DNA of 64,000 nt, from NCBI GenBank assembly GCA_000752215.1, contig CCFG01000005.1, forward strand, positions 162,415 through 226,414, in the 5' to 3' direction. Both the position numbers and the translations under genes were made by a program. Below, piece after piece: positions 1-64,000 of the stretch (position 1 is its first letter; every line of letters begins with the position of its first letter). The notes below the pieces were generated by a model. The model saw nothing but the letters and a program-made list of their open reading frames with translations, was not told the origin of the DNA and did no database searches. Origin of the DNA: a bacterium MS4. Its GTDB lineage: Bacteria; Bacillota; Clostridia; Oscillospirales; Acutalibacteraceae.

Positions 1-69
1 CTTTTCTGCAAATTCCTTTGCAAACGCTACAAGATCCTGCTGGTCCTGTGTCAGAATGAAATCTTGCAT
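1..69 (-). CDS. Acyl-CoA dehydrogenase, N-terminal fragment (runs off the window)
   Basis: The minus strand reads from an ATG at 69-67 through 23 codons to the window edge (MQDFILTQDQQDLV...FAEK). This is the typical opening of an acyl-CoA dehydrogenase, a hydrophobic-acidic stretch followed by a QQ-containing helix. An AGGAG-like ribosome-binding site lies just upstream. The family oxidises acyl-CoA or carrier-bound acyl thioesters with FAD and passes electrons to ETF, and etfBA lies 2.7 kb away, which fits. Only about 6 percent of the protein is visible, so the substrate is unknown. The call rests on the N-terminal signature and on context. Confidence 0.6.
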   Translation of the reverse strand, partial: MQDFILTQDQQDLVAFAKEFAEK

Positions 70-476
70 AATGATTTCTCCTTTTCATTGTTAATTAAGT
101 TCTTCCGATAATGACCTGAAAAGGCCCTTACTGGTTACACTTGCCGGTCAAAAAACCGAGGCACTCCCAATTCCCAAATACCGTTCAATCGAACCACATT
201 CAGTCCGGATCCGTACTGCCTGTATTTTTTAGCGCTTTTTACAAAAGGTCCGGTACCTCACGCGCCAATACAGGTCACTTTGCAATTTTAGTTCGTTTGA
301 CTGACTTGTTTTTAATCTACCACATTATATTCCCGTTGGCAATATGTTTTGTAATACTTCTTTTCTTTAATCGATTTTTCAGCGTATTGATGGAAGTCGC
401 TGCCTGTTTTTGTATATTTTATCTATTTTTAAAGTAATATTATATTTTATTTCATATTTTTTTACTTTATTAAACG

Positions 477-523
477 AGTATCTCCGCACATATACCATAA
501 AATGGAAGATGTGCGGAGATACT
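477..523. repeat. Perfect 15-bp inverted repeat in intergenic region
   Basis: The arms AGTATCTCCGCACAT (477-491) and ATGTGCGGAGATACT (509-523) are exact reverse complements around a 17-nt loop. No T-run follows on either strand, so it is not a clear terminator. It lies in an AT-rich 740-nt gap between the divergent acyl-CoA dehydrogenase and adenylation-domain genes. It could be an operator or a folded leader. The rest of the gap (70-811) shows no convincing gene. Confidence 0.6.
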
Positions 524-811
524 ATTTCAATTATTAAAACGAAAACCATATTTTCGTTTATTTGAACTAATTATTAAAAAATTACAGAAATTATTGAAAT
601 AAATTAATTTTTGTAGTATTGTAAATATTATAAAAAGTATTGATAATTGATTTGTTTTTTAGTGCTTTCGTCTAATTTTGTTTTTAGTTTCTTTGAACAG
701 TTTTTAGACGGCCATAAAAAATATCGTACCCGGAAAGAACAGCTTATGAAAAATCAATTGGAGAAATTTGAAGGAAAATATGACAAATACTGAAAGATAC
801 GAGGGGCCAAA

Positions 812-2320
812 ATGCTAGGATTATTGTCAGATTATCTTTCCAGTCATAAGGGTGAATTTGTTTCTCGTACTGTCATCGGGCTGTTTCAACAAGCTTCCAG
901 GTGGTACCCGGACAAAGACGCCGTTTGCCTGGATTCCACACATATAACATATTCTATGCTGGACCGCAGTTCGGATCAGCTGGCTCATTACCTGACCGAA
1001 TATGAACACATCGGTCCCGGTGATATTGTGGCTGTTGTGACTGGCCGAAACATGGACACACCCGCAATTGTTCTTGGCATATGGAAAACAGGCGCCGCTT
1101 ATATGATCCTTGACCGCTGCTGCCCCGAATCGCATAACAAGAATTGCATACGAAGTGTTAACGCACGCATCTGTATAGACCACGACTATTTTATCAACGC
1201 CATCAGTTCCTGTAGCCAGTGCTCTGCGTTTCAAGACCGCTCCCGTTCCCATCAGCTGGCTCTTGTCCTCTTTACTTCCGGCTCAACAGGCAAGCCAAAG
1301 GGCGTACGTATCCTGCATTCGAATCTTGCCGCCAGTGTCAGCAATTTCGACTGTCTGCCGTTACGCTCCGACGACACGTTTGCGTCTTTTGCCAAATTAC
1401 TCTTTATCGCCGCAGTGTACGATTTCTGCTCCTGCCTGTCTTTGGGATGCACTTTTCGGATGGTGCCGTCTTCCATCTGCAAAAACATTCAGGCGCTTGC
1501 TGCATTTTATATTCAAAATAAGATTACCGCCACGTTTCTCCCGCCTCATATGGCAACCAAGTACATAGAAATCGATCAAGGCAGTACCCTCCGCTTACTG
1601 TTGGTCGGCAGTGAGGTGACTCGCAATTTAAAGAAACGCCCTTACGAAATCGTCAACATCTACGCTTCCAGCGAAGCAATCGCCGCTATCAGCCATTACA
1701 ATATTCAGGATGCGCGCTCCTCTTATCCCATTGGAAAGCTGGTTCCTGCTCTGAAGGGCTATGTTATGACCGAAGACGGCACTCCCGCTTCGGTCGGGCA
1801 AAATGGGGAACTGTGGATCTCCGGCGCCCAAATATGTGACGGATATCTGAATTTGCCCGAAGTCAATATGGATCGTTTCGCACCCAACCCGTTTGAAACG
1901 GCGCCCCCGTTTCAGCGTGTCTTTAAAACCTGTGACATCGTACGCATTCTTCCGGACGGAAATATGGAATATATTGGCCGTAAGGACAATATGTTCAAAA
2001 TCCGAGGCTTTCGTGTCGAACCCAGTGGCGTCGAAAGATATATGCTTGAATTTCCCCATATCAGCGAAGCCTGCGTAACCTGTTTTACCGACAATGGGGG
2101 CACCAACATTCTTTTTGGTTACTTCATCGCGGACGAAAGAATAGATCACAAGGCGCTGCGTGCCTTTTTGCAGGAGCGTATCCCATATTACACAATCCCG
2201 ACCGGTTTCATTCAAACGGATACCTTCCCGCGCACGCTCTCCGGTAAGGTTGACCGTCATGGTTTTATTCCTCCCCCGGAATTGGACGACCACAAAAAAC
2301 TGGCTGTTTTATACTATTAA
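812..2320 (+). CDS. Free-standing amino-acid adenylation (AMP-binding) protein
   Basis: This 502-aa protein is an ANL-superfamily adenylation domain of the NRPS type. It would activate an amino or carboxylic acid as acyl-AMP and load it onto a carrier thiol. The P-loop core LFTSGSTGKPKG, the A5-like NIYASSEA, the A7-like FKTCDIV (Cys where Gly is usual, Asp kept), the A8 motif GRKDNMFKIRGFRVEP and the A10 motif SGKVDR with the catalytic Lys are all present. There is no condensation, carrier or thioesterase domain, so it must act in trans. The start follows a GAGGGG ribosome-binding site. It lies between a divergent acyl-CoA dehydrogenase and etfBA, which resembles carrier-bound aminoacyl dehydrogenation systems, but the partner carrier is not visible. 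D-alanine-carrier ligase-like activity is an alternative. Confidence 0.8.
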   Translation: MLGLLSDYLSSHKGEFVSRTVIGLFQQASRWYPDKDAVCLDSTHITYSMLDRSSDQLAHYLTEYEHIGPGDIVAVVTGRNMDTPAIVLGIWKTGAAYMILDRCCPESHNKNCIRSVNARICIDHDYFINAISSCSQCSAFQDRSRSHQLALVLFTSGSTGKPKGVRILHSNLAASVSNFDCLPLRSDDTFASFAKLLFIAAVYDFCSCLSLGCTFRMVPSSICKNIQALAAFYIQNKITATFLPPHMATKYIEIDQGSTLRLLLVGSEVTRNLKKRPYEIVNIYASSEAIAAISHYNIQDARSSYPIGKLVPALKGYVMTEDGTPASVGQNGELWISGAQICDGYLNLPEVNMDRFAPNPFETAPPFQRVFKTCDIVRILPDGNMEYIGRKDNMFKIRGFRVEPSGVERYMLEFPHISEACVTCFTDNGGTNILFGYFIADERIDHKALRAFLQERIPYYTIPTGFIQTDTFPRTLSGKVDRHGFIPPPELDDHKKLAVLYY

Positions 2321-2348
2321 TTTCATTGTACCGAATCCACCCTGCAGG

Positions 2349-2385
2349 AACCGCGTTGTTGCTACGATCTTCAGCGCGGTTTTTT
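2349..2385 (+). terminator. Rho-independent terminator after the adenylation gene
   Basis: AACCGCG (2349-2355) pairs with CGCGGTT (2375-2381) across a loop and runs into a T-tract at 2380-2385. It separates the adenylation gene from etfBA. Confidence 0.7.
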
Positions 2386-2586
2386 ACATGCCTTTTTCCC
2401 AATTTAAAGATCGGCGCGGCAAGGGATAAGAGCCGGTGGAAATGATGGGATACAATCATCTGCTTGTTCCAGATTTTATATTTTTGATTAATTGAACTAT
2501 TTTATTATTCAAAAATTATATCAAAATAAATCAGTATTATCATGGATATATCGTATTTTTCTATTTTATTTCTGATGTTTTTTGTA

Positions 2587-2615
2587 TTGACTTTTTTTCA
2601 AACGAACTATATAAT
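2587..2615 (+). promoter_or_regulatory. Sigma-A promoter of etfBA
   Basis: The -35 TTGACT (2587-2592) and -10 TATAAT (2610-2615) are separated by exactly 17 nt. The predicted leader to the etfB start is about 125 nt. A long upstream in-frame extension of etfB from 2542 overlaps this promoter and has no ribosome-binding site, so I reject it. The rest of 2386-2748 is AT-rich and without genes. Confidence 0.75.
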
Positions 2616-2748
2616 AAGGGCTGTGGAGCATCAGTATGGATCGGCGTTTTTTGTAAGATACATTCCTTTCACTTTTATTGTGATTTTCTGTCGAATCACA
2701 GGCCTGCGCTCAAGGCAATCATTTATTGGGAAAGAAGGAATACTGAAA

Positions 2749-3552
2749 ATGAACATTCTTGTTTGTATAAAACAGGTACCCGACACTACGGAAATCAGGA
2801 TAGACCCCGAGAAGCACACCCTTATCCGTGACGGCGTTCCAAGCATTGTCAATCCTTTTGACGGATATGCCCTGGAGGCTGCCGCAAGAATTAAGGATAA
2901 AGATTCCGGCGCTCAGATCATTATTTTATCTATGGGCCCCGAACAGGCAAAGGCCGCCCTTAAAGAATGCCTTGCAATCGGGGGCGACAGGGCTTATCTT
3001 GTTTCCGATCGTGCGTTCGGCGGTTCCGATACATTGGCAACGAGTTATATCCTTTCCTGCGCAATCAGGAAGCTTGAAGAAACTGAGGGTAAGTTTGACA
3101 TTATTTTCTGCGGCAAGCAGGCTATTGACGGTGATACCGCTCAGGTCGGGCCTGAAATTGCAGAGCATCTGAACTATCCGCAGGTTACATATGCACACGA
3201 AGCTTTCGTTGAGGGCGATATCGTTAAGGTCAAAAAGGAAGTGGAAGACGGTTTTGAAATAATAGGAGCTAAAATGCCTTGTGTCATTACCGTTACGAAA
3301 CCTTCCTTTGAGCCCCGCTATCCCACAATCAAGTCCAAGATGGCCGCAAACCGGAAGGAAATCCCAACTATAACTTCCGACGATATGATTACCATCGACA
3401 GAGAGAGGATTGGTCTAAAGGGCTCTCCCACAAAGGTAAAAAAGACATTTACACCTCCTGTAAAGACCGGCGGCGTTAAGATTCACGAAGACTGCAGTGA
3501 AGATTCAGCCAAAAGGCTGTTCGAAATGCTTGTCGATGACGTCATTATTTAA
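2749..3552 (+). CDS. etfB: Electron transfer flavoprotein beta subunit
   Basis: This 267-aa protein opens with the EtfB signature MNILVCIKQVPDT and carries DGDTAQVGPEIAEHL, the nucleotide/FAD-binding loop of EtfB. It forms a heterodimer with EtfA in the cytoplasm and passes electrons between acyl-CoA dehydrogenases and downstream acceptors. In many clostridia EtfBA is electron-bifurcating, but that cannot be decided here. The ATG at 2749 follows GAAGGA. It is the first gene of an etfB-etfA operon, with etfA 16 nt downstream. Confidence 0.93.
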   Translation: MNILVCIKQVPDTTEIRIDPEKHTLIRDGVPSIVNPFDGYALEAAARIKDKDSGAQIIILSMGPEQAKAALKECLAIGGDRAYLVSDRAFGGSDTLATSYILSCAIRKLEETEGKFDIIFCGKQAIDGDTAQVGPEIAEHLNYPQVTYAHEAFVEGDIVKVKKEVEDGFEIIGAKMPCVITVTKPSFEPRYPTIKSKMAANRKEIPTITSDDMITIDRERIGLKGSPTKVKKTFTPPVKTGGVKIHEDCSEDSAKRLFEMLVDDVII

Positions 3553-3568
3553 TAGGAGGGAACTTAAA

Positions 3569-4576
3569 GTGGAAGCGAAAACCAAAGATTTATGGGTATT
3601 TATAGAGACCAATGAAGACGGTACCGCTAAAAATGTCGGTATGGAACTCCTCGGCACAGGCCGAGGCCTTGCGGATAAACAGGGGGGCAAACTCGTCGGA
3701 ATCGTGATCGGAAGCAATGTGGATTCCACTGTTAAGGCGGCGACTGCATATGGCGCAGACACCGTCATTGTCATTGAAGGCAGGGAATATACGCATTACA
3801 CGACAGACGCATATGCTGATGCCATGTATTACCTGGTTGAAAAATATGGCCCTACCAGCATTCTGATCGGTGCCACCAACAACGGCCGCGATCTCGGCCC
3901 CCGCCTTTCCTGCCGGTTAAAGACCGGTCTGACGGCGGATTGCACCTCTCTTGCCATTGATGAGGAGACAGGCAATGTCGCGTGGACCCGTCCCGCGTTT
4001 GGCGGCAACCTTATGGCAACGATCCTTTGTCCCGAAAATCGTCCTCAAATAGGTACCATCCGCCCCGGCGTTTTTAAAAAAAGCACTGCAGACGAATCCC
4101 GAACTGCGGAGATCATTAAGGAAGATTTTCACGTTGCGCCCGAAGCGATCCGTACGGAGCTTCTCGATGTTATTAAGGAAGCTTGCGGAGAACTCGTTGA
4201 CCTTGAAGGTGCCGAGATCATCGTTTCCGGAGGCCGCGGCGTGGGGGGACCCGAAGGCTTCAAGCCGATAAGAGAACTTGCGGAAGCGCTTGGCGCAACA
4301 GTCGGCTCTTCCCGTGCAGCCGTAGATTCCGGTTGGATCGCCCATTGCCATCAGGTCGGCCAAACCGGCAAAACCGTCGCCCCAAAGATCTATATTGCTT
4401 GCGGTATATCCGGTGCTATCCAACACCTTGCCGGTATGAGCGGCTCTAAAACGATTATTGCGATCAATAAGGACGAAACCGCTCCGATTTTCAATATTGC
4501 CGATTACGGGGTTGTCGGGGATCTGTTCGAGGTTATTCCCGTTCTTACCGAGGAAATCAAAAAAAGGAAAGGTTAA
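3569..4576 (+). CDS. etfA: Electron transfer flavoprotein alpha subunit
   Basis: This 335-aa protein has the N-terminal ETF alpha/beta domain and the C-terminal FAD-binding domain. The latter shows the RGVGGPEGF, GSSRAAVDSGW, QVGQTGKTVAPKIYIACGISGAIQH and AINKDETAPIF elements that bind FAD in EtfA. I place the start at a GTG (3569) nine bases after a perfect AGGAGGG, rather than at the longer in-frame ATG inside etfB. It partners EtfB and is expected to serve the acyl-CoA dehydrogenase at the left edge. Confidence 0.93.
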   Translation: MEAKTKDLWVFIETNEDGTAKNVGMELLGTGRGLADKQGGKLVGIVIGSNVDSTVKAATAYGADTVIVIEGREYTHYTTDAYADAMYYLVEKYGPTSILIGATNNGRDLGPRLSCRLKTGLTADCTSLAIDEETGNVAWTRPAFGGNLMATILCPENRPQIGTIRPGVFKKSTADESRTAEIIKEDFHVAPEAIRTELLDVIKEACGELVDLEGAEIIVSGGRGVGGPEGFKPIRELAEALGATVGSSRAAVDSGWIAHCHQVGQTGKTVAPKIYIACGISGAIQHLAGMSGSKTIIAINKDETAPIFNIADYGVVGDLFEVIPVLTEEIKKRKG

Positions 4577-4674
4577 GGAATTCCGCCGAACGCAAAACTG
4601 CTGCGGTTTATCATGGAAATCCTTTCTCTATGCGAAATGAATACGGCATCTATATTTTAAGATTGGGTTAGCCT

Positions 4675-4710
4675 AACAAAGAGTACACTGGAAACGGTGT
4701 CCCTTTGTTT
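4675..4710 (+). terminator. Possible terminator after etfA
   Basis: AACAAAG (4675-4681) can pair with CTTTGTT (4703-4709), with an inner ACAC/GTGT pairing, followed by a short T-rich stretch. It overlaps a lone GTTAGCCTAAC palindrome at 4667-4677 that resembles a DtxR-type box but has a 1-nt centre, unlike the N6 sites further right. The remainder of 4577-5113 shows no firm gene. Confidence 0.4.
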
Positions 4711-4749
4711 CTAAATAGGTCTAATCAACAAAAATGCGCGGATTTGGAA

Positions 4750-4935
4750 TTACTCCTCATCCGCGCCCTTTTTTGCCTTCCAGCGATAATGGAGCAACTT
4801 GAATTTCCGGCCCCGGCAATGATATGCATTGTCCGTCATTCCCGCTATGCTAAAATCAGAATATTTCAAGCCTTCCCGGATATATCGCATAAACCCGTAT
4901 AACTCCCAGTAATAATGGCTTTCGACAGTCAGCAA
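4750..4935 (-). CDS. Small unrecognised ORF, possibly a gene remnant
   Basis: A 61-codon minus-strand frame ends in a charged tail (WKAKKGADEE) and is rich in aromatic residues. I do not recognise a family and see no strong ribosome-binding site. It is listed only because this 600-nt gap otherwise holds no coding signal. It may be a decayed 3' end of a lost gene or a chance frame. Confidence 0.2.
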   Translation of the reverse strand: MLTVESHYYWELYGFMRYIREGLKYSDFSIAGMTDNAYHCRGRKFKLLHYRWKAKKGADEE

Positions 4936-5113
4936 AACCCTCTGTTTTTATCCGAAGGTCAATAGAGCGCAGGATATACAGCGCGGCAGTCCGACAAGCC
5001 GGTAACGTTATTACGGCCGCAAAACAGTTCGTACAAGATGGTAGTTTTTTCGTTTATAAAACATCTTCCCTTCGGATTATAAAAGCTATATTCGGATTTA
5101 CCGTTCATTTTTC

Positions 5114-5151
5114 TTGACAACTAGAATTCGAGCTGCTATACTAAATTAGTA
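5114..5151 (+). promoter_or_regulatory. MarR-gene promoter with palindromic operator
   Basis: TTGACA (5114-5119) and TATACT (5137-5142) are 17 nt apart. The palindrome TACTAAATTAGTA (5139-5151) overlaps the -10 and the start point, which is where an autorepressing MarR dimer would bind. Confidence 0.75.
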
Positions 5152-5184
5152 CGTAATCGGACTATATAAAGGCGGATGCGAAGT

Positions 5185-5640
5185 ATGGATCATAGTCAAG
5201 CACGTCGGCAGATGCAGGAATTAAATACCATTTACAAGGAAACCGATGCAATATACAGCGAATTTGCAAAGCGGAGCGGCATGTCCGACTGTGCCTTCTG
5301 GCTGATGTATGCCCTTTGTGAAGCGGATGGAAAATGCACGCAGAAGGAGTTGTGCAGCCAGTGGGTCATGAGCAAGCAGACCGTTAACTCCGCACTGAAC
5401 GGTCTGAAGAAAAGCGGCTATATTTCCCTGATATTATCTGAGACGGATAAGCGCAGCAAGCTGATTATGCTTACCGATAAGGGCCTTCAGTTCAAAGAGA
5501 ACAATATCGATATTGTTTTTCATCTGGAGGAGCGGGTTCTTCAACGGCTGAGCAATACTGAAATCACTGCCATGCTGGAAAGCAACCGGAAATATCAGGA
5601 ATTTCTGAGGGCTGAAGCAAAACAATTTCTAAATAATTAA
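5185..5640 (+). CDS. MarR-family transcriptional regulator
   Basis: This 151-aa protein has the MarR winged-helix layout. An N-terminal dimerisation helix is followed by a recognition region (CTQKELCSQW...SKQTVNSALNGLKKSGYI), a beta-wing with the conserved D-x-R (ETDKRSKLIMLTDKG) and a C-terminal helix pair. MarR proteins are ligand-released repressors of efflux genes. The start at 5185 is nine bases from AAAGGCGG; the alternative ATG at 5176 abuts that site. A MATE pump follows, so it probably controls the pump and itself through the palindrome at 5139-5151. Confidence 0.88.
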   Translation: MDHSQARRQMQELNTIYKETDAIYSEFAKRSGMSDCAFWLMYALCEADGKCTQKELCSQWVMSKQTVNSALNGLKKSGYISLILSETDKRSKLIMLTDKGLQFKENNIDIVFHLEERVLQRLSNTEITAMLESNRKYQEFLRAEAKQFLNN

Positions 5641-5677
5641 TCGTCAATCATCGGAGGGTGATCCATCGCAATGGATG

Positions 5678-5726
5678 TACCGGATAAGATGCTGAGTGCG
5701 CTCAGAATCTTATCCGGTATTTTTTT
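5678..5726 (+). terminator. Strong hairpin terminator/attenuator between marR and the MATE gene
   Basis: A perfect 13-bp stem TACCGGATAAGAT/ATCTTATCCGGTA extends inward through CTGAG/CTCAG with a TGCG loop and ends in seven Ts. It would stop most transcription before the MATE gene unless bypassed. Confidence 0.85.
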
Positions 5727-5835
5727 ATCTGGTTATTGCCATTCGCCGTGAACTGGGCAGCAGAGTCCGGAGGCGGGGGCTGGGAAGTGGACCGCCGGAG
5801 GGAACAAAAAATAAAGAAAATATTGTGAGGATTTC

Positions 5836-7212
5836 ATGGACTACAAGACCTTATATGAAAAGACAACGCCAAATAAACTGTTCGCCGTTGTAGCGATTCC
5901 CGGCGTTATCAGCATGCTCGTCTCATCGCTGTACCAGGCGATCGACGGAGCCTTTGTCGGACAAATTTTAGGCACCAATGCATTTGCGGCGCTGAATCTT
6001 GTCATGCCGCTTGTTATCGTGAATTTTTCCATAGCCGACCTGATCGGTGTCGGCTCTGCCGTGCCGATCGCCATCAAGCTGGGGGAAAAGGATGAAGATG
6101 CGGCGAGCAATATTTTTTCCAGCGCCTGCCTGATGATCATCGGATCGGCTGCCGCTCTTGGCACAGTCCTGTTCGTTTTTGCCGACAATTTTGTGCGGCT
6201 TATGGGTGCCGACGAACAGCTTGTGACATTGGCGACTCAGTATTTACGTGTTTACGCTGCCTGTGCACCCATGACAACCATTGTTTTCGCGGTCGACAAT
6301 TACCTTCGTATCTGCGGTAAAATACAATACAGCATGATGGTCAATATCCTGATGTCGGTCATCAGCGCCCTGCTGGAGTTCCTGTTTCTCTTTGTCCTCG
6401 GTTTTGGCATCTGGGGCGCGGCGCTCGCAACCTGCATGGGTATGTTCATCTGCGCCGTTATTGCATTCCTGCCGTTTTTTCGTGGTAAAACGCAGCTTCG
6501 TTTTGTCAAGCCAAAATTTGACCGCGGGATATTGAGGACGATTTTCGTAAACGGAGCCCCCTCCTTTCTCAACAATATAGCCGGACGGATTACTTCCATC
6601 ATCATAAACATATTTTTACTTCGCCTTGGAGGAGCCACAGCGGTATCAGCTTATGGGGTTCTGATGTATGCCGATGGGTTCGTTCAGCCGATGCTTTACG
6701 GCCTTTGCGATTCTTTGCAGCCTGCGGTCGGCTTCAATTACGGAGCAAAAAATTACAGCCGTATCGCGGCAATTGAGCGCAGGTGTTTCGGTGTCTCCGG
6801 AGCGCTGTCGCTCGTGATGGCCGCTGTCATGTTCTTTGCGAAAGCGCCCATAGCCGGCATCTTTGTGAAGTCGGAGGATACGGCGGTAATCGCGATGTCG
6901 GTACATGCGCTGTCCTTTTTTGCTTTCACCTATCTGACACGTTGGATATCGCTTGCCTCGCAAAGCTATATGTCGGCAATCGGGAAAGCGGGATATGCCA
7001 CTGCCATCGCGCTTTCCATGGCATTCGTCTTTCCTGTCCTGTTCATTTTTTCTCTTAACTTTCTTGGCCTGGACGGACTTTGGCTTAACATGCCATTTGC
7101 GTCCTTAACGGCTGCTGTCCTCGCCGCCATCCTATTAAGGATCCACCCTGTACGCGGGGATCAATCGCAGGAAAACGCAGAAGGGAATTCTCAGACGTCT
7201 ACAACAGGCTGA
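5836..7212 (+). CDS. MATE-family multidrug efflux transporter
   Basis: This 458-aa integral membrane protein has about 12 hydrophobic segments in two homologous halves. Its N-terminal GVISMLVSSLYQAIDGAFVGQ and internal NIAGRITSIIINIFLLRLGG and SLQPAVGFNYGAKNY elements are typical of MATE proteins. These antiporters export cationic drugs using Na+ or H+ gradients. The ATG follows GAGGA. It sits 195 nt after the marR gene, with a strong terminator between, so it may be expressed by readthrough or from its own promoter. The substrate is not inferable. Confidence 0.9.
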   Translation: MDYKTLYEKTTPNKLFAVVAIPGVISMLVSSLYQAIDGAFVGQILGTNAFAALNLVMPLVIVNFSIADLIGVGSAVPIAIKLGEKDEDAASNIFSSACLMIIGSAAALGTVLFVFADNFVRLMGADEQLVTLATQYLRVYAACAPMTTIVFAVDNYLRICGKIQYSMMVNILMSVISALLEFLFLFVLGFGIWGAALATCMGMFICAVIAFLPFFRGKTQLRFVKPKFDRGILRTIFVNGAPSFLNNIAGRITSIIINIFLLRLGGATAVSAYGVLMYADGFVQPMLYGLCDSLQPAVGFNYGAKNYSRIAAIERRCFGVSGALSLVMAAVMFFAKAPIAGIFVKSEDTAVIAMSVHALSFFAFTYLTRWISLASQSYMSAIGKAGYATAIALSMAFVFPVLFIFSLNFLGLDGLWLNMPFASLTAAVLAAILLRIHPVRGDQSQENAEGNSQTSTTG

Positions 7213-7338
7213 AATGAATAACGGCCAATGCAGGATAAGCAGCCGGCGCGGTATCCAGCTGCCCGTCATTGATTGGACTTTCTGCAAACCGGCCACAGAG
7301 TTAATCGCTTTGCCGCGCAAAAAAATTTGTAATTCCCG

Positions 7339-7387
7339 TTGACAGTTCGAGGGCCATGTCATATAATTAGACCATCGGTCTAATTAT
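7339..7387 (+). promoter_or_regulatory. TetR-gene promoter overlapped by a perfect operator
   Basis: TTGACA (7339-7344) and TATAAT (7362-7367) are separated by 17 nt. The 11-bp arms ATAATTAGACC (7363-7373) and GGTCTAATTAT (7377-7387), 3 nt apart, form a perfect inverted repeat covering the -10 and leader. This is a classical autorepressing TetR operator. Confidence 0.85.
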
Positions 7388-7397
7388 GGAGGTGCCT

Positions 7398-8036
7398 ATG
7401 GCAAGAACAAAGAAAGAATTTGAGGGCAAGCGGGATGCTCTGCTGCTGAGTATATGGGATATTTTTGTCCGCAACGGTTACGAAAACACGACCCTCTCCC
7501 TGATCATCAGCGAGCTGTCCATTTCCAAAGGTGTTTTTTATCATTACTTTCATTCCAAGGAAGAGTGCGCGGACGCGGCGATCGAAATGTTTATCGACCG
7601 CTGTATCGAAAGGATTCAAGAGGAAGAGCTGCCGGGATTGACACCGGACCAAAAGCTGACGCGGATGATTTTATCCGGGGTGGATTTTTTCCATAGTGAC
7701 AGGCAGCAGGCAATCGGAATCGATACGCCGTCCAACGCGGTGTTTCATGGAAAGCTGATGATTGCCGCGGTCAAGCGGCTGGCCCCGGTTTTCGCGCGGA
7801 TGATCGAGCAGGGAGTGGCGGAACAGGTATTCTCCACAGAGCATCCTCTGGAATCGGCGGAAATGATTTTAACCTTATCCAACTTTTATCTGGATGATGT
7901 TTTATTTCATTGGAAGCCTGAAACGATACCGGACAAAATCCGTGCCGTCGCCGATTCCGCCGAACGAATTCTGGGGGCTAGAAAGGGAACGTTCCGTTTC
8001 CTGTGTTTTTTGCCAGAAGGGAGGTCCGCACCGTGA
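7398..8036 (+). CDS. TetR/AcrR-family transcriptional regulator
   Basis: This 212-aa protein has the N-terminal TetR helix-turn-helix (GYENTTLSLIISELSISKG followed by VFYHYFHSKEE) and a helical ligand-binding domain. The start at 7398 is five bases after GGAGG; the upstream in-frame ATG lies inside the operator. The gene overlaps the next one by GTGA, so the two are co-translated. It probably represses itself and the downstream reductase gene through the palindrome at 7363-7387. Confidence 0.88.
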   Translation: MARTKKEFEGKRDALLLSIWDIFVRNGYENTTLSLIISELSISKGVFYHYFHSKEECADAAIEMFIDRCIERIQEEELPGLTPDQKLTRMILSGVDFFHSDRQQAIGIDTPSNAVFHGKLMIAAVKRLAPVFARMIEQGVAEQVFSTEHPLESAEMILTLSNFYLDDVLFHWKPETIPDKIRAVADSAERILGARKGTFRFLCFLPEGRSAP

Positions 8037-9013
8037 AAATTCTGATTCTCGGTCTTGGGGTCATAGGCACAACCTATGCTTATCTCTTTCAAAAGGCAGG
8101 CGCCGAAACGGAACATTTCATCCGGGAAAGCAAAAGGATGGAATGCCCCGAAACGATTTCCGTCAGACTTCTCGACGGCAGAAAAAACCCGAGAGGCCAA
8201 GAGCTCCGGGATTCCTATGCGGTCCATATGGCTCAGCGCGAAAGCGCCTACGATCTGATCCTCGTCAGCGTACCCGGTGGCAGGCTGAAGGAAGCGATAG
8301 ACACGCTGAACGAAAACCGGCTGAGCGGACCGATTCTGGTTTTCAGCGGAATCTGGGAGGACAGAAGGTATGTGGATACCGTCATGGGAGGAAGAAAATA
8401 TCTTCTCGGCTACCCCGTAGCCGGAGGCCAGATCGAATGGCAAAAGCCAGAGCTGAACAGCGTGCTTTTCGGCCACGTCATGCTGGAGCGCGCGGAGAAG
8501 GCAGACATTGACGGCTACGCCGGTCTCATTTCTTTGTTTGACCAAGCGGAAATCAAGACGGAATGCCCCTTTGATATGCTGGAATGGATATGGCTGCATA
8601 TGGCCATTAACGCCGGTGTCATCGCTAACGCGGCGGCGATCGGCGATATTCGGGACAGCGCCGCGGCTGCGGGGAAACTCATGGATAATCCGTCCGCTTT
8701 AAACCGGACGATACGCACGATTCGGGAATGCACCAAAGTGGCGGCGGCAAGAGGAGCTGACCTGCGGAACTATGCTGATGAACTGGCGTTTTATAAATTT
8801 CCGGCTGGCTTGGGCGGGATGCTGATGAAGCATATGTTCCGTACAAACCAGCTCACAAGACGGATTATGGAACTGCACGCGAACCGGGATGATTTACTTT
8901 ATGTGTGCCGGAGCGTCTACCATTCGGGCCGGGAGCTCGGTGTTTCCATGCCCTTGTTTGAGAAAGACTACGCCGATTTAGAAAAAAAACTGGTACAGAC
9001 AAAAGACCTCTGA
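8033..9013 (+). CDS. Ketopantoate reductase-like (ApbA/PanE family) oxidoreductase
   Basis: This 326-aa protein starts with a Rossmann glycine motif, ILGLGVIGTTYAYLF. It has the C-terminal helical domain of the ApbA/PanE family, including the W-x-H-x-x-I-N-A-G-V segment that resembles the substrate-binding region. Authentic PanE reduces 2-dehydropantoate with NADPH. Here the TetR partner and absence of panB/C suggest a related reductase of other substrates. GTG at 8033 overlaps the tetR stop and follows GGGAGG. Confidence 0.75.
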   Translation: MKILILGLGVIGTTYAYLFQKAGAETEHFIRESKRMECPETISVRLLDGRKNPRGQELRDSYAVHMAQRESAYDLILVSVPGGRLKEAIDTLNENRLSGPILVFSGIWEDRRYVDTVMGGRKYLLGYPVAGGQIEWQKPELNSVLFGHVMLERAEKADIDGYAGLISLFDQAEIKTECPFDMLEWIWLHMAINAGVIANAAAIGDIRDSAAAAGKLMDNPSALNRTIRTIRECTKVAAARGADLRNYADELAFYKFPAGLGGMLMKHMFRTNQLTRRIMELHANRDDLLYVCRSVYHSGRELGVSMPLFEKDYADLEKKLVQTKDL

Positions 9014-9056
9014 AGAAACAGTATTTTTCTGTCTCCTTAAAGATTATAATTTCGCT

Positions 9057-9125
9057 TACAGCAATTCCATTTCAGTTTGCGGGGGAGAACGCAGCCTTGT
9101 TGCAGAATCAACTGGAAATACTGTA
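9057..9125. repeat. Interspersed palindromic repeat, copy 1 (internally deleted)
   Basis: The element begins TACAGCAATTCCATTTCAGTT and ends AACTGGAAATACTGTA, so its ends are imperfect inverted repeats. A second, longer copy lies at 54011-54112 and shares both ends plus CCTTGYTGCAGAATYAACTGG. Copy 1 lacks the left arm of the internal hairpin found in copy 2. Such short imperfect palindromes resemble REP/MITE-type elements. Confidence 0.75.
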
Positions 9126-9149
9126 GCGTATGCTTATGCTGATAAGGAA

Positions 9150-9181
9150 GGCCGCCGGGAAACTTTCGTTTCCCGGCGGCC
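9150..9181 (-). terminator. Perfect hairpin at the end of two converging transcripts
   Basis: The 14-bp stem GGCCGCCGGGAAAC/GTTTCCCGGCGGCC has a TTTC loop. It lies between the convergent reductase gene and the polyol operon. Flanking T-tracts are weak on both sides, so it could terminate in either direction. Confidence 0.65.
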
Positions 9182-9200
9182 AAAGTTCTTTCCGGTACCC

Positions 9201-9791
9201 CTAAAGGATACTGAAATGACGATTCTTTAATTGTATGACGGTAACCGAGCAATTTTCCGTTTCGGCTCCCGCCCAAAAATCACGGTCGGGAAGCCGGTTC
9301 ACGATACTGACCGCCGCCTTGATAAAAGCGCCGTGTGTAAAAACCATCATACTGGAAAACTGTGATTCATATCCGTATGCTTTTTCTTCCAGAAAAGACC
9401 GGCATCTTGCTTTCAGCTCCTGAATTGTTTCCCCGCCCCGCGGCGGAAGATATTTTTCAGGGTGCTTAAAATAGTTATGTAACCTGAAAAACGGACATTT
9501 GTAAATAAGCGGCAGGGACTGCCCCTCCCTTACTCCATAAGAGATTTCCCTCAGAAGCCGGTTTGTGTACAGAGGACAGTTCTGCCTGCCCGCCAAAAAA
9601 ATCCCCGCTGTTTCCCGTGCTCTTTTCAATGGGCTTGTATAAGCAATATCCACCGGTATCCGTATCATTTTCCCGGCTGCCAGTCTCGCCTGTTTTCGTC
9701 CGGCTTCATTTAACGGGATATCTGCCTGGCCCTGAATTTTCAATTCACGGTTCCAATCGGTTTCTCCGTGCCGGATCAGATAGATTTTCAT
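9201..9791 (-). CDS. Histidine phosphatase family protein (phosphoglycerate mutase-like)
   Basis: This 196-aa protein starts MKIYLIRHGETDWN, with the catalytic RHGE motif of the histidine phosphatase superfamily. A second conserved region, TSPLKRARETA, and a late FTHGAF His complete the active site. Members dephosphorylate sugar phosphates or other metabolites. It overlaps the upstream permease gene by ATGA and is the last gene of the polyol/sugar operon. A sugar-phosphate phosphatase role there is an inference. Confidence 0.85.
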   Translation of the reverse strand: MKIYLIRHGETDWNRELKIQGQADIPLNEAGRKQARLAAGKMIRIPVDIAYTSPLKRARETAGIFLAGRQNCPLYTNRLLREISYGVREGQSLPLIYKCPFFRLHNYFKHPEKYLPPRGGETIQELKARCRSFLEEKAYGYESQFSSMMVFTHGAFIKAAVSIVNRLPDRDFWAGAETENCSVTVIQLKNRHFSIL

Positions 9792-10792
9792 TCTCTCGCA
9801 TTGGCTTTTGCCGACTTTTTGAATCTCCTGCCGAATTTTTCGCGGAATGCTTCGTTGTCCTTGACAGCGTCGATGAAAACAGCGATCAATACGACGGCGC
9901 CTGTAACGATTGTCTCCCAGTAGGAGGATACCCGCAGCAAGGTAATGCAGGTACTGATCACGCTGCTGAGGAAGCCGCCCACGATTGTGCCGACAACCGA
10001 TCCCAAACCGCCGGCCATGGAAGTGCCGCCGAGCACCGCCGCTGTGATGGATTCCATCTGCCAGCTCTCTCCAATGCTTGCCTGAAAGGACGCCAGCTTA
10101 CAGGACATCATGACGCCGGCAAAAGCGGACAGCAGGCCGCTGAGGCAATAGACCATAATTTCAATTTTCACCGTGGGAATTCCCACAATTTTCGCACAGT
10201 TGCGGTTTCCGCCAAGGGCGTAAACATAGCGCCCAAACCGGGTCTTTTTCAGCATGACGGTCAACAGGATGCAAATAACGACCATGAAAATGACAATGTT
10301 GGGAAGAATGCCGTTGATGATGCCGTTTGCCAGATGTTCCGCAGAATCCGGCATTCCCGTAATCGGCATTCCCTTCGTGACGACATAAACAACGCCCTTG
10401 TAGATCTGCATGGTCGCAAGGGTAACGATAAAAGGAGTCATTTTGAACTTTGCAATGAAGAATCCATTGACCGCGCCGAGCGGAATTCCCATAAGAGTCG
10501 TGATAAGAATTGCAAGATACGGATTGATTCCGTACTGAACCATGAAAATGGCATTTGCCATGCCGCATACGGAGCCAATCGTTGCTACGGAAAGGTCGAT
10601 GCCTCCCGTCAAAAGGACAATTGTCTGCCCGAAACCGACGATGATCACGAACGATGCCGCCCTGGTCAGGGTACTGATATTGTATGCGGTAAAGAAATTA
10701 CCCGTAGCGATCTGTACAGCGACTCCCACTAATAAGGTAACAATCAGCACCATTCCCGCCGTTGACTTGAAAAATTTAATTGTTTTATTCAT
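9788..10792 (-). CDS. Sugar ABC transporter permease (RbsC-like)
   Basis: This 334-aa membrane protein has about 8-10 hydrophobic segments and the RbsC/AraH-type motifs GIDLSVATIG, TLATMQIYKGVVYVVTKG and AVLGGTSMAGGLGSVVGT. It forms the transmembrane channel of a CUT2-type importer with the adjacent ATPase and binding lipoprotein. One permease gene is present and would act as a homodimer. It follows the ATPase gene by 18 nt. Confidence 0.92.
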   Translation of the reverse strand: MNKTIKFFKSTAGMVLIVTLLVGVAVQIATGNFFTAYNISTLTRAASFVIIVGFGQTIVLLTGGIDLSVATIGSVCGMANAIFMVQYGINPYLAILITTLMGIPLGAVNGFFIAKFKMTPFIVTLATMQIYKGVVYVVTKGMPITGMPDSAEHLANGIINGILPNIVIFMVVICILLTVMLKKTRFGRYVYALGGNRNCAKIVGIPTVKIEIMVYCLSGLLSAFAGVMMSCKLASFQASIGESWQMESITAAVLGGTSMAGGLGSVVGTIVGGFLSSVISTCITLLRVSSYWETIVTGAVVLIAVFIDAVKDNEAFREKFGRRFKKSAKANARE

Positions 10793-10810
10793 AATTAACG
10801 AAACCTCCCG

Positions 10811-12316
10811 CTACTGAAAAGCTACCTTAAGAACATCTTCCTGTGTGGTCAGATCAACATCATCAATGAACCCGCTCACTTTGCCGCGGCAAATCACCAT
10901 AATTCTGTCGGCCATTGCGAAAACTTCATCCATTTCGGAAGAAATTACGACTACGGCGACACCATGATCCGCAAGCTCGCGAATCAGATTATGGATTTCT
11001 CCCTTGGCATTCACATCAATGCCCCGGGTCGGTTCATCAAGGATCAGCATCCGGACGCCTTTGGCCATCCATCTGGCTACGATCACCTTCTGCTGATTGC
11101 CGCCGGAAAGGTTTTTGATCAGCGTGTCTCTGGACGCGGTTTTTATGGACATTTCTTTGATATACTGATCAGCAAGAGAAGCAGCCTGGCTGTAATCAAT
11201 CAACCCATGCTCCAGCATTTGCTTATAGGAAGGAAGCACCATGTTTTCCATAACCGACATGGACGGCGTAATTCCGTCATGTCTTCTTTCCTCCGATACA
11301 TATCCCATCCCGTGTGCGATTGCCGACATTGGGGATTTGATTGCAACTTCTTTACCTTCAATGTAAGTATGTGCGCCCGGTTCGCTCTGTGTTATTCCAA
11401 ATACACATTTAAAGATTTCCGTTCTTCCCGCTCCAACCAGACCGGCCACACATAAAATTTCACCTTTGCGGATATGGAAGCTGATATCCTCAAACTCGCC
11501 TTTTCTGCTCAGGTGTTTTGCCTCATAAAAAATTCCATCCGATACATTTCTCTTGACCCGTTTCAGTTGTTGTACCTGTTTTCCTGCCATTTTTGTTATC
11601 ATTTCATCTTTGGTTATTTCTGACGCAGGCACTTCTTCAACCAATTTTCCGTCCTTCATAATCGTGATCCGATCCGCCTGCTGCATCACCTCATCCAAAT
11701 GATGGGTGATAAAGACCATCGCCGTACCCCGCTGCTTCAGCTCCTTCATCGACTGAAAAAGATTTTCCGCTTCCACATTGGTAAGGACGGAGGTCGGTTC
11801 ATCCAGAATCAACACCTTGGGGGTATAGGCCAGCGCGCGCGCAATGGAAACCAGCTGCTGGTAGGCTGCCGACAGCTCTTTCACCGGCTGCGTAACATCG
11901 ATTTCAACATTGAGGACCTTCAGAATTTCTTTTGCTCTTTTTTGAGTTTCTTTGGAGTCGATCACCCCGAACTTCACAATCTCGTTTCCGAGGAAAATAT
12001 TCTCGGCGGCGCTGGCCTCCGCGACCAGATTCAGCTCCTGGGGAACCAGTACGATATTTTTTTTCAGAGCTTCTTCAGGGGTGGAGAGCCTTAAAGGCTC
12101 CCCCTCCATAAAGATTTCTCCTTCGTCCATGGAAATTTGCCCGGTAAGGATATTCATCAATGTGCTTTTGCCGGCTCCGTTTTCGCCGACCAAAGCATGA
12201 ATTTCCCCTTTCCTTAATTTAAGGCAGATTTTATCCAATGCTTTTGTTCCGGGAAAGGTTTTGGTGATATCCTTCATTTCAATGATATAATCATTATTTT
12301 GATTGCGTGTTTGCAT
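10811..12316 (-). CDS. Sugar ABC transporter ATP-binding protein (RbsA/MglA-like, tandem ABC)
   Basis: This 501-aa protein has two ABC domains. The first has Walker A GENGAGKST, signature LSAAYQQLVSIARAL (a weakened LSGGQ) and Walker B VLILDEPTS. The second has a degenerate P-loop, GLVGAGRTE, signature LSGGNQQKVIVARWM and LILDEPTRGIDV. This asymmetric layout is the norm in CUT2 ATPases. I choose the ATG at 12316, nine bases from GGAG. The coding region overlaps the end of the binding-protein gene by 23 nt, implying translational coupling. Confidence 0.92.
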   Translation of the reverse strand: MQTRNQNNDYIIEMKDITKTFPGTKALDKICLKLRKGEIHALVGENGAGKSTLMNILTGQISMDEGEIFMEGEPLRLSTPEEALKKNIVLVPQELNLVAEASAAENIFLGNEIVKFGVIDSKETQKRAKEILKVLNVEIDVTQPVKELSAAYQQLVSIARALAYTPKVLILDEPTSVLTNVEAENLFQSMKELKQRGTAMVFITHHLDEVMQQADRITIMKDGKLVEEVPASEITKDEMITKMAGKQVQQLKRVKRNVSDGIFYEAKHLSRKGEFEDISFHIRKGEILCVAGLVGAGRTEIFKCVFGITQSEPGAHTYIEGKEVAIKSPMSAIAHGMGYVSEERRHDGITPSMSVMENMVLPSYKQMLEHGLIDYSQAASLADQYIKEMSIKTASRDTLIKNLSGGNQQKVIVARWMAKGVRMLILDEPTRGIDVNAKGEIHNLIRELADHGVAVVVISSEMDEVFAMADRIMVICRGKVSGFIDDVDLTTQEDVLKVAFQ

Positions 12317-13409
12317 CTGCATTATCTCCATACAGCATCTTGATGAACTTGTCGGCGTCCGCCGCATACACGGAAGTTGAGCCGACTGCCGTCGATTCTT
12401 CGACCTTTTCGCCGTCGATGGTCTTGATTGCGTTGTAGATCAGCTTATAGCCCATATCATAGCAGTTCTGGACCTGTGCAACATACAGGGTACCGTCTTT
12501 CAGATATTTGAGCGTGCGAAGATCGTGGTCCATGCCGCCGATGACGATCTTACCGGATTTGCCCGCGTCCTTGACTGCCTGGCAGGCGCCGACCGGATTG
12601 GACATGTTGTTGCAGAGGATTCCGCCGAGGTCCGGATAGGCCTGCAGCCAGGACTCCGTAATGCTGATCGCTTTTTCGACGGCGTCATTGTCCCTCTGTT
12701 CGTCTACGATTTTGATATCCGGGTATTTTGCGATCGTGTCCTTGAACCCTTTTAATCTCGCTTCATGGGAGGCAGCGCCCATTGTTCCTGAAAGAATCGC
12801 GATTTGTCCTTTACCGCCCATTTTTTCACAGACAGCTTTCGCGAGTGTGCAGCCGTCGCCGTAGTTATCTGTATTTCCTACAAAAAACGACCTCTTACAG
12901 TTCTCCACGTCGGAGCTTGCGAAGGTTGCAACCGGAATCCCTTTTTCCACCGCGGCGTCGATTGCCTTTGCCGTTGTTTCAGGCTGGTTTACATCGACTG
13001 CGATCAGGTCGTATCCCTGACCCACGGCAGTTTCGATCGAGTTGACCTGATCGACCGCATTCGGTTCCGCCGGTCCGTACCACTCGTAATCGACCTTGAC
13101 GCCTTTGCCGTCCATGTCCTTCACCGCCGCATCGACGCCGGCTTTGATTGCGTCATACCAGCTGTGGATGTTCTTGTATGTACAGTAGATTTTATAGCTC
13201 TTTTTCTTCGGCGTATAGGATGTGTCAAATTTCTGGTCTGCAAGGTCCGTTTTTCCGGTGGCGCTGTCACCAGCCTTAGCCACCACGCCGTTCGTACCCT
13301 CGGTTTTCGTTCCGGAAGAAGTTGCGGCAGGCGCCGACGACGCGCAGCCCGCCAGCAGGGAAACCGCCAGCAGTGCTGCGGTTGCTACAGATAACAGTTT
13401 TTTCCTCAT
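12294..13409 (-). CDS. Sugar-binding lipoprotein of ABC importer
   Basis: This 371-aa precursor begins MRKKLLSVATAALLAVSLLAG and has a lipobox with Cys, so it is membrane-anchored. A low-complexity Ala/Ser/Thr linker follows, then a periplasmic-binding-protein type 1 fold (LIAVDVNQPETTAKAIDAAVEKGIPVATF, FVGNTDNYGDG). These proteins bind monosaccharides or polyols. The start at 13409 follows GGAGGAG, and an upstream in-frame ATG lacks a ribosome-binding site. A 203-nt gap separates it from the dehydrogenase gene and holds no other gene. Confidence 0.92.
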   Translation of the reverse strand: MRKKLLSVATAALLAVSLLAGCASSAPAATSSGTKTEGTNGVVAKAGDSATGKTDLADQKFDTSYTPKKKSYKIYCTYKNIHSWYDAIKAGVDAAVKDMDGKGVKVDYEWYGPAEPNAVDQVNSIETAVGQGYDLIAVDVNQPETTAKAIDAAVEKGIPVATFASSDVENCKRSFFVGNTDNYGDGCTLAKAVCEKMGGKGQIAILSGTMGAASHEARLKGFKDTIAKYPDIKIVDEQRDNDAVEKAISITESWLQAYPDLGGILCNNMSNPVGACQAVKDAGKSGKIVIGGMDHDLRTLKYLKDGTLYVAQVQNCYDMGYKLIYNAIKTIDGEKVEESTAVGSTSVYAADADKFIKMLYGDNADANTQSK

Positions 13410-13612
13410 CTTTTTCTCCTCCAAATCAATACAATTAGCCGTATCTCGCAATTGAGTGGAAAAACGGGCACGGCGAACACCATTTTCTCCATTTATATAG
13501 AAGCAACAGGACCCCGACCGATGTGATTGAATTGATAAAATAAGGATAGAAACCTATTGCAATCTATCGGCAGACAAACAGACGGAACCTTCCGTTGAAA
13601 AGGAAACACGGT

Positions 13613-14656
13613 TCAGAACTTTATGACCGCTTTGATGACTTCATCCTTATGGTTCGTACTGTATTCAATTGCATGGATGCAATCTTTAAAATCGAAAATG
13701 TGGGAAACGATTTTATCCAGAGGAATGGCACCGGAGGCGACCGCCGAGATGGCTTTCGGATACAGATTCCGATAGCGGTAAACGGAATAGACCGTGCCCT
13801 CCATTGCGTTCAGGGTGGCAACGTCGAGCTCGAGAACGGGTTCCGGCGAAACGCCGACCAGCGTGACTTTTCCGGCACGTTTGATCAGCCTGCAGGTCTG
13901 CAGGGTCGTGAGCCGGTTTCCCGCGCATTCGTATACCTGATCGACTCCGCCGCCCGGCAGCGTTTTTGCAAATTCCTCGATGCTCTCTTTCCTGCTGTTA
14001 AAGACCCTTGTCGCGCCGACTTCCATTGCCTTTTCCAGCCGCTTGTCCAGAACGTCCGCCACATAGATTTCGCTGATGCCCCTGGCCTTCAGGCTCATGA
14101 TCGTACACAACCCGATGCATCCGCTGCCGAGGACGATGGCGCTTTCCCCGATTTTCGCGTCGGACAGCTCCGTCGCGTGCAATCCTACGTTCAGCGGTTC
14201 AAGCAGTCCGCCCTCCATAGTGCCGACGGAATCCGGGAGTTTGTAGCACATGGAAGCGTCGTGGACGCAATACTCCGAAAACACGCCGTCGCGCTCGTGA
14301 GGAATGGCGAGCATTTTAACGTCCTTGCACAGGTTATAATGGCCTTTTCTGCAGTCTTCACATTTTCCGCAGGGCACCGCTGGCTCGATCGCCACTTTAT
14401 CCCCCGCCGAAAATCCCTCGACGCCTTCCCCGACCGCGGTAACAACGCCTCCCGGCTCATGGCCGAGCGCGAGCGGCCCGTCAAGCTCCCAGTTGGCGAG
14501 CCGGCCCTCCTGATAGAAATGAAGGTCCGAGCCGCAGACGCCCACATATTCCAGCTTGATCTGCAGTTCTCCGGGTTTTGGCTGGGGAATCTCCCGTTCG
14601 GTCCAGTCGAGTTTCTGCTTGCCAATCAATACACATACTTTCATTTTTCCCTGCAT
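13613..14656 (-). CDS. Zinc-dependent medium-chain polyol/alcohol dehydrogenase
   Basis: This 347-aa protein is a zinc MDR enzyme. It has the catalytic Cys in GVCGSDLHFY, the GHEPGGVV His-Glu motif, the four-Cys structural zinc lobe (CGKCEDCRKGHYNLC) and a Rossmann site, VLGSGCIGLCTI. Close relatives oxidise sorbitol, xylitol or L-threonine with NAD+. The neighbouring kinase, transketolase and sugar importer favour a polyol substrate. ATG 14656 follows GGGAGG. Confidence 0.88.
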   Translation of the reverse strand: MQGKMKVCVLIGKQKLDWTEREIPQPKPGELQIKLEYVGVCGSDLHFYQEGRLANWELDGPLALGHEPGGVVTAVGEGVEGFSAGDKVAIEPAVPCGKCEDCRKGHYNLCKDVKMLAIPHERDGVFSEYCVHDASMCYKLPDSVGTMEGGLLEPLNVGLHATELSDAKIGESAIVLGSGCIGLCTIMSLKARGISEIYVADVLDKRLEKAMEVGATRVFNSRKESIEEFAKTLPGGGVDQVYECAGNRLTTLQTCRLIKRAGKVTLVGVSPEPVLELDVATLNAMEGTVYSVYRYRNLYPKAISAVASGAIPLDKIVSHIFDFKDCIHAIEYSTNHKDEVIKAVIKF

Positions 14657-14683
14657 GGTTATTTCCTCCCTGATCATTCATTT

Positions 14684-15628
14684 TTACAAGCTTTTCTTGA
14701 TCGCGATAAGATTTCTGACCTTCTCCGCGATTCCTTCCGGGTCCATTCTGTAATATCTGAAAACTTCCTCGTCGGTTCCATTTGGGACATCTTCATCCGG
14801 TATTCCGCATATTTTCATTGGGACGGGCCTGTTCTGTGCAAGAAATTCGGAAACAGCGCCTCCCAGGCCGCCGTAGATGCTGTGTTCTTCCAGCGTAAGG
14901 ATGCACCGGCACTCTTCCGCCACCCTGCCGAGTATATCGGTATCCAGCGGCTTGATGGTATGCATGTCTACAACCGTGACGTCGATTCCTTTTTTTTTCA
15001 GCAGCTCGGCGGCTTCAATGGCTTTGCAGACCAACTGCCCGCAAACGACGATGGCCGCGTCGTGGCCGTCGAACCATCTGTTTGCCCTGCCGATTTTGAT
15101 TTCGGACGGGTCCCGGTACAAGACGGGGACCGCATTCCTTCCGATTCTGATATAAGTCGGCCTTCCCTCGTTCAGCAGTTCGGCGGTAACGGCCCGCATC
15201 TGCGTGGCGTCGGAGGGGATTTCCACTGTCAGGTTCGGTATGGCCCGCATCAGTGCGATATCCTGAAGAGAATGATGCGTTGCCCCCAGCGCCCCGTAGC
15301 TGATGCCCCCGCTGATCCCGATTACCGTTACGTTGTTATTGGAATACGCTACGTCGACTTTGACCTGCTCCGAAGAACGTGTGCTGTAAAAGCTTGCCGG
15401 TCCGATCACAAATACTTTTTTGCCTATGTAAGACATTCCGGCGGAAACCGTGACCGCATTCTGTTCCGCAATCCCCATTTCCACAAACTGTTCGGGAAGT
15501 TCGTCGGGGTAGCTTCCCAGCTTTGCGGAACCCTTCGAGTCGGTGCAAACAACTATAATATCTTTATCGCTTTTGGCTTTTTCAAGAATCATCTTGGAAA
15601 AAGCACTGCTGCAAGCTTCTTTTTCCAT
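14684..15628 (-). CDS. Transketolase C-terminal subunit
   Basis: This 314-aa protein contains the pyrimidine-binding domain (FVEMGIAEQNAVTVSAGMSYIGKKVF with the cofactor-activating Glu) and the C-terminal transketolase domain. It pairs with the N-terminal subunit encoded just upstream, whose stop overlaps this start as TAATG. Split transketolases are common in Gram-positive sugar operons. With a ketose-phosphate from the kinase it would feed the non-oxidative pentose phosphate pathway. Confidence 0.92.
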   Translation of the reverse strand: MEKEACSSAFSKMILEKAKSDKDIIVVCTDSKGSAKLGSYPDELPEQFVEMGIAEQNAVTVSAGMSYIGKKVFVIGPASFYSTRSSEQVKVDVAYSNNNVTVIGISGGISYGALGATHHSLQDIALMRAIPNLTVEIPSDATQMRAVTAELLNEGRPTYIRIGRNAVPVLYRDPSEIKIGRANRWFDGHDAAIVVCGQLVCKAIEAAELLKKKGIDVTVVDMHTIKPLDTDILGRVAEECRCILTLEEHSIYGGLGGAVSEFLAQNRPVPMKICGIPDEDVPNGTDEEVFRYYRMDPEGIAEKVRNLIAIKKSL

Positions 15629-16458
15629 TAAGCCAGTTCCTTTCTGTATTCGTCCATGTCTTTTTTCAACTGTTCCAGCTGTTCTTTCGTTGGGGTCTTA
15701 TGGTGCCATTCGGCCTTATTTTCCGCACAGGCGAGCCTTTTTCCCTTGATTGTATCCGCAATAATACAGATGGGATGGCCTTTTTCCCGATCGCTCAGCG
15801 CGGTAAAAATTTGATCAAAATTATGCCCGTCGATCTCAACTGTTTTAAAGCCAAACGCTTCCGCCTTTTCTTTCAGCTTTTCAAGCGGCATCACCGTTTC
15901 GGTGCTTCCGCTGATCTGAAGAAAGTTCCGGTCGACAATCCACGTCAGGTTGTCAAGCTGATATTTTGACGCGGACATCAAAGCCTCCCAATTGCTTCCT
16001 TCGGCAAGCTCTCCGTCGCCGGTAAGCACATACACGCGATTCTCTTTATGGTTTTTTTTCAGCGCCAGCGCAATTCCGGTGGCCAGCCCCAGGCCATGCC
16101 CCAAAGACCCGGTATTCGCTTCGACGCCGGTAATTTTTTTGTTGGGATGGCCTCCGAGGGGGGAGCCGAATTTCCCGTATGTATCCAATTCTTCTTTCCC
16201 AATATACCCGTATTCCGCCAAAAGAGTATAATACGTCTCGGATGAATGACCTTTGCTTAATACGAAATAATCTCTTTCGCTCCATTTCGGATTTTTGGGA
16301 TCATGTTTGATGTAGTTGAATATGGCGACCATGATATCCACTTCCGAAAGATCGCCGCCGATATGCCCGCCTCCTCCGTTAAAAATCAGTTCCACTGTCT
16401 TTTCACAGATTTCAGACGCCTGAATCTCCAATTTCCTGATCTGCTGATCGTCCAGCAT
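15628..16458 (-). CDS. Transketolase N-terminal subunit (TPP-binding)
   Basis: This 276-aa protein carries the thiamine-diphosphate and metal site GDGELAEGSNWEALMSAS and the conserved HIGG, KGHSSETYY and GSLGHGLGLATG elements of transketolase. It forms the other half of the split enzyme. It lies 3 nt downstream of the kinase gene and overlaps the C-terminal subunit start. It transfers two-carbon ketol units between sugar phosphates in the cytoplasm. Confidence 0.92.
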   Translation of the reverse strand: MLDDQQIRKLEIQASEICEKTVELIFNGGGGHIGGDLSEVDIMVAIFNYIKHDPKNPKWSERDYFVLSKGHSSETYYTLLAEYGYIGKEELDTYGKFGSPLGGHPNKKITGVEANTGSLGHGLGLATGIALALKKNHKENRVYVLTGDGELAEGSNWEALMSASKYQLDNLTWIVDRNFLQISGSTETVMPLEKLKEKAEAFGFKTVEIDGHNFDQIFTALSDREKGHPICIIADTIKGKRLACAENKAEWHHKTPTKEQLEQLKKDMDEYRKELA

Positions 16459-16461
16459 TTT

Positions 16462-17958
16462 TTACTCCTCCTTACTGCCGAGCAGCATGTTGATTGCTTG
16501 GTTCCATCCGGAAACCTTTTCTGCTCGGATATTGCCGTTCATCCGCGGACGATATATATGATATGAAATAGCCTCGTAAATACGGGATTCATCATATAGG
16601 CCTGAAGAAATACCGGCCAGATAAGCGGCCCCAATGACGGAAAGCTCCTCCGCGTCCGGTATCTTAATGTCTATTTCGGTAATATCGCTTTGAAACTGCA
16701 TGAGATATTGGTCTCTTGTAGGTCCTCCGTCCACGCACATCTTCGGGATGTTGAGACCGGTATCCTTTCTCATTGCTTCAATTACATCGTTAATCTGATA
16801 AGCCGCACACTCGCAGCCGGCTTTCACGATTTCTTTCCTGCCGGTTGTTCTGCTCATCCCGGTGATCAGCGCGCGCGTATCGTGCCTCCACCAGGGGGCG
16901 CCCAGGCCGGAAAACGCGGGAATGATATAAGTCTGATCATGCTCATCCGCTTCGCTTGCAAGCCCAGATGTTTCAGAGGCGGACTGAATAAGCCCAAGCT
17001 CATCCTTCAGCCACGAGATCACGGCACCCGTGTAATTGATGTTGCCCTCCAGCACATAGGAAACTTCTCCTTTTACTTTCCAGGCGAGCGACGTGGACAA
17101 ACCGTGTTTGCTGAAAAACGGTTCAAAGCCCGTGTTCAGCATGACGGACGAGCCCGTCCCGTAAGTTGCCTTGATGTCGCCTTCATTCAGACAGTGATGT
17201 CCAAACAAAGCGCCGTGGGAATCGCCCAAAACTCCGCAAACAGGGATCGGGGCTTCAAGATACCCCTCCATATCCGTATGGCCAAAGACCGAATCGGAAT
17301 CGCAGACCTCCGGAAGCGCATCCATTGGGATATGAAAGATGCCGCAGAGTTCCTCGTCCCACGCAAGCTCTTTGATATGAAACAGCTGTGTCCTGCTTGC
17401 GTTGGAATAATCGGTTTTGAAAGAGGCCCCATGTGTAAGCTTATAAATCAGCCAGCTGTCTACGGTTCCCAACGCCAGGGTATGGTTTTTGATCTTATCC
17501 TCCATGTCCGGAAAGTTTTCGATCATCCATGCCATTTTGGCGGCCGGGTAATAGGGAGACAATTTTAAGCCCGTCTTGCTGTAAACGGCTTCTGTCACAG
17601 AAGGGTCCGCACCAATACGGTCACAAAGGTTCTTGGCTCTGTTACACTGCCAGACGATTGCATCCCCAACCGGGCGTCCGGTCTTTTTATCCCAGCAAAC
17701 CGTGGTTTCACGCTGATTGTCTATCCCCATGCAGACGATCTTTTTTCTGTCGATTCCGGTCTTTTCGACGACCGCTTTGCAGACAGCGACAACGTTATGG
17801 TAAATTTCTTCCGGATCATGTGACACCCAGCTTTTTTCATTGACGATCTGCCTATGGGGACGATCACATCTGCCAATTATTTTTCCGCGTTCGTCAAATA
17901 GAACCGCCTTGGTACCCTGCGTGCTTTGGTCAACACCCAAAATATAAAATGTACTCAA
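16462..17958 (-). CDS. FGGY-family carbohydrate kinase (glycerol/xylulokinase-like)
   Basis: This 498-aa protein has the FGGY ATPase fold. The N-terminal phosphate loop is LGVDQSTQGTKAVLFD, NQRETTVCWDKKTGRPVGDAIVWQ resembles glycerol kinase, and the C-terminal site contains GLGAPWW and VDGGPTRDQYLMQFQSDI. The glycerol-kinase flavour is clear, but the operon partners suggest a pentulose or tetrulose substrate. Translation appears to start at a TTG (17958) twelve bases after GAGAGG. It is the first gene of the operon. Confidence 0.88.
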   Translation of the reverse strand: MSTFYILGVDQSTQGTKAVLFDERGKIIGRCDRPHRQIVNEKSWVSHDPEEIYHNVVAVCKAVVEKTGIDRKKIVCMGIDNQRETTVCWDKKTGRPVGDAIVWQCNRAKNLCDRIGADPSVTEAVYSKTGLKLSPYYPAAKMAWMIENFPDMEDKIKNHTLALGTVDSWLIYKLTHGASFKTDYSNASRTQLFHIKELAWDEELCGIFHIPMDALPEVCDSDSVFGHTDMEGYLEAPIPVCGVLGDSHGALFGHHCLNEGDIKATYGTGSSVMLNTGFEPFFSKHGLSTSLAWKVKGEVSYVLEGNINYTGAVISWLKDELGLIQSASETSGLASEADEHDQTYIIPAFSGLGAPWWRHDTRALITGMSRTTGRKEIVKAGCECAAYQINDVIEAMRKDTGLNIPKMCVDGGPTRDQYLMQFQSDITEIDIKIPDAEELSVIGAAYLAGISSGLYDESRIYEAISYHIYRPRMNGNIRAEKVSGWNQAINMLLGSKEE

Positions 17959-18039
17959 AATGTTTCTATTCCTCTCGAATTTGTTTTATAAAGAACTTTA
18001 TTTTGTTTATTTTTAATTCATATGCTTTCTATATTGAAC

Positions 18040-18068
18040 ATTATAAACACATTAGCGCTAGTTGTCAA
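18040..18068 (-). promoter_or_regulatory. Promoter of the polyol operon with DeoR-type operator
   Basis: On the minus strand TTGACA (18068-18063) and TATAAT (18045-18040) are 17 nt apart. Between them lies the near-palindrome ATTAGCGCTAGT (18051-18062), centred on AGCGCT, a good candidate site for the divergent DeoR regulator. The rest of 17959-18243 is AT-rich and gene-free. Confidence 0.75.
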
Positions 18069-18243
18069 TAGATTATGTTTGCTTTTTTGTACGATATGTT
18101 TGATTCGTGTTCGTTTTCAATCGTTTTAAAACAATCTGTTGTTATTTTTAAAGTTTTATATTATAATAGATTCAAATTCCATGCCATGAATGTTCGAATA
18201 TCCTTGATACAAAAAGTATTAAATTGATAAAGGTGTGCAAAGT

Positions 18244-19056
18244 ATGCAAAAAGATCGACCGGCCCAAATCATTGAAATCATGCAGTCCCAAAATATCATT
18301 TCCATCAGCGAGCTTTCCAGGCTGCTCAACTGTACCGAAATGACGGTTAGAAGAAATCTTGACAAGCTGCAGGAAATGAATTTTGTAAAGCGCGAGCATG
18401 GCTATGCCGTTTTGCTGAAAAACGCGCAGGAGACGGATTATTATGTTCAGATAGAGGAGAATAAAAAGGAAAAAGAAGCCATTGCGGCCATTGCGCTGAA
18501 GTATCTGGTTCCTTTTGAAAGCATCTGCCTAGATTCGGGAACTACGATCCAGCAAATGGTGACAATGATGCCGCAGAACATCCCCTTGTCGGTTATTACC
18601 TCCAGCCTGACCGCCACCTTGACTTTATCGAATTACAGCAGTGTTCAGGTTTTGCTTCCGACCGGTTTTCTGAATCATGCAAACCGCTCCATCTTATTTG
18701 CCGAACCGGAACATATTTCGCAATACAAAGCGGACATCGCTTTTATTTCCTGCCGCGCTTTCCGGGTTCCGGGAGGGGCGTATGAGCATACGCAGAATTT
18801 GACCACAACCAAAAAAGCGCTGGCCTCCATCGCGGAAAAACGCATTCTGCTGCTTGATTATTCCAAATGGGATGTCAATTCCTTATGTAATTCTATAAGC
18901 CTTGAAGAAATCAATACCATTATTACCGATGACAAGGCTCCTGCCGCATCTGTAAAAAAGGCCGCCGACTTCGGCACGGAGATCATTATTGTAAATTCAG
19001 ACACGAAATCCGTTGTGGAGCATTACAATGCGGACAAGAAAACCAGCCGGCAATAG
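18244..19056 (+). CDS. DeoR-family transcriptional regulator
   Basis: This 270-aa protein has an N-terminal DeoR helix-turn-helix (ISISELSRLLNCTEMTVRRNLDKLQE) and the C-terminal sensor domain related to sugar isomerases (LDSGTTIQQM, ALASIAEKRILLLDYSKW). DeoR repressors sense phosphorylated sugars. It is divergent from the kinase-transketolase-transporter operon and presumably controls it. ATG 18244 is ten bases from AAAGG; the GTG at 18235 is too close to it. Confidence 0.9.
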   Translation: MQKDRPAQIIEIMQSQNIISISELSRLLNCTEMTVRRNLDKLQEMNFVKREHGYAVLLKNAQETDYYVQIEENKKEKEAIAAIALKYLVPFESICLDSGTTIQQMVTMMPQNIPLSVITSSLTATLTLSNYSSVQVLLPTGFLNHANRSILFAEPEHISQYKADIAFISCRAFRVPGGAYEHTQNLTTTKKALASIAEKRILLLDYSKWDVNSLCNSISLEEINTIITDDKAPAASVKKAADFGTEIIIVNSDTKSVVEHYNADKKTSRQ

Positions 19057-19070
19057 CAGGATGTTTGAAA

Positions 19071-19111
19071 AGCAGCAGGGACAAGGCAACGCCTTGTCCC
19101 TGCTGCTTTTT
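19071..19111 (+). terminator. Terminator after the DeoR gene
   Basis: A perfect 17-bp stem (19071-19087 with 19091-19107, AAC loop) is followed by five Ts. Confidence 0.9.
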
Positions 19112-19269
19112 GTGAAGGTATATAAATTAACGGGATAGAAGTCCTCCGGCACCTTGTGGCCGTGGTGATAAACACGTCCCCTTTGAAACCGGTCAGGGCC
19201 CTATCGCTCTTCCCGCAAACCGGTGACCGGTCCGGGAATATCTGCGTACTAGGGCAACGACCGCCAGCA

Positions 19270-19458
19270 TTATGGAATGTTCTCCAATTCTCTGGTGATC
19301 AGCGCCGATGCGATACGCAGCGCTTTGATCCTGCGGATAAGCAAAGTGTGCTGGGAAGTACCTTCTTTCAATTTTGGCTGCACTTTTTCACACTTGCTGA
19401 TCGTGGAAGCGATTGCCCGGAGCGCTTCCTGCAGCTCTTCCTTTGTAAAGTCCTCCAC
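19270..19458 (-). CDS. Small conserved hypothetical protein (62 aa)
   Basis: The 62-aa product is acidic and helical at the N-terminus (EDFTKEELQEALRAIASTISKCEKVQ) and basic at the C-terminus (HTLLIRRIKALRIASALI). It resembles small hypothetical proteins common in clostridia, with no assigned function. GTG 19458 follows GGAGAG. It follows the GyrI-like gene on the same strand by 25 nt, so the two may be co-transcribed. Confidence 0.7.
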   Translation of the reverse strand: MEDFTKEELQEALRAIASTISKCEKVQPKLKEGTSQHTLLIRRIKALRIASALITRELENIP

Positions 19459-19483
19459 AAGCTCTCTCCTTTTCCTGCGTGAT

Positions 19484-20119
19484 TCAAGCTTTCCGTATCG
19501 GGTGACGGATGACGGTTTTCAGTTTGGACGCTTCCGTCCTGCGGGGATCACTCAAATAAATTTCGTGATGATACCGTTTATCGGTAATTTCAACAGCATA
19601 CCCGTTTTGTTTCACGTACTGCTCCATTGCAAGGACAGTTGCCGGTTCGCCGTCATAAGGGCCCAGATGCATGCACTGCACGCACAGCCCCTCGTCATAG
19701 GAAAAGAATTCCACCGGAGAAAAGTCCGTTTTCTTTTTCCTCGCTGCCTCTTCCTGTGCCCATTCAAAATCGGGCTCCTTCACGAAATCCGGCAGACGAA
19801 TCAGAGAAATCCACTGAAAGCGGTCCTTGCGGGAGTAGTCGACGCCACGGACGCCCTCCTGCCACCAGAGTCCTTCCAGCGGCGGCACGACATATTCAAA
19901 AAACCCTTCGATTTGATGGGTGCCCTTATAGCTCATCTTAATGGTGTAGGCCATACCATAGAGCAGTTCCATGGCCTTTTTGTATTCCCCGTCCTCTTCA
20001 TTGGGATCGCCTTTTCCCCGTACGGCGAGGAAATTCATTGCCGGAATTTCCACAATACCGGGATGCTCCGGCGGCAAATAGAATTCGCTGTACTCTTTCT
20101 TATAGTCGAACGTCATCAT
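19484..20119 (-). CDS. GyrI-like small-molecule-binding domain protein
   Basis: This 211-aa soluble protein matches stand-alone GyrI/effector-binding-domain proteins. These have an N-terminal FDYKKEYSEFYLPPEHPGIVEIPAMNF segment, a central WWQEG tryptophan pair and a C-terminal CMHLGPYDGEPAT...YHHEIYLSDPRRT block. Such domains bind hydrophobic small molecules, and some hydrolyse cyclopropanoid compounds. No DNA-binding domain is attached. The specific role is unknown. Confidence 0.8.
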   Translation of the reverse strand: MMTFDYKKEYSEFYLPPEHPGIVEIPAMNFLAVRGKGDPNEEDGEYKKAMELLYGMAYTIKMSYKGTHQIEGFFEYVVPPLEGLWWQEGVRGVDYSRKDRFQWISLIRLPDFVKEPDFEWAQEEAARKKKTDFSPVEFFSYDEGLCVQCMHLGPYDGEPATVLAMEQYVKQNGYAVEITDKRYHHEIYLSDPRRTEASKLKTVIRHPIRKA

Positions 20120-20177
20120 TTTCCCTCCTTAATATGGATATCAACAGCGCCAATCCTCCAGCATTTTGCTCAAAATT

Positions 20178-20621
20178 CTATTCGTTTTCCATCACCTGCA
20201 GCAGGCTTTGGACATCCTTTTGTATCAGGCTGTGCATCGTATCTTTAAACGGAAGATCATTGATGGAAAGCGCCTTGTTCTTTATTTTGCCGCGCAGCGC
20301 CTTCTTATACCGGGACACATCCTCCAGGGCCTTCAGCTTTTGACGTACGGCGGTGGGTTTTTCATCATCAACGGCCTGTAAAACAGTGTCGATTTCTCTG
20401 TCGATTTTGTTCTCCGTATCCCATTTTGCCTGTTTGCAGAGCAGCCGAAAGCCACGTACCCGAATCAAATATTTCCCGTTTCCCAGCATGTCCAGAAATT
20501 CGTCAAAATAAGGGTAAAGCGTATCCTCCGTATTCGAAATCATCTCAAGCTCCTGCAGACTTTTGTAGGCGGCAGAAGAATCCTTATCGTACAGCATTGC
20601 AATTTTCGAGCTCAATTCCAT
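20178..20621 (-). CDS. Hypothetical protein, possible HEAT-like helical repeat
   Basis: This 147-aa all-helical, soluble protein has segments such as EDTLYPYFDEFLDMLGNGKYLIRVRGFRLLCKQAKWD. This style is seen in HEAT-repeat or SufBD-like proteins of Firmicutes. I know no function. I use ATG 20621, directly after AGGAGG, rather than a longer upstream frame. It is followed 58 nt later by the GyrI-like gene on the same strand. Confidence 0.75.
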   Translation of the reverse strand: MELSSKIAMLYDKDSSAAYKSLQELEMISNTEDTLYPYFDEFLDMLGNGKYLIRVRGFRLLCKQAKWDTENKIDREIDTVLQAVDDEKPTAVRQKLKALEDVSRYKKALRGKIKNKALSINDLPFKDTMHSLIQKDVQSLLQVMENE

Positions 20622-20991
20622 GGCACATCCTCCTTTACGGGCGCATATTCTCCTCATTAAGAATATCTTTTTTACTCCAATAAAACGGCAAAATAATTCT
20701 AAAGAAAGACATTTCAATATTATTGTACTGAATCAATATGCAATTGTAAATAAGAAACAAAATTATCCTTGGTTTTCTCCATAGAATTTAACGACTGATA
20801 CCCCTATTTTGTTACACCTTTTCCAGCTTTTTATTTCATTTTTTAAGCTGTCAGCGGCGAAGATGAAAAATTTTCTGCGAGGTGGGGCCTTTGGTGTATA
20901 GAGCGGGCGGCTCCGGCGGAGCATCCCGCATATACCGGGAGGTAAAAATCATTGTCTTTCACAAATATTTAAAAAGATTTTCACTTTGCTA

Positions 20992-21022
20992 TTGACCTGG
21001 AGTTAGCTCCAAGTGATAGGCT
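20992..21022 (+). promoter_or_regulatory. MerR-type promoter with 19-bp spacer and dyad
   Basis: TTGACC (20992-20997) and TAGGCT (21017-21022) are separated by 19 nt, the long spacing typical of MerR-activated promoters. The spacer contains the dyad TGGAG-TTAG-CTCCA (20998-21011). It lies upstream of an operon that ends with a MerR gene. Further upstream, 20893-20936 can fold into an imperfect hairpin, and the rest of 20622-20991 is gene-free. Confidence 0.8.
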
Positions 21023-21095
21023 TATAAATGGAATAACGCACAAAAAGGGATTCCATTCGGCGGCGACGTGTTTATCATTAACGATAGGCTCAGTC

Positions 21096-21188
21096 ATGGC
21101 CAAGAAAGCGTGCGGCAGCAGTACGCAGCCCGGTTTTAAGCCGCTGAATCAGCAGGATATTGAGAACATCTTTAAAATGTATCTGTAA
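21096..21188 (+). pseudogene. Short coding remnant between MerR promoter and flavoprotein gene
   Basis: A 30-codon frame (MAKKACGSSTQPGFKPLNQQDIENIFKMYL) ends in a helical tail typical of a protein C-terminus. The frame stays open upstream without a start codon or ribosome-binding site. This suggests the 3' end of a deleted gene once driven by the MerR promoter. I cannot name its family. Confidence 0.35.
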
Positions 21189-21233
21189 GAATGCATATGA
21201 GTAAAAATACGATCAGAACGGAAGGGATAGATT

Positions 21234-21773
21234 ATGAGCAAGAAGGTTTTCGTGATTTCCGCCAGTCCCCGCAAGGGCGGCAACTCAGATACGCTATGTG
21301 ATGAATTCATTCGCGGCGCACAGGAAGCCAGCGCCGAAACGGAAAAAGTATTTCTGCGTGATAAAAAAATCGGCTACTGCACCGGCTGCGGAGTTTGCAA
21401 CAGCACGCATCAATGTGTTCAGCGGGACGATATGGCTGCAATTCTTGACAAAATGGTCAAGACCGACGTCATTGTCATGGCGACGCCGGTATACTTCTAC
21501 ACAATGGATGCACAAATGAAAACGCTGATTGACCGCACCGTGCCCAGATACACGGAAATTTCCAACAAGGATTTTTACTTTATCGTGACCGCCGCAGATA
21601 CGGATAAAAGTATGCTGGAACGTACCATTGAAGGCTTGCGGAGCTTTACTGAAGACTGCTTGCCGAACCCGCATGAAAAAGGCATCATTTACGGCACCGG
21701 TGCGTGGCAAATCGGCGAAATCAAAAACGGCCCGGCTATGCGCCGGGCTTACGAAATGGGTAAACAGATATAA
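21234..21773 (+). CDS. NAD(P)H-dependent FMN reductase / iron-sulfur flavoprotein-like
   Basis: This 179-aa flavodoxin-fold protein has the FMN phosphate loop ISASPRKGGNSDTL and the cysteine cluster CTGCGVCNSTHQC. The family includes NADPH-dependent FMN reductases and iron-sulfur flavoproteins. ATPVYFYTMDAQMKTLIDR is the second FMN loop. It heads a four-gene operon with DUF362, cupin and MerR genes, suggesting a redox or electrophile response. It has a plausible upstream GGAAGGG site. Confidence 0.88.
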   Translation: MSKKVFVISASPRKGGNSDTLCDEFIRGAQEASAETEKVFLRDKKIGYCTGCGVCNSTHQCVQRDDMAAILDKMVKTDVIVMATPVYFYTMDAQMKTLIDRTVPRYTEISNKDFYFIVTAADTDKSMLERTIEGLRSFTEDCLPNPHEKGIIYGTGAWQIGEIKNGPAMRRAYEMGKQI

Positions 21774-21788
21774 AGGAGGAGAACTGCA

Positions 21789-22649
21789 ATGTCTATCGTT
21801 TACTTTACAAAGGAGATCACGCCGGAAAGTCTGATCCACATTTATGAAGCGCTTGGCGTATCACTAAAGGGCAGGGTTGCCGTTAAGATCTCTACAGGGG
21901 AGCCGGGTGGACACAACTTTCTGCAGCCCGCGTTGATCGGGCGGTTGGTGAAGAAGCTGAACGGCACGATTGTGGAATGCAATACGGCTTATGAGGGAAA
22001 ACGTTGTTCTTCAGCCGACCACTGGCAGGCGATTCGGAACCACGGATTTTTGGAGATCGCCCCCTGCGATATCATGGACGAATTCGAAGAATTTTCGATT
22101 CCTGTGAAAGGCGGAAAGCATCTGAGGGAAAACTTTGTTGGAGAACATTTGAAAAACTATGATTCCATGTTAATGCTCTCCCATTTCAAGGGGCACCTGA
22201 TGGGAGGTTTTGGAGGTGCGCTGAAAAACATGTCCATCGGCGTTGCTTCCTCACACGGCAAGGCAAATATCCACGGTGCGGGCGATCCGGCTAAGCTGTG
22301 GACAGCCGACCACGATTCTTTCCTGGAATCGATGGCGGATGCGGACAAATCAGTCATGGATTACATGGGGCGTGAAAACATCGTGTACATTAATGTGGCA
22401 AACCGCCTGTCGGTCGACTGTGACTGCGATGCGAATCCACATGAACCAGAAATGGCGGATCTGGGGATTTTTGCTTCCTTAGACCCTGTGGCTCTGGATC
22501 AGGCGTGCGTGGATGCTGTTTACGCTTCACCGGATAAAAGCAAGGCCGCTTTGATCGAGCGCATGGAATCCCGCAACGGCATCCATATCGTCGAAACCGC
22601 GAAAAAACTGGGACTTGGAAGCCGAACCTATGAGATTAAGACAATTTAA
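21789..22649 (+). CDS. DUF362 domain protein
   Basis: This 286-aa protein is a DUF362 member. MLSHFKGHLMGGFGGALKNMSIG is the family hallmark, and a short CDCDANPHEPEM segment may bind metal. The ferredoxin extension that some members carry is absent. Function is unknown; it is often associated with iron-sulfur or redox proteins. It lies 15 nt after the flavoprotein gene behind AAAGGAGG and is clearly in the same operon. Confidence 0.85.
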   Translation: MSIVYFTKEITPESLIHIYEALGVSLKGRVAVKISTGEPGGHNFLQPALIGRLVKKLNGTIVECNTAYEGKRCSSADHWQAIRNHGFLEIAPCDIMDEFEEFSIPVKGGKHLRENFVGEHLKNYDSMLMLSHFKGHLMGGFGGALKNMSIGVASSHGKANIHGAGDPAKLWTADHDSFLESMADADKSVMDYMGRENIVYINVANRLSVDCDCDANPHEPEMADLGIFASLDPVALDQACVDAVYASPDKSKAALIERMESRNGIHIVETAKKLGLGSRTYEIKTI

Positions 22650-22663
22650 GGAAGGGCGTAAAA

Positions 22664-23077
22664 ATGATGAGCAATGTAGAATTTAATGAACAGAATCTTT
22701 TTGGCCTCGGTGCGCCGCTGCCGGAGATGCTTTCCAAGTATTTTACCGGTCATGCACATCTGAATCCGCTGACACAGACACCGAATATTGCCAATGTTAC
22801 CTTTGAGCCTGGCTGCCGCAACAACTGGCATATTCATCATATGGGTGGCCAGATTCTGCTGGTGATTGCGGGTCGCGGCTGGTATCAGGCTTGGGGTGAA
22901 CCTGCAAAGGAACTGCATCCCGGCGATGTAGTAGAAATTCCGCCCGAAGTCAAGCATTGGCACGGCGCGGCAAAGGACAGCTGGTTTTCCCATTTGGCGG
23001 TGGAGATTCCAGCGAAGAGCGGCTTCAATGAATGGCTTGAGTCCCTTCCCGAAGAGGAATATAATAAACTCAAATAA
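22664..23077 (+). CDS. Cupin-domain protein
   Basis: This 137-aa single-domain cupin has the first motif around NNWHIHHMGGQILLVIAGRGWYQ (two His plus a Gln/Glu region) and the second around HPGDVVEIPPEVKHWHGA. These supply a 3-His-type metal site. Such cupins near flavoproteins are often annotated as carboxymuconolactone-decarboxylase-like partners or quercetinase-like enzymes. It is the third gene of the MerR operon. Substrate unknown. Confidence 0.88.
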   Translation: MMSNVEFNEQNLFGLGAPLPEMLSKYFTGHAHLNPLTQTPNIANVTFEPGCRNNWHIHHMGGQILLVIAGRGWYQAWGEPAKELHPGDVVEIPPEVKHWHGAAKDSWFSHLAVEIPAKSGFNEWLESLPEEEYNKLK

Positions 23078-23094
23078 AAAGGAAGTGAAAGCCG

Positions 23095-23469
23095 ATGACC
23101 ATTGCGGAAACTGCGAAAAAGCATGGGCTAACCCCGGATACTCTGCGCTATTACGAGCGAATTGGTCTGCTTCCCAATGTTGCGCGCACTTCCGGTGGTA
23201 TCCGCGATTATTCCGAGGAAGACTGCCGCTGGGTTGAATATATCAAATGTATGCGCTCGGCAGGTGTTTCGGTGGAAACTCTCGTTGAATATGTCACGCT
23301 TTTTCATAAAGGAAAAGAGACAATTCCGGCACGAAAGAAACTGCTTCTGGAACAGCGCGAGCAGATCGTTGCACACATTCAGGAACTGAATGACATTTTG
23401 GCAAGGCTGGACTGGAAACTGGACGGTTATGAAGAGCGAATGCTGAAATGTGAAGAGAATTTAAAATAA
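23095..23469 (+). CDS. MerR-family transcriptional regulator
   Basis: This 124-aa protein has the N-terminal MerR winged helix (ETAKKHGLTPDTLRYYERIGLLPNVART, DCRWVEYIKCMRSAGVSVETLVEYV) and a C-terminal coiled coil. It lacks the Cys cluster of metal-sensing MerR proteins and resembles the AdhR/NmlR type that responds to aldehydes or thiol stress. It probably acts on the 19-bp-spacer promoter at 20992-21022. It is the last gene of that operon. Confidence 0.9.
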   Translation: MTIAETAKKHGLTPDTLRYYERIGLLPNVARTSGGIRDYSEEDCRWVEYIKCMRSAGVSVETLVEYVTLFHKGKETIPARKKLLLEQREQIVAHIQELNDILARLDWKLDGYEERMLKCEENLK

Positions 23470-23566
23470 ACCTGCTTTTGTCTTAGTGATGCCGAAAACG
23501 AATGATATCCTAAATTACTAAGCAATATAGATGAATTTTCAAGATTTTGTTTGTTATAATTATCAG

Positions 23567-23595
23567 TTGACACAATGAAGTAAAAAGGTTATGCT
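23567..23595 (+). promoter_or_regulatory. Promoter of the LicT/PTS operon
   Basis: TTGACA (23567-23572) and TATGCT (23590-23595) are 17 nt apart. Transcripts would start about 20 nt before the antiterminator RNA target. Confidence 0.75.
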
Positions 23596-23619
23596 AAGTA
23601 CACAAAAAGTTAACAAACT

Positions 23620-23678
23620 GGATTGTGACTGGTAATGCAGGCAAGACTACTTTGAAGAAGAGTAGTCTTGCCTTTTTT
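23620..23678 (+). promoter_or_regulatory. BglG/LicT ribonucleic antiterminator (RAT) overlapping a terminator
   Basis: The RAT sequence at 23620-23647 (GGATTGTGACT...GCAGGCAAGAC) overlaps the left arm of a 12-bp terminator stem, GGCAAGACTACT (23640-23651) with AGTAGTCTTGCC (23661-23672), followed by six Ts. This is the classical LicT/BglG switch: the dephosphorylated/activated antiterminator stabilises the RAT and lets transcription through. Confidence 0.92.
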
Positions 23679-23712
23679 ATTTTTCAATTATTTTGAAGGG
23701 AGTGGAATCCGT

Positions 23713-24549
23713 ATGACGATTCAGAAAATATTAAATAATAATACAATCGTCACACGGAATGCAAAGGGACAGGAAATCGTCGCAATGGGCAGTGGAATCG
23801 GTTTTCGCAAAAGGCCCGGCGATGAAATCGATTTGGGTCAGATTGATAAAGTCTACACCTTATCGGACAAAAGCATCGCCTCGAAATTTCAGATGATGCT
23901 TGCCGAGATTCCCATGGAGCACATGCTTTTGTCCGAACGCGTGATCGATTACGCGAAAACACACTTAGGAAAGAAATTAAACGACTGCATCTACGTGACA
24001 CTCCCCGACCACATCTCCACCGCGATTTCCAGATACAAAGAAAATTTGATTCTTGAAAATCCTCTTCTCTGGGATATCAGGCACTTTTATCCCGATGAAT
24101 TTGCTGTTGGACTAAAGGCGAACCAAATCGTTCTGGAAGAAACCGGCATTCAATTCATTGAAGATGAAGCGGCTTTTATCACGATGCATTTCATAAACGC
24201 CGAATTGAACGGTCAGATGAAAAACACCTACAGTATGACTGAGATCATACAGGAGGTCTGCACGATTATAAAAGAATATTTTCAGATGGAGTTCGACGAG
24301 TCGTCCCTGAGTTATTCCCGCTTTATCAACCATCTGAAATTTTTCGCACAGCGTCTTCTGATGGGAGGACATTATAAGGATGGGGACGACGATTTGCTTG
24401 ACGTCATCAAAAGCAAGCATCAGGATGCGCTTCAGTGTGCCGAAAAAATCCGGAAGATGATTTTGGAAAAATACCACTACGATTTCGGCGAAGAGGAGCT
24501 TCTGTACCTGACCGTTCATATCGCACGCATCACTCAGAACCCTTCGTAG
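23713..24549 (+). CDS. licT: BglG/LicT-family transcriptional antiterminator
   Basis: This 278-aa protein has an N-terminal CAT RNA-binding domain (about 1-55; KILNNNTIVTRNAKGQEIVAMGSGIGF) and two PTS regulation domains. These contain the conserved His residues phosphorylated by HPr or EIIB (ITMHFINAEL, LLYLTVHIARI). It binds the RAT just upstream of its own gene and so autoregulates the operon in response to the beta-glucoside PTS. ATG 23713 follows GAAGGGAG; the longer upstream frame overlaps the terminator. Confidence 0.93.
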   Translation: MTIQKILNNNTIVTRNAKGQEIVAMGSGIGFRKRPGDEIDLGQIDKVYTLSDKSIASKFQMMLAEIPMEHMLLSERVIDYAKTHLGKKLNDCIYVTLPDHISTAISRYKENLILENPLLWDIRHFYPDEFAVGLKANQIVLEETGIQFIEDEAAFITMHFINAELNGQMKNTYSMTEIIQEVCTIIKEYFQMEFDESSLSYSRFINHLKFFAQRLLMGGHYKDGDDDLLDVIKSKHQDALQCAEKIRKMILEKYHYDFGEEELLYLTVHIARITQNPS

Positions 24550-24661
24550 CAAGGAATGATTTATTTCAGCAAACCCAAACGCTGTTCAATAAATGGAGTC
24601 AGCGCGCGATTCCATTTTTATATAGATTCAAAATAAACTCAAGGGAGGAAAATACGGAATT

Positions 24662-26068
24662 ATGAGTGTAAACAAATTCCTGTGGGGCTCCGCAACAGCG
24701 GCCTATCAATGTGAAGGGGCCTGGAACGAAGATGGAAAAGGTTTAAATGAATGGGATGTTTTTAATCATGAAAGCCCGCTGAATATTCATAACGAAGATG
24801 GGGACGTCGCCAGTGATTTTTACCATAGATATAAAGAAGATATCGATTTAATGGCAGATGGAAATCAAAACACTTATCGATTCTCCATTTCATGGGCCAG
24901 AATCATACCGCAGGGATCAGGGGCGATCAACCCCAAAGGGATCGAATTCTATAATAAGGTCATCAATTATTGTCTGGAAAAGGGAATTACTCCGAATGTA
25001 ACACTATTCCATTATGATCTTCCGGATGAAATGGCTAAAATAGGCGGATGGGAGAACAGAGAAGTCGCGGATGCTTTTCATGAATATGCAAAGGTATGTT
25101 TTAAAAATTTTGGAGACCGGGTTAAGATTTGGTCCACTATCAATGAACCAAGGTATTACGCTTATTGCAGTTATGTAGTAGGAAACTACCCGCCAAACTA
25201 TAAGGCTGATTTCGGACGCTTTTGGAAAGTTCTTTATCATCTCATGCTCGGAAGCGCTAAAGCGATTCAAAGCTATAAAGAGCTGGGGATGGATGGAATC
25301 ATCGGCATTGTTCATGACAATGGAAATGTGGAATTAGACCCTGATACCAAAGAAAAAGAGTTGGTAAGATTAAGAGCGGATATTTTTTACAGCCGGATGG
25401 TCCTGGATACTGCCCTGCTGGGTAAGCTGCCTGATAAACTGAATGAAGTTTTAAAAGACAACAGTGTCGATGCCTTTTTCCTTCACGAAGAAGATTTTCC
25501 TGTATTCCAAAAGGGCAGGGCAGACTATGTCGGGCTGAATGTTTACAACCGTCAGTACGTAACAGACTACTCTCAGGGAAAAACGGAAGTATTTCACAAT
25601 AATGTGGGAAAAGGATCGGCAAGCAAAGAGGGGATTCGAATCAAGAACATGTTTGAGACATCTTTTGATCCGAATACAAGACGGAATCTCTGGGGAAGAG
25701 AGGTCTATCCGAAATGCATGTACGACTGTTTGATGGAAATGAAAGAAAGATATGGCAATGTATTGGTTTATATTACAGAAAACGGGCATGGCCAATACGA
25801 GACTCCGGATAACAACGGCTACATAAAGGATCCCGAAAGAATAAAGATATGCGGGGAATTTATTGATTACATGCTGAAAGCAAGGGAGGAAGGCGTTAAC
25901 GTACAAGGTTATTATCTGTGGTCTACATTGGATCTTTACAGCTGGATCAATGGCTACGAAAAAAAGTACGGCATTGTCCGGGTGGATTTCAAGAATAACA
26001 ACAGCCGCATTCCAAAAGAAAGCTATTATTGGTATAAGGACCTTATAGCAGCTAAAAGGGATATCTAA
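24662..26068 (+). CDS. 6-phospho-beta-glucosidase, glycoside hydrolase family 1
   Basis: This 468-aa protein is GH1. The N-terminal FLWGSATAAYQCEGAWNEDGKG, the acid/base Glu in TINEP and the nucleophile Glu in ITENGHG are present. With a co-encoded PTS permease it would hydrolyse the phosphorylated disaccharide or aryl glucoside in the cytoplasm. It starts at ATG 24662 after GGGAGG. The operon also contains two peptidase-like genes, so the natural substrate may be a glucosylated amino compound or peptide (inference). Confidence 0.93.
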   Translation: MSVNKFLWGSATAAYQCEGAWNEDGKGLNEWDVFNHESPLNIHNEDGDVASDFYHRYKEDIDLMADGNQNTYRFSISWARIIPQGSGAINPKGIEFYNKVINYCLEKGITPNVTLFHYDLPDEMAKIGGWENREVADAFHEYAKVCFKNFGDRVKIWSTINEPRYYAYCSYVVGNYPPNYKADFGRFWKVLYHLMLGSAKAIQSYKELGMDGIIGIVHDNGNVELDPDTKEKELVRLRADIFYSRMVLDTALLGKLPDKLNEVLKDNSVDAFFLHEEDFPVFQKGRADYVGLNVYNRQYVTDYSQGKTEVFHNNVGKGSASKEGIRIKNMFETSFDPNTRRNLWGREVYPKCMYDCLMEMKERYGNVLVYITENGHGQYETPDNNGYIKDPERIKICGEFIDYMLKAREEGVNVQGYYLWSTLDLYSWINGYEKKYGIVRVDFKNNNSRIPKESYYWYKDLIAAKRDI

Positions 26069-26111
26069 ATGAAAACAGTTCAGAGAATTGATTTTGGTGG
26101 AGGGAAATAAA

Positions 26112-27500
26112 ATGAAATATATTGAGATGTCAAAGCAGGTACTGGAAAACGTTGGCGGTATCGAAAACTTAAACCAAGTTGAACATTGCGCAACAAGGCT
26201 GCGTTTACACTACAACAGCAAGAAACTTATAAATGAAGAGGCGCTAAAAGGAATTGAAGATGTCCTGGGAATCGTCAACAAGGCCGGACAGGTCCAGATC
26301 ATCATCGGGCCTAACGTGAATGAAGCATATAACGATTTTTTGGATGTATCGGGATGGAAAGAGGGACAGAATAGCGGAGGGGCTTCAGCCGAAGAAGAGC
26401 CAGAAGAAAAAAAGGCGATGTACTATGTCAATAAATTCGGCAGCTTCATGGCTGCAATCTTTATGCCGATTGTTCCTGCCCTGATTACTGGTGGAATGAT
26501 CCTTGCAATCAGAAACTTATTGATCAACTACTTCGGTGTCAGCATGGAATCCGGCACAGCAGTCATTATGACCGCAATTTTCAGCGCCGGATTTACTTTT
26601 TTACCGATATATATAGGATATACGATGGCGAAACGCTTGAAGATGGAACCGATCATGGGTGCCTTTTTAGGCGGTCTTCTGGTCAGTTCAAGCATCAGCG
26701 GCGTAAAAGGGTTAAGCTTCCTGGGTATTGGAATCCCGACAGTAGACTATGCGAGCAGCGTATTACCCATTATGCTTGGCGTTGGACTAATGTATTTTGT
26801 AGACAGATTTTTCCAGAAGTATCTTCCTGACACCGTCAGGTACTTTTTGAAACCGTTGTTTACAATGACAATCGTTGTTCCTGTCACATTGATTGCTTTA
26901 GGCCCTGTCGGAACCATTTTAAGTACATATGTAGGGATGGGGATTACACAGTTAATGAACACGATTGGCGGAGTGGCCATGCCGATCTTTGCCGCGGTTT
27001 ACCCCTACATGGTTATGCTGGGATTAGACAAAGCGATTATGCCGATTGGATTTAACAGCGTTGCAACACTCGGATATGATCCGGCAATCATGATCATGGG
27101 ATTCATTTCCAACCTATGTGTCGGTGGAAGTGCCTTGGCGGTAGCCACCACAATGAAAAATGACAAAACGAAGAAAGGCATGATTGCTTCTTTTGGTGTG
27201 ACCGCACTTTGCGGAGTTACGGAACCCGCCTTCTACGGATCATTGATTATGAGGCCAAGAGTGTTGATCGGCACCGCAATCGGAGCTGTAAGTGCCGGTT
27301 TGGTTGCCGGTATCTTTGGACTGAAGAGCTACGTTATGGGCGGATGCCCCGGTTTATTCACGGCTTTGTTCTTTGTCGACAAACAAGGCAGCGTTGGAAA
27401 TCTGATTTTGGCTGCAGTCGTAGCAATTATCGCAATTGCCGTGTCTTTTGTCGCCAGTAAGATTATCCTTTCAAAAATGGAAGCAAAAGAAGTAAAATAA
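26112..27500 (+). CDS. PTS beta-glucoside-type EIIBC permease
   Basis: This 462-aa protein has an N-terminal EIIB domain with the phosphorylated Cys in NQVEHCATRLRLHYN. It is followed by a linker and an EIIC membrane domain of about ten segments (GAFLGGLLVSSSISG, GVTALCGVTEPAFYG). Unlike BglP it lacks a C-terminal EIIA, which is encoded separately at 30584-31096. It imports and phosphorylates a beta-glucoside. ATG 26112 follows GGAGGG; the upstream in-frame ATG at 26088 is weaker. Confidence 0.92.
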   Translation: MKYIEMSKQVLENVGGIENLNQVEHCATRLRLHYNSKKLINEEALKGIEDVLGIVNKAGQVQIIIGPNVNEAYNDFLDVSGWKEGQNSGGASAEEEPEEKKAMYYVNKFGSFMAAIFMPIVPALITGGMILAIRNLLINYFGVSMESGTAVIMTAIFSAGFTFLPIYIGYTMAKRLKMEPIMGAFLGGLLVSSSISGVKGLSFLGIGIPTVDYASSVLPIMLGVGLMYFVDRFFQKYLPDTVRYFLKPLFTMTIVVPVTLIALGPVGTILSTYVGMGITQLMNTIGGVAMPIFAAVYPYMVMLGLDKAIMPIGFNSVATLGYDPAIMIMGFISNLCVGGSALAVATTMKNDKTKKGMIASFGVTALCGVTEPAFYGSLIMRPRVLIGTAIGAVSAGLVAGIFGLKSYVMGGCPGLFTALFFVDKQGSVGNLILAAVVAIIAIAVSFVASKIILSKMEAKEVK

Positions 27501-27518
27501 AGAAAAGTTCTGACAGAA

Positions 27519-27585
27519 AAACCCACCTTTTGATATCATGATGAATGTCGAAATCATCAAAAATAGCGGAGAAAGGTGGGTTTTC
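27519..27585 (+). repeat. Long inverted repeat inside the PTS operon
   Basis: AAAACCCACCTTT (27519-27531) pairs perfectly with AAAGGTGGGTTTT (27573-27585) across a 41-nt loop. It sits between the EIIBC and MlrC-like genes. The T-run is short, so it may be a weak terminator or a processing/stability element that sets expression of the downstream genes. Confidence 0.65.
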
Positions 27586-27664
27586 ATGGATAAAAGCCTA
27601 CGGGAAGAGCTATCAAAGTGGAAAGCTTACCGAAATGACGAACAGCATTTATGAGGTGAATACA

Positions 27665-29113
27665 ATGAAAGTATTGATTGCGCGATTTGTTCTTGAATCC
27701 AACGCAAATATTCCGTATAAGAGCAATTTAGAAAATTTTAATCTTTTATTTGGAGAAGACTGCATTCGGGAAATGAAATGTAAAGAGGTGTTTGCGAAAG
27801 AAGGAATCGAAATGATCCCTTCCATTTATGCCGACGGAGCAGCCGGCGGTGTTTTAGAGAAGGCTGCATTTGATTACATTGAACAGAGAATTCTGGAAGA
27901 TATGAGAAAACACCTTCATGAAATTGATGGAATTTTCCTTCACCTACATGGGGCAAGTGAAGTCGAAGGCCTGGAGGGCGGCTCAGGCGATCATCACATT
28001 ATGAAGATGATTCGCAATGTGGTTGGTCCTTACCTGCCAATTGCAGTAGTTTGTGATCCTCACGGAAACCTCTCTAAAGAATATGTAGAGAACACAACAC
28101 TGATCCGCAGTTATCGTTATTCACCGCATACGGATATTAAGGAAACAATTGCGTTTGTTTGTGAAAAGCTGGCTGCATTGTTGAAGAATCGTCAAAATAT
28201 TACGCCGGTATATCGCAAATTACCGATGATCCTGGGCGGAGAACAGAGCGTTTCTGCCGATGAACCGGTAAAATCCATCAATCAGTATCTGGATAAATTA
28301 GAAGAAGATCCAAGAATAGTAAGCTGTTCCTGGCATGTAGGATATATTCGCCATGATTGTGATGTTGTGGGATGCGGGATTGTTGTCATCCCGGCGACAG
28401 GGGGCGATCAGGAATATGCAAATGAAATCGCAGATCAGCTGGCGAAGTATATATGGGATAAACGTCATGAATTCCACTATACCGGATTCACTGCCCAGCC
28501 GGAAGAAGCGCTGAAGATGGCAATCGAATTCAAAGGAAAGCCTGTGTTCATTACCGACTCCGGGGATAATGTAACCTCGGGGGCTGTAGGATGCAATACC
28601 TTCCTATTGCGTCTGGTACTGGCCCTTGATGATACCCGCAACAAGAAATTTTTGTTCGCCGGCATCAATGATGCAGAAGTATTGGCCAAGTTGTCTAAAT
28701 GTGAAAAAGGAGAGGCAACAGCCGTTTCTTTGGGGATGAATCTGGATGAGTTATCCGCACAGGTAAATTTGGACGTTGTTGTCAAAGCAAAAGGATACCT
28801 GGCTGGTTACGCTTACACGGAAGAGGGGAATTTTGGGGACTGCATTGCCGTCGGCGTAAAAGATAGGCCAATCGATATTATTGTTACAGGAAGCAATCAT
28901 CCTTTTGTGGAATTACACCAGTTCCATGCCGCCGGGGTCAATTATAAAGACTATGATATCATCATTGTCAAACAGGGCTACATTTTCCCCGAATTAAAGG
29001 AAGCCGGAAAATTGAACGTTATGTCATTAACCCAGGGAGCAACGCTGCAGGATACGTCAAAACTGCCATTCAAACGCATTATGCGTCCAATGTTCCCTAT
29101 TGATAATATTTAA
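27665..29113 (+). CDS. MlrC/microcystinase C-like M81-family metallopeptidase
   Basis: This 482-aa protein matches the M81/MlrC family. The expected zinc-ligand regions are present: LHLHGASEVEG with a following acidic/His stretch, VVCDPHGNLSKEYV, and RSYRYSPHTD. MlrC cleaves linear peptides from microcystin degradation, but the natural substrate of most homologues is unknown. ATG 27665 follows GAGGTG; the longer frame from 27545 starts inside the inverted repeat. Its place in a beta-glucoside PTS operon is unusual. Confidence 0.85.
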   Translation: MKVLIARFVLESNANIPYKSNLENFNLLFGEDCIREMKCKEVFAKEGIEMIPSIYADGAAGGVLEKAAFDYIEQRILEDMRKHLHEIDGIFLHLHGASEVEGLEGGSGDHHIMKMIRNVVGPYLPIAVVCDPHGNLSKEYVENTTLIRSYRYSPHTDIKETIAFVCEKLAALLKNRQNITPVYRKLPMILGGEQSVSADEPVKSINQYLDKLEEDPRIVSCSWHVGYIRHDCDVVGCGIVVIPATGGDQEYANEIADQLAKYIWDKRHEFHYTGFTAQPEEALKMAIEFKGKPVFITDSGDNVTSGAVGCNTFLLRLVLALDDTRNKKFLFAGINDAEVLAKLSKCEKGEATAVSLGMNLDELSAQVNLDVVVKAKGYLAGYAYTEEGNFGDCIAVGVKDRPIDIIVTGSNHPFVELHQFHAAGVNYKDYDIIIVKQGYIFPELKEAGKLNVMSLTQGATLQDTSKLPFKRIMRPMFPIDNI

Positions 29114-29129
29114 GAAAGGATAAAACAAA

Positions 29130-30506
29130 TTGATTCAGTTAAAAGAAATAAGCGCACCGGAATTAGAGCAGAATCTTGTACCGGTTGCACTAAGTGATGA
29201 AACCATGCGTGACAGAAAAGAAAAGCTGTTAGAGAAGATGAAGAATCATGGCTATGAAGCCATTGTTGTCTATGCCGACCTGGAACATGGAAGCAATTTT
29301 GAATACTTATGTGGTTTCCTGCCCCGTTTTGAAGAGGCGCTGCTGGTGCTTCACTCCTGCGGTAAAGCCTATATGGTCCTGGGAAATGAAAACCTGAATA
29401 AAGCAGCAAAGTCAAGGATGGAAGTGACGGCTATCCATATGCCGCATTTTTCATTGCCGAACCAGCCAATGAAAACAGAAAAAACGGTCGCTGAAATTTT
29501 AGCGCAGTGTGAATTGGAGAAAGCGAAAAACATCGGTTTGGTTGGATGGAAAAATTTCACCGGCAAATCTGACGACGATGCCGTATTATATGATATTCCT
29601 TACTTTATAGTAGAAGCCATTAAGAATACCTGCAGGGAAGCAAAGTTTTCTAATGCTGCAAGCTTATTTATTGGAGAAAACGGTCTGCGTACGACAAACA
29701 ACGCCAATGAATTTGCACACTATGAATTCGGGGCTGCACTTGCTGGAAATTGTATATTAGAGACCATGGCAGAATTGGATGCAGGAAAAACAGAAATGCA
29801 GGTTGCGGAAAAATTAGCCGCATTTGGACAGCCCCACAATGTTGTAACCATCATGGCGACAGGGGAACGGTTTGAAAAGGCCAACATGTACCCCAGCAAT
29901 AAAATAATCAAAAAAGGAGATCGTATCTCGATCACGACGGGATTCAAAGGCGGGTTACAAAGCCGCGGCGGATATGCAGTATCCTGCGCGGAGGAATTGC
30001 CCAAAGGTGAAAAAGACTACCTGGAAAAAGTAGCGATTCCTTATTTTGCTGCTGTGAGGACCTGGTTAGAAACGATTCACATTGGCATGAGCGGAAAAGA
30101 ATTATACGACAGGATTGAAGAAGTGCTGCCGAAGGCACAGTATGGATGGTCATTGAACCCGGGCCATTTATGTGCCGATGAAGAATGGCTTTCTTCTCCA
30201 GTGTACCCGGATTCTGCGGAAGTGTTAAAGAGTGGAATGCTGTTCCAGGTTGATATCATCCCGTCCGTTCCCGGATATGGTGGGGTCAGTTGTGAAAGTG
30301 GAATCCTGCTGGCTGACGAGGTATTGCGGAAAACAATAAAAAAGGAATACCCGGAAATGTGGGAACGAATCCAGAAGCGCAGAGCTTATATCAGGGAAGA
30401 ACTGGGAATCCATATTTCAGAAGAAGTGATTCCAACAAGCAATGCGGCCGCTTACTGTCGCCCGTTCCTATTGAACAGGAAAGCGGCATTAACAGGAAAT
30501 AAGTAA
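29130..30506 (+). CDS. M24-fold (Xaa-Pro peptidase/creatinase-like) protein, metal site degenerate
   Basis: This 458-aa protein has the two-domain creatinase/prolidase layout. In the pita-bread domain, the usual D-x-G...GY-x-SD region reads ITTGFKGGLQSRGGYAVSC and lacks both aspartates. NPGHLC keeps one His, and GMLFQVDII...CESGILL keeps only part of the Glu pair. Creatinase itself is metal-independent, so it may be an amidinohydrolase-like enzyme rather than a peptidase. TTG 29130 is nine bases after AAAGGA and 16 nt after the MlrC-like gene. Confidence 0.75.
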   Translation: MIQLKEISAPELEQNLVPVALSDETMRDRKEKLLEKMKNHGYEAIVVYADLEHGSNFEYLCGFLPRFEEALLVLHSCGKAYMVLGNENLNKAAKSRMEVTAIHMPHFSLPNQPMKTEKTVAEILAQCELEKAKNIGLVGWKNFTGKSDDDAVLYDIPYFIVEAIKNTCREAKFSNAASLFIGENGLRTTNNANEFAHYEFGAALAGNCILETMAELDAGKTEMQVAEKLAAFGQPHNVVTIMATGERFEKANMYPSNKIIKKGDRISITTGFKGGLQSRGGYAVSCAEELPKGEKDYLEKVAIPYFAAVRTWLETIHIGMSGKELYDRIEEVLPKAQYGWSLNPGHLCADEEWLSSPVYPDSAEVLKSGMLFQVDIIPSVPGYGGVSCESGILLADEVLRKTIKKEYPEMWERIQKRRAYIREELGIHISEEVIPTSNAAAYCRPFLLNRKAALTGNK

Positions 30507-30583
30507 GAAAAAGAAAGTTTAACGGTGTCAAGATATTTAGCTGCACTGCTGTGGATACCGGTGATTCATAAAGGAAGTATTTC

Positions 30584-31096
30584 ATGCTATTCAACTTAAA
30601 AAAACAAACAACAAAGAAAGATAATCACGCCGAGGGAAAAATTTTTGCCGTACAAAGCGGGTTGGTCATTCCTATCACCGAAGTCAATGATGACGTATTC
30701 GCACAAAAGATGCTGGGGGATGGCGTGGCGATCAGACCGGAATCAGGTATCATCGTTTCGCCGGTGAATGGCAGAATCATCAATATCGCAGATACGTTCC
30801 ATGCCTACGGGCTCCAAACGGAGGACGGCCTGGAAATTCTGGTACACATCGGTATTGATACGGTGGATCTCAACGGAAAAGGATTCCGGAATCACGTCCG
30901 AATTGATGAAAAAGTAACAGTCGGTACGCCGCTTTGCACGGTGGACCTTTCCCTTCTGAAACAAAACGGATATGACACAGACATTATTGTCCTGGTGACT
31001 GGTCCGACAGAATGCGACGATCCCCTTATCATCCACACAGGGGTTACTGCCAAGGCACAACAAACCTGCATCATGGAATATCACCGGAAGAAATAA
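30584..31096 (+). CDS. PTS glucose/beta-glucoside EIIA component
   Basis: This 170-aa soluble EIIA-Glc-type domain has the phosphorylatable His in EILVHIGIDTVDLNG and the second active-site His in DTFHAYGLQTEDG. It accepts phosphate from HPr and passes it to the EIIB domain of the EIIBC protein. It supplies the EIIA missing from that protein. The gene is separated from it by the two peptidase-like genes, so these are true operon members. Confidence 0.92.
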   Translation: MLFNLKKQTTKKDNHAEGKIFAVQSGLVIPITEVNDDVFAQKMLGDGVAIRPESGIIVSPVNGRIINIADTFHAYGLQTEDGLEILVHIGIDTVDLNGKGFRNHVRIDEKVTVGTPLCTVDLSLLKQNGYDTDIIVLVTGPTECDDPLIIHTGVTAKAQQTCIMEYHRKK

Positions 31097-31199
31097 GCGA
31101 ATCATCGAAAGGCTTTCATTTCCTCCGCGACGGTACACTCCCCGCTGCTTCCGGCATGATTGCAGCCAATTACCCAGCGTTAAAAGAAAGGAAAACATC

Positions 31200-31457
31200 A
31201 TGAAAACATTTACATATACGATCAAGGATGAAAACGGTATTCATGCCCGTCCGGCGGGCCTGCTGGTCAAATGTGCGCAGGGACTCCATTCAACGGTCAA
31301 TATCACATTGAATGGAAAGACGGCGGACTCCAAACGCCTGTTTTCGGTCATGAGCCTCAACGCAAAACAAAACGACACCGTCACTTTTCAAGTTGAAGGA
31401 AAGGATGAACTGGCCGACTGTACGGCTTTAAAGGCATTCTGCCAAAGCAATCTTTGA
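31200..31457 (+). CDS. HPr-family phosphocarrier with Arg at position 46
   Basis: This 85-aa HPr keeps the active-site His15 in DENGIHARPAG. The region around the regulatory serine reads TADSKRLFSVMSL, so position 46 is Arg instead of Ser. HPr kinase/phosphorylase therefore could not modify it in the usual way, and it would not serve CcpA. It looks like a dedicated phosphocarrier for this operon. ATG 31200 follows AAAGGA. No obvious terminator follows. Confidence 0.9.
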   Translation: MKTFTYTIKDENGIHARPAGLLVKCAQGLHSTVNITLNGKTADSKRLFSVMSLNAKQNDTVTFQVEGKDELADCTALKAFCQSNL

Positions 31458-31692
31458 AAAGGCCTTTACATTGTTGCCTCAACAACTCCACCGGAGGTTG
31501 CGTTTGTTCTATTCCGGCCACTCACGGAGATTATTTTTCCACCACCTGTTGTTGCTGCAGTTTACGTTCTCTGCCGCAATGGATTTTTCTTCATAGCGCC
31601 TGAAAGGATTGACAAAGCAGACAGGTGGGTGTATCGTATGATTGTAATTATAAATTCAGTCATACGGTGATGAAAATGGCAACGGCTTTTAC

Positions 31693-31923
31693 ATGGCAGG
31701 AAGAGGCTATTATTATCGAAAGCTGAAAAGTGCCGCGAAGGAAAGCGCTGTTTCCCTCGGCGTACGGAGAACGACCGTCGACCAGCTTGTAGCGGTCGCG
31801 GGGATTTGGCTGCCGCCGTCGTCCGGGGACTGATGCTCACCATTTCCCATCAGCATGAGATCGGTGCCCTATCCTCAGGTACTGGATACGCTAGTGCGCA
31901 GCGCGTGCCGCGAGCTGTTTTAA
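31693..31923 (+). pseudogene. Decayed TetR-family regulator gene
   Basis: A frame from 31693 encodes SAVSLGVRRTTVDQLVAVAGI, a TetR helix-turn-helix, but then runs into non-homologous residues and a stop at 31833. A separate short frame, 31870-31923, reads like a TetR C-terminus (VLDTLVRSACRELF). The interior is deleted. A TTGACA-17-TATCGT promoter and the inverted repeat CGTATGA...TCATACG (31635-31666) remain upstream. It lies directly before the metal-boxed methyltransferase operon. The rest of 31458-32082 is gene-free. Confidence 0.6.
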
Positions 31924-31925
31924 AA

Positions 31926-31952
31926 AGGTTGTCCCGCAAGGACGGCTTTTTT
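31926..31952 (+). terminator. Terminator after the tetR remnant
   Basis: GTCC (31931-31934) and GGAC pair around CGCAA with A-rich and T-rich outer flanks ending in six Ts. It separates the remnant from the methyltransferase operon. Confidence 0.55.
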
Positions 31953-31962
31953 AACCGGCTTG

Positions 31963-31980
31963 AGTTAGCGTAGGCTAACC
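31963..31980. promoter_or_regulatory. GTTAG-N6-CTAAC operator (methyltransferase operon)
   Basis: AGTTAG-CGTAGG-CTAACC. The arms are a perfect inverted repeat with the 6-nt centre shared by the other sites in this window. It is about 100 nt upstream of the first methyltransferase. I infer binding by a DtxR/MntR-family repressor. Confidence 0.8.
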
Positions 31981-32082
31981 ATTAATGGGCGAACAGAAAG
32001 CCACCCGTTTCCCTGGCCGCCATGGCGGAGGGGCACACGAAAAACGCCAACGGAAAGAAAATCAGAAGGAGTGACGACAGGC

Positions 32083-32775
32083 ATGGCACATGAAGAAATC
32101 CGGCAGGCTTATCAGATGCTGGGCCAGGAGGCTACCGCCTACGACGGTATGATCACCTGCTCCACGCTTTTTGGCAGAACCATCTGCAAACTGGTGTGGG
32201 ATATGAACAAGGCGGATAATGACCGCTATCTGCAGCTGGCGCTTGCCGGAATCCGGGAGGACTTTGCCGGAAAGCTTCTGGAAGTTCCCGTAGGTACGGG
32301 CGTACTTACCATGCCGGTATACCAGAAGCTGGCAAATGCGGACGTGACCTGTCTGGACTACTCGACGGAAATGATGGCCACCGCGCAAAAAAGGGCGGAA
32401 AAGTTCGGATTGCAGCAGGTCCGCTTTGTACAGGGCGACGTGGGGGGCCTCCCCTTTGAAAACGGCAGCTTCGACGTCGTATTGTCCCTGAACGGCTTTC
32501 ACGCCTTTCCGGACAAGGGCGCGGCCTATCGCGAAACCTTCCGGGTGCTGAAGCCCGGCGGGATTTTCTGCGGCTGCTTTTATATCCGGGGCGAAACCCG
32601 GCGCACCGATTGGTTTATCCGGCATTTTTACGAACCGAAGGGCTTTTTTACTCCTCCGTTTGAGACGGCGGAAAGCCTGAAAAAACAACTGGAAAATTTC
32701 TACGCAAACGTGACCCTGGATACGGTAAAATCCATGGCCTGCTTTTGCTGCCGCAAGGGGGAATCAAGAAAATGA
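32083..32775 (+). CDS. Class I SAM-dependent methyltransferase 1
   Basis: This 230-aa protein has a Rossmann methyltransferase core. Motif I is LLEVPVGTGVLT, CLDYSTEMMATAQKRAEKFGL provides the adenosine-ribose acidic loop, QGDVGGLPFENGSFDVVLSLNGFHAF is motif II and FRVLKPGGIF is motif III. The style is that of UbiE-like small-molecule methyltransferases. The acceptor is unknown. ATG 32083 lies after AAGGAG. It is the first of three overlapping methyltransferase genes behind a metal-type operator. Confidence 0.88.
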   Translation: MAHEEIRQAYQMLGQEATAYDGMITCSTLFGRTICKLVWDMNKADNDRYLQLALAGIREDFAGKLLEVPVGTGVLTMPVYQKLANADVTCLDYSTEMMATAQKRAEKFGLQQVRFVQGDVGGLPFENGSFDVVLSLNGFHAFPDKGAAYRETFRVLKPGGIFCGCFYIRGETRRTDWFIRHFYEPKGFFTPPFETAESLKKQLENFYANVTLDTVKSMACFCCRKGESRK

Positions 32776-33395
32776 TGAAACGCTTTTTCCAAAACACGCG
32801 AAAACCGGAAGGCTTTCTTGGGCGCATGATGCTCCGCAGCATGAACGGAGGGCATACGCCGCTGTCCACCTGGGGGCTTTCCCTGATTTATCCCGCGCCG
32901 GACGCCCGCGTGCTGGACATTGGCTGCGGCGGGGGCGCGAACATCGCAAGGCTGATGAATCTCTGTCCCCTGGGGTTTGTGGACGGTATCGACTATTCCT
33001 CAGAAAGCGTTGCCTTCAGTCGGAAGAAAAACGCCGCGGACCTTGGCAAACGGTGTGAAATCCGACAAGGGGACGTAGGGGCGCTGCCCTATGCCGACGC
33101 AGCCTTCGATCTGGTGACCGCTTTTGAAACGGTCTATTTCTGGCCTGATCTCGAAAAAGCTTTTGCCGAGGTCCTGCGTGTACTCAAACCCGGAGGGCAG
33201 TTCCTCCTCGTATGCGAAATGGATGATCCGTCCAACACTACCTGGACCGGGCTCATCGACGGGATGACGGTCTATGCCGGCGAGGACCTGAAGGTTCGGC
33301 TGGAACAGGCGGGTTTTGCTCCCGTCCGCCTGTTACGGAACAAAAAGGGCTGGATCGGTCTGCTGGCCGGAAAAGCGGAAGGGGAACTTTCATGA
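32772..33395 (+). CDS. Class I SAM-dependent methyltransferase 2
   Basis: This 207-aa protein has motif I VLDIGCGGGANIARL, an acidic loop GIDYSSESV, then QGDVGALPYADAAFDLVTAFETVYFWPDL and LRVLKPGGQFLL. It overlaps the first methyltransferase gene by ATGA and the third by ATGA, so the three are translationally coupled. It is not a duplicate of gene 1, since motif I and the flanks differ. Acceptor unknown. Confidence 0.9.
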   Translation: MMKRFFQNTRKPEGFLGRMMLRSMNGGHTPLSTWGLSLIYPAPDARVLDIGCGGGANIARLMNLCPLGFVDGIDYSSESVAFSRKKNAADLGKRCEIRQGDVGALPYADAAFDLVTAFETVYFWPDLEKAFAEVLRVLKPGGQFLLVCEMDDPSNTTWTGLIDGMTVYAGEDLKVRLEQAGFAPVRLLRNKKGWIGLLAGKAEGELS

Positions 33396-34186
33396 GAAAG
33401 CAAACAAAAATCGACTATGCAAATTGGATACCGGCAAAGCTGCCGACTACCTTAGGCGTGACCGGCCTCCTGCTGGCCCTGCTGTTCGCCGCCAGCTTCC
33501 TGCCGGCAGCGAACGTTCCCGTTATCATCCTTCGGATTTTTTTCGCTGCCGCGGCGCTTCTGACACTGGCCCTTTTCGGATACATGGCCCGCGCCCGCCG
33601 GCTGCTCTCTTATGAGGGCGGCGGCGTGCAGGGCAAAATTCTGGACAATGTACTGCGCTATCTCGATTGGGACGGGCACGGTACGCTTCTGGATATCGGC
33701 TGCGGCAGCGGTGCGCTGACCATCAAGGCCGCAAAAAAATATCCGGATGCCCGCTGCGTCGGCATGGACTACTGGGGCGCAATGTGGGACTACGCAAAGG
33801 AGCAGTGCGAAACCAACGCGGAGCTGGAAGGGGTCGCAAAACGTACGTCCTTTCAAAAGGGCGACGCAGCGCATCTGGATTTTCCAGACGGGCACTTCGA
33901 TGCCGCGGTAAGCAATTTTGTTTTTCACGAGGTACGCACCCAGCCGGATAAACTGACGCTGATCCGGGAGGCTCTGCGGGTACTGAAGCCCGGCGCGCCC
34001 TTCGCGTTTGAGGATGTATTTTTCTCCCAAAAGAATTATCCGAATTTGAACACGCTGGTGGAAACGCTGTCTAAAGAAGTAACGGAAATCCGCTTCGTGG
34101 ACACCCGGAAGAACAGCTTTGTTCCGAAGCTGCTGCGGACGTCTTTGGTCGCCGGGGAAATGGGACTTATCTGTGGGAAGAAATAA
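33392..34186 (+). CDS. Membrane-anchored class I SAM-dependent methyltransferase 3
   Basis: This 264-aa protein has two hydrophobic N-terminal segments (about 20-65; TLGVTGLLLALLFAASFLPA and VIILRIFFAAAALLTLALFG). A soluble methyltransferase domain follows, with LLDIGCGSGALT, GMDYWGAMWDYAKEQ and LRVLKPGAPFAFED. The anchor would place methylation at the inner face of the membrane. It is the last of three coupled methyltransferase genes. A lipid or membrane-passing small molecule is a possible substrate (inference). Confidence 0.88.
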   Translation: MRKQTKIDYANWIPAKLPTTLGVTGLLLALLFAASFLPAANVPVIILRIFFAAAALLTLALFGYMARARRLLSYEGGGVQGKILDNVLRYLDWDGHGTLLDIGCGSGALTIKAAKKYPDARCVGMDYWGAMWDYAKEQCETNAELEGVAKRTSFQKGDAAHLDFPDGHFDAAVSNFVFHEVRTQPDKLTLIREALRVLKPGAPFAFEDVFFSQKNYPNLNTLVETLSKEVTEIRFVDTRKNSFVPKLLRTSLVAGEMGLICGKK

Positions 34187-34250
34187 AACTCCTGACCTCT
34201 GTTTTTATTTTTGGGAAATCCCTCCTATATTAAAAAGAGAAACTGCTGAC

Positions 34251-34288
34251 AAAAAATACCGCCTGTTTTTTTGCAGGCGGTATTTTTT
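34251..34288. terminator. Bidirectional terminator
   Basis: The 15-bp perfect stem AAAAAATACCGCCTG/CAGGCGGTATTTTTT has an 8-nt loop. It serves both the methyltransferase operon and the convergent MerR gene. Confidence 0.92.
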
Positions 34289-34299
34289 ACTGATGACGC

Positions 34300-35118
34300 T
34301 TATTTCTTTTTCACGGGGTAGCAAACCTCCGTCACCCATTCGTCAGGATTTTGCGTTTCATGAGGGCTGACATGGTAAATGTTGAAGAAAGGCCCGTTAA
34401 AATCGTAACCGTTATCGCGAACCCAATTGGCAACAGCCTCACTGACTCCGTCGATTTTGTCATAGCCTCCCTTGTAGGTGGCTGAAGCGATCAAAACAGG
34501 CGGCTCGGTTTTGAACACCACATGCTCGGTGTTCGGGTAGCTGCCCCGCACGGATTTCTGAACTTCCACGTCCACGTCGGTTTCCTTGTACTCTGCATCG
34601 TGGAAAATCGCCAGCGTGTAGCAGGGCTCGCCGTCCTGCATGTTCAACGGGGCGGTTTCTTTCATGAGGACATGCCAGAGCCTGCCCTCGTAGTCATATG
34701 CGGGAATGATCTGTCGGACGCTGGCAACATAGCGTTCAGGCAGCGTTTTTAAAGTTACATTGTAACTCATCGCGGTTCCATCCTTTCTCAGCCGTTTAAT
34801 GGCTGTTTCAAGGAGCAGCAGACGGTGCGCGGTTAACTCGGCCTCTGCTTTTACTTCGGTTTGCTTTACGGACAAAAACTCCGCCAGCTTTTGCGGATCA
34901 TTGTAAATTTTCAGAATTTCCCCTATAACGGACAGGCCGAACCCCATATCCTTGAGACAATTAATCCGACCGGCCACAGGGAGCTGATCCTCGCCATAAT
35001 AGCGGTAGCCAGTAAAAGAATCGATACTTTTGGGCACCAGCAGGCCGATTTCGTCGTAATGCCGCAGCATCCGAATGCTGATCCTTGACAGTTTAGAAAA
35101 ATCACCTATTTTCAGCAT
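34300..35118 (-). CDS. MerR-family regulator with C-terminal GyrI-like domain
   Basis: This 272-aa protein has an N-terminal MerR DNA-binding domain (KIGDFSKLSRISIRMLRHYDEIGLL, DQLPVAGRINCLKDMGFGLSVIGEIL), a coiled coil and a GyrI-like effector-binding domain. The latter includes TLKTLPERYVASVRQIIPAY and ATYKGGYDKIDGVSEAVANWV. The layout is that of BmrR/BltR multidrug-sensing activators. A MerR-type promoter with a 19-nt spacer lies upstream, suggesting autoregulation. No efflux gene is adjacent. Confidence 0.9.
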   Translation of the reverse strand: MLKIGDFSKLSRISIRMLRHYDEIGLLVPKSIDSFTGYRYYGEDQLPVAGRINCLKDMGFGLSVIGEILKIYNDPQKLAEFLSVKQTEVKAEAELTAHRLLLLETAIKRLRKDGTAMSYNVTLKTLPERYVASVRQIIPAYDYEGRLWHVLMKETAPLNMQDGEPCYTLAIFHDAEYKETDVDVEVQKSVRGSYPNTEHVVFKTEPPVLIASATYKGGYDKIDGVSEAVANWVRDNGYDFNGPFFNIYHVSPHETQNPDEWVTEVCYPVKKK

Positions 35119-35158
35119 GATAGATCCCTCACACATGTGTTTTTTCGAGCTCAGTTAC

Positions 35159-35189
35159 AGTATAGAGTATACCATAATGGGAGAGTCAA
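35159..35189 (-). promoter_or_regulatory. MerR-type promoter (19-nt spacer)
   Basis: On the minus strand TTGACT (35189-35184) and TATACT (35164-35159) flank a 19-nt spacer, as in MerR-regulated promoters. It would drive the MerR-GyrI gene itself. Confidence 0.7.
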
Positions 35190-35225
35190 TAGGCAATTTG
35201 CATTTTATCCGCCGCGGCTTACAAT

Positions 35226-36113
35226 TTATCTTTCCGTTCTTTTATGGCGTCTTTTCGCCTCATACATTTTTTTGTCGGCCAGCTTGATGATCTCCTCCGC
35301 CGTTAAGCCGGAGTCCGGCATTGTTACCACTCCCTGTGATACCGTAATGCCAATATCGCTGCCCTGTATGGGGAACGCCGCTTTATCAAAGTCCTGATAA
35401 ATCCGCTGTGAAACGCGGTGCGCCTCTTCGCTGCCGGTATTGTTCAGGCAGATCACGAACTCGTCGCCGCCGTAGCGGGCCGCCCAGTCCGTCTCGTTCC
35501 TGATGCATTTCTGGATCGTTCCCGCCGCGAATTTTAAAATCTGGTCTCCGGCCGCATGACCGAAGGTGTCGTTGACCGTCTTCATATTATCAATATCGAT
35601 GAAAATAACCGACAACGGCTTCTGGCCCACCATCGCGCCGACAATATCGGCAGGCAGACGGTCGTCCAGAAACCGGCGGTTATATAGAGACGTCAGCTCG
35701 TCCCGGATGACCATATCGTTGATATCCCTGACCGCGTTAAACAGCACCTGACCCTTATTGTATTCGCCTGTGCCGATCATCATGGTATCCGTCGCATTTT
35801 TCAGAATTTCCAGCACCACGGGGTGTTCCTCGGAGTCGATTGGCAGGGCAGTGACCAGCATAATCACATCGGGGCTGTGCTCCAGCTTCATAAAGCTCTT
35901 CTGTTCCCGGTGCGCCCTGATCGACACGCAGTTTTCACAGATGCGCCCGCTGCTCCAATAGGCGTAACACGCCTCGCACGTTTCGGCCGTACCGTTATTG
36001 CGGTATTCCATAACCCTTTTCCGCACGGGGTCCACAAGACGGACCGCATCATACATTTTGTGAAAAAAGTCCAAGTTCGCCTGCAGTTTGTCCAGCGTAA
36101 TTTTTTCGGTCAT
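35226..36113 (-). CDS. GGDEF diguanylate cyclase with N-terminal Cys-rich sensor
   Basis: This 295-aa protein has a C-terminal GGDEF domain with RYGGDEF, FIDIDNMKTVND and DELTSLYNRRFLDDRL, so it should make cyclic di-GMP. The upstream residues read NETD rather than R-x-x-D, so the inhibitory I-site is absent. The N-terminal 150 residues contain C-E-A-C...C-E-N-C, a possible metal or iron-sulfur site. No membrane segment is seen. ATG 36113 follows AAGGAGAG. Confidence 0.9.
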   Translation of the reverse strand: MTEKITLDKLQANLDFFHKMYDAVRLVDPVRKRVMEYRNNGTAETCEACYAYWSSGRICENCVSIRAHREQKSFMKLEHSPDVIMLVTALPIDSEEHPVVLEILKNATDTMMIGTGEYNKGQVLFNAVRDINDMVIRDELTSLYNRRFLDDRLPADIVGAMVGQKPLSVIFIDIDNMKTVNDTFGHAAGDQILKFAAGTIQKCIRNETDWAARYGGDEFVICLNNTGSEEAHRVSQRIYQDFDKAAFPIQGSDIGITVSQGVVTMPDSGLTAEEIIKLADKKMYEAKRRHKRTER

Positions 36114-36300
36114 ACATACTCTCCTTAAGATGATAAGACGGAAACAACGGATGCGCTCAAGAGCAGAAAAACAGAGTAAAATCTGCGCAGTCGGGTAATT
36201 ATGTTTTTTATTATACAATGAGAATGCAAATATGGCAAACTACAGGCAGGCCATCATAAAACATCCGAAATTAACGGCTCAGGCCGGGACGGGCAGCTTC

Positions 36301-36648
36301 TTAATTTTGCTGAAATACGGAAAAGTCCCCCAGCGCAAGCGCCGGGTCAATCCGCACGCAGCCCTCCGTGTCCACACAGGCCGTCATATATTCAAAATGC
36401 TTTGCATCCAGCGGGTTCCCGCTGGATTGAGCCACTTTGCTTGCATATTCCAGGTCGTCGGCCAGAACAAACAAATAGACATACATGGACCCGTTTTCCA
36501 CACTGGTAAAATAAATTTCCAGATGCTCCTTTTCATTTTTCAGCGTTTCATTGCCCGCCTCCTTGTTTTCCTTTAGAAATTCGAGCCACTCCCGCGCAAG
36601 GTCTTCCTTTCCGGATTTAATTTTCACGCGCCATAAAACAATGTCCAT
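36301..36648 (-). CDS. DUF6176-like small protein under metal-type operator
   Basis: This 115-aa protein has an alpha+beta ferredoxin-like pattern (MDIVLWRVKIKSGKEDLAREWLEFLKEN, then EIYFTSVENGSMYVYLF). It resembles DUF6176 proteins, a relative of the dimeric alpha/beta-barrel fold used by monooxygenases. No function is established. A sigma-A promoter (36736-36708) and a GTTAG-N6-CTAAC operator directly downstream of its -10 show tight repression, implying a role in the metal response. Confidence 0.75.
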   Translation of the reverse strand: MDIVLWRVKIKSGKEDLAREWLEFLKENKEAGNETLKNEKEHLEIYFTSVENGSMYVYLFVLADDLEYASKVAQSSGNPLDAKHFEYMTACVDTEGCVRIDPALALGDFSVFQQN

Positions 36649-36687
36649 TTTATTTTCTCCTCCTTGTATTTTCGTCCGATTACGATC

Positions 36688-36736
36688 GGTTAGTCATCAC
36701 TAACCTAATCATACAGGAACCACCGCCTTAAGTCAA
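36688..36736 (-). promoter_or_regulatory. Promoter and GTTAG-N6-CTAAC operator of the DUF6176 gene
   Basis: On the minus strand TTGACT (36736-36731) and TATGAT (36713-36708) are 17 nt apart. The operator GGTTAG-TCATCA-CTAACC (36688-36705 on the plus strand) starts 2 nt after the -10, covering the start point. The rest of 36737-37016 shows no gene. Confidence 0.85.
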
Positions 36737-37016
36737 GAAATGCGGGTCCATAAACGCATTTTCTTTACATGCCAGGCGGAATATGCTACGATATGATTCG
36801 TTATCACTAACCATATAAAAACACCCCGCCGGCATTCCACCGCGGAGACCGTCCCGACCTCCTGCAGTGCGAGTGCGTATCCAGGAAGGAGCTTTCCCCC
36901 CGGATGCAAACAAAAAGTCCAAACGGTGCCAAACCGTCCAATCGGAGCGGAAGTCAAAACCGGCAGCCATTATACTGTTTTGTGACGGACGCTGTCAGGC
37001 GTCCTAATAAAAAGCC

Positions 37017-37042
37017 GGTTGGTTAGCTAAGGCTAACCAACC
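37017..37042. promoter_or_regulatory. GTTAG-N6-CTAAC operator of the ECF module (longest arms)
   Basis: The 10-bp arms GGTTGGTTAG and CTAACCAACC flank CTAAGG. It is the most extended copy of the family and sits 20 nt before the ECF S-component start codon, within the leader. Confidence 0.88.
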
Positions 37043-37062
37043 GCTGTCAGGGGGAAACAAAA

Positions 37063-37668
37063 ATGGCTTCAAACAACTTAAACAGAGGGCTGACAGGAAA
37101 GGATCTCATTACGGTGGGAATCTTCTCCGCCCTTTACTTCGTCATTAACTTTATCTTCATGTTGCTGGGCGGACTGCATCCTTTAATCTGGATCCTGATG
37201 CCCGGTTTCATCGCCTTGTTTTCGGGGATTCCCTTTATGCTGATGTGCGCCAAGGTACAGAAGCCCTGGGCCGTACTGCTGATGGGCATTATCACCGGTC
37301 TTATTTATTTTGTAACGGGTCAGTTCACAGTGGTGATTCTTGTAACGTTCGTCATTTCCTGCGCTCTGGCGGAGCTCGCCCGCGCCGTTACCAAATACGG
37401 GAGCTTTCAGGGAAACACGGCGGCTTTCGTGCTGTTTTCGCTTGGTATGACGGGATCGCCGCTTCCCCTCTGGCTGATGCGGGACAGCTTCCTTTCCCAG
37501 ATTTCCTCGCAGGGAATCCCGGCGGACTACCTTGAAACCCTGAAAGCCGTTTCCTCGCCCGCCATGCTGATCGTCCTTTTTGCGGCGCCTGTTGTCGGCG
37601 CGATATTCGGCGCTTACATTACCAGAGGCATGTTTAAAAAGCACTTTGTCAAGGCGGGCATCGTTTGA
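37063..37668 (+). CDS. ECF transporter S component, MptD/Trep_Strep family
   Basis: This 201-aa integral membrane protein has about six hydrophobic segments and a Lys-rich C-terminus. It matches the MptD/Trep_Strep group of putative ECF substrate-binding subunits (DLITVGIFSALYFVINFIFML). It would capture a ligand and associate with the EcfT/EcfAA module encoded next. Such S components occur beside siderophore or heme loci in Firmicutes; ligand here unknown. ATG follows GGGGG and a metal-type operator. Confidence 0.85.
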   Translation: MASNNLNRGLTGKDLITVGIFSALYFVINFIFMLLGGLHPLIWILMPGFIALFSGIPFMLMCAKVQKPWAVLLMGIITGLIYFVTGQFTVVILVTFVISCALAELARAVTKYGSFQGNTAAFVLFSLGMTGSPLPLWLMRDSFLSQISSQGIPADYLETLKAVSSPAMLIVLFAAPVVGAIFGAYITRGMFKKHFVKAGIV

Positions 37669-37670
37669 GC

Positions 37671-38339
37671 ATGCAAAAACATCTGCGAATCGATCCCCGC
37701 ACCGGGCTGCTTCTGCTGGTGATGTCCAACATCATCGCGTTCACACAGAACTCCTTTTCGGTCGAAACCGGCTGGATTCTTTTCCTCTGTCTGCTGGCGG
37801 CTTTCTGCGGCTGCGGCAGGGCGGCCGCCCGATGGCTGCTGGCCTTCTGCCTGCTTCTGGGCCTTCAATACTACGTGTTCCCGGTATCCGCGAAGATCAT
37901 CGCCACCAGCTTTTCCATTTTTGCGAATTACACGCGAAGAATGTTCCCCTGCCTGATCGTCGGTATGCTGATGGTAAAAAAGACGCCGCTTCGGGACCTG
38001 ATCGTGGGGCTGAGGAAATGGCATTTCCCGCAGAAGCTGATCGTGGCGGTATCGGTGACCCTGCGCTACTTTCCCGCGATCCGTGAAGAAGCCGGATACA
38101 TACGCGACGCCATGAAGCTTCGGAAGATTCACGGGCTGCAGAAAGTGGAATGTCTGGTCATTCCTTTGATGATCTCGGCGACCGGCACTGCGGAAGAGCT
38201 CGCGGCGGCGGCGGTGACACGCGGGATTGAAAACCCCGCTCCCAAAACAAGCGTGGTGGAGCTCCGCCTGACCGCGGCGGACGGAGCGTGTATTCTGGCC
38301 GGGGTTCTCTTCACCGCCGCTTCCTGCCTGATCAGATGA
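37671..38339 (+). CDS. ECF transporter T component (EcfT)
   Basis: This 222-aa membrane protein has the EcfT coupling helices and the basic motif region (LRKWHFPQKLIVAVSVTLRYFPAIREEA and a late AAAVTRGIENPA). The usual Ala-Arg-Gly signatures correspond to the IRDAMKLRK and TRG elements. It links the S subunit to the ATPase. I use ATG 37671, although a TTG at 37665 overlapping the upstream stop is nearer to AAGGCGGG and equally plausible. Confidence 0.88.
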   Translation: MQKHLRIDPRTGLLLLVMSNIIAFTQNSFSVETGWILFLCLLAAFCGCGRAAARWLLAFCLLLGLQYYVFPVSAKIIATSFSIFANYTRRMFPCLIVGMLMVKKTPLRDLIVGLRKWHFPQKLIVAVSVTLRYFPAIREEAGYIRDAMKLRKIHGLQKVECLVIPLMISATGTAEELAAAAVTRGIENPAPKTSVVELRLTAADGACILAGVLFTAASCLIR

Positions 38340-38352
38340 AAGGAGGTGCTTT

Positions 38353-39750
38353 ATGATTTCCATTGAGGACGTATCTTTCGGCTACTCCGGAGAGCACGGC
38401 ACGCTTCACGATGTTACCCTGAAAATACGGGACGGCGAGTGTATTCTGCTCTGCGGAGAATCGGGATGCGGAAAAACGACGGTCACCAAGCTGATGAACG
38501 GGCTGGTCCCGCATTTTACAGACGGCTGCGCGCTGGAAGGCAGAGTATCCGCCGAAGGCCTTGCGGTGGCCGAAACAGAGCTTTACGAGCTTGCAAAGCG
38601 GGTGGGCTCTGTTTTTCAGAACCCCAAAAGCCAGTTTTTCAACCTTGATTCCGACAGCGAGCTGGCTTTCGGTCTGGAAAATCAGGGAGCCGCGCCGGAT
38701 TTCATACGAACACGGCTGAAGGAAACCGTCCGGAACCTGCGGATGGAAGCCCTTCAGGGCAGAAGCATCTTCTCGATGTCGGGAGGGGAAAAGCAAATGC
38801 TGGCCTTCGCCTCCGTTTACGCCATGGACCCGGCGGTGTTCGTGCTGGACGAACCGACCGCGAACCTTGACGAGGATGCGGTCAAACGCCTGCGGGAGCA
38901 GCTTCGGTTTTTAAAGCGGCAGGGCCATACCGTGGTCATTGCCGAGCACCGCCTGTGGTTTCTGGACGGCCTGATCGACCGGGCGGTTTTCCTGAAAAAC
39001 GGGAGAATTGAGCGGAGCTTTTCCGGCGGGGAATTTTTTTCCCTGCCGGAAAGGGAACGGATCGATATGGGACTGAGGGCGCTGACGCCGCCGGACGGTG
39101 CGCTGCCCCCCGCCCTGCCCTGCGGCGCGGCGCGGGGGCTGTCGGTGGAAGGGCTTGCCTGCGGCTTTGGAAAAGGCGAGCCGGTGCTCCGGGCGCTTTC
39201 CTTTTCAGCGATCCCCGGGGAAATTCTGGCGGTCTCCGGAAAAAACGGAATCGGCAAAACCACCTTGACCCGGTGCCTGTGCGGACTGATGCGCGAACGC
39301 GCGGGAACCGTGCGGCTGAACGGCAGGCGGCTGAACCGGAAACAGCGGGCGAAAGCCGCCTTCTGCGTCATGCAGGACGTGAATCACCAGCTTTTTTCGG
39401 ACAGCGTATTTGGAGAGTGCCTGCTGGCTGCCCCGGGATGCACAGACGAGCGGGTAAAGGAAGTCCTGAACCGGTTTGACCTGCTGCCGTTTCAGGAAAA
39501 GCATCCGATGGCGCTTTCCGGCGGACAGAAGCAGCGGCTCGCCATAGCGACCGCCGTGCTTTCCGGCAAAGAGCTTCTGATCTTCGACGAGCCCACCAGC
39601 GGACTGGATTACGCGCACATGATGGAGGTGTCGTCCGTTGTCAGGCGATTGGCAGACGAAGGGCGCGTCGTACTCATCGTGACCCACGACAGAGAATTTC
39701 TCCGCTGCGCCTGTGACAGGGAGCTGGAACTCAGGGAGGAGGGCTTATAA
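38353..39750 (+). CDS. ECF transporter ATPase, fused A-A' (tandem ABC)
   Basis: This 465-aa protein carries two ABC domains. The first has GESGCGKTT, the signature MSGGEKQMLAFASV and VFVLDEPTANLD. The second has SGKNGIGKTT, LSGGQKQRLAIATAV and LLIFDEPTSGLD. Two fused nucleotide-binding domains replace separate EcfA1 and EcfA2. It powers the S-T complex. AAGGAGG precedes ATG 38353. The gene is followed 1 nt later by an AraC gene. Confidence 0.92.
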   Translation: MISIEDVSFGYSGEHGTLHDVTLKIRDGECILLCGESGCGKTTVTKLMNGLVPHFTDGCALEGRVSAEGLAVAETELYELAKRVGSVFQNPKSQFFNLDSDSELAFGLENQGAAPDFIRTRLKETVRNLRMEALQGRSIFSMSGGEKQMLAFASVYAMDPAVFVLDEPTANLDEDAVKRLREQLRFLKRQGHTVVIAEHRLWFLDGLIDRAVFLKNGRIERSFSGGEFFSLPERERIDMGLRALTPPDGALPPALPCGAARGLSVEGLACGFGKGEPVLRALSFSAIPGEILAVSGKNGIGKTTLTRCLCGLMRERAGTVRLNGRRLNRKQRAKAAFCVMQDVNHQLFSDSVFGECLLAAPGCTDERVKEVLNRFDLLPFQEKHPMALSGGQKQRLAIATAVLSGKELLIFDEPTSGLDYAHMMEVSSVVRRLADEGRVVLIVTHDREFLRCACDRELELREEGL

Positions 39751-39751
39751 A

Positions 39752-40705
39752 ATGCTGGAAGACCGGATTCTGAAAAGCAGCCGGCTGGTGCTGCTGGCCC
39801 AAAGCGACGGGTGCTGCGTCTATCAGATGAAGAACGGGACCGGGGACGGCACCATGACTGTTTACGATATTTTCCCCGGCGTCATGCTGGCCTACAACGA
39901 CTATCATATGGAGAACTGCCTTTCGGAATTTCAGACGGCGGAGGACCTGCTTTGCATCGACCACTGCCGGGAGGGGCGGCTGGAATACCCCTCAAAGGAT
40001 GCCGCCTATTCCTACGTGGAGTCGGGCGATCTGAAAATTGACCGCAGGCTCAAGCATACCGGCCACTTTTCGTTTCCGCTCTCTCATTATCACGGAATCA
40101 CGGTCTCCTTTCAGCTTTCGGAAGCCGCCCGCGCCCTGCCGGAGGAGTTCCGGGACTTTCCCGTGGACCTGTACGGAATCCAGCGTAAATTCTGTGCCGG
40201 AAGCAACCCGATGGTCCTGCACGGCGCGCCTTCCATCGACCATATTTTTGACGAGCTGTACGCCGTTCCCGAAAAAATTAAACGGGCCTATTTTAAAATC
40301 AAGGTTCTGGAGCTGCTGTTGTATCTGGACGCTCTGGAGCTTCCGAAAAGCCGGGAAGAGCGGCCTTATTTTTATAAGTCCCAGGTGGAGAAAATCAAGT
40401 CCATGCGCGCCCTGATGGCGGAGCATCCGGAACGGCACTATACCATGGAGGAGCTCTCCGCACGGTTCAACATCCCGCTGACGCCGATGAAAAGCTGCTT
40501 CAAAAGCGTGTACGGCAGCCCGATCAGCACCTATATGCGCGTTTTCCGTATGAACCGTGCCGCGGTGCTTCTGCGGCAGGAAAGGGGTACCGGAATCGCC
40601 GAAATCGCCGGGCGGATCGGCTACGACAGCCCCAGTAAATTTGCGGCCGCCTTTAAGGATGTGATTGGCAAAACGCCGCTGGAGTACCGCAGAAACCTTC
40701 GTTAG
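39752..40705 (+). CDS. AraC-family regulator (siderophore-sensor type)
   Basis: This 317-aa protein has an N-terminal ligand domain (about 1-215) and a C-terminal AraC domain (MEELSARFNIPLTPMKSCFKSVYGSPISTYMRVFRM...IAEIAGRIGYDSPSKFAAAFKDVIGKTPLEYRRNL). The N-terminal DHCREGRLEY and SGDLKID segments recall YbtA/PchR regulators, which bind ferric siderophores and activate uptake genes. ATG 39752 follows AGGAGG and begins 1 nt after the ECF ATPase stop. A paralogue lies at 51361-52560. Confidence 0.88.
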   Translation: MLEDRILKSSRLVLLAQSDGCCVYQMKNGTGDGTMTVYDIFPGVMLAYNDYHMENCLSEFQTAEDLLCIDHCREGRLEYPSKDAAYSYVESGDLKIDRRLKHTGHFSFPLSHYHGITVSFQLSEAARALPEEFRDFPVDLYGIQRKFCAGSNPMVLHGAPSIDHIFDELYAVPEKIKRAYFKIKVLELLLYLDALELPKSREERPYFYKSQVEKIKSMRALMAEHPERHYTMEELSARFNIPLTPMKSCFKSVYGSPISTYMRVFRMNRAAVLLRQERGTGIAEIAGRIGYDSPSKFAAAFKDVIGKTPLEYRRNLR

Positions 40706-40837
40706 CCCGACCGGTGTACGAAAAAATGGTCCATCCGGGCCGGTATCGTCCTTACGGAGCGGAAAAAGCAGTCGGAATCTCTTATGATATGGGTGGCCGG
40801 AAACCGGCCGCCCAATTTTTATACAGGAGGAATTCAC

Positions 40838-42613
40838 TTGAAAAAGAAAAGCTGGTTTTCCAGTTTACTGTCCTTTGCGGCGTACTGCAAGGGAAAAATC
40901 CTCGCTTCCGTGATCTTTTCCGTAATCAGCGTTACGGCGGGGCTGATACCCTATCTGAGTGTTTATAAAATTCTGGAGGCGTTTATTCAAAATCGAATCG
41001 ATACGGAAACGATTTTTACATGGTCGGGTATCGCTGCCGGAGCGTATCTGATCAAGACGCTGTTTTTCGGGATTTCCACGGCGCTGTCCCATATCAGCGC
41101 GTATGTCATCCTGGAAAAGCTGCGGCTTCTTGTGGCGGACAAATTCCTGCGCGCGCCGCTCGGAGAGGTCACCGCCAAGCCCATCGGGGAGATCAAGAAC
41201 ATGATCGTAGACAAAATTGAAAGCATCGAGCCGCCGCTGGCGCATGTGATCCCCGAGGCGTCAGGCAACCTGGTGCTCCCCCTGATCAGCATCCTCATCC
41301 TTGCCGCAATCGACTGGAGGATGGCGCTCGCGTCGCTGGTCACGGTTCCCCTGACCATGATCCCCTTTTCCATGCTGATGAAAAGCAGCGGGAACAACTA
41401 CGAAAAGTATATGAAATCCAGCAACACCGTCAGCAGCGTGATCGTCGAATACATCGAAGGCATCCAGGTCATTAAGACGTTCGGGCAGACGGGCAGGTCG
41501 TATGAGAAATTTTCAAACGCGATTGTGGACTACCGGAGGTTTATCCTCGACTGGATGTCTTCAACCTGGGTCACCATGAAGCTCTGCGTCGCGCTGTTCC
41601 CGTCCACGCTGCTGGGCGCGCTCCCCGTGGGTTTACTGCTTTGCGCAAAGGGGGCCCTCACTCCGGCGGAGCTGTGCCTTTGCATCATGATCGCCATGTC
41701 CATGGTCGGCTCGCTTGCCCATTTGGAGGTGTTTATGAACGAAATCAAGCAGATGGGCTTCATCATCCATGACACTCAGAGCTTTCTGGATATGCCGGAG
41801 CTTCCGCAGCCGGCAGGGCCCGCCCCGCTGAACGGCTTTGACGTCCGGCTTTCCGGCGTCCGGTTTTCCTATACCGGAAAGGAAAAGGACGAGGTGCTGC
41901 ACGGAATCGACCTGCATTTGCCGCAGGGCGGCTTTACCGCGCTGGTCGGGCCGTCGGGCGGCGGCAAATCCACAGTGGCGAAGCTGATCGCCCGCTTCTG
42001 GGACGTTACGGGAGGGAGCATTACCATCGGCGGCACCGACATCAGGGATATGCCGCTTTCGCAGCTTTCGTCGCTTGTCAGCTTCGTGACGCAGGACAAT
42101 TATCTGTTCCAGTGTTCCCTGCTGGAAAACATCCGCATTGGGAATCCCGGCGCGACGGACGGGGAGGTCCGGGCGGCGGCGAAGGCGGCGCAGTGCGACG
42201 GGTTTATTTCAAAGCTTGAAAACGGCTACGACACGCCGGCGGGGGAAGCCGGGAACCGCCTTTCCGGTGGCGAAAAGCAGCGGATCGCCATTGCGCGGAT
42301 GATTTTGAAAAATGCGCCCATCGTGATTCTGGACGAGGCCACGGCCTTTACGGACCCGGAAAACGAGGATAAAATGCAGCGCTCGATTTCCAAACTGACC
42401 AAAGGAAAAACGCTGCTTGTCATCGCCCACAGGCTTTCCACGATTAAAAACGCGGATAACATCGTTGTTTTAAAAGATGGGGGTATCCTCGCACAGGGCA
42501 GACAGGAAGAGCTGCTGAACGGCTGCCCGCTTTACCGGGAAATGTGGAAAGCGCATATCGGCGCCAAGGCATGGACCGTTTCGCAGAGAAAGGAGGCGGG
42601 CACTCATGTTTAA
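40838..42613 (+). CDS. ABC transporter half, YbtP/IrtA-like (first of pair 1)
   Basis: This 591-aa protein has an N-terminal six-helix exporter-fold membrane domain and a C-terminal ATPase. Walker A is GPSGGGKST, the signature LSGGEKQRIAIARM and Walker B IVILDEATAFTDPENE. YbtPQ/IrtAB proteins have an exporter fold but import ferric siderophores, and heterodimerise with the next gene product. TTG 40838 is seven bases after AGGAGG; the longer frame from 40784 has no ribosome-binding site. It overlaps the partner gene by 8 nt. Confidence 0.88.
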   Translation: MKKKSWFSSLLSFAAYCKGKILASVIFSVISVTAGLIPYLSVYKILEAFIQNRIDTETIFTWSGIAAGAYLIKTLFFGISTALSHISAYVILEKLRLLVADKFLRAPLGEVTAKPIGEIKNMIVDKIESIEPPLAHVIPEASGNLVLPLISILILAAIDWRMALASLVTVPLTMIPFSMLMKSSGNNYEKYMKSSNTVSSVIVEYIEGIQVIKTFGQTGRSYEKFSNAIVDYRRFILDWMSSTWVTMKLCVALFPSTLLGALPVGLLLCAKGALTPAELCLCIMIAMSMVGSLAHLEVFMNEIKQMGFIIHDTQSFLDMPELPQPAGPAPLNGFDVRLSGVRFSYTGKEKDEVLHGIDLHLPQGGFTALVGPSGGGKSTVAKLIARFWDVTGGSITIGGTDIRDMPLSQLSSLVSFVTQDNYLFQCSLLENIRIGNPGATDGEVRAAAKAAQCDGFISKLENGYDTPAGEAGNRLSGGEKQRIAIARMILKNAPIVILDEATAFTDPENEDKMQRSISKLTKGKTLLVIAHRLSTIKNADNIVVLKDGGILAQGRQEELLNGCPLYREMWKAHIGAKAWTVSQRKEAGTHV

Positions 42614-44354
42614 GAGCATTCAAAGAATCATCCGCTGGTGCGGCGAGCTGAAGGGGCGCTTATACGCCGGCTTCGCGGTTTCGCTGTTTTCCACCTGGTT
42701 TTCCGCCGCGCCCGTCATGATCGCGGCCTATACGATCGGCCTGCTGATCGACGAAGCGCGGGGCGGCCCGGAATTCGACGAAAACTGGGTCTGGCTTTCT
42801 CTGGTCCTGATCGTCGTCTTCGTATTTTTGCGGTTCCTGTTTGACTATCTGCGCGCGAAATTTCAGGAAAGCATCAGCTACGAGCTTGCCGCGAGGGACC
42901 GCCTCGCCGTAGGAAGCATCCTAAAGCGCGTCTCGCTGGGATATTTCCAGAAGGTCAGCACGGGAGAAATCCTGAACGCGGTCACGACCGGCCTGAACAC
43001 GCTGGAAAATATGGGCATCCGCATGATCGACACGATGGTCGGCGGTTACCTCAACTGCCTTTGCATCTTTCTCTGCCTTGCGGTTTTCAACCCGCTTGTC
43101 TCTCTGATCGCTGTTGCCGGGGTCGCGCTCTCTTTTCTGTTTTTACTCGGCATTTCCCATTACAGCGTGAAAAACGCGCCCGCCGCAGCCACGGCGGACC
43201 GGGATATGGCGACTGCCGCCGTGGAATACGCGAGAGGGCTTTCCGTGGTAAAATCTTTCGGGCAGGGCGGGGCGGCGCTGGCCTCCATGAAAAAGGCCTG
43301 CGGCGACAGCAAGCGGGTCCGGCTCAAAATCGAGTGCGGGTTCATCCCCAACAACTGCGGGCATCTGCTGGCGCTGCGGCTGGCGTCGGCCGCTCTGGTC
43401 CTTTCCTCCGCCTATCTGGGGATGAGCGGACAGATGCCGCTTTCCGTCATGCTGATGTTCTGCCTGTTTTCCTTTACCCTTTTCGGCGGGGTGGAGCCGA
43501 TCGCCGACACAGCGCACATTCTCGGCGTGATCGACGAGGCGATGGACCAGCTCGACAGGCTGAAAACGGAGGAATACATAGACGAAGCAGGCAAAGATAT
43601 CCGGCTGAAAAGCTTCGATATCGGCTTTCACGACGTTTCCTTCGGCTATGACAGCAGAAAGGTACTCGAACACGTGTCGTTTACAATTCCGCAGAATACC
43701 ATGACCGCCATTGTGGGCCCTTCCGGCGGCGGCAAGACGACGGTGTGCAATCTGCTCGCCCGGTTTTACGACGTGTGGAGCGGCAGCGTTACGATAGGCG
43801 GCCGCGACGTGCGTGAGTTTACGTGCGACAGCCTGCTTTCCAATATTTCCATGGTGTTCCAGAACGTCTATCTGTTCCATGACACCATCCGGAAAAACAT
43901 CTGCTTCGGCAAACCCGACGCCACCGAGGAAGAAATGGTGGAAGCGGCAAAGGCAGCCTGCTGCCATGAGTTTATTTCCGCGCTGCCCGACGGGTACGAC
44001 ACGGTTGTCGGCGAGGGCGGCTCCACGCTTTCTGGCGGGGAAAAACAGCGCGTTTCGATTGCCAGAGCCATCCTGAAAAACGCGCCGGTCGTTATTCTCG
44101 ACGAGGCGACCGCCAGCGTGGACCCGGAAAACGAGCACCTGATCCAGCAGGCCATCTCCAGCCTGACCCGGGGAAAGACCATCATCGTGATCGCCCACCG
44201 GCTGGCCACCATTGAAAACGCTGACCAGATTCTGGTGATCGACAACGGGCGTGTGGCCCAGAGAGGAACACATGCCGAGCTGATGGCTCAGGACGGGATT
44301 TACCGGAACTTTGTCTCCATCCGTCAATCGGCGGAAGGGTGGAAAATCACCTGA
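42606..44354 (+). CDS. ABC transporter half, YbtQ/IrtB-like (second of pair 1)
   Basis: This 582-aa protein has a six-helix membrane domain and a C-terminal ATPase. Walker A is GPSGGGKTT, the signature LSGGEKQRVSIARAILKN and Walker B VVILDEATASVDPENE. It forms a heterodimer with the 40838-42613 product. Both nucleotide sites appear intact. The pair follows the ECF module and the AraC gene, the usual arrangement of a siderophore import locus. Confidence 0.88.
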   Translation: MFKSIQRIIRWCGELKGRLYAGFAVSLFSTWFSAAPVMIAAYTIGLLIDEARGGPEFDENWVWLSLVLIVVFVFLRFLFDYLRAKFQESISYELAARDRLAVGSILKRVSLGYFQKVSTGEILNAVTTGLNTLENMGIRMIDTMVGGYLNCLCIFLCLAVFNPLVSLIAVAGVALSFLFLLGISHYSVKNAPAAATADRDMATAAVEYARGLSVVKSFGQGGAALASMKKACGDSKRVRLKIECGFIPNNCGHLLALRLASAALVLSSAYLGMSGQMPLSVMLMFCLFSFTLFGGVEPIADTAHILGVIDEAMDQLDRLKTEEYIDEAGKDIRLKSFDIGFHDVSFGYDSRKVLEHVSFTIPQNTMTAIVGPSGGGKTTVCNLLARFYDVWSGSVTIGGRDVREFTCDSLLSNISMVFQNVYLFHDTIRKNICFGKPDATEEEMVEAAKAACCHEFISALPDGYDTVVGEGGSTLSGGEKQRVSIARAILKNAPVVILDEATASVDPENEHLIQQAISSLTRGKTIIVIAHRLATIENADQILVIDNGRVAQRGTHAELMAQDGIYRNFVSIRQSAEGWKIT

Positions 44355-44476
44355 ACCGGGCAGAAACACAGCCGGTTGTAAAAACGCCTGATATTGCATT
44401 CTTCCGTATTTTTTGATATCATTATTTTCAAATATGAAAACGATTGTGCCCATTTCAAAGACAAGGTTGGAATCCT

Positions 44477-45241
44477 ATGCGAATCATCATCTCTCCCGCA
44501 AAGAAAATGAATGTGGACACCGACAGCCTGCCCTGTGAAAGCCTGCCGCAGTTTTTGCCGGAGGCGGAAGCACTGCTTTCCGCCCTGCGGGGCATGGACT
44601 GCGCCGGGCTGAGGCGTCTGTGGCGCTGTAACGATTCGATCGCCGCGCTCAACTACAGGCGGGTGCAGACGATGGACCTGTATGAAAACCTGACTCCCGC
44701 TATTCTCTCTTACGAGGGAATCCAGTACCAGTACATGGCCCCCGGCGTATTTGAGGACAAACAGTTTGCATACATCCAGGAGCATCTGCGCATCCTGTCG
44801 GGATTCTATGGTCTCCTGCGCCCCTTCGACGGGGTGACGCCCTACCGTCTGGAAATGCAGGCGAAGCTGTCCGTGAACGGAAAGAAAGACCTCTATGCCT
44901 TCTGGGGAGAGAAACCGGCGCACCGGCTTTGTTCGGAGACCGGGTTTATCCTGAATCTGGCCTCCCAGGAATACAGCAAAGCGGTTTCGCGGCATCTGCC
45001 GAAATCGGTCCGCTTTCTCACCTGCACCTTTGGGGAATTCACAGAGGGAAAGGTCATCGAAAAGGGCACCCTGTGCAAGATGGCCCGCGGGGAGATGGTC
45101 CGTTGGCTCGCGGAAAATGCCATAACCGACGCCGGCGGCGTCAAGGATTTTGACCGTCTTGGATATACTTATCATAACAATCTTTCCACGGACGATCATT
45201 TCGTATTTATCAAAAAGAAAACACAACGGAGTTTCATATGA
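44477..45241 (+). CDS. yaaA: YaaA-family peroxide stress protein
   Basis: This 254-aa protein starts MRIIISPAKKMNV and carries LYENLTPAILSYEGIQYQYM, GFYGLLRPFDGVTPYRLEMQAKL, LNLASQEYSKAV and CKMARGEMVRWLAENAI, all YaaA hallmarks. In E. coli YaaA lowers damage from hydrogen peroxide by limiting free iron and binds DNA structures. Its position between two iron-type ABC transporter pairs is consistent with that role. It overlaps the downstream deformylase start by ATGA. Confidence 0.93.
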   Translation: MRIIISPAKKMNVDTDSLPCESLPQFLPEAEALLSALRGMDCAGLRRLWRCNDSIAALNYRRVQTMDLYENLTPAILSYEGIQYQYMAPGVFEDKQFAYIQEHLRILSGFYGLLRPFDGVTPYRLEMQAKLSVNGKKDLYAFWGEKPAHRLCSETGFILNLASQEYSKAVSRHLPKSVRFLTCTFGEFTEGKVIEKGTLCKMARGEMVRWLAENAITDAGGVKDFDRLGYTYHNNLSTDDHFVFIKKKTQRSFI

Positions 45242-45648
45242 TAAAACCAATTTGTAAAGATACTATTTTTCTGAGCCGGAAGTCGGTTCCGGCGACGAAA
45301 GCCGACCTGCCGGTCGTCGATGATTTGCTGGACACCCTGAGGGCCAACGCGGCGGGATGCGTCGGCATGGCGGCAAATATGATCGGCGTCAACAAACGCG
45401 TTATCGCGTTCAGCCTTGGCCCTGTGAACATTCCGATGATCAATCCGGTCATTGCAAAGCGCGCCGAACCGTATGAAACGGAAGAGGGCTGCCTGTCGCT
45501 GACCGGCGTGCGGAAAACCACCCGGTTCCGGTCCATTGAAGTGGAGTTCCTTGACCGGAGCTTCAAACCTCAAAAACAGACCTTCACCGGATGGACGGCG
45601 CAGATTATTCAGCATGAAATCGATCACTGCGAGGGAATCCTGATTTAA
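45238..45648 (+). CDS. Peptide deformylase-like protein, motif-1 Gln replaced by Met
   Basis: This 136-aa protein has EEGCLSL and QHEIDH, supplying the Cys and two His metal ligands and the catalytic Glu. Motif 1, normally G-x-G-x-A-A-x-Q, reads GMAANMIG, so the Gln that stabilises the oxyanion is Met48. It could be a diverged deformylase resistant to actinonin-like inhibitors or act on another substrate. The canonical enzyme is at 63200-63667. It is coupled to yaaA. Confidence 0.85.
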   Translation: MIKPICKDTIFLSRKSVPATKADLPVVDDLLDTLRANAAGCVGMAANMIGVNKRVIAFSLGPVNIPMINPVIAKRAEPYETEEGCLSLTGVRKTTRFRSIEVEFLDRSFKPQKQTFTGWTAQIIQHEIDHCEGILI

Positions 45649-45654
45649 AATACT

Positions 45655-45689
45655 ACAGGGATATGGAGTGACTCCATATCCCTGTTTTT
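45655..45689. terminator. Bidirectional-type terminator
   Basis: The 15-bp stem ACAGGGATATGGAGT/ACTCCATATCCCTGT has a single-base G loop, so a few apical pairs must open, and is followed by five Ts. It separates the convergent yaaA-deformylase and ABC pair 2 transcripts. Confidence 0.85.
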
Positions 45690-45721
45690 ATGAATAACAC
45701 CCAAAAAATCCACAGTTCCCG

Positions 45722-47455
45722 TCAGGCCAGCTTCCAGCCGATCGCCTCTCTGCGGGCATTGAGAAATTCGGAATAGATGCCGGGCTGCCCCGCCAGTTCC
45801 TTATGAGTTCCCCTCTGTACGATTTTCCCGCCGTCCAGAACCAGAATCTGCTCGGCCTTCTCCACCGTTTTCAGGCGGTGCGCAATCATGATAATCGTTT
45901 TGTTGTGCGTCAGCGCGTCGATGGCTTTCTGCAGCTCGGCCTCGTTTTCCGGGTCTACGTTGGCGGTCGCCTCGTCCAGAATGACGATCGGCGCGTCCTT
46001 CAGCATGGCCCTGGCGATGGAAATCCGCTGCTTCTCCCCGCCCGAAAGGGAGCAGCCACCCTCGCCGACCATGGAACCGTAGCCCTGCGGGAGCGCGGAA
46101 ATGAACTCGTCACAGCAGGCCGCTTTCGCTGCGGTGACCACCTGTTCCTGCGTCGCGTCCGGCTTTCCGAATTTGATATTATTTTCAATCGTATCGTTAA
46201 AAAGGTAGACGTCCTGAAAGACCATGGCGATATTTCTCATCAGGCTGTCCAGCTTATATTCCCGCACATCGTGGCCGCCGACGGTGATGGAGCCGCTGTC
46301 CACATCCCAGAAACGGGCGATCAGGCTGCACAGCGTGGTTTTTCCGCCGCCGGACGGGCCGACGACCGCCGTCGTGGTTTTTTCCGGGATGGTCAGGCTG
46401 ACGCCGTCCAGAACCTTCCGGTCCCCATAGGAAAAGCCGACGTCCCGGAACACGATGCCGGAGGCTTTCGGGGCCAGCTCCCTGCCCTCGGTATCCATCG
46501 TCGGCGTATCGTCAACGGAATTGGCCTTTTCCATAGAGGCATCCATCATCTGCAGCACGGAGGCCATATTTCCGGCGGATTCCAGCTCGCTGTAAACCAT
46601 AAAGGAGGCGATAAGCAGCAGCAGGCAGTTTACCAGCGGCAGTTCCCCGTTCAGGTAGAACGCCAGCGTAGCGGTCAGGATGGCGATGCTCGCGACGCGG
46701 ATCACCGCCCCCTTCAGGATATCCCACGGAATGACGTTCCGCGTAACCGCCAGATTCCGGGCACAGCTTTCATCAATGGATTTGCGAATTTCCTGATCGC
46801 CGTCGTTTTCCAGCCCAAAGGCTTTGACCACGCTCATGCCCTGTAGGTATTCCATCACGGCGGAAACCAGGCTTTCCTGTGCCCTCTGGCGTTTCGGAAA
46901 GCTTTTTGAAACACCGCGCTGCGCCGCCTCGGTCGCCAGCAGATAGACGGCCATGCCCGCTAAAACAATCAGCCCGATGCGCCGGTCGATCACGCACATG
47001 CCGAGACCCAGCGCGACGGAGGTGAGAAGCCCGCCCAGAATGCTCACCATGCACCGGGCGGCGGAGTTTTCCACATCCCCCAACGTTGTGGTGACCACCC
47101 CGGTAATATTGCCAAGGCTGTTTTGATTGAAATACCCCATTGGGATATAGCGCAGGCGGTCCCCGATATGGATACGTTTATCCGATACCATAAAATAGCC
47201 GATCTGCGTCTGCTGCATATTGGAGAAGAAGGAAGCGGCGGCTTTTCCAGCGATCGAGACCAGCATGACGACCAGCGCGGTCCAAGCGGTTTTCGCGTCC
47301 CGGTTTCCCGTTGTCAGCGCCTGCAGCACCAAAAGCAGCGCATAAAACTGCAGCGCGGAGAATGCCGAGCCGACAAAGGAAACCGCAATGGATCTCCACA
47401 TCTGCCCCCGGCGTTCGCCGGAAAAAGCGGCAATTTTTTGAAATACATGAAACAT
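45722..47455 (-). CDS. ABC transporter half, YbtQ/IrtB-like (second of pair 2)
   Basis: This 577-aa protein has a six-helix membrane domain plus ATPase. Walker A is GPSGGGKTT, the signature LSGGEKQRISIARAMLKD and Walker B IVILDEATANVDPENE. It is most similar within this window to the 42606-44354 product, including the ending EAIGWKLA versus SAEGWKIT. It pairs with the gene 15 nt upstream. The tail-to-tail arrangement around yaaA suggests an ancient duplication of the transporter pair. Confidence 0.88.
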   Translation of the reverse strand: MFHVFQKIAAFSGERRGQMWRSIAVSFVGSAFSALQFYALLLVLQALTTGNRDAKTAWTALVVMLVSIAGKAAASFFSNMQQTQIGYFMVSDKRIHIGDRLRYIPMGYFNQNSLGNITGVVTTTLGDVENSAARCMVSILGGLLTSVALGLGMCVIDRRIGLIVLAGMAVYLLATEAAQRGVSKSFPKRQRAQESLVSAVMEYLQGMSVVKAFGLENDGDQEIRKSIDESCARNLAVTRNVIPWDILKGAVIRVASIAILTATLAFYLNGELPLVNCLLLLIASFMVYSELESAGNMASVLQMMDASMEKANSVDDTPTMDTEGRELAPKASGIVFRDVGFSYGDRKVLDGVSLTIPEKTTTAVVGPSGGGKTTLCSLIARFWDVDSGSITVGGHDVREYKLDSLMRNIAMVFQDVYLFNDTIENNIKFGKPDATQEQVVTAAKAACCDEFISALPQGYGSMVGEGGCSLSGGEKQRISIARAMLKDAPIVILDEATANVDPENEAELQKAIDALTHNKTIIMIAHRLKTVEKAEQILVLDGGKIVQRGTHKELAGQPGIYSEFLNARREAIGWKLA

Positions 47456-47470
47456 TTTTTATCTCCTCCC

Positions 47471-49237
47471 TCAGCCCTGATCCCGGGCGCCTATATGCGC
47501 CGCCCACATTCCGGCGTAAAGGGGACAGTCCCGAAGCAGCTCTTCCTGTGTGCCCTGCGCCGCAATCCGTCCCTTCTGAACCACGACGATGTTGTCGGCG
47601 TCGGTGATGGTGGACAGCCGGTGGGCAATGACGATCAGCGTTTTCCCCTTTGTCAGGGCAGAAATCGCCTTCTGGATAGCGGCTTCGTTCTCGGGGTCGA
47701 TGGAGGAAGTGGCTTCGTCCAGAATCACGACCGGCGCGTCCTTGAGCATTGCGCGGGCAATCACGACGCGCTGGCGTTCCCCGCCCGAAAGACGGCTTCC
47801 GCCGCTGCCGACGACCGTGTCAAAGCCGTTTTCCAGCCGGCGGATAAATTCCCCGCAGCCGGCCGCCGCTGCCACGGCTTCCACCTCCGCGTCCGTCGCG
47901 CCTTTGTGTCCCATGCGGATATTTTCCCGCACCGACCGGTCAAAAAGATAATTATCCTGTGAAACATAGGCGATCTGCTCCGTCCACTGCCGCAGGGGGA
48001 TTTTTCGCAAATCCGTTCCGTTGGCGCTGATTCCGCCGCCCGTCACGTCCCAGAAGCCCGCGATCAGCTTGGCAATGGTGGACTTTCCCGAACCGGAGGG
48101 CCCGACCAGCGCCGTCACCGTGCCGGGACGGATTTTGAGATTGACTTCGTGAAGCACCTCTTCATTATCCTTGCCGTAGGAGAACGAAACGTCCCTGAGC
48201 GCAATCTCCGGATTTTTCAGCCTGACCGGCGTCTGCGGGCGCTCCAGCTCGGGGGACTCCAGAATCGCTGAAATTTCCGCCACATTGGAGGAGACGACCG
48301 CCAGATCGTCTATAAAGGTCATCGCCGCCATGATCGGCCCGGTCAGGCCCAGGGACAGCACGATGATGGTCAGAAAGCTTTCGACGGAAAGGCTGCCGCC
48401 CGCCCAGAAGGCAAAGCCAGCCGGCAGCACGGACACCAGCACGGCCGGAATCACAGCTCCCCACGCGCACATGTACTTCAGGTTGTCGCCGAACCAGTCG
48501 ACATAATACTGTCCGTTCGCCCTGACCGCGTCGGCGTATTTCCGGTAGGAACCGGCGGACTGGCTGAACGCCTTGACGACCTGAATCCCGCCGACATACT
48601 CCACAATGGCGTTATTCATCCGCCGCCCGGTTTCCACCGCCCCGGCCCAGCGCTTGGCATAGGTTTTTCCGCTCTGCGACACAAGGAAAAGGCCGATCAC
48701 CAGCGTAATCAAGGAAATCAGCGCCATGCGCCAGTCGAGGACCAGCAGGTAAACAAAGATGGCGACGGGCACCAGCGCGTTGGAGGTCAGCTCCGGAATC
48801 AGATGGGCAAGGGTGGGCTCCATCCCCTCTACACGGTCCACAATGGTGGTTTTGTACTGGCCGGAGGGTGTGTCCAGCACCGTACCCATCGGAACCCTTG
48901 CCAGCTTCGCGGTCAGCGCCTTGCGCAGGTCGCGCAGGGTGCGATAGGTCGCGGTATGGGAAATCAGGGTCGACAGGCTGCCGAAGACCACCTTGCCGAG
49001 ATACCCGGCAAGGGCGACCCCGCACCACATCAGGCAGGAATTCCAATCCGCGCGCCCCGACAGCAGCAGCCCGATCACGGACGCCGCGCAAAAATAGGGT
49101 ACCATCCCGCCGGCTACCCCCAGAACCGCCAGAACCACGGAGCCGACGAAGCTTCCGCGATAGGGCGCGGCCCAGCCCCACAGTCTGGCGGCGGCACCGG
49201 GTCCTTTTTTCTCTTTTTCTTCTTTCACAACAAACAT
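47471..49237 (-). CDS. ABC transporter half, YbtP/IrtA-like (first of pair 2)
   Basis: This 588-aa protein has a six-helix membrane domain and an ATPase with GPSGSGKST, LSGGERQRVVIARAMLKD and VVILDEATSSIDPENE. The C-terminus MWAAHIGARDQG parallels MWKAHIGAKAW of the first half in pair 1, showing paralogy. The start at 49237 lies 8 nt from a GTTAG-N6-CTAAC operator, with AGGAGA between. It is expected to import a metal chelate with the downstream half. Confidence 0.88.
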   Translation of the reverse strand: MFVVKEEKEKKGPGAAARLWGWAAPYRGSFVGSVVLAVLGVAGGMVPYFCAASVIGLLLSGRADWNSCLMWCGVALAGYLGKVVFGSLSTLISHTATYRTLRDLRKALTAKLARVPMGTVLDTPSGQYKTTIVDRVEGMEPTLAHLIPELTSNALVPVAIFVYLLVLDWRMALISLITLVIGLFLVSQSGKTYAKRWAGAVETGRRMNNAIVEYVGGIQVVKAFSQSAGSYRKYADAVRANGQYYVDWFGDNLKYMCAWGAVIPAVLVSVLPAGFAFWAGGSLSVESFLTIIVLSLGLTGPIMAAMTFIDDLAVVSSNVAEISAILESPELERPQTPVRLKNPEIALRDVSFSYGKDNEEVLHEVNLKIRPGTVTALVGPSGSGKSTIAKLIAGFWDVTGGGISANGTDLRKIPLRQWTEQIAYVSQDNYLFDRSVRENIRMGHKGATDAEVEAVAAAAGCGEFIRRLENGFDTVVGSGGSRLSGGERQRVVIARAMLKDAPVVILDEATSSIDPENEAAIQKAISALTKGKTLIVIAHRLSTITDADNIVVVQKGRIAAQGTQEELLRDCPLYAGMWAAHIGARDQG

Positions 49238-49244
49238 CTCCTTT

Positions 49245-49262
49245 AGTTAGCTATAGCTAACT
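49245..49262. promoter_or_regulatory. GTTAG-N6-CTAAC operator of ABC pair 2
   Basis: AGTTAG-CTATAG-CTAACT, a perfect palindrome including the centre. It sits between the TetR gene and the start of the first ABC half, in the immediate leader of the latter. Confidence 0.85.
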
Positions 49263-49283
49263 CGATAGCAAAAAATCAGGGGC

Positions 49284-49910
49284 CTACGATTTCGGCAGCC
49301 CCAGAATTTTGAACCAGCCGGCGGAATAGAATTCCCGCAGACTGTTCATGTAGACGACGGCCTTTTCAAAAGGCATGTCGTGGCGCACCGTTTCAAACAT
49401 CCCCGAAAACAGGGCGCTGGCGAGAATGTGAATCAGTCCGTCGTCAAGGGGATAGACCGGAAGCCCCGCCGCTGTCATCCGATCGATCAGGGTACGGCTT
49501 GCGTTGACTTCGATTTCGATCAGCGTGTCGATATAATGCTCGTATTTTGTCCCGGCGGCACAGGAGCCGATCAGCTTGAACGCGTCGAAATTGCTGTAAA
49601 TATGCCGGATCATCCACATCTGACCGTCGTCCGAAACCTCCGGCAGACCGGCAAGCTGACGTTCGAGCGGCAGCTCTGAAAAGGACTGCTGAATCTCGCG
49701 GTAGCGAGCCACCAGCTGACGGGCCGGTTCCTCCACCAGCGCTTCAAACAGGGCTTCCTTGTCCGAATAGTAACGGTAGATCGCCCCGGTGGTAACGCCC
49801 AGAGAAGCGGAAATATCGCGCAGCGACGCGCCCTGAAAGCCTTTGGAAAGAAATTCCTTCTTCCCGGCCTCAAGCAGGTCGTCCGCGAGCTTTTGATTCA
49901 TCAGTTTCAT
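49284..49910 (-). CDS. TetR-family regulator
   Basis: This 208-aa protein has the N-terminal helix-turn-helix (GFQGASLRDISASLGVTTGAIYRYYSDKEALFEALV) and a helical ligand domain. ATG 49910 follows GGGAGCC; the longer frame from 50045 crosses the promoter. Two adjacent palindromes at 49926-49956 overlap its -10, indicating autorepression. It lies upstream of ABC pair 2 on the same strand and may co-regulate it with the metal-type operator between them. Confidence 0.9.
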   Translation of the reverse strand: MKLMNQKLADDLLEAGKKEFLSKGFQGASLRDISASLGVTTGAIYRYYSDKEALFEALVEEPARQLVARYREIQQSFSELPLERQLAGLPEVSDDGQMWMIRHIYSNFDAFKLIGSCAAGTKYEHYIDTLIEIEVNASRTLIDRMTAAGLPVYPLDDGLIHILASALFSGMFETVRHDMPFEKAVVYMNSLREFYSAGWFKILGLPKS

Positions 49911-49925
49911 GACAGGCTCCCATAA

Positions 49926-49982
49926 AATAACTTCGTTATTCAATAACACTGTTATCATAAAGCTAAAAAATTTTTTTGTCAA
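49926..49982 (-). promoter_or_regulatory. TetR-gene promoter with tandem operators
   Basis: On the minus strand TTGACA (49982-49977) and TATGAT (49959-49954) are 17 nt apart. Two palindromes, AATAAC-ACT-GTTATC (49942-49956) and AATAAC-TTC-GTTATT (49926-49940), follow each other and cover the -10 and the start point. Confidence 0.88.
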
Positions 49983-50004
49983 GACCCGGCCTGACACATT
50001 ACGG

Positions 50005-50040
50005 AAAAAACGGCCGCCCCGCTGTTCAGCGGAGCAGCCG
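50005..50040 (-). terminator. Terminator of the GLUG lipoprotein gene
   Basis: A 14-bp imperfect stem (CGGCTGCTCCGCTG with CAGCGGGGCGGCCG on the minus strand) runs into six Ts. Confidence 0.85.
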
Positions 50041-50054
50041 CCCAAGCCTTAAAA

Positions 50055-51281
50055 TTACTTCAGTCCGTCCAGACCAGCGGTGTTTTTGTCGCCCCCAACC
50101 AGAGGAGCTCCCTTTCTGCCGCCGACCGTCATGTCGCTGGTGCAGCTGTCCTCCACCTTGGAATTGCTGTAAACGTACCCGGCGATCGTACCGGTCAGAG
50201 AACCTGCGCTGATACTTCCCGTGCTTGTACAGTCGCTGACCACAAATGCGTTCGGTTCGGGGCGATCTTTCTTGTACGCCTGCATGAAGAACCCGCTTCC
50301 GACGATGCCGCCGATTCTCTCTGCGCTGGCCGGCGCGGTGATGTCCGCTTTTACCGTACAGCCGCTGATCGCCGTCGGCGTCTTGGCATCATTTCCCGCG
50401 TGACCGAGCAGTCCGCCGATCATGCTGCAGTTTTCCCCGACGGTCATTTTCACGTCTACGGTGCAGTCCTTCACTTCCGGCGCCGCCTGCCCGCAGGCCG
50501 CAAGCCCGCCGATCGAGTAGCTGCCGCTGCCCGTCACGGTGACCGAACCCGTCGCGGAGCAGGAGACGATGGAGCTCTCCTCCATACCGCCGGCAAGCAC
50601 GCCGATTCCCTGCGCGTTGTCCCCGTTCAGCGTGACATCGGCGTTTGCCTTACAGTTTTTAATATCGCAGAAGCCGCCCCCCACGATTCCGCCGACCAGA
50701 AAGTTTCCGGCAACGCTGTTTGTACCCTGAAGCGTAATGTTTTCCACCGGTTTTTTGGAAACCCCGTAGCCGATGACGCCGCCGACCAGCATATTGCCGG
50801 AGACTTTGACGTTTTCGACCACCAGATCGGTCACGGACCCGTTTTCACCCGCCACGCATCCGAAAATGCCGACACCGCTTTGTTTTTCAGCCGACACGGC
50901 AACATTGGAAATTTTATGTCCGTTCCCGTTAAATACTCCGGTGAAAGCCGCGGTGAGGTCCGGCGCTTCTTCGTCCTCTTTTGAGGCGGGCTCAAAATGC
51001 CCGATGGACTCAAATTCTTCATAGGACGCCAGATCGATATCGGCATTCAATGTATAACAGCCGTCCAGATGCTCTCTGACCGCGTCGAGCTGCTGTGCGG
51101 TTTCGATCACCCAGGGGGATTCCTGCGTTCCGCTGCCTCCCGCAAATTTTCCTGCTTCCGAGGAAACAGAAGCGGCGGACGCCGCCGGGGCGCTGCTTCC
51201 CTCCGGGCTGGAGCAGCCGGAAAAGCAAAGGGCAAACAGCATGACCATGCTTACAGCAATCAGTGATATTCTTTTTCTCAA
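50055..51281 (-). CDS. Surface lipoprotein with GLUG-type repeats
   Basis: This 408-aa precursor begins with a signal peptide ending in a lipobox (LFALCFSGC), so it is anchored outside the cell. Residues from about 90 on form glycine-rich beta-repeats of the GLUG type (SGNMLVGGVIGYG, AGNFLVGGIVGGGFCDIKNCKA, SIGGLAACG, IGGIVGSGFF), likely a beta-solenoid. Cysteines recur once per repeat. TTG 51281 is nine bases after AGGAGG. A metal-type operator lies 36 nt upstream, so it is predicted to be induced by metal limitation. Function unknown. Confidence 0.85.
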   Translation of the reverse strand: MRKRISLIAVSMVMLFALCFSGCSSPEGSSAPAASAASVSSEAGKFAGGSGTQESPWVIETAQQLDAVREHLDGCYTLNADIDLASYEEFESIGHFEPASKEDEEAPDLTAAFTGVFNGNGHKISNVAVSAEKQSGVGIFGCVAGENGSVTDLVVENVKVSGNMLVGGVIGYGVSKKPVENITLQGTNSVAGNFLVGGIVGGGFCDIKNCKANADVTLNGDNAQGIGVLAGGMEESSIVSCSATGSVTVTGSGSYSIGGLAACGQAAPEVKDCTVDVKMTVGENCSMIGGLLGHAGNDAKTPTAISGCTVKADITAPASAERIGGIVGSGFFMQAYKKDRPEPNAFVVSDCTSTGSISAGSLTGTIAGYVYSNSKVEDSCTSDMTVGGRKGAPLVGGDKNTAGLDGLK

Positions 51282-51315
51282 GTTTCATATCCTCCTATAT
51301 TTAAGAATAGTTTTT

Positions 51316-51333
51316 AGTTAGCATATGCTAACC
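51316..51333. promoter_or_regulatory. GTTAG-N6-CTAAC operator of the GLUG lipoprotein gene
   Basis: AGTTAG-CATATG-CTAACC. Perfect arms and the same 6-nt spacing as the other sites. It lies between the lipoprotein start and the AraC gene end. Confidence 0.87.
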
Positions 51334-51360
51334 ATTATCTATTGTAACACGGGAGGAATT

Positions 51361-52560
51361 TCAAAGGTTATTCCGATCGGACGCCGGATATCCTTTCCGG
51401 ACAAAATTCTTTCTGTATTCGGAGGGGGAAAGCGAAGCGGTCTGCTTAAAGGCGGCTGAAAATTTGGCGGGGCTGTCGTAGCCCACCTGCCACGCGATTT
51501 CCGCGACGCCCAGCTCTGTTTCCCGCAGCATGGCAGCGGCGGTGTGCAGCCGGTAATCGCGCAGATAAGTATAGATCGGGGAGCCCCACACGCTTTTAAA
51601 GCATTGTTTCATCGAGGTCAGGGGGATGTGAAACTGTTCGGAGAGCTCGGTCAGCGTAAAACGCCGGGACAGATTTTCCGTCAGGTACCGGCGGATTTCT
51701 TTGACGGTTTCGATCTGCTCTTTTCGGAAATACCTGCATCTGCGCTGTTCGCAATCCGTGTTCGCGGCGCTGAGAAACAGGATCAGTTCTATGACCTTCA
51801 GTTTGATGTAAGGACACATCAGGCACTCCGGGGCACGGTAGAGCTCGGAAAAAATATGCTGGATGGAATCCGTCGCGCGAAGAATGCAGCAGCTGTTTTC
51901 CGGACACAGCTTATTTTGGAGGGCGTGCAGGTCCAGCGTATCGCTGCCAAGGATTTTGGAAACATCCTCGATTGGTTTGGAAGCCCGCTCGATATCAATG
52001 ATAATCGATATCCCCTGATAGTGCGAAAGAGGGAAGCAGGACGTCTTCGGCTGATTCCACAGCATATTGACAGCCAGGTCCCCGCTTCCCAGATAAGCGA
52101 ATTCATTGTTTTGGAACTCACACTCGAACCGGCCCTCGCGGCAATGGTTGATTTCCATAATGTCGGAGCTTACGGGGACGCGGTGGTCAAACTTTTCAGA
52201 AAGACAAAAGTCGTTATAAAACAGCTCGATTCCCGGCAGGACTTCATATTTGGTAATACTCCCGCTGGCGGGGTCGTCCCTGAGCTGATAGACCACGCAC
52301 TCCTTTTTCCGGAGCAGAAGCTTCGTCCTGTCCCCGTACAGTTCGATATTTGTTCGTATTTCCGTATCACCGCGGCAGTTTTTCTTCCTCTTTCTCCCAT
52401 GTCTGGCGTCCGGGGGCTTACAGGTACCGGCGGGAATCGCCCAGGCGCGCCCGAAGCGGACCGCGCCGCCGACCCTGCCCTGCCCGCAAAGCTTCTGTAT
52501 TCTTCGCTCCGAAACGCCCCATTGCAGCGCCGCGCTTTTGACGGAAACATAATCCGGCAT
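51361..52560 (-). CDS. AraC-family regulator with an extra N-terminal excisionase-type HTH
   Basis: This 399-aa protein joins an N-terminal helix-turn-helix (about 1-50; VKSAALQWGVSERRIQKLCGQGRV, then AWAIPAG) to a YbtA-like ligand domain (MEINHCREGRFECEF) and a C-terminal AraC domain (LTELSEQFHIPLTSMKQCFKSVWG, VAEIAWQVGYDSPAKFSAAFKQTA). The second half is paralogous to the AraC at 39752. ATG 52560 follows GGAGG. It likely senses a siderophore or related ligand and controls nearby transport genes. Confidence 0.87.
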   Translation of the reverse strand: MPDYVSVKSAALQWGVSERRIQKLCGQGRVGGAVRFGRAWAIPAGTCKPPDARHGRKRKKNCRGDTEIRTNIELYGDRTKLLLRKKECVVYQLRDDPASGSITKYEVLPGIELFYNDFCLSEKFDHRVPVSSDIMEINHCREGRFECEFQNNEFAYLGSGDLAVNMLWNQPKTSCFPLSHYQGISIIIDIERASKPIEDVSKILGSDTLDLHALQNKLCPENSCCILRATDSIQHIFSELYRAPECLMCPYIKLKVIELILFLSAANTDCEQRRCRYFRKEQIETVKEIRRYLTENLSRRFTLTELSEQFHIPLTSMKQCFKSVWGSPIYTYLRDYRLHTAAAMLRETELGVAEIAWQVGYDSPAKFSAAFKQTASLSPSEYRKNFVRKGYPASDRNNL

Positions 52561-52617
52561 ATCACACCACCTCCCAAACCGTTCTTGCGTTTCACGCGCG
52601 GGCAAGACGGATTTCCG

Positions 52618-52995
52618 TCAGCGGCCGGAGGCTTTTCCGTCCACATGCCTGCGAATCGCCTCAAAGCTGGCCGCACTCAGGTCATGTTCGATCTTACACG
52701 CATCCTTGCGGGCCGTTTCCGCATCCACCCCCAGATTCATCAGCAAATCCGTCAGCAGGCGGTGCCTTTCATAAATCCGGGATGCGATCTCCATCCCGGA
52801 TTCCGTCAGTGTGATGAGACTCTCCTTATCCATGGTAATGTACCCGTTTTCGCGCAGCCGTTTCGTCGCGACCGACACGCTCGGTTTTTTTACCCCCAGT
52901 TTCTCTGCGATATCGACGGAGCGGATGTAGCCGTGATCCTCCTTCAGCATCAGCATTGTTTCAAGATAATCCTCGGCAGATTCCCTGATCTCCAT
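52618..52995 (-). CDS. DtxR/MntR-family metal-dependent regulator (short form)
   Basis: This 125-aa protein has the DtxR winged helix (YLETMLMLKEDHGYIRSVDIAEKLGVKKPSVSVATKRL) and a dimerisation domain, but no SH3/FeoA domain. Candidate metal ligands are Asp9 and Glu12 (MntR-like), the His of YERHRLL and the C-x-x-E-H of DACKIEHDLS (DtxR-like Cys). This mixed set leaves Fe or Mn open. ATG 52995 follows AGGAGG. A GTTAG-N6-CTAAC site covers its own promoter, so it is the best candidate repressor for that operator family. Confidence 0.88.
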   Translation of the reverse strand: MEIRESAEDYLETMLMLKEDHGYIRSVDIAEKLGVKKPSVSVATKRLRENGYITMDKESLITLTESGMEIASRIYERHRLLTDLLMNLGVDAETARKDACKIEHDLSAASFEAIRRHVDGKASGR

Positions 52996-53171
52996 AGAAC
53001 ATGACCTCCTTCTGTTTTCTGTATCTTTCATAGTGTGATTTCTTTTATCGGCGGCAACACAGCGCCCTTGTGAAATACGGAATTCCGATACCCCTGCCGC
53101 AAGCCGGAGTACTCCGACTTTTTGCGCCCTTTTGCAAGCTGTCCTTATAACAGCTCCGCGCTGCAAGCGTC

Positions 53172-53220
53172 GGTTAGATTCAACTAACACAAATATATCA
53201 CAAAACCAAAAAAAGAGCAA
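53172..53220 (-). promoter_or_regulatory. Promoter and GTTAG-N6-CTAAC operator of the short DtxR gene
   Basis: On the minus strand TTGCTC (53220-53215) and TATATT (53197-53192) are 17 nt apart. GGTTAG-ATTCAA-CTAACA (53172-53189 on the plus strand) lies just after the -10. This arrangement implies autoregulation. Confidence 0.75.
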
Positions 53221-53374
53221 CCGGAGCGAGGCACAAGACAGGAAACGCAAGAAAATGCAGGCCGTGAAAACGGGGCTTGACAAGGACCCGCAAAAATGTT
53301 ACTCTTTTTTTGCGACCAAAATATAAATAACGGTCGTATAATTTTAAAAAACAGTCTTGCTTGGGAGGAATAAA

Positions 53375-53971
53375 ATGTCCCCTAAAAAATTCGACTGGCA
53401 GAAACGGGAAGAAATCCGCGTTCAGATGCTGGAAGCCGGCTATGAGCTGATTCGGCAATACGGCATGACCCATACCTCAGTGGAAAAGGTGGCCGAAGCC
53501 GTGGGGCTGGGAAAAAGCACGTTCTATAATTTCTTTCCCAGCAAGGAACGTTTTGTCTATGAGATCATCGTTTCTATGCGCTCGCAGCTGATGGAGTATT
53601 TTGAACAGCTTCTGGCCGGGCGGGAGAAGCTGCCGGTACCGCTGGCAAAGGAATTCCTGAAAAAAATTATTTTCAGCGAACGCAGCATCTACAAATATCT
53701 AACATCGGAGGACGAAGAAAAGCTGCGCGCCGCCCTTCCGCCCGAGTACTTTCTCGATGTGGAACAGGAGTCCCGGGTCATGGTCCGGCTGTTCGGGCGT
53801 ATGGAAGGAATCCGCGCCGATATGGACGAACATCTGGTGGGCAATCTGCTGAAGATCATGGCTCTGGCCCAAATCAATCAGGCCGAGCTTCACGCCGACG
53901 CGCTGGAACGCACCCTGGACAAACTGTATGAACTGCTGTTTTCCTGTATCTTTGAAGAGGGCAGGCATTGA
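53375..53971 (+). CDS. TetR-family regulator
   Basis: This 198-aa protein has a TetR helix-turn-helix (MTHTSVEKVAEAVGLGKSTFYNFFPSKERF) and a helical effector domain. ATG 53375 follows GGGAGG. It is divergent from the short DtxR gene. A CGACC...GGTCG pair (53313-53335) upstream might be its operator but the promoter is not clear. The alpha/beta hydrolase and membrane genes follow on the same strand. Confidence 0.88.
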   Translation: MSPKKFDWQKREEIRVQMLEAGYELIRQYGMTHTSVEKVAEAVGLGKSTFYNFFPSKERFVYEIIVSMRSQLMEYFEQLLAGREKLPVPLAKEFLKKIIFSERSIYKYLTSEDEEKLRAALPPEYFLDVEQESRVMVRLFGRMEGIRADMDEHLVGNLLKIMALAQINQAELHADALERTLDKLYELLFSCIFEEGRH

Positions 53972-53994
53972 GCCGCCTGCTTCTTTGCACAGAA

Positions 53995-54010
53995 GTTATT
54001 TAAAACTAAC
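53995..54010. promoter_or_regulatory. Imperfect GTTAG-N6-CTAAC site before the hydrolase gene
   Basis: GTTAT-TTAAAA-CTAAC has the right spacing and one mismatch in the left arm. It precedes the interspersed repeat and the hydrolase gene. Confidence 0.45.
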
Positions 54011-54112
54011 TACAGCAATTCCATTTCAGTTCGCGAGACAAAACACGTTCCTCCCCCGCCTTGGGCGGGGGAGGAACGTAACCTTGCTGCAGAATTAACT
54101 GGGAATGCTGTA
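54011..54112. repeat. Interspersed palindromic repeat, copy 2 (full length)
   Basis: The ends TACAGCAATTCCATTTCAGTT and AACTGGGAATGCTGTA match copy 1 at 9057-9125. Inside is a perfect 16-bp hairpin, ACGTTCCTCCCCCGCC (54045-54060) with GGCGGGGGAGGAACGT (54064-54079) around a TTG loop. Copy 1 keeps only part of its right arm. The element is transcribed toward the hydrolase gene. Confidence 0.8.
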
Positions 54113-54128
54113 AGAAAGAAGGAATCCG

Positions 54129-54851
54129 ATGCATATCGAAACCTATGGAAAGGCAGGGCGGCCCTGCATCTTATTATTTCACACCATGTTTACCACCGGC
54201 TGTCTGTTTCAGAAGCTCGTTCCACTGCTCGAACAAAACTTTCTTCTGGTGATTCCCACTCTGGACGGGTATGACCCCGCCGAGGAAACCGAGTATCCCG
54301 GCGCGGACGGGGAGCTGGAGCAGATCGAGGCCTTTCTGAAGGAACGGCAAATTCCGGAATTGACGGCTGTCGGCAGTTCCCTGGGCGCTATGCTGGCCTG
54401 GAGGCTGTGGCAGCGCGGGCGCGTTTTCATCCGGAAGCTGGTGCTGGACAGCCCGCCTTTCGGCTGGGATGCCGCGACAGCCGCCCAAAACGCGGGATAT
54501 TTCTGGAAACTGGTTCAGGCCGTCCGGGCCGCGCCGGATACCCGCTGTGTCTTTGACGAGCATTATGGAGAATTCGGACCCATGATGCGGCGATCCTGCT
54601 CTGCCGTAACCGAGAACACCATCCGCCGCTCCTGCGAGACCTGCTTTGGCCCCCGACTTCCGGAACAAATCCGGACCGGCGCGACCAAAATCCTGCTGGT
54701 TTATGGTGAAGACGACCCCAACTATCGGCATTTGGAAAAAGAACTGGCCGGGCGCACAGACGTGTCGCTGGCGGTAGAAGCAGGCTTCGGACACTGCGGT
54801 TTTCTGATGCGGGAACCGCAGAAATTTGCAAAACTGTTAATGGAGGAATGA
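54129..54851 (+). CDS. Alpha/beta hydrolase
   Basis: This 240-aa protein has an alpha/beta-hydrolase fold. The nucleophile elbow is GSSLGA, an HTMFTTG oxyanion strand precedes it, the acid is in VYGEDDPNY and the His in GFGHCGF. The size suits an esterase or lipase-like enzyme. Given the imperfect metal-type site and nearby iron genes, a siderophore esterase role is possible but unproven. It is followed after 3 nt by a membrane gene. Confidence 0.8.
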   Translation: MHIETYGKAGRPCILLFHTMFTTGCLFQKLVPLLEQNFLLVIPTLDGYDPAEETEYPGADGELEQIEAFLKERQIPELTAVGSSLGAMLAWRLWQRGRVFIRKLVLDSPPFGWDAATAAQNAGYFWKLVQAVRAAPDTRCVFDEHYGEFGPMMRRSCSAVTENTIRRSCETCFGPRLPEQIRTGATKILLVYGEDDPNYRHLEKELAGRTDVSLAVEAGFGHCGFLMREPQKFAKLLMEE

Positions 54852-54854
54852 ACG

Positions 54855-55370
54855 TTGACACCCGTACTATCTGCGCTTTTGGAAGGACTGGTCTGGTCCG
54901 CCCTGTGGGTTGCCATGCTGATGCCCATGTTTTTCCGCTTTCCGTGGCTGCTGGTCCACGACTACCCGGAGGACGCACGCAAAGCCGTCCGCCTTCCCGA
55001 ACCCACCCCCGCGCAACGCCGGAACGGAATTCTTTTCACCGTGTTCGGCTATGTGATTCTGCTCGGTACGCTGACGGCGGCAGGGCTTGTTCACTACGGT
55101 TCCGGTCCGGTCCTGTTCGGCGCCGTCTTTCTGCATCTGTGGATTATCTGCATGACCTGGAATGTGGTGGATCTGCTGGTTCTGGACTGGCTGGTATTCT
55201 GCACGATCACGCCCAAAAGCTTTATCCTGCCCGGCACCGAAGGCTGCAAGGGCTATAAGGACTACCGCTTCCATTTCATCGGTTTTCTTAAGGGCTGTGT
55301 TTACATGACGCTGTTTGCCCTGATTTTTGCCGGGATCGATTTTGCTGTCCTGAAATTATTGATCTGGTAA
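54855..55370 (+). CDS. Uncharacterised membrane protein (about 4 helices)
   Basis: This 171-aa protein has hydrophobic segments near residues 5-30, 58-78, 84-115 and 145-168, with a cytoplasmic-looking loop DYPEDARKAVRLPEPTP. I do not recognise a family. TTG 54855 is eight bases after GGAGG and begins 3 nt after the hydrolase stop. The two genes are probably one operon with the TetR gene upstream. Confidence 0.75.
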   Translation: MTPVLSALLEGLVWSALWVAMLMPMFFRFPWLLVHDYPEDARKAVRLPEPTPAQRRNGILFTVFGYVILLGTLTAAGLVHYGSGPVLFGAVFLHLWIICMTWNVVDLLVLDWLVFCTITPKSFILPGTEGCKGYKDYRFHFIGFLKGCVYMTLFALIFAGIDFAVLKLLIW

Positions 55371-55553
55371 ATTCCACATACCGTCAAAAATTCCCCCACC
55401 CCGCTTCATTTGCGCAATCCCTTTTGAAGCCTCTTGCCATTCCGGCTTATTCCGTGTTACACTGTAATCAGAAATTATGTACTGCGGCCACGCGGCGAGT
55501 ACATCAGCCGGAAAAACGGGACGTATCAACAAGTCCGGACAGGTAGGGGCATT

Positions 55554-56204
55554 ATGACCACAAACAAAGAAGATTATCTGAAAGCAATTTATCACAGCGG
55601 CGGGCTGAACGAACGCGCTACAACCAAGGCAATCGCGGAACAGCTGGGAATCGCCTCCGCTTCCGTAACGGAAATGCTGGCACGGCTGGCGCGGGAAGGG
55701 CTGATCCTTTATGAACCGTATAAGGGTTCTCAGCTGACGGAAAAGGGGCTGAGGGCCTGTATCGGCATTGTCCGCAGTCATGAGCTGTGGGAGGTGTTTC
55801 TCGTCCGCTATCTGGATTACAGCTGGAGCGAAGCGCACGAGGACGCGGAATTTCTTGAGCACGCGACAACGGAACGGCTGGCGGAGCGTCTGGATCACTT
55901 TCTGCAGCACCCCGAGGTCTGTCCCCACGGCGCGGTCATTCCGCGCCTGGAAAGTATCCCGGAGGAGCGGAAATTGAGCCCGCTTGCCTTCCAGCCGGTC
56001 GGAAAGACCGCCGTAATCCGTCAGGTCGAGGAAGAAAAAGAGCTGCTGGATTATCTGGAGGGGCTGGGCATGAAAATCGGCTCACACGCAACCGTCCTTT
56101 CGTTCGGAGCGTACGACGGCCCGCTGGAAATCCTTCTGGACGGGCATCCGGTGCAAATCAGCCGAAAGGCCGCTGAAAAAATCCGGGTGGAACCGGAAGC
56201 ATGA
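55554..56204 (+). CDS. DtxR-family iron-dependent regulator with C-terminal FeoA domain
   Basis: This 216-aa protein has an N-terminal DtxR winged helix (YLKAIYHSGGLNERATTKAIAEQLGIASASVTEMLARLAREG), a dimerisation/metal domain (HELWEVFLVRYL, HEDAEFLEHATTERL) and a C-terminal FeoA/SH3 domain (LSPLAFQPVGKTAVIRQV to IRVEPEA). Position 102-equivalent is Glu rather than the DtxR Cys. ATG 55554 follows AGGTAGGGG. It lies next to feoAB and is the likely repressor of the TAGG-N4-CCTA boxes. Confidence 0.9.
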   Translation: MTTNKEDYLKAIYHSGGLNERATTKAIAEQLGIASASVTEMLARLAREGLILYEPYKGSQLTEKGLRACIGIVRSHELWEVFLVRYLDYSWSEAHEDAEFLEHATTERLAERLDHFLQHPEVCPHGAVIPRLESIPEERKLSPLAFQPVGKTAVIRQVEEEKELLDYLEGLGMKIGSHATVLSFGAYDGPLEILLDGHPVQISRKAAEKIRVEPEA

Positions 56205-56268
56205 CCCGCTGAAAACGGCCTGAGCGGTCCCGCAGTCCGGGATCTCCGCAAAAAGACTTTCGGTCATA

Positions 56269-56304
56269 ACAGCCCTCCTTCCAACAGAAAGGAGGGCTGT
56301 TTTT
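56269..56304 (+). terminator. Terminator after the DtxR-FeoA gene
   Basis: The 12-bp stem ACAGCCCTCCTT/AAGGAGGGCTGT has an 8-nt loop and five Ts. Confidence 0.92.
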
Positions 56305-56427
56305 ATGCGCATATTCCATGCTTTTGCGAAATTTTTCATTTTAAGCACGGAGGAACCCCCGTGCAGACGCCGGGCCGATTCATATAGGGCCACGATTTGA
56401 GACTGGGAGCGATGCTCCGTTTTTCAT

Positions 56428-56520
56428 TCAGCCGAGGAGCCATCCGTACAGCAGAATCAGCGCTGTTACCGCCAGCGCCGGGAGCTTGCGGAGGAGAATT
56501 TGTTTTGCGTATTCATCCAT
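56428..56520 (-). CDS. Small membrane protein downstream of feoB (30 aa)
   Basis: A 30-codon frame (MDEYAKQILLRKLPALAV..., ending LLYGWLLG) encodes one hydrophobic helix after a short charged N-terminus. It lies 23 nt after feoB, on the same strand, with AAGAAGGCG upstream. Short membrane peptides often follow feoB in Firmicutes, and I infer a FeoB accessory role. It was too short to be picked as a separate gene in a simple ORF scan. Confidence 0.6.
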   Translation of the reverse strand: MDEYAKQILLRKLPALAVTALILLYGWLLG

Positions 56521-56543
56521 ATCGGTTGCGCCTTCTTTCTGTG

Positions 56544-58688
56544 TCAGATAAACAAACGGACAATGGTGTTGAATAAAAAGCAAACGGTGATGCCGCATAC
56601 GGTGGGGACCAGAAAGGATACGGCGGTCCACCGGAGGCTTTGGGTTTCCTTGCGGATGATAAGTACTGTTGTGGCACAGGGCCAGTGCATCAGGGAAAAC
56701 AGGATGGTGCTGACGGCGGTCGTCCACGTCCAGCCGTTTTGAACGAAGAGCTGCATCAGCGCGGGACCTTCCAGTTCCAGCAGGCTCCCCTGCGCCATAT
56801 ATGTCATGATAATGACGGGGACCACAATTTCATTGGCAGGCAGCCCCAACAGAAAGCCGGTCAGAATCACCCCGTCCATGCCCAGAGCGCGGCCGAGGGG
56901 GTTCAGAAAGCCCGTCAGGTGCGCCAGCAGGGTCGCGTCCCCGACCGTAACATTGGCGAGCGCCCAGATCAGCACCCCGGCCGGGGCGGCGGCTGTGACC
57001 GCTCGGCCCAGCACCTTGAGGGTCCGGTCCACAATGCTGCGGACGATGACCTTGCCGATCTGCGGCCGCCGGTAAGGCGGAAGCTCCAGCGTAAAGGAGG
57101 ACGGGACTCCCTTCAAAATCGTCCTGGAAAGCAGCCTGGAAACCAGCAGGGTCATTCCCACCCCGAACAAGATGACCCCGACCAGAATCACCGCTCCCAA
57201 GAACGAACCAAACAGCCCGGTCGCCCCGCCGATCAGGAACATGGTAATAATGGAAATAATCGTGGGGAAACGCCCGTTGCAGGGAACAAAATTGTTGGTA
57301 ATGATGGCGATGAGCCGCTCCCGGGGGGAATCGATGATGCGGCAGCCGGTAACGCCCGCCGCGTTGCACCCGAACCCCATGCACATGGTGAGCGCCTGTT
57401 TGCCGCAGGCGGCGCAGCCTTTGAAGCAGCGGTCCAGATTAAACGCTACGCGGGGCAGATATCCGAAGTCCTCCAACAGAGTAAACAACGGAAAGAAAAT
57501 AGCCATCGGCGGAAGCATGACGCTGATGACCCAGGCCATGACCTTGTAAACCCCGTGAATCAACAGATCGGTCAATAATGCCGGCACACCGGCGGAAAAT
57601 GCCGCGGCAGCCAGCCGCTCTTCCACCCAGAACAGTCCGTCCGCCAGCAGCGCCGAGGGAACGTTCGCACCGGATATGGTGATCCAGAACACCGCCAGCA
57701 GGAGAAGCAGCATGATGGGAAAGCCGGTAAGCCTGCTGGTAAACAGCTTATCCAGACGGCGATCCCGGCGATGGCTCCCGTTTGCGGGCATTGAAATAAT
57801 CCCCCGGCTGATTTCCGCCGCGCACCGCACGAAGGCACCCGCCATATCGTCCCGAAGCCGCGTCCGGGAAACGCCCGCTTCCTCCATGCCTGCCCGCACG
57901 TCCGCCAGTGCCTCCGAAAGCTCAGGAGCCTGCTCCGGGTCAAAGCCGAGACAATCCGCAAGCGAGGAACGAAGGCTTTCGTCCCCGTCCAGCAGCCGGG
58001 CGGCAAACCACCGGGCGTCGGCTTTGCCGTCCGCGGCCTTTTCCGCCTGAGGCAGCAGTGCCCGAAGGCCCTGCTCCACATAGCCGGGATAGGGAACAAG
58101 CACCTGCTTTTCCTCCGGAGACGGCTCGCCGAGCAATTGCTCCACGGCGTTCATGACATCCTCCAGCCCTTCTCCGGAACGGGCGGCCGTACCGATTACG
58201 GGGACTCCCAGACGCCGGGAAAGCAGGGGAAGGTCGATATCGATCTGTTTCTTCTTCGCCTCATCCAGAAGGTTGACGCAGACCACGGTCCGCGCACAGG
58301 CTTCCATCACCTGCAGCACCAGATTGAGATTGCGCTCCAGACAGGTAGCGTCACAAACCACCACGACGGCGTCCGGCGAGCCGAAACAGATAAAATCGCG
58401 GGCCACTTCCTCCTCTGTCGAGCGGGCCATCAGCGAATAGCTGCCCGGAATATCGACAAGAACGTATCCATGTCCGTTCCGGGCACAGTACCCCTGGGCA
58501 TTTGCCACGGTCTTTCCGGGCCAGTTGCCCGTGTGCTGGCGCATACCGGTCAGCGCGTTGAACACGGTTGATTTCCCCACGTTGGGATTTCCTGCCAGTG
58601 CAATGACCCGGTCGCCGGCCTCTTTTTTATGAATTACAAGCCCCGCACAGGAAGAGTTGAGCTCAGCGGCGGCTTTAAGCGCTGGCAT
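56544..58688 (-). CDS. feoB: Ferrous iron transporter FeoB
   Basis: This 714-aa protein has an N-terminal G domain with GNPNVGKST, a switch region, DIPGSY, NLLDE and the G5 SARSGEG-like TAARSGEG. A membrane domain follows with about 8-9 segments and the FeoB gate motifs (CNGRFPTI, GFGCNAAG, CFKGCAACGKQ). It imports Fe2+ with GTP hydrolysis. ATG 58688 follows GGAGGAGG and overlaps the end of feoA by 14 nt. Confidence 0.95.
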   Translation of the reverse strand: MPALKAAAELNSSCAGLVIHKKEAGDRVIALAGNPNVGKSTVFNALTGMRQHTGNWPGKTVANAQGYCARNGHGYVLVDIPGSYSLMARSTEEEVARDFICFGSPDAVVVVCDATCLERNLNLVLQVMEACARTVVCVNLLDEAKKKQIDIDLPLLSRRLGVPVIGTAARSGEGLEDVMNAVEQLLGEPSPEEKQVLVPYPGYVEQGLRALLPQAEKAADGKADARWFAARLLDGDESLRSSLADCLGFDPEQAPELSEALADVRAGMEEAGVSRTRLRDDMAGAFVRCAAEISRGIISMPANGSHRRDRRLDKLFTSRLTGFPIMLLLLLAVFWITISGANVPSALLADGLFWVEERLAAAAFSAGVPALLTDLLIHGVYKVMAWVISVMLPPMAIFFPLFTLLEDFGYLPRVAFNLDRCFKGCAACGKQALTMCMGFGCNAAGVTGCRIIDSPRERLIAIITNNFVPCNGRFPTIISIITMFLIGGATGLFGSFLGAVILVGVILFGVGMTLLVSRLLSRTILKGVPSSFTLELPPYRRPQIGKVIVRSIVDRTLKVLGRAVTAAAPAGVLIWALANVTVGDATLLAHLTGFLNPLGRALGMDGVILTGFLLGLPANEIVVPVIIMTYMAQGSLLELEGPALMQLFVQNGWTWTTAVSTILFSLMHWPCATTVLIIRKETQSLRWTAVSFLVPTVCGITVCFLFNTIVRLFI

Positions 58689-58929
58689 CGGCGGCCTCCT
58701 CCAAAACAAGCACCGTATCAGAATCCTCTCTGCGCAGGGCAATGACCGCCCCGCAGATTTCATAGGCGGTCGGATCCCCCAGAGGGCTCAGTTCCACACA
58801 GGTCACTTCCCGGCCCTCCACCAGCCCCAGATCCTGCAGCCGCCTGCGCAGCCCTCCTTCTGCCGAAAGACCTGAGACGGTCGCCCGCCGGCCCGGGCGT
58901 ATCTGTGTTAACGGTATCGTTTGCTTCAC
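58675..58929 (-). CDS. feoA: Ferrous iron transport protein A (FeoA)
   Basis: This 84-aa SH3-like protein has the FeoA pattern: IRPGRRATVSGLSAEGGLRRRLQDLGLVEGREV and a later YEICGAVIALRRED. It is cytoplasmic and assists FeoB. GTG 58929 lies seven bases after GGAGGG. It is the first gene of the feoAB operon, which has a DtxR-type promoter region upstream. Confidence 0.93.
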   Translation of the reverse strand: MKQTIPLTQIRPGRRATVSGLSAEGGLRRRLQDLGLVEGREVTCVELSPLGDPTAYEICGAVIALRREDSDTVLVLEEAADASA

Positions 58930-58988
58930 TTCCTATCCCTCCAATCCTTTCACTTTATCGTCGATTAAAACCTTGAACGGGTTATTTT

Positions 58989-59035
58989 TAGGTTATCCTA
59001 TATTTTATATTATAGTATACCTAATAATATGTCAA
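58989..59035 (-). promoter_or_regulatory. feoAB promoter with two DtxR-type iron boxes
   Basis: On the minus strand TTGACA (59035-59030) and TAATAT (59012-59007) are 17 nt apart. ATAG-TATA-CCTA (59012-59023) lies inside the spacer, and TAGG-TTAT-CCTA (58989-59000) lies past the -10. The boxes are 23 bp apart, two helical turns, as for DtxR/IdeR dimers. They differ from the GTTAG-N6-CTAAC sites. Confidence 0.78.
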
Positions 59036-59090
59036 GCCCCTGTATTAAGTTTCTGATCGTTCTTGTATTGGTTTATTCCGCCCCAGCGTC

Positions 59091-59119
59091 TTGACAAATA
59101 AAAGCGGTTATGATAATTT
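59091..59119 (+). promoter_or_regulatory. Promoter of the structured RNA
   Basis: TTGACA (59091-59096) and TAATTT (59114-59119) are separated by 17 nt. It fits transcription from about 59126 into the folded region. Confidence 0.6.
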
Positions 59120-59125
59120 AAGGGA

Positions 59126-59315
59126 AATAGGAAAAGGGGTGTCTGTTTGGAGACTGTTCTGTAAGGAACACGAATTGCACAAGGGCTGAAAAGGCGATAT
59201 CATAAATCGCTTTGTTTGTTGTGCAATCAGGTTTTATACAGAACTGTGACAAACAGGCTTTTTATTTGATAAAGTCACTGCTTGGGCATAGTTTTGAAAC
59301 TATGCCCTTTTGTTT
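59126..59315 (+). ncRNA. Structured RNA candidate upstream of rsgA
   Basis: Three nested perfect stems form a long interrupted hairpin: CTGTTTG (59143-59149) with CAAACAG (59250-59256), GTTCTGTA (59156-59163) with TACAGAAC (59237-59244), and ATTGCACAA (59174-59182) with TTGTGCAAT (59219-59227). GCGAT/ATCGC caps it. An 11-bp terminator, GGGCATAGTTT/AAACTATGCCC (59284-59307), with a T-tract ends it. The rod shape recalls 6S RNA, but I cannot assign it. GGAACACGAATTGC (59165-59178) also recurs inverted at 59320-59333. Confidence 0.55.
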
Positions 59316-59378
59316 TGCCGCAATTCGTGTTCCATCTTGTCTAAAAAAGAAAATTTTTGAATGACGAGGTGCAATCCA

Positions 59379-60461
59379 TTGAATCAACTGATCCGTTACG
59401 GCGCAAAGGAGCGCCAGTTTTCAGAGGCGGCTCTCTATCCCGACCTGCATCTGGCGAGAGTCGTATCTCAGTATAAAGACCGATACAAAATCATCACGGC
59501 GGACGGCGAATGCTTTGCCGGGGTTTCCGGCAGGTTCCGTTATGAGGCAGCCGAACCGTCCCGGTACCCGGCGGTAGGCGACTTTGTCATGGCGGACCGC
59601 ACCGGGGGCGGCTCCGGCGACGCGGTCATCCATCGGGTGCTGCCGCGCAGCAGCGTTTTTGAGCGGAAGTCCGCGGGCGGCGGACAGCAAGCGCAGGTGG
59701 TCGCCGCCAACATCGACACCGTATTAATCTGCATGTCTCTGAACCACGACTGCAACCCGAGCCGCCTGGAACGCTATTTGTCCGTGGCATGGAGCAGCGG
59801 GGCAGTTCCCGTCGTCGTGCTGACAAAAGCCGACCTTTGCGCGGATTTACAAAGCGTCCTGGCTGAAATCACGTCGGCCGCTCCCGGTACCGATGTAATC
59901 ATCACCTCCCGCTGCGATCAGGGCTCCTGCGACAAGCTGCTGCCCTACCTGCAGCCGGGCATGACGGCGTCCTTCATCGGGTCGTCCGGCGTCGGCAAAT
60001 CCACCCTGATCAACCGGCTTGCCGGGGAAGATTTGCTCCGTACCTCCGGTATCCGGCAGGACGACAGGGGGCGGCACACCACCACCCGCAGGGACCTGCT
60101 GGTTCTGCCGCAGGGCGGTATTGTCATCGACACCCCCGGCATGCGCGAGCTGGGGGTGGAATCCGTCGACCTGTCCCGGTCCTTTTCCGACATCGACGAT
60201 TTGTCTTCCCAGTGCCGTTTCCGGGACTGCACCCACACCGCGGAACCCGGCTGCGCGATTTTGAAGGCGTTGGAGGCGGGGACGCTGGACGCCAGGCGGC
60301 TGGAAAGCTACCGGAAGCTGAAACGGGAAGCCCGTTACGACGGCCTTTCCTCGAAACAAATCGAAAGTGAAAAGTTAAACGGCATGTTCGAGGGCATGGG
60401 CGGGATGAAAAAGGCAAGAAAGTTCATCCGCCAGAATGACAAACGAAAAGGAGAATACTAA
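59379..60461 (+). CDS. rsgA: Small ribosomal subunit biogenesis GTPase RsgA
   Basis: This 360-aa protein has an OB-fold N-terminus, a circularly permuted GTPase domain (VLTKAD, then GSSGVGKSTLINRL, DDRGRHTTTRRDLL, DTPGMRELG) and a zinc-binding C-terminus (CRFRDCTHTAEPGC). It helps mature the 30S subunit. TTG 59379 is eight bases after GAGGTG; the ATG at 59361 lacks a spaced ribosome-binding site. It is followed by a taATG-coupled degenerate methyltransferase gene. Confidence 0.93.
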   Translation: MNQLIRYGAKERQFSEAALYPDLHLARVVSQYKDRYKIITADGECFAGVSGRFRYEAAEPSRYPAVGDFVMADRTGGGSGDAVIHRVLPRSSVFERKSAGGGQQAQVVAANIDTVLICMSLNHDCNPSRLERYLSVAWSSGAVPVVVLTKADLCADLQSVLAEITSAAPGTDVIITSRCDQGSCDKLLPYLQPGMTASFIGSSGVGKSTLINRLAGEDLLRTSGIRQDDRGRHTTTRRDLLVLPQGGIVIDTPGMRELGVESVDLSRSFSDIDDLSSQCRFRDCTHTAEPGCAILKALEAGTLDARRLESYRKLKREARYDGLSSKQIESEKLNGMFEGMGGMKKARKFIRQNDKRKGEY

Positions 60462-60627
60462 TGATATATATCAAAAGCAAAGAATATGATACAAAACGAT
60501 TCTCGACAGAATCATGGGGCCCAATCCCGTCAAGCTGGACGAAGAGCTCCTGAAAAATCACCGGATACCGCGAGGCGCGACCGCCGTCATGACAGGATTC
60601 GTTCTGGAATTTTGTCTGCCGCTGTAA
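60461..60627 (+). pseudogene. Truncated, frameshifted methyltransferase gene
   Basis: A good ribosome-binding site (AAAGGAG) and an ATG overlapping the rsgA stop lead into MIYIKSKEYDTKRF. After a frameshift the reading continues as ILDRIMGPNPVKLDEELLKN, typical of the N-terminus of clostridial SAM-dependent methyltransferases. It ends at 60627 before the SAM-binding motif. The gene has been lost. A CCGCCGGTT/AACCGGCGG hairpin (60650-60676) follows. Confidence 0.65.
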
Positions 60628-60711
60628 GAAACTCAGAAGACAATTTTTGCCGCCGGTTGAATTTTTTAACCGGCGGTTAAAAATCAGAGAAAAAACTCAA
60701 CTACGATTCCA

Positions 60712-60740
60712 TTGCGGCTTTCCCGACAGGCGGTTATACT
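60712..60740 (+). promoter_or_regulatory. Promoter of the XRE-TPR gene
   Basis: TTGCGG (60712-60717) and TATACT (60735-60740) are separated by 17 nt. Confidence 0.65.
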
Positions 60741-60781
60741 GATAACAGGAAGAAGCCGTTCCGGAAAGTGAGGAAAACGGT

Positions 60782-61867
60782 ATGGAATTATCCATTGGAA
60801 AGAACATTCAAGACAAACGAAAGGCCCTGGGTCTGACTCAGGAACAGCTGGCGTCCGCTCTTGGGGTCTCCATCGCGGCGGTTTCCAAATGGGAAACAGG
60901 CGGCGCCTGTCCGGATATCACGCTGCTCGCTCCCCTTGCCCGCCTGCTGGATATCACGGTGGACGACCTGCTCGGGTTTGAGCCGCAGCTGTCTACGGAA
61001 CAGGTCATGGACTTCTGCGGGCAATGCTCCCTGGAATTTGAACACGGCTCCTTTGAGCGCGCGGTGGCATTGGCTGAAAAATACCGGAAGGAATATCCCA
61101 ACAGTGCGCTTTTAAAGCTGCGTCTGGGCAGTGTCTGCATGATGCACACCCCCTGCGCCCGGACGGAAGAAGAAGCCGAAGGACTGCTGGAACAGGCGGA
61201 GGCACTGATGAGGGATGCGGCAAAAAGCGAGGAGGTTTCCACTCGGGAGGCTGCCTGGCAGAGTCTGTGCGCCCTGCTGATGCAGAAGGGACGTTACGAG
61301 GATGCGCTGAGGGCGCTCGAGCAGATTCACCAGCCGGTCATGGACCCCGCGGCGATGAAGGTTTCCGTGTATTACGCGATGGGCGACCTAGGAAAATCCA
61401 AGCAGACGGCGCAATATTTACTGACGAACCACCTGACCGCCTGCGACATTGCGCTGAATACCCTTTCAAACCTTGCAAAAAAAGAGAAGGACTATGCCCT
61501 TGCCCTGAAAATGGGAGACCTGAGCCTTCGGCTTTTCCGGATGTTTGACCGGGATAAGCTTTACGGGCAGGACCTGAACCATTATCTGATGATCGCGCAG
61601 TGCTATGCGGAGGAGGGAAAAGCCCGGAAAACGCTGGACACGCTGCATGACTTTGTAACGTGCGCACGAATGCCGCTCGATTTGGAAGCGGTGAAAGCAA
61701 GCCCCTTTTTTGACAGCATCGAAATGCGCGAAATGTCCTATTCCGAAAGCTATCTCAACCGCTGCGTCTGTCAGATGGTGAAGGAAAATCCCGCGTTTGA
61801 TTTTCTGAAGGGGAACCCGGAATTCGGGGGGATCCTGGAGGAGCTCGCACAGCTTTCCGAAAAATGA
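60782..61867 (+). CDS. XRE-family regulator with TPR-like helical C-terminus
   Basis: This 361-aa protein has a Cro/CI helix-turn-helix at about 4-60 (KRKALGLTQEQLASALGVSIAAVSKWETGGACPDI). About 280 residues of helical repeats follow, in TPR style (FERAVALAEKYRKEYPNSALLKLRLG, RYEDALRALEQ). Such proteins often sense peptides or act as stress regulators. No target is evident nearby. The start sits a little after a GAGG-like stretch. Confidence 0.88.
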   Translation: MELSIGKNIQDKRKALGLTQEQLASALGVSIAAVSKWETGGACPDITLLAPLARLLDITVDDLLGFEPQLSTEQVMDFCGQCSLEFEHGSFERAVALAEKYRKEYPNSALLKLRLGSVCMMHTPCARTEEEAEGLLEQAEALMRDAAKSEEVSTREAAWQSLCALLMQKGRYEDALRALEQIHQPVMDPAAMKVSVYYAMGDLGKSKQTAQYLLTNHLTACDIALNTLSNLAKKEKDYALALKMGDLSLRLFRMFDRDKLYGQDLNHYLMIAQCYAEEGKARKTLDTLHDFVTCARMPLDLEAVKASPFFDSIEMREMSYSESYLNRCVCQMVKENPAFDFLKGNPEFGGILEELAQLSEK

Positions 61868-61980
61868 TTCCACCGCCCGAAAGGCGGTATCGCTGTGAAA
61901 CGCCGCTTTCTGCATGGCCTGTTTTTTGTCGGGAGCCCAAAGCGAAAAAGCAACAAAAAAACAGGCCAACCGCCGCAGGA

Positions 61981-62009
61981 TTGACCTTGTTATTAGAAAA
62001 GAGTAAAAT
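61981..62009 (+). promoter_or_regulatory. Promoter of yjdF
   Basis: TTGACC (61981-61986) and TAAAAT (62004-62009) are separated by 17 nt, placing the start point at the beginning of the riboswitch. Confidence 0.7.
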
Positions 62010-62015
62010 AGATCG

Positions 62016-62102
62016 CACAAAGATAAAAACACAGTTCCGGTTGGTAGTCCGGACGCGGCAAACGCTGTCAGTAACCTGCCTCCTTGGTTGTCCGTTCTTT
62101 GT
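62016..62102 (+). ncRNA. yjdF-motif riboswitch candidate
   Basis: The 5' leader of yjdF folds with a closing stem ACAAAGA (62017-62023)/TCTTTGT (62096-62102). It also has an ACAG/CTGT stem and a CCGG...CCGG hairpin within it. yjdF RNAs are known to precede yjdF genes and bind azaaromatic compounds. The position and fold agree, but I have not aligned it to the consensus. The ribosome-binding site AGGAGG lies 13 nt downstream. Confidence 0.65.
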
Positions 62103-62127
62103 AAGGTACACAAAAGGAGGATATCTG

Positions 62128-62547
62128 ATGGGAAATACTGTTTTCAAACTGACGGTTCTTTTCGACGAACCATTTTGGGTAGGCATTTTTGAGCGCAAAT
62201 GTGACAGAAAGTATGAAGCTTGTAAAATTACATTCGGAGCCGAACCCAAGGATTATGATGTGTATGACTTCATACTCAAAAATTACGAAAAGCTGCGGTT
62301 CAGCCCCTCTCTGGAAGCTTCCATCCCGGATGAACCCCGTATGAATCCAAAACGTATGCAGCGGGAAGTAAAAAAGCAGCTGATGAGCACAGGGATTGGA
62401 ACAAAAGCTCAGCAGGCGTTGAAGCTTCAGCAGGAACAGGGAAAAACGGATCGGAAATTCCGCTCCCGTGCTGAACAGGAGGCTGAAAAGGAACGCCAGT
62501 TTCAATTACGGCAGAAAAGGCGGAGGGAAAAGCATAAGGGACGCTAA
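62128..62547 (+). CDS. yjdF: YjdF-family protein
   Basis: This 139-aa protein starts KLTVLFDEPFWVGIFERKCDRKYEACKITFGAEPKD, typical of YjdF/DUF2992. It ends in a basic, charged helix (EAEKERQFQLRQKRRREKHKGR). Its biochemical role is unknown; in Bacillus it is under a riboswitch for aromatic azaheterocycles. ATG 62128 follows AGGAGG. A riboswitch candidate sits in its leader. Confidence 0.88.
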   Translation: MGNTVFKLTVLFDEPFWVGIFERKCDRKYEACKITFGAEPKDYDVYDFILKNYEKLRFSPSLEASIPDEPRMNPKRMQREVKKQLMSTGIGTKAQQALKLQQEQGKTDRKFRSRAEQEAEKERQFQLRQKRRREKHKGR

Positions 62548-62592
62548 CTCTTCTTTCCGCCTCGACAAAATTGATTTGCCGGAGGACTGATT

Positions 62593-63063
62593 ATGAAATA
62601 CAATTGTACGCTCATTGCCGTGCGCGATATGGCGCGTTCCAAACAATTTTACTGCGGCCTGCTGGAAATGGAAGTAACCGCCGACTTCGGCGCGAACCTT
62701 ACGCTGTCCGATTGCGTCGCTTTGCAGACGCTGGATACCTGGAAGACGTTCCTGCACAGGGAGGAAACGGAAATCACTCTGGGGCACAACGCCGCCGAGC
62801 TGTACTTTGAGGAATCCGACATGGACCGTTTTCTGGAGAAGCTCGCGTCCTATCCGGGAATCGAATACGTTCACCCGCCGAAAGAACACGCCTGGGGGCA
62901 GCGGGTGGTACGCTTTTATGACCCCGACCGCAACATCATCGAAGTGGGAGAGGAAATGACGACGGTGGCGCGCCGCTTTGCCGCGAGCGGTATGACGCCG
63001 GAACAGGTAGCCGCACGGATGGATGTCCCCATCGGGGCCGTCCGGCACTGGCTGGCCGAATAG
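62593..63063 (+). CDS. VOC/glyoxalase-fold protein with C-terminal helix-turn-helix tail
   Basis: This 156-aa protein has a VOC (glyoxalase/bleomycin-resistance) domain in the first 120 residues (VRDMARSKQFYCGLLEMEVTAD, ELYFEESDMDRFLEKLAS, VVRFYDPDRNIIEVGEEM). A short tail reads ASGMTPEQVAARMDVPIGAVRHWLAE and looks like a helix-turn-helix. The VOC domain may be enzymatic or bind a small molecule; the tail is unusual. ATG follows GGAGG. Confidence 0.85.
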   Translation: MKYNCTLIAVRDMARSKQFYCGLLEMEVTADFGANLTLSDCVALQTLDTWKTFLHREETEITLGHNAAELYFEESDMDRFLEKLASYPGIEYVHPPKEHAWGQRVVRFYDPDRNIIEVGEEMTTVARRFAASGMTPEQVAARMDVPIGAVRHWLAE

Positions 63064-63119
63064 GGGCGGCGAGTACGGCTTTTTAGGATGACAGGGAAAG
63101 CGCAGCACGTGATCGGATT

Positions 63120-63152
63120 CAGGGGCCGTCCTCCGGAGGATGGCCCCTGTTA
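63120..63152 (+). terminator. Terminator after the VOC gene
   Basis: CAGGGGCC (63120-63127) and GGCCCCTG (63142-63149) pair, enclosing a TCCTCCGGAGGA palindrome. A short T-rich end follows. Confidence 0.65.
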
Positions 63153-63153
63153 T

Positions 63154-63182
63154 AAAAGAGGCCGCCAAAACATGGCGGCCTC
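63154..63182 (-). terminator. Terminator of the def gene
   Basis: The 9-bp stem GAGGCCGCC/GGCGGCCTC has a 7-nt loop and four Ts on the minus strand. Confidence 0.75.
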
Positions 63183-63199
63183 AAACTGTTTTCAGGGTT

Positions 63200-63667
63200 T
63201 TATTCCTCTTCTTCAATATTGACATATTCCAGAATTTTTTCCGTAAAGACGATCCCGTTCAGATGGTCGATTTCGTGACAGAGACATTTTGCCATATCGC
63301 CCGTCACATCCAAAGTGATCGGCTTTCCGTTTTCATCCAAAGCCTTTACCACGACATGGGACGGCCTTTTCAACCGGCCCCAGATTCCGGGGAAGCTTAG
63401 GCATCCCTCGATCACCGTCTGCTCGCCGCTTTCTTCCACGATTTCAGGATTCACCAGCTTAAAGAGCCCTTCCCCCATATCGGCGACCACCAAACGCCTT
63501 AAAATCCCTACCTGATTTGCTGCCAGACCGCCGCCGTTCGGGGCATGGTACATTGTCTCCGCCATATCGTCGAGAAGCTGACGGATATGGTCATCCACCT
63601 TGGCAACGGGTTTGCAGACCTTACGAAGAATTTCATCGTCAAACGTTCTGATTTGCCGCAACGCCAT
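63200..63667 (-). CDS. def: Peptide deformylase
   Basis: This 155-aa protein has all three deformylase motifs: GGGLAANQVG (with Gln), EGCLSFPG and HEIDH. It removes the N-formyl group from nascent proteins using a metal. It is the canonical enzyme, in contrast to the Met-variant at 45238-45648. ATG 63667 follows GAGGGTG. It overlaps the end of the upstream XRE gene by 29 nt. Confidence 0.95.
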   Translation of the reverse strand: MALRQIRTFDDEILRKVCKPVAKVDDHIRQLLDDMAETMYHAPNGGGLAANQVGILRRLVVADMGEGLFKLVNPEIVEESGEQTVIEGCLSFPGIWGRLKRPSHVVVKALDENGKPITLDVTGDMAKCLCHEIDHLNGIVFTEKILEYVNIEEEE

Positions 63668-63902
63668 CTGTCACCCTCCTGCTCGATTCCGCCCTCGATT
63701 TCCGCTCACTGTCCTCAAACAAAAACACGCTCTCGATCGGTTCCCCGAATACCCTTGCGATATCGTACGCAAGCCAGACGGAAGGCTCATTTTTCCCGGT
63801 TTCGACCGCATTGATCGCCTGTCTGGACGCGCCCACCAGCTCGCCCAGCTGCTCCTGGGTCAGCCCAAACAGCTCCCGAAGCTCTTTGACCCTGTTTCTC
63901 AC
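63639..63902 (-). CDS. XRE-family helix-turn-helix regulator
   Basis: This 87-aa protein is a single Cro/CI domain (VKELRELFGLTQEQLGELVGASRQAINAVETGKNEPSVWLAYDIARVFG) with a short extension that overlaps def. I prefer GTG 63902, six bases after GGAGGG, over the GTG at 63908. A palindrome GTAAA-G-TTTAC (63918-63928) lies between the promoter and the start. The overlap suggests co-translation with def. Confidence 0.88.
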   Translation of the reverse strand: MRNRVKELRELFGLTQEQLGELVGASRQAINAVETGKNEPSVWLAYDIARVFGEPIESVFLFEDSERKSRAESSRRVTDGVAANQNV

Positions 63903-63917
63903 ATTCACCCCTCCAAA

Positions 63918-63966
63918 GTAAAGTTTACCTTACATATATAGTAGCACCGGAATGCATTTATGTCAA
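63918..63966 (-). promoter_or_regulatory. Promoter and operator of the XRE-def operon
   Basis: On the minus strand TTGACA (63966-63961) and TACTAT (63943-63938) are 17 nt apart. The palindrome GTAAAGTTTAC (63918-63928) follows the start point and may be an XRE operator. No further gene is seen to the window end. Confidence 0.7.
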
Positions 63967-64000
63967 CTTGACCTTACATTCTTTTGATTCATTTCTTGCG

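What the first reader, a model, noticed from the sequence alone, without database searches (positions are those of the whole stretch)
31963..54010. A seven-site operator family, GTTAG-N6-CTAAC, defines a metal-type regulon
Six sites with perfect arms and identical 6-nt spacing lie at 31963-31980, 36688-36705, 37021-37038, 49245-49262, 51316-51333 and 53172-53189. A seventh has one mismatch (53995-54010). Each is upstream of a gene: the methyltransferase operon, DUF6176, the ECF transporter, ABC pair 2, the GLUG lipoprotein, the short DtxR/MntR regulator and the hydrolase. At the DUF6176 and DtxR genes it directly follows the -10. The half-site resembles the DtxR/IdeR half-site (GGTTAG), but the spacing differs from the classical 1-nt centre. 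The regulator at 52618-52995 is the natural candidate, since it carries the site at its own promoter. The operator spacing and the set of genes, including several unknown ones, may be undescribed.
Basis: partly seen in the sequence, partly recalled or inferred. Interest (0 to 1): 0.85.

Follow-up and report, generated by a model that had tools for sequence, protein, structure and literature searches.

The report
Iron-type DtxR regulon in Clostridia
The repeated DNA sign GTTAG-N6-CTAAC is very probably the landing site of a small iron-sensing repressor family that switches off iron uptake genes in many gut Clostridia, and in this genome it also stands before a spare ribosomal protein that has lost its metal-binding cysteines.

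Summary
By my gene choices all 18 lie between genes, before a start. The seventh, mismatched site is at chance level. Outside this cluster the sites precede two feoAB loci, a flavodoxin pair, ABC and ECF importers and enolase. In related genomes the site often lies between feoB-feoA-feoA and a divergent short DtxR-family gene (34 of 42 such genes). The regulator keeps the MntR ligand places but with the iron-type cysteine. Best reading: a large clostridial iron regulon of a known kind, not described in the papers my searches listed. Most novel reading: iron control of a cysteine-poor uS4 paralogue (one genome only).

The parts
31964..31979 (.). operator GTTAG-N6-CTAAC before the methyltransferase genes (32071 onward)
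   Evidence: no fitting promoter found at this site
36689..36704 (.). operator directly after the -10 of the DUF6176 gene (minus strand)
   Evidence: -10 TATGAT begins 9 nt before the operator
37022..37037 (.). operator 26 nt before the ECF S gene
   Evidence: no fitting promoter found at this site
49246..49261 (.). operator before the ABC transporter pair (minus strand)
   Evidence: also present before this pair in G157 (L161)
51317..51332 (.). operator 36 nt before the GLUG lipoprotein gene (minus strand)
   Evidence: no perfect site at the GLUG gene of G157 (L161)
53173..53188 (.). operator 178 nt before the short DtxR gene, after a -10-like TATATT (minus strand)
53995..54010 (.). one-mismatch site before the hydrolase gene; not above chance, left out of the regulon
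52618..52995 (-). short (125 aa) SH3-less DtxR-family regulator, Reg_C
   Evidence: PF01325, PF02742; MntR chain 1.7e-16, ligand places; ligands
32071..34186 (+). three SAM methyltransferase genes, putative target
   Evidence: the middle one scanned; first and third found at 97% and 95% with a site in G157
36301..36648 (-). DUF6176 gene, putative target
   Evidence: PF19673 1.1e-26
37063..39750 (+). ECF importer genes: S (MptD/Trep_Strep family), T (by place and reading) and double ATPase, putative target
45722..49237 (-). pair of ABC permease-ATPase genes, putative target
   Evidence: first gene scanned
50055..51281 (-). GLUG-repeat lipoprotein gene, putative target
   Evidence: PF07581

Best explanation
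GTTAG-N6-CTAAC is the operator for one dimer of a short, SH3-less DtxR-family metal repressor of the EqbA type. With enough Fe(II) (perhaps also Mn(II)) the metallated dimer sits on the operator, often at or just after the -10 box, and blocks transcription; when iron is short it lets go, and ferrous iron uptake (feoAB), putative chelate and ECF importers, flavodoxin and other genes are expressed. Shown by computation: enrichment, fixed spacing, position before genes, the targets, conserved ligand residues, and a divergent feo / regulator arrangement in many genomes. Inferred: binding, one dimer per site, the metal, repression, and which paralogue acts here. In this genome the core regulator is more likely the paralogue on contig C15, found in relatives that have sites but lack Reg_C, with Reg_C a second member of the same broad clade on the same operators.
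For: 18 perfect sites in the genome vs 1 of the reversed pattern, all before a start by my gene choices. Targets: two feoAB loci, DUF3793-flavodoxin, three ABC pairs, two ECF sets, enolase, uS4 and others. In 80 named loci (best 80 of 238) around Reg_C relatives: 57 sites in 747 kb against 3 for twelve other spacings together; 24 of 80 have a site within 400 nt upstream (7 loci hold 400 nt or less). Of 149 regulator rows, 34 of 42 that diverge from feo genes have the site upstream, and 6 of 107 others. Family: 116 of 121 genomes with a strong Reg_C-like protein have a site, 13 of 29 others. Ligand places as in MntR but Cys for Glu99; Cys in 115 of 116 Reg_C-type rows. Published one-dimer spacing of IdeR (PMC8464063); EqbA palindrome, Fe/Zn/Mn-responsive EMSA and 13-fold derepression on deletion (PMC3672683). 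In 10 of 18 sites a -10-like box begins 9-18 nt before the operator.
Against: No binding or expression data for any clostridial member. The reversed control pattern also tracks the regulator in the family comparison (88 of 121 vs 9 of 29), so genome size and quality explain part of that correlation, and the strong/weak cut was chosen after seeing the table. 109 of 149 regulator rows have no perfect site upstream. Five of the 10 relatives in the genus have no more sites than control matches, though sites of two of these (G151, G155) precede feoA. In 8 of 18 sites no promoter was found with the operator at the -10. 10 of 18 sites overlap some mechanical ORF of 60 aa or more that I judged spurious or over-extended. 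PgMntR with Asp and Cys at these places binds Mn too (PMC4805248, passages). EqbA's sequence was not on hand. Three Fur-family proteins are also encoded.
Confidence: 0.87

Rival explanations
1. Reg_C at 52618-52995 alone is the regulator of the whole regulon.
For: It carries a site at its own predicted promoter, and close kin of it sit next to feo operators elsewhere.
Against: All 11 genomes of the genus have at least one site, but only G000, G158 (72%) and G153 (54%) have a match above 50% identity. G157 has 11 sites without it, while the C15 paralogue is 98% identical there and 81-94% in the four other relatives fetched for it (L121 93%; L173, L176, L180).
Confidence: 0.15
2. A Fur-family protein (Fur, Zur or PerR) uses this operator.
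For: Three Fur-family proteins are encoded in the genome; feo and flavodoxin are common Fur targets (recalled).
Against: The operator has a DtxR half-site and spacing, contains the same core as the EqbA palindrome, and lies upstream of 40 of 149 DtxR-family rows.
Confidence: 0.05
3. The metal is manganese rather than iron: an MntR-like Mn regulon.
For: Closest named families are MntR; an Nramp gene lies by the feo locus, and in G158 sites lie before Nramp (L171).
Against: feoAB twice, flavodoxin, and Cys at the place of MntR Glu99; EqbA with the same Cys answers to Fe, Zn and less fully to Mn.
Confidence: 0.15

Closest known systems
EqbA of Streptococcus equi ICESe2 (PMC3672683; passages read)
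   Same: SH3-less DtxR-family repressor with the iron-type Cys; its 36-bp palindrome contains GTTAGATGTATCTAAC; controls iron acquisition; EMSA shows Fe2+-, Zn2+- and Mn2+-responsive binding.
   Different: Reported for one siderophore operon on a mobile element; here 18 sites with feoAB, flavodoxin, ECF and other genes. EqbA has Asn where Reg_C has Asp (Asn in 16 of 116 Reg_C-type rows and in the C15 paralogue).
IdeR/DtxR of Actinobacteria (PMC8464063; passages read)
   Same: Winged-helix dimer; one dimer spans TTAG-N6-CTAA; one-dimer sites shown for IdeR.
   Different: Usual operator is 19 bp for two dimers on opposite faces; half-site TTAGG, whereas here G at that place is rare (0.04 of 308 half-sites from 154 distinct sites, C 0.45); IdeR/DtxR have an SH3-like domain.
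MntR of Bacillus subtilis and E. coli
   Same: No SH3 domain; five of six ligand places.
   Different: Glu99 is Cys here; targets are mainly iron genes.

Membership tests
DtxR/MntR metalloregulators | N-terminal winged helix plus metal-binding/dimerisation domain | tested here: met
   PF01325 1.1e-14 and PF02742 9.5e-14; MntR chain 1.7e-16
DtxR/MntR metalloregulators | metal ligand set | tested here: met
   D9, E12, H78, C100, E103, H104
DtxR/IdeR proper (two-dimer, SH3) | C-terminal SH3-like domain | tested here: not met
   125 aa, no third domain found
DtxR/IdeR proper (two-dimer, SH3) | 19-bp operator TTAGGTTAGSCTAACCTAA | tested here: not met
   sites are single 16-mers; GTTAG-N1-CTAAC 0 times in 747 kb
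EqbA-type regulators | SH3-less with iron-type Cys | tested here: met
   EqbA features
EqbA-type regulators | operator with GTTAG-N6-CTAAC core | tested here: met
EqbA-type regulators | sequence orthology to EqbA | not tested
   EqbA sequence not on hand
EqbA-type regulators | Fe-dependent DNA binding | not testable with these tools
   needs EMSA
MntR | Glu at position 99 | tested here: not met
   Cys
MntR | NCBIfam equivalog cut-off | tested here: not met
   102.9 bits against 153 (scanned as the 221-aa open frame)

The most novel reading that the evidence does not exclude
The iron regulon swaps a ribosomal protein. The genome keeps the normal uS4 with cysteines 9, 12, 26, 31 (next to S11 and the RNA polymerase alpha gene) and a second uS4 that has lost this set (only C12 and C20) and carries a perfect operator 49 nt before its start. 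Since the uS4 cysteine finger is published to hold an Fe4S4 cluster in a 70S structure, iron shortage would switch to a cluster-free uS4 and spare iron, a counterpart of the known zinc-controlled ribosomal protein swaps.
Probability: 0.3. Interest if true: 0.78.

Novelty: new member of a known kind. Interest (0 to 1): 0.52.

Why it matters
It joins a single streptococcal precedent (EqbA) to a feo-linked repressor clade found across many clostridial genomes and gives a strict motif with which iron regulons of uncultured gut bacteria can be read from sequence. It also offers a direct test of an open point: what controls the cysteine-free uS4 paralogues of Clostridia, for which a 2009 study found no Zur site and asked for experiments (PMC3087516, passages).

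Tried and rejected
Seventh site: rejected as chance level. Reg_F, the DtxR-like gene after feoB (L010), as the sensor: rejected; in the 10 rows classed with it every ligand letter at the six places is replaced, save one Cys. Reversed pattern as a control at one mismatch: it has more matches (65 vs 25 in all), so its words are commoner; I rely on shuffles and on other spacings instead. Operator before cysteine-poor uS4 genes elsewhere: 35 of 394 order-level genomes, G000 included, have a match at 1e-50; 30 came as loci; of the 29 from other genomes none has a perfect site in the 400 nt upstream. In the 11 of these whose upstream letters I printed the gene follows what reads as an S11 end, so they look like main copies and the test says little on paralogues; stand-alone paralogues of lower similarity were not searched for. 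Fur boxes before the uS4 genes of the same 41 loci (genus and order): best match 4 or more mismatches in each; on average nearer than shuffles (5.4 vs 6.1 mismatches in the 40 rows labelled C-), but the C+/C- labels of that call are wrong for L182-L192 because of start-codon picking (one search has them right). A repeat-element pattern search of the genome found nothing. Structure prediction was not run, since sequence matches to solved DtxR and MntR chains were clear.
Full report
THE OBSERVATION. GTTAGNNNNNNCTAAC occurs six times in the 64-kb window, at 31964, 36689, 37022, 49246, 51317 and 53173; 100 dinucleotide shuffles gave none. With one mismatch allowed only 53995 is added, where shuffles give 0.67 in all. 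In the whole genome (3.74 Mb, 17 contigs) there are 18 perfect sites and one match of the reversed pattern. Seven one-mismatch sites exist; of the six outside the window three lie inside predicted genes. The seventh site is therefore not supported.

WHERE THE 18 SITES LIE. By my gene choices all 18 lie between genes and before a start, 9 to 178 nt away. 10 of the 18 overlap some mechanical ORF of 60 aa or more, which I judged spurious or over-extended, for example frames antisense to enolase or to the ABC genes. Targets outside the window: feoA-feoB on C10; on C17 a site before feoA and one before feoB of a feoA-feoA-feoB locus, and a third before the divergent DUF3793-flavodoxin pair; an ECF S-T-ATPase set (S by Pfam); two ABC pairs (first genes by Pfam); a methyltransferase like the one at 33392; a DUF998-like membrane protein (below the Pfam cut-off); enolase and a second uS4; and at C16 a gene cut by the contig end with no Pfam match, which I read as AraC-like because the matching site of relative G157 precedes an AraC homologue (L166). 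By the same comparison C15:71129 and C16:983 look like two ends of one ABC-AraC cluster. Ferrous iron uptake and flavodoxin point to iron.

PROMOTER GEOMETRY. In 10 of 18 sites the best promoter-like pair has its -10 beginning 9 to 18 nt before the operator; shuffled flanks reach these scores in 0.00 to 0.14 of trials. This fits a repressor at the transcription start. In the other eight no such placement was found; at the uS4 gene a strong promoter lies upstream and the operator falls about 33 nt past its -10.

RELATIVES. Of 150 genomes of the family, 129 have at least one perfect site, 554 sites in all against 225 of the control pattern. A protein like the window's short regulator is found in 132 of 150. 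Genomes with a strong match (best E 1e-25 or lower, a cut I chose after seeing the table) have a site in 116 of 121 cases, the others in 13 of 29 (Fisher 6e-10); the control pattern also differs (88 of 121 against 9 of 29, 6e-5), so size and quality of genomes confound part of this. More telling are 80 loci with record titles (the best 80 of 238 matches): 57 perfect sites in 747 kb, and for spacings 0-5 and 7-12 together three. In 24 of the 80 a site lies within 400 nt upstream of the regulator; 46 of the 80 loci have no perfect site at all. A common layout is feoB-feoA-feoA, site or sites, divergent regulator, sometimes with a further site before feoB. Among 149 regulator rows from the loci held, 34 of the 42 that diverge from feo genes have the site in the 450 nt upstream, against 6 of the other 107.

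THE REGULATOR. The product of 52618-52995 has the DNA-binding and the metal/dimerisation domain and no further one was found. Against B. subtilis MntR it keeps Asp, Glu, His, Glu and His at the ligand places and has Cys in place of Glu99. Among 116 rows closest to it the Cys stands in 115; the Asp place is Asp in 96 and Asn in 16 (140 of 142 rows used, two duplicates dropped). Cys at this place is the iron-type ligand of DtxR, though PgMntR with Asp and Cys also binds Mn (PMC4805248, passages).

WHICH PARALOGUE. The genome has seven PF01325 matches over the cut-off, one of them MarR-like by my reading (L017). All 11 genomes of the genus have a site, though in five of the ten relatives no more than control matches; a match to Reg_C above 50% identity exists in G000, G158 and G153 only. 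G157 has 11 sites, and the ABC, TetR, first and third methyltransferase genes of this cluster at 95-98% (GLUG pieces 88 and 97%), with sites before the ABC pair and the methyltransferases but none at GLUG, and no Reg_C; the paralogue at G000 C15:28827 is 98% identical there. Hence that paralogue is the more likely core regulator, and Reg_C an additional one. Against this, no perfect site lies upstream of the C15 paralogue or its nearest kin: its starred set of eight rows has none. Reg_C groups with four regulators of other lineages (76-80% identical) and with that of G158 (72%). The tree has few columns and many open forks; both paralogues lie in one set of 130 rows with support 92, not starred.

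WHAT IS KNOWN. In the IdeR-DNA structure each subunit binds one of four CCTAA repeats, one dimer on repeats 1 and 3; the authors show one-dimer binding and propose TTAGGNNNNCCTAA (PMC8464063, passages). That is TTAG-N6-CTAA, the spacing seen here. EqbA of Streptococcus equi lacks the SH3 domain, has the iron-type Cys, and binds a promoter with a 36-bp palindrome that contains GTTAGATGTATCTAAC; deletion raised eqbE transcript 13-fold, and EMSA answered to Fe, Zn and less fully Mn (PMC3672683, passages). So the operator is not new. My searches (titles and abstract starts seen) listed no paper that by its title describes such a clostridial regulon, in a library that lacks most subscription journals.

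THE uS4 GENE. The gene at L006:5373-5966 is a uS4 (NCBIfam, 233.5 bits). The genome's other uS4 has Cys 9, 12, 26, 31 and stands by S11 and the alpha subunit gene; the operator-bearing copy has Cys 12 and 20 only in its first 45 residues and a shortened N-terminus. The 10 other genomes of the genus have one match each, and all 10 are the four-Cys form, so the second copy is special to this genome. In a bacterial 70S structure (Thermus, recalled) an Fe4S4 cluster is bound to the uS4 finger (PMC6555806, passages). A study of 660 genomes found cysteine-free uS4 paralogues mainly in Clostridia, no Zur site before them, and asked for work on their regulation; it also notes up-regulation during sporulation in two species (PMC3087516, passages). 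Of 29 uS4 loci from other genomes of the order none has the operator, but those printed look like main copies. An iron-controlled swap is thus possible but rests on one genome; zinc or sporulation roles are not excluded.

VERDICT. A real regulon, most likely of an iron-type DtxR repressor of the EqbA sort, wide in Clostridia; spacing not new; regulator assignment corrected; one bold lead in uS4.

Noticed in passing
L010:11707-12108 (G000 C17): A DtxR-like gene after feoB has lost the metal ligands; so have nearly all places in the 10 rows classed with it. It may be a metal-free winged-helix partner of Feo.
   Followed up: partly
window 55434-56204 and 56544-58763: A second DtxR-family regulator with a C-terminal FeoA domain stands by another feoB-like gene (by reading); no perfect GTTAG-N6-CTAAC site lies near them.
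   Followed up: no
L007:4720-6000; L164; L172: Enolase has the operator before it in three genomes of the genus (G000, G157, G158), an odd target for an iron repressor.
   Followed up: partly
window 54045-54079; L009:907-941; L161:1423-1457: An inverted repeat ACGTTCCTCCCCCGCC-N3-GGCGGGGGAGGAACGT lies near the mismatched site, near the C16 site, and in the matching cluster of G157; perhaps a small repeat element.
   Followed up: partly
window 32071-34186; L001:6118-6912: Three methyltransferases in a row, with a lone relative elsewhere that has its own operator; a role in metal chelate chemistry is possible but untested.
   Followed up: no
L107 (5404-5763 and 5896-6402): Two DtxR-like genes diverge with a single operator between them.
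   Followed up: no
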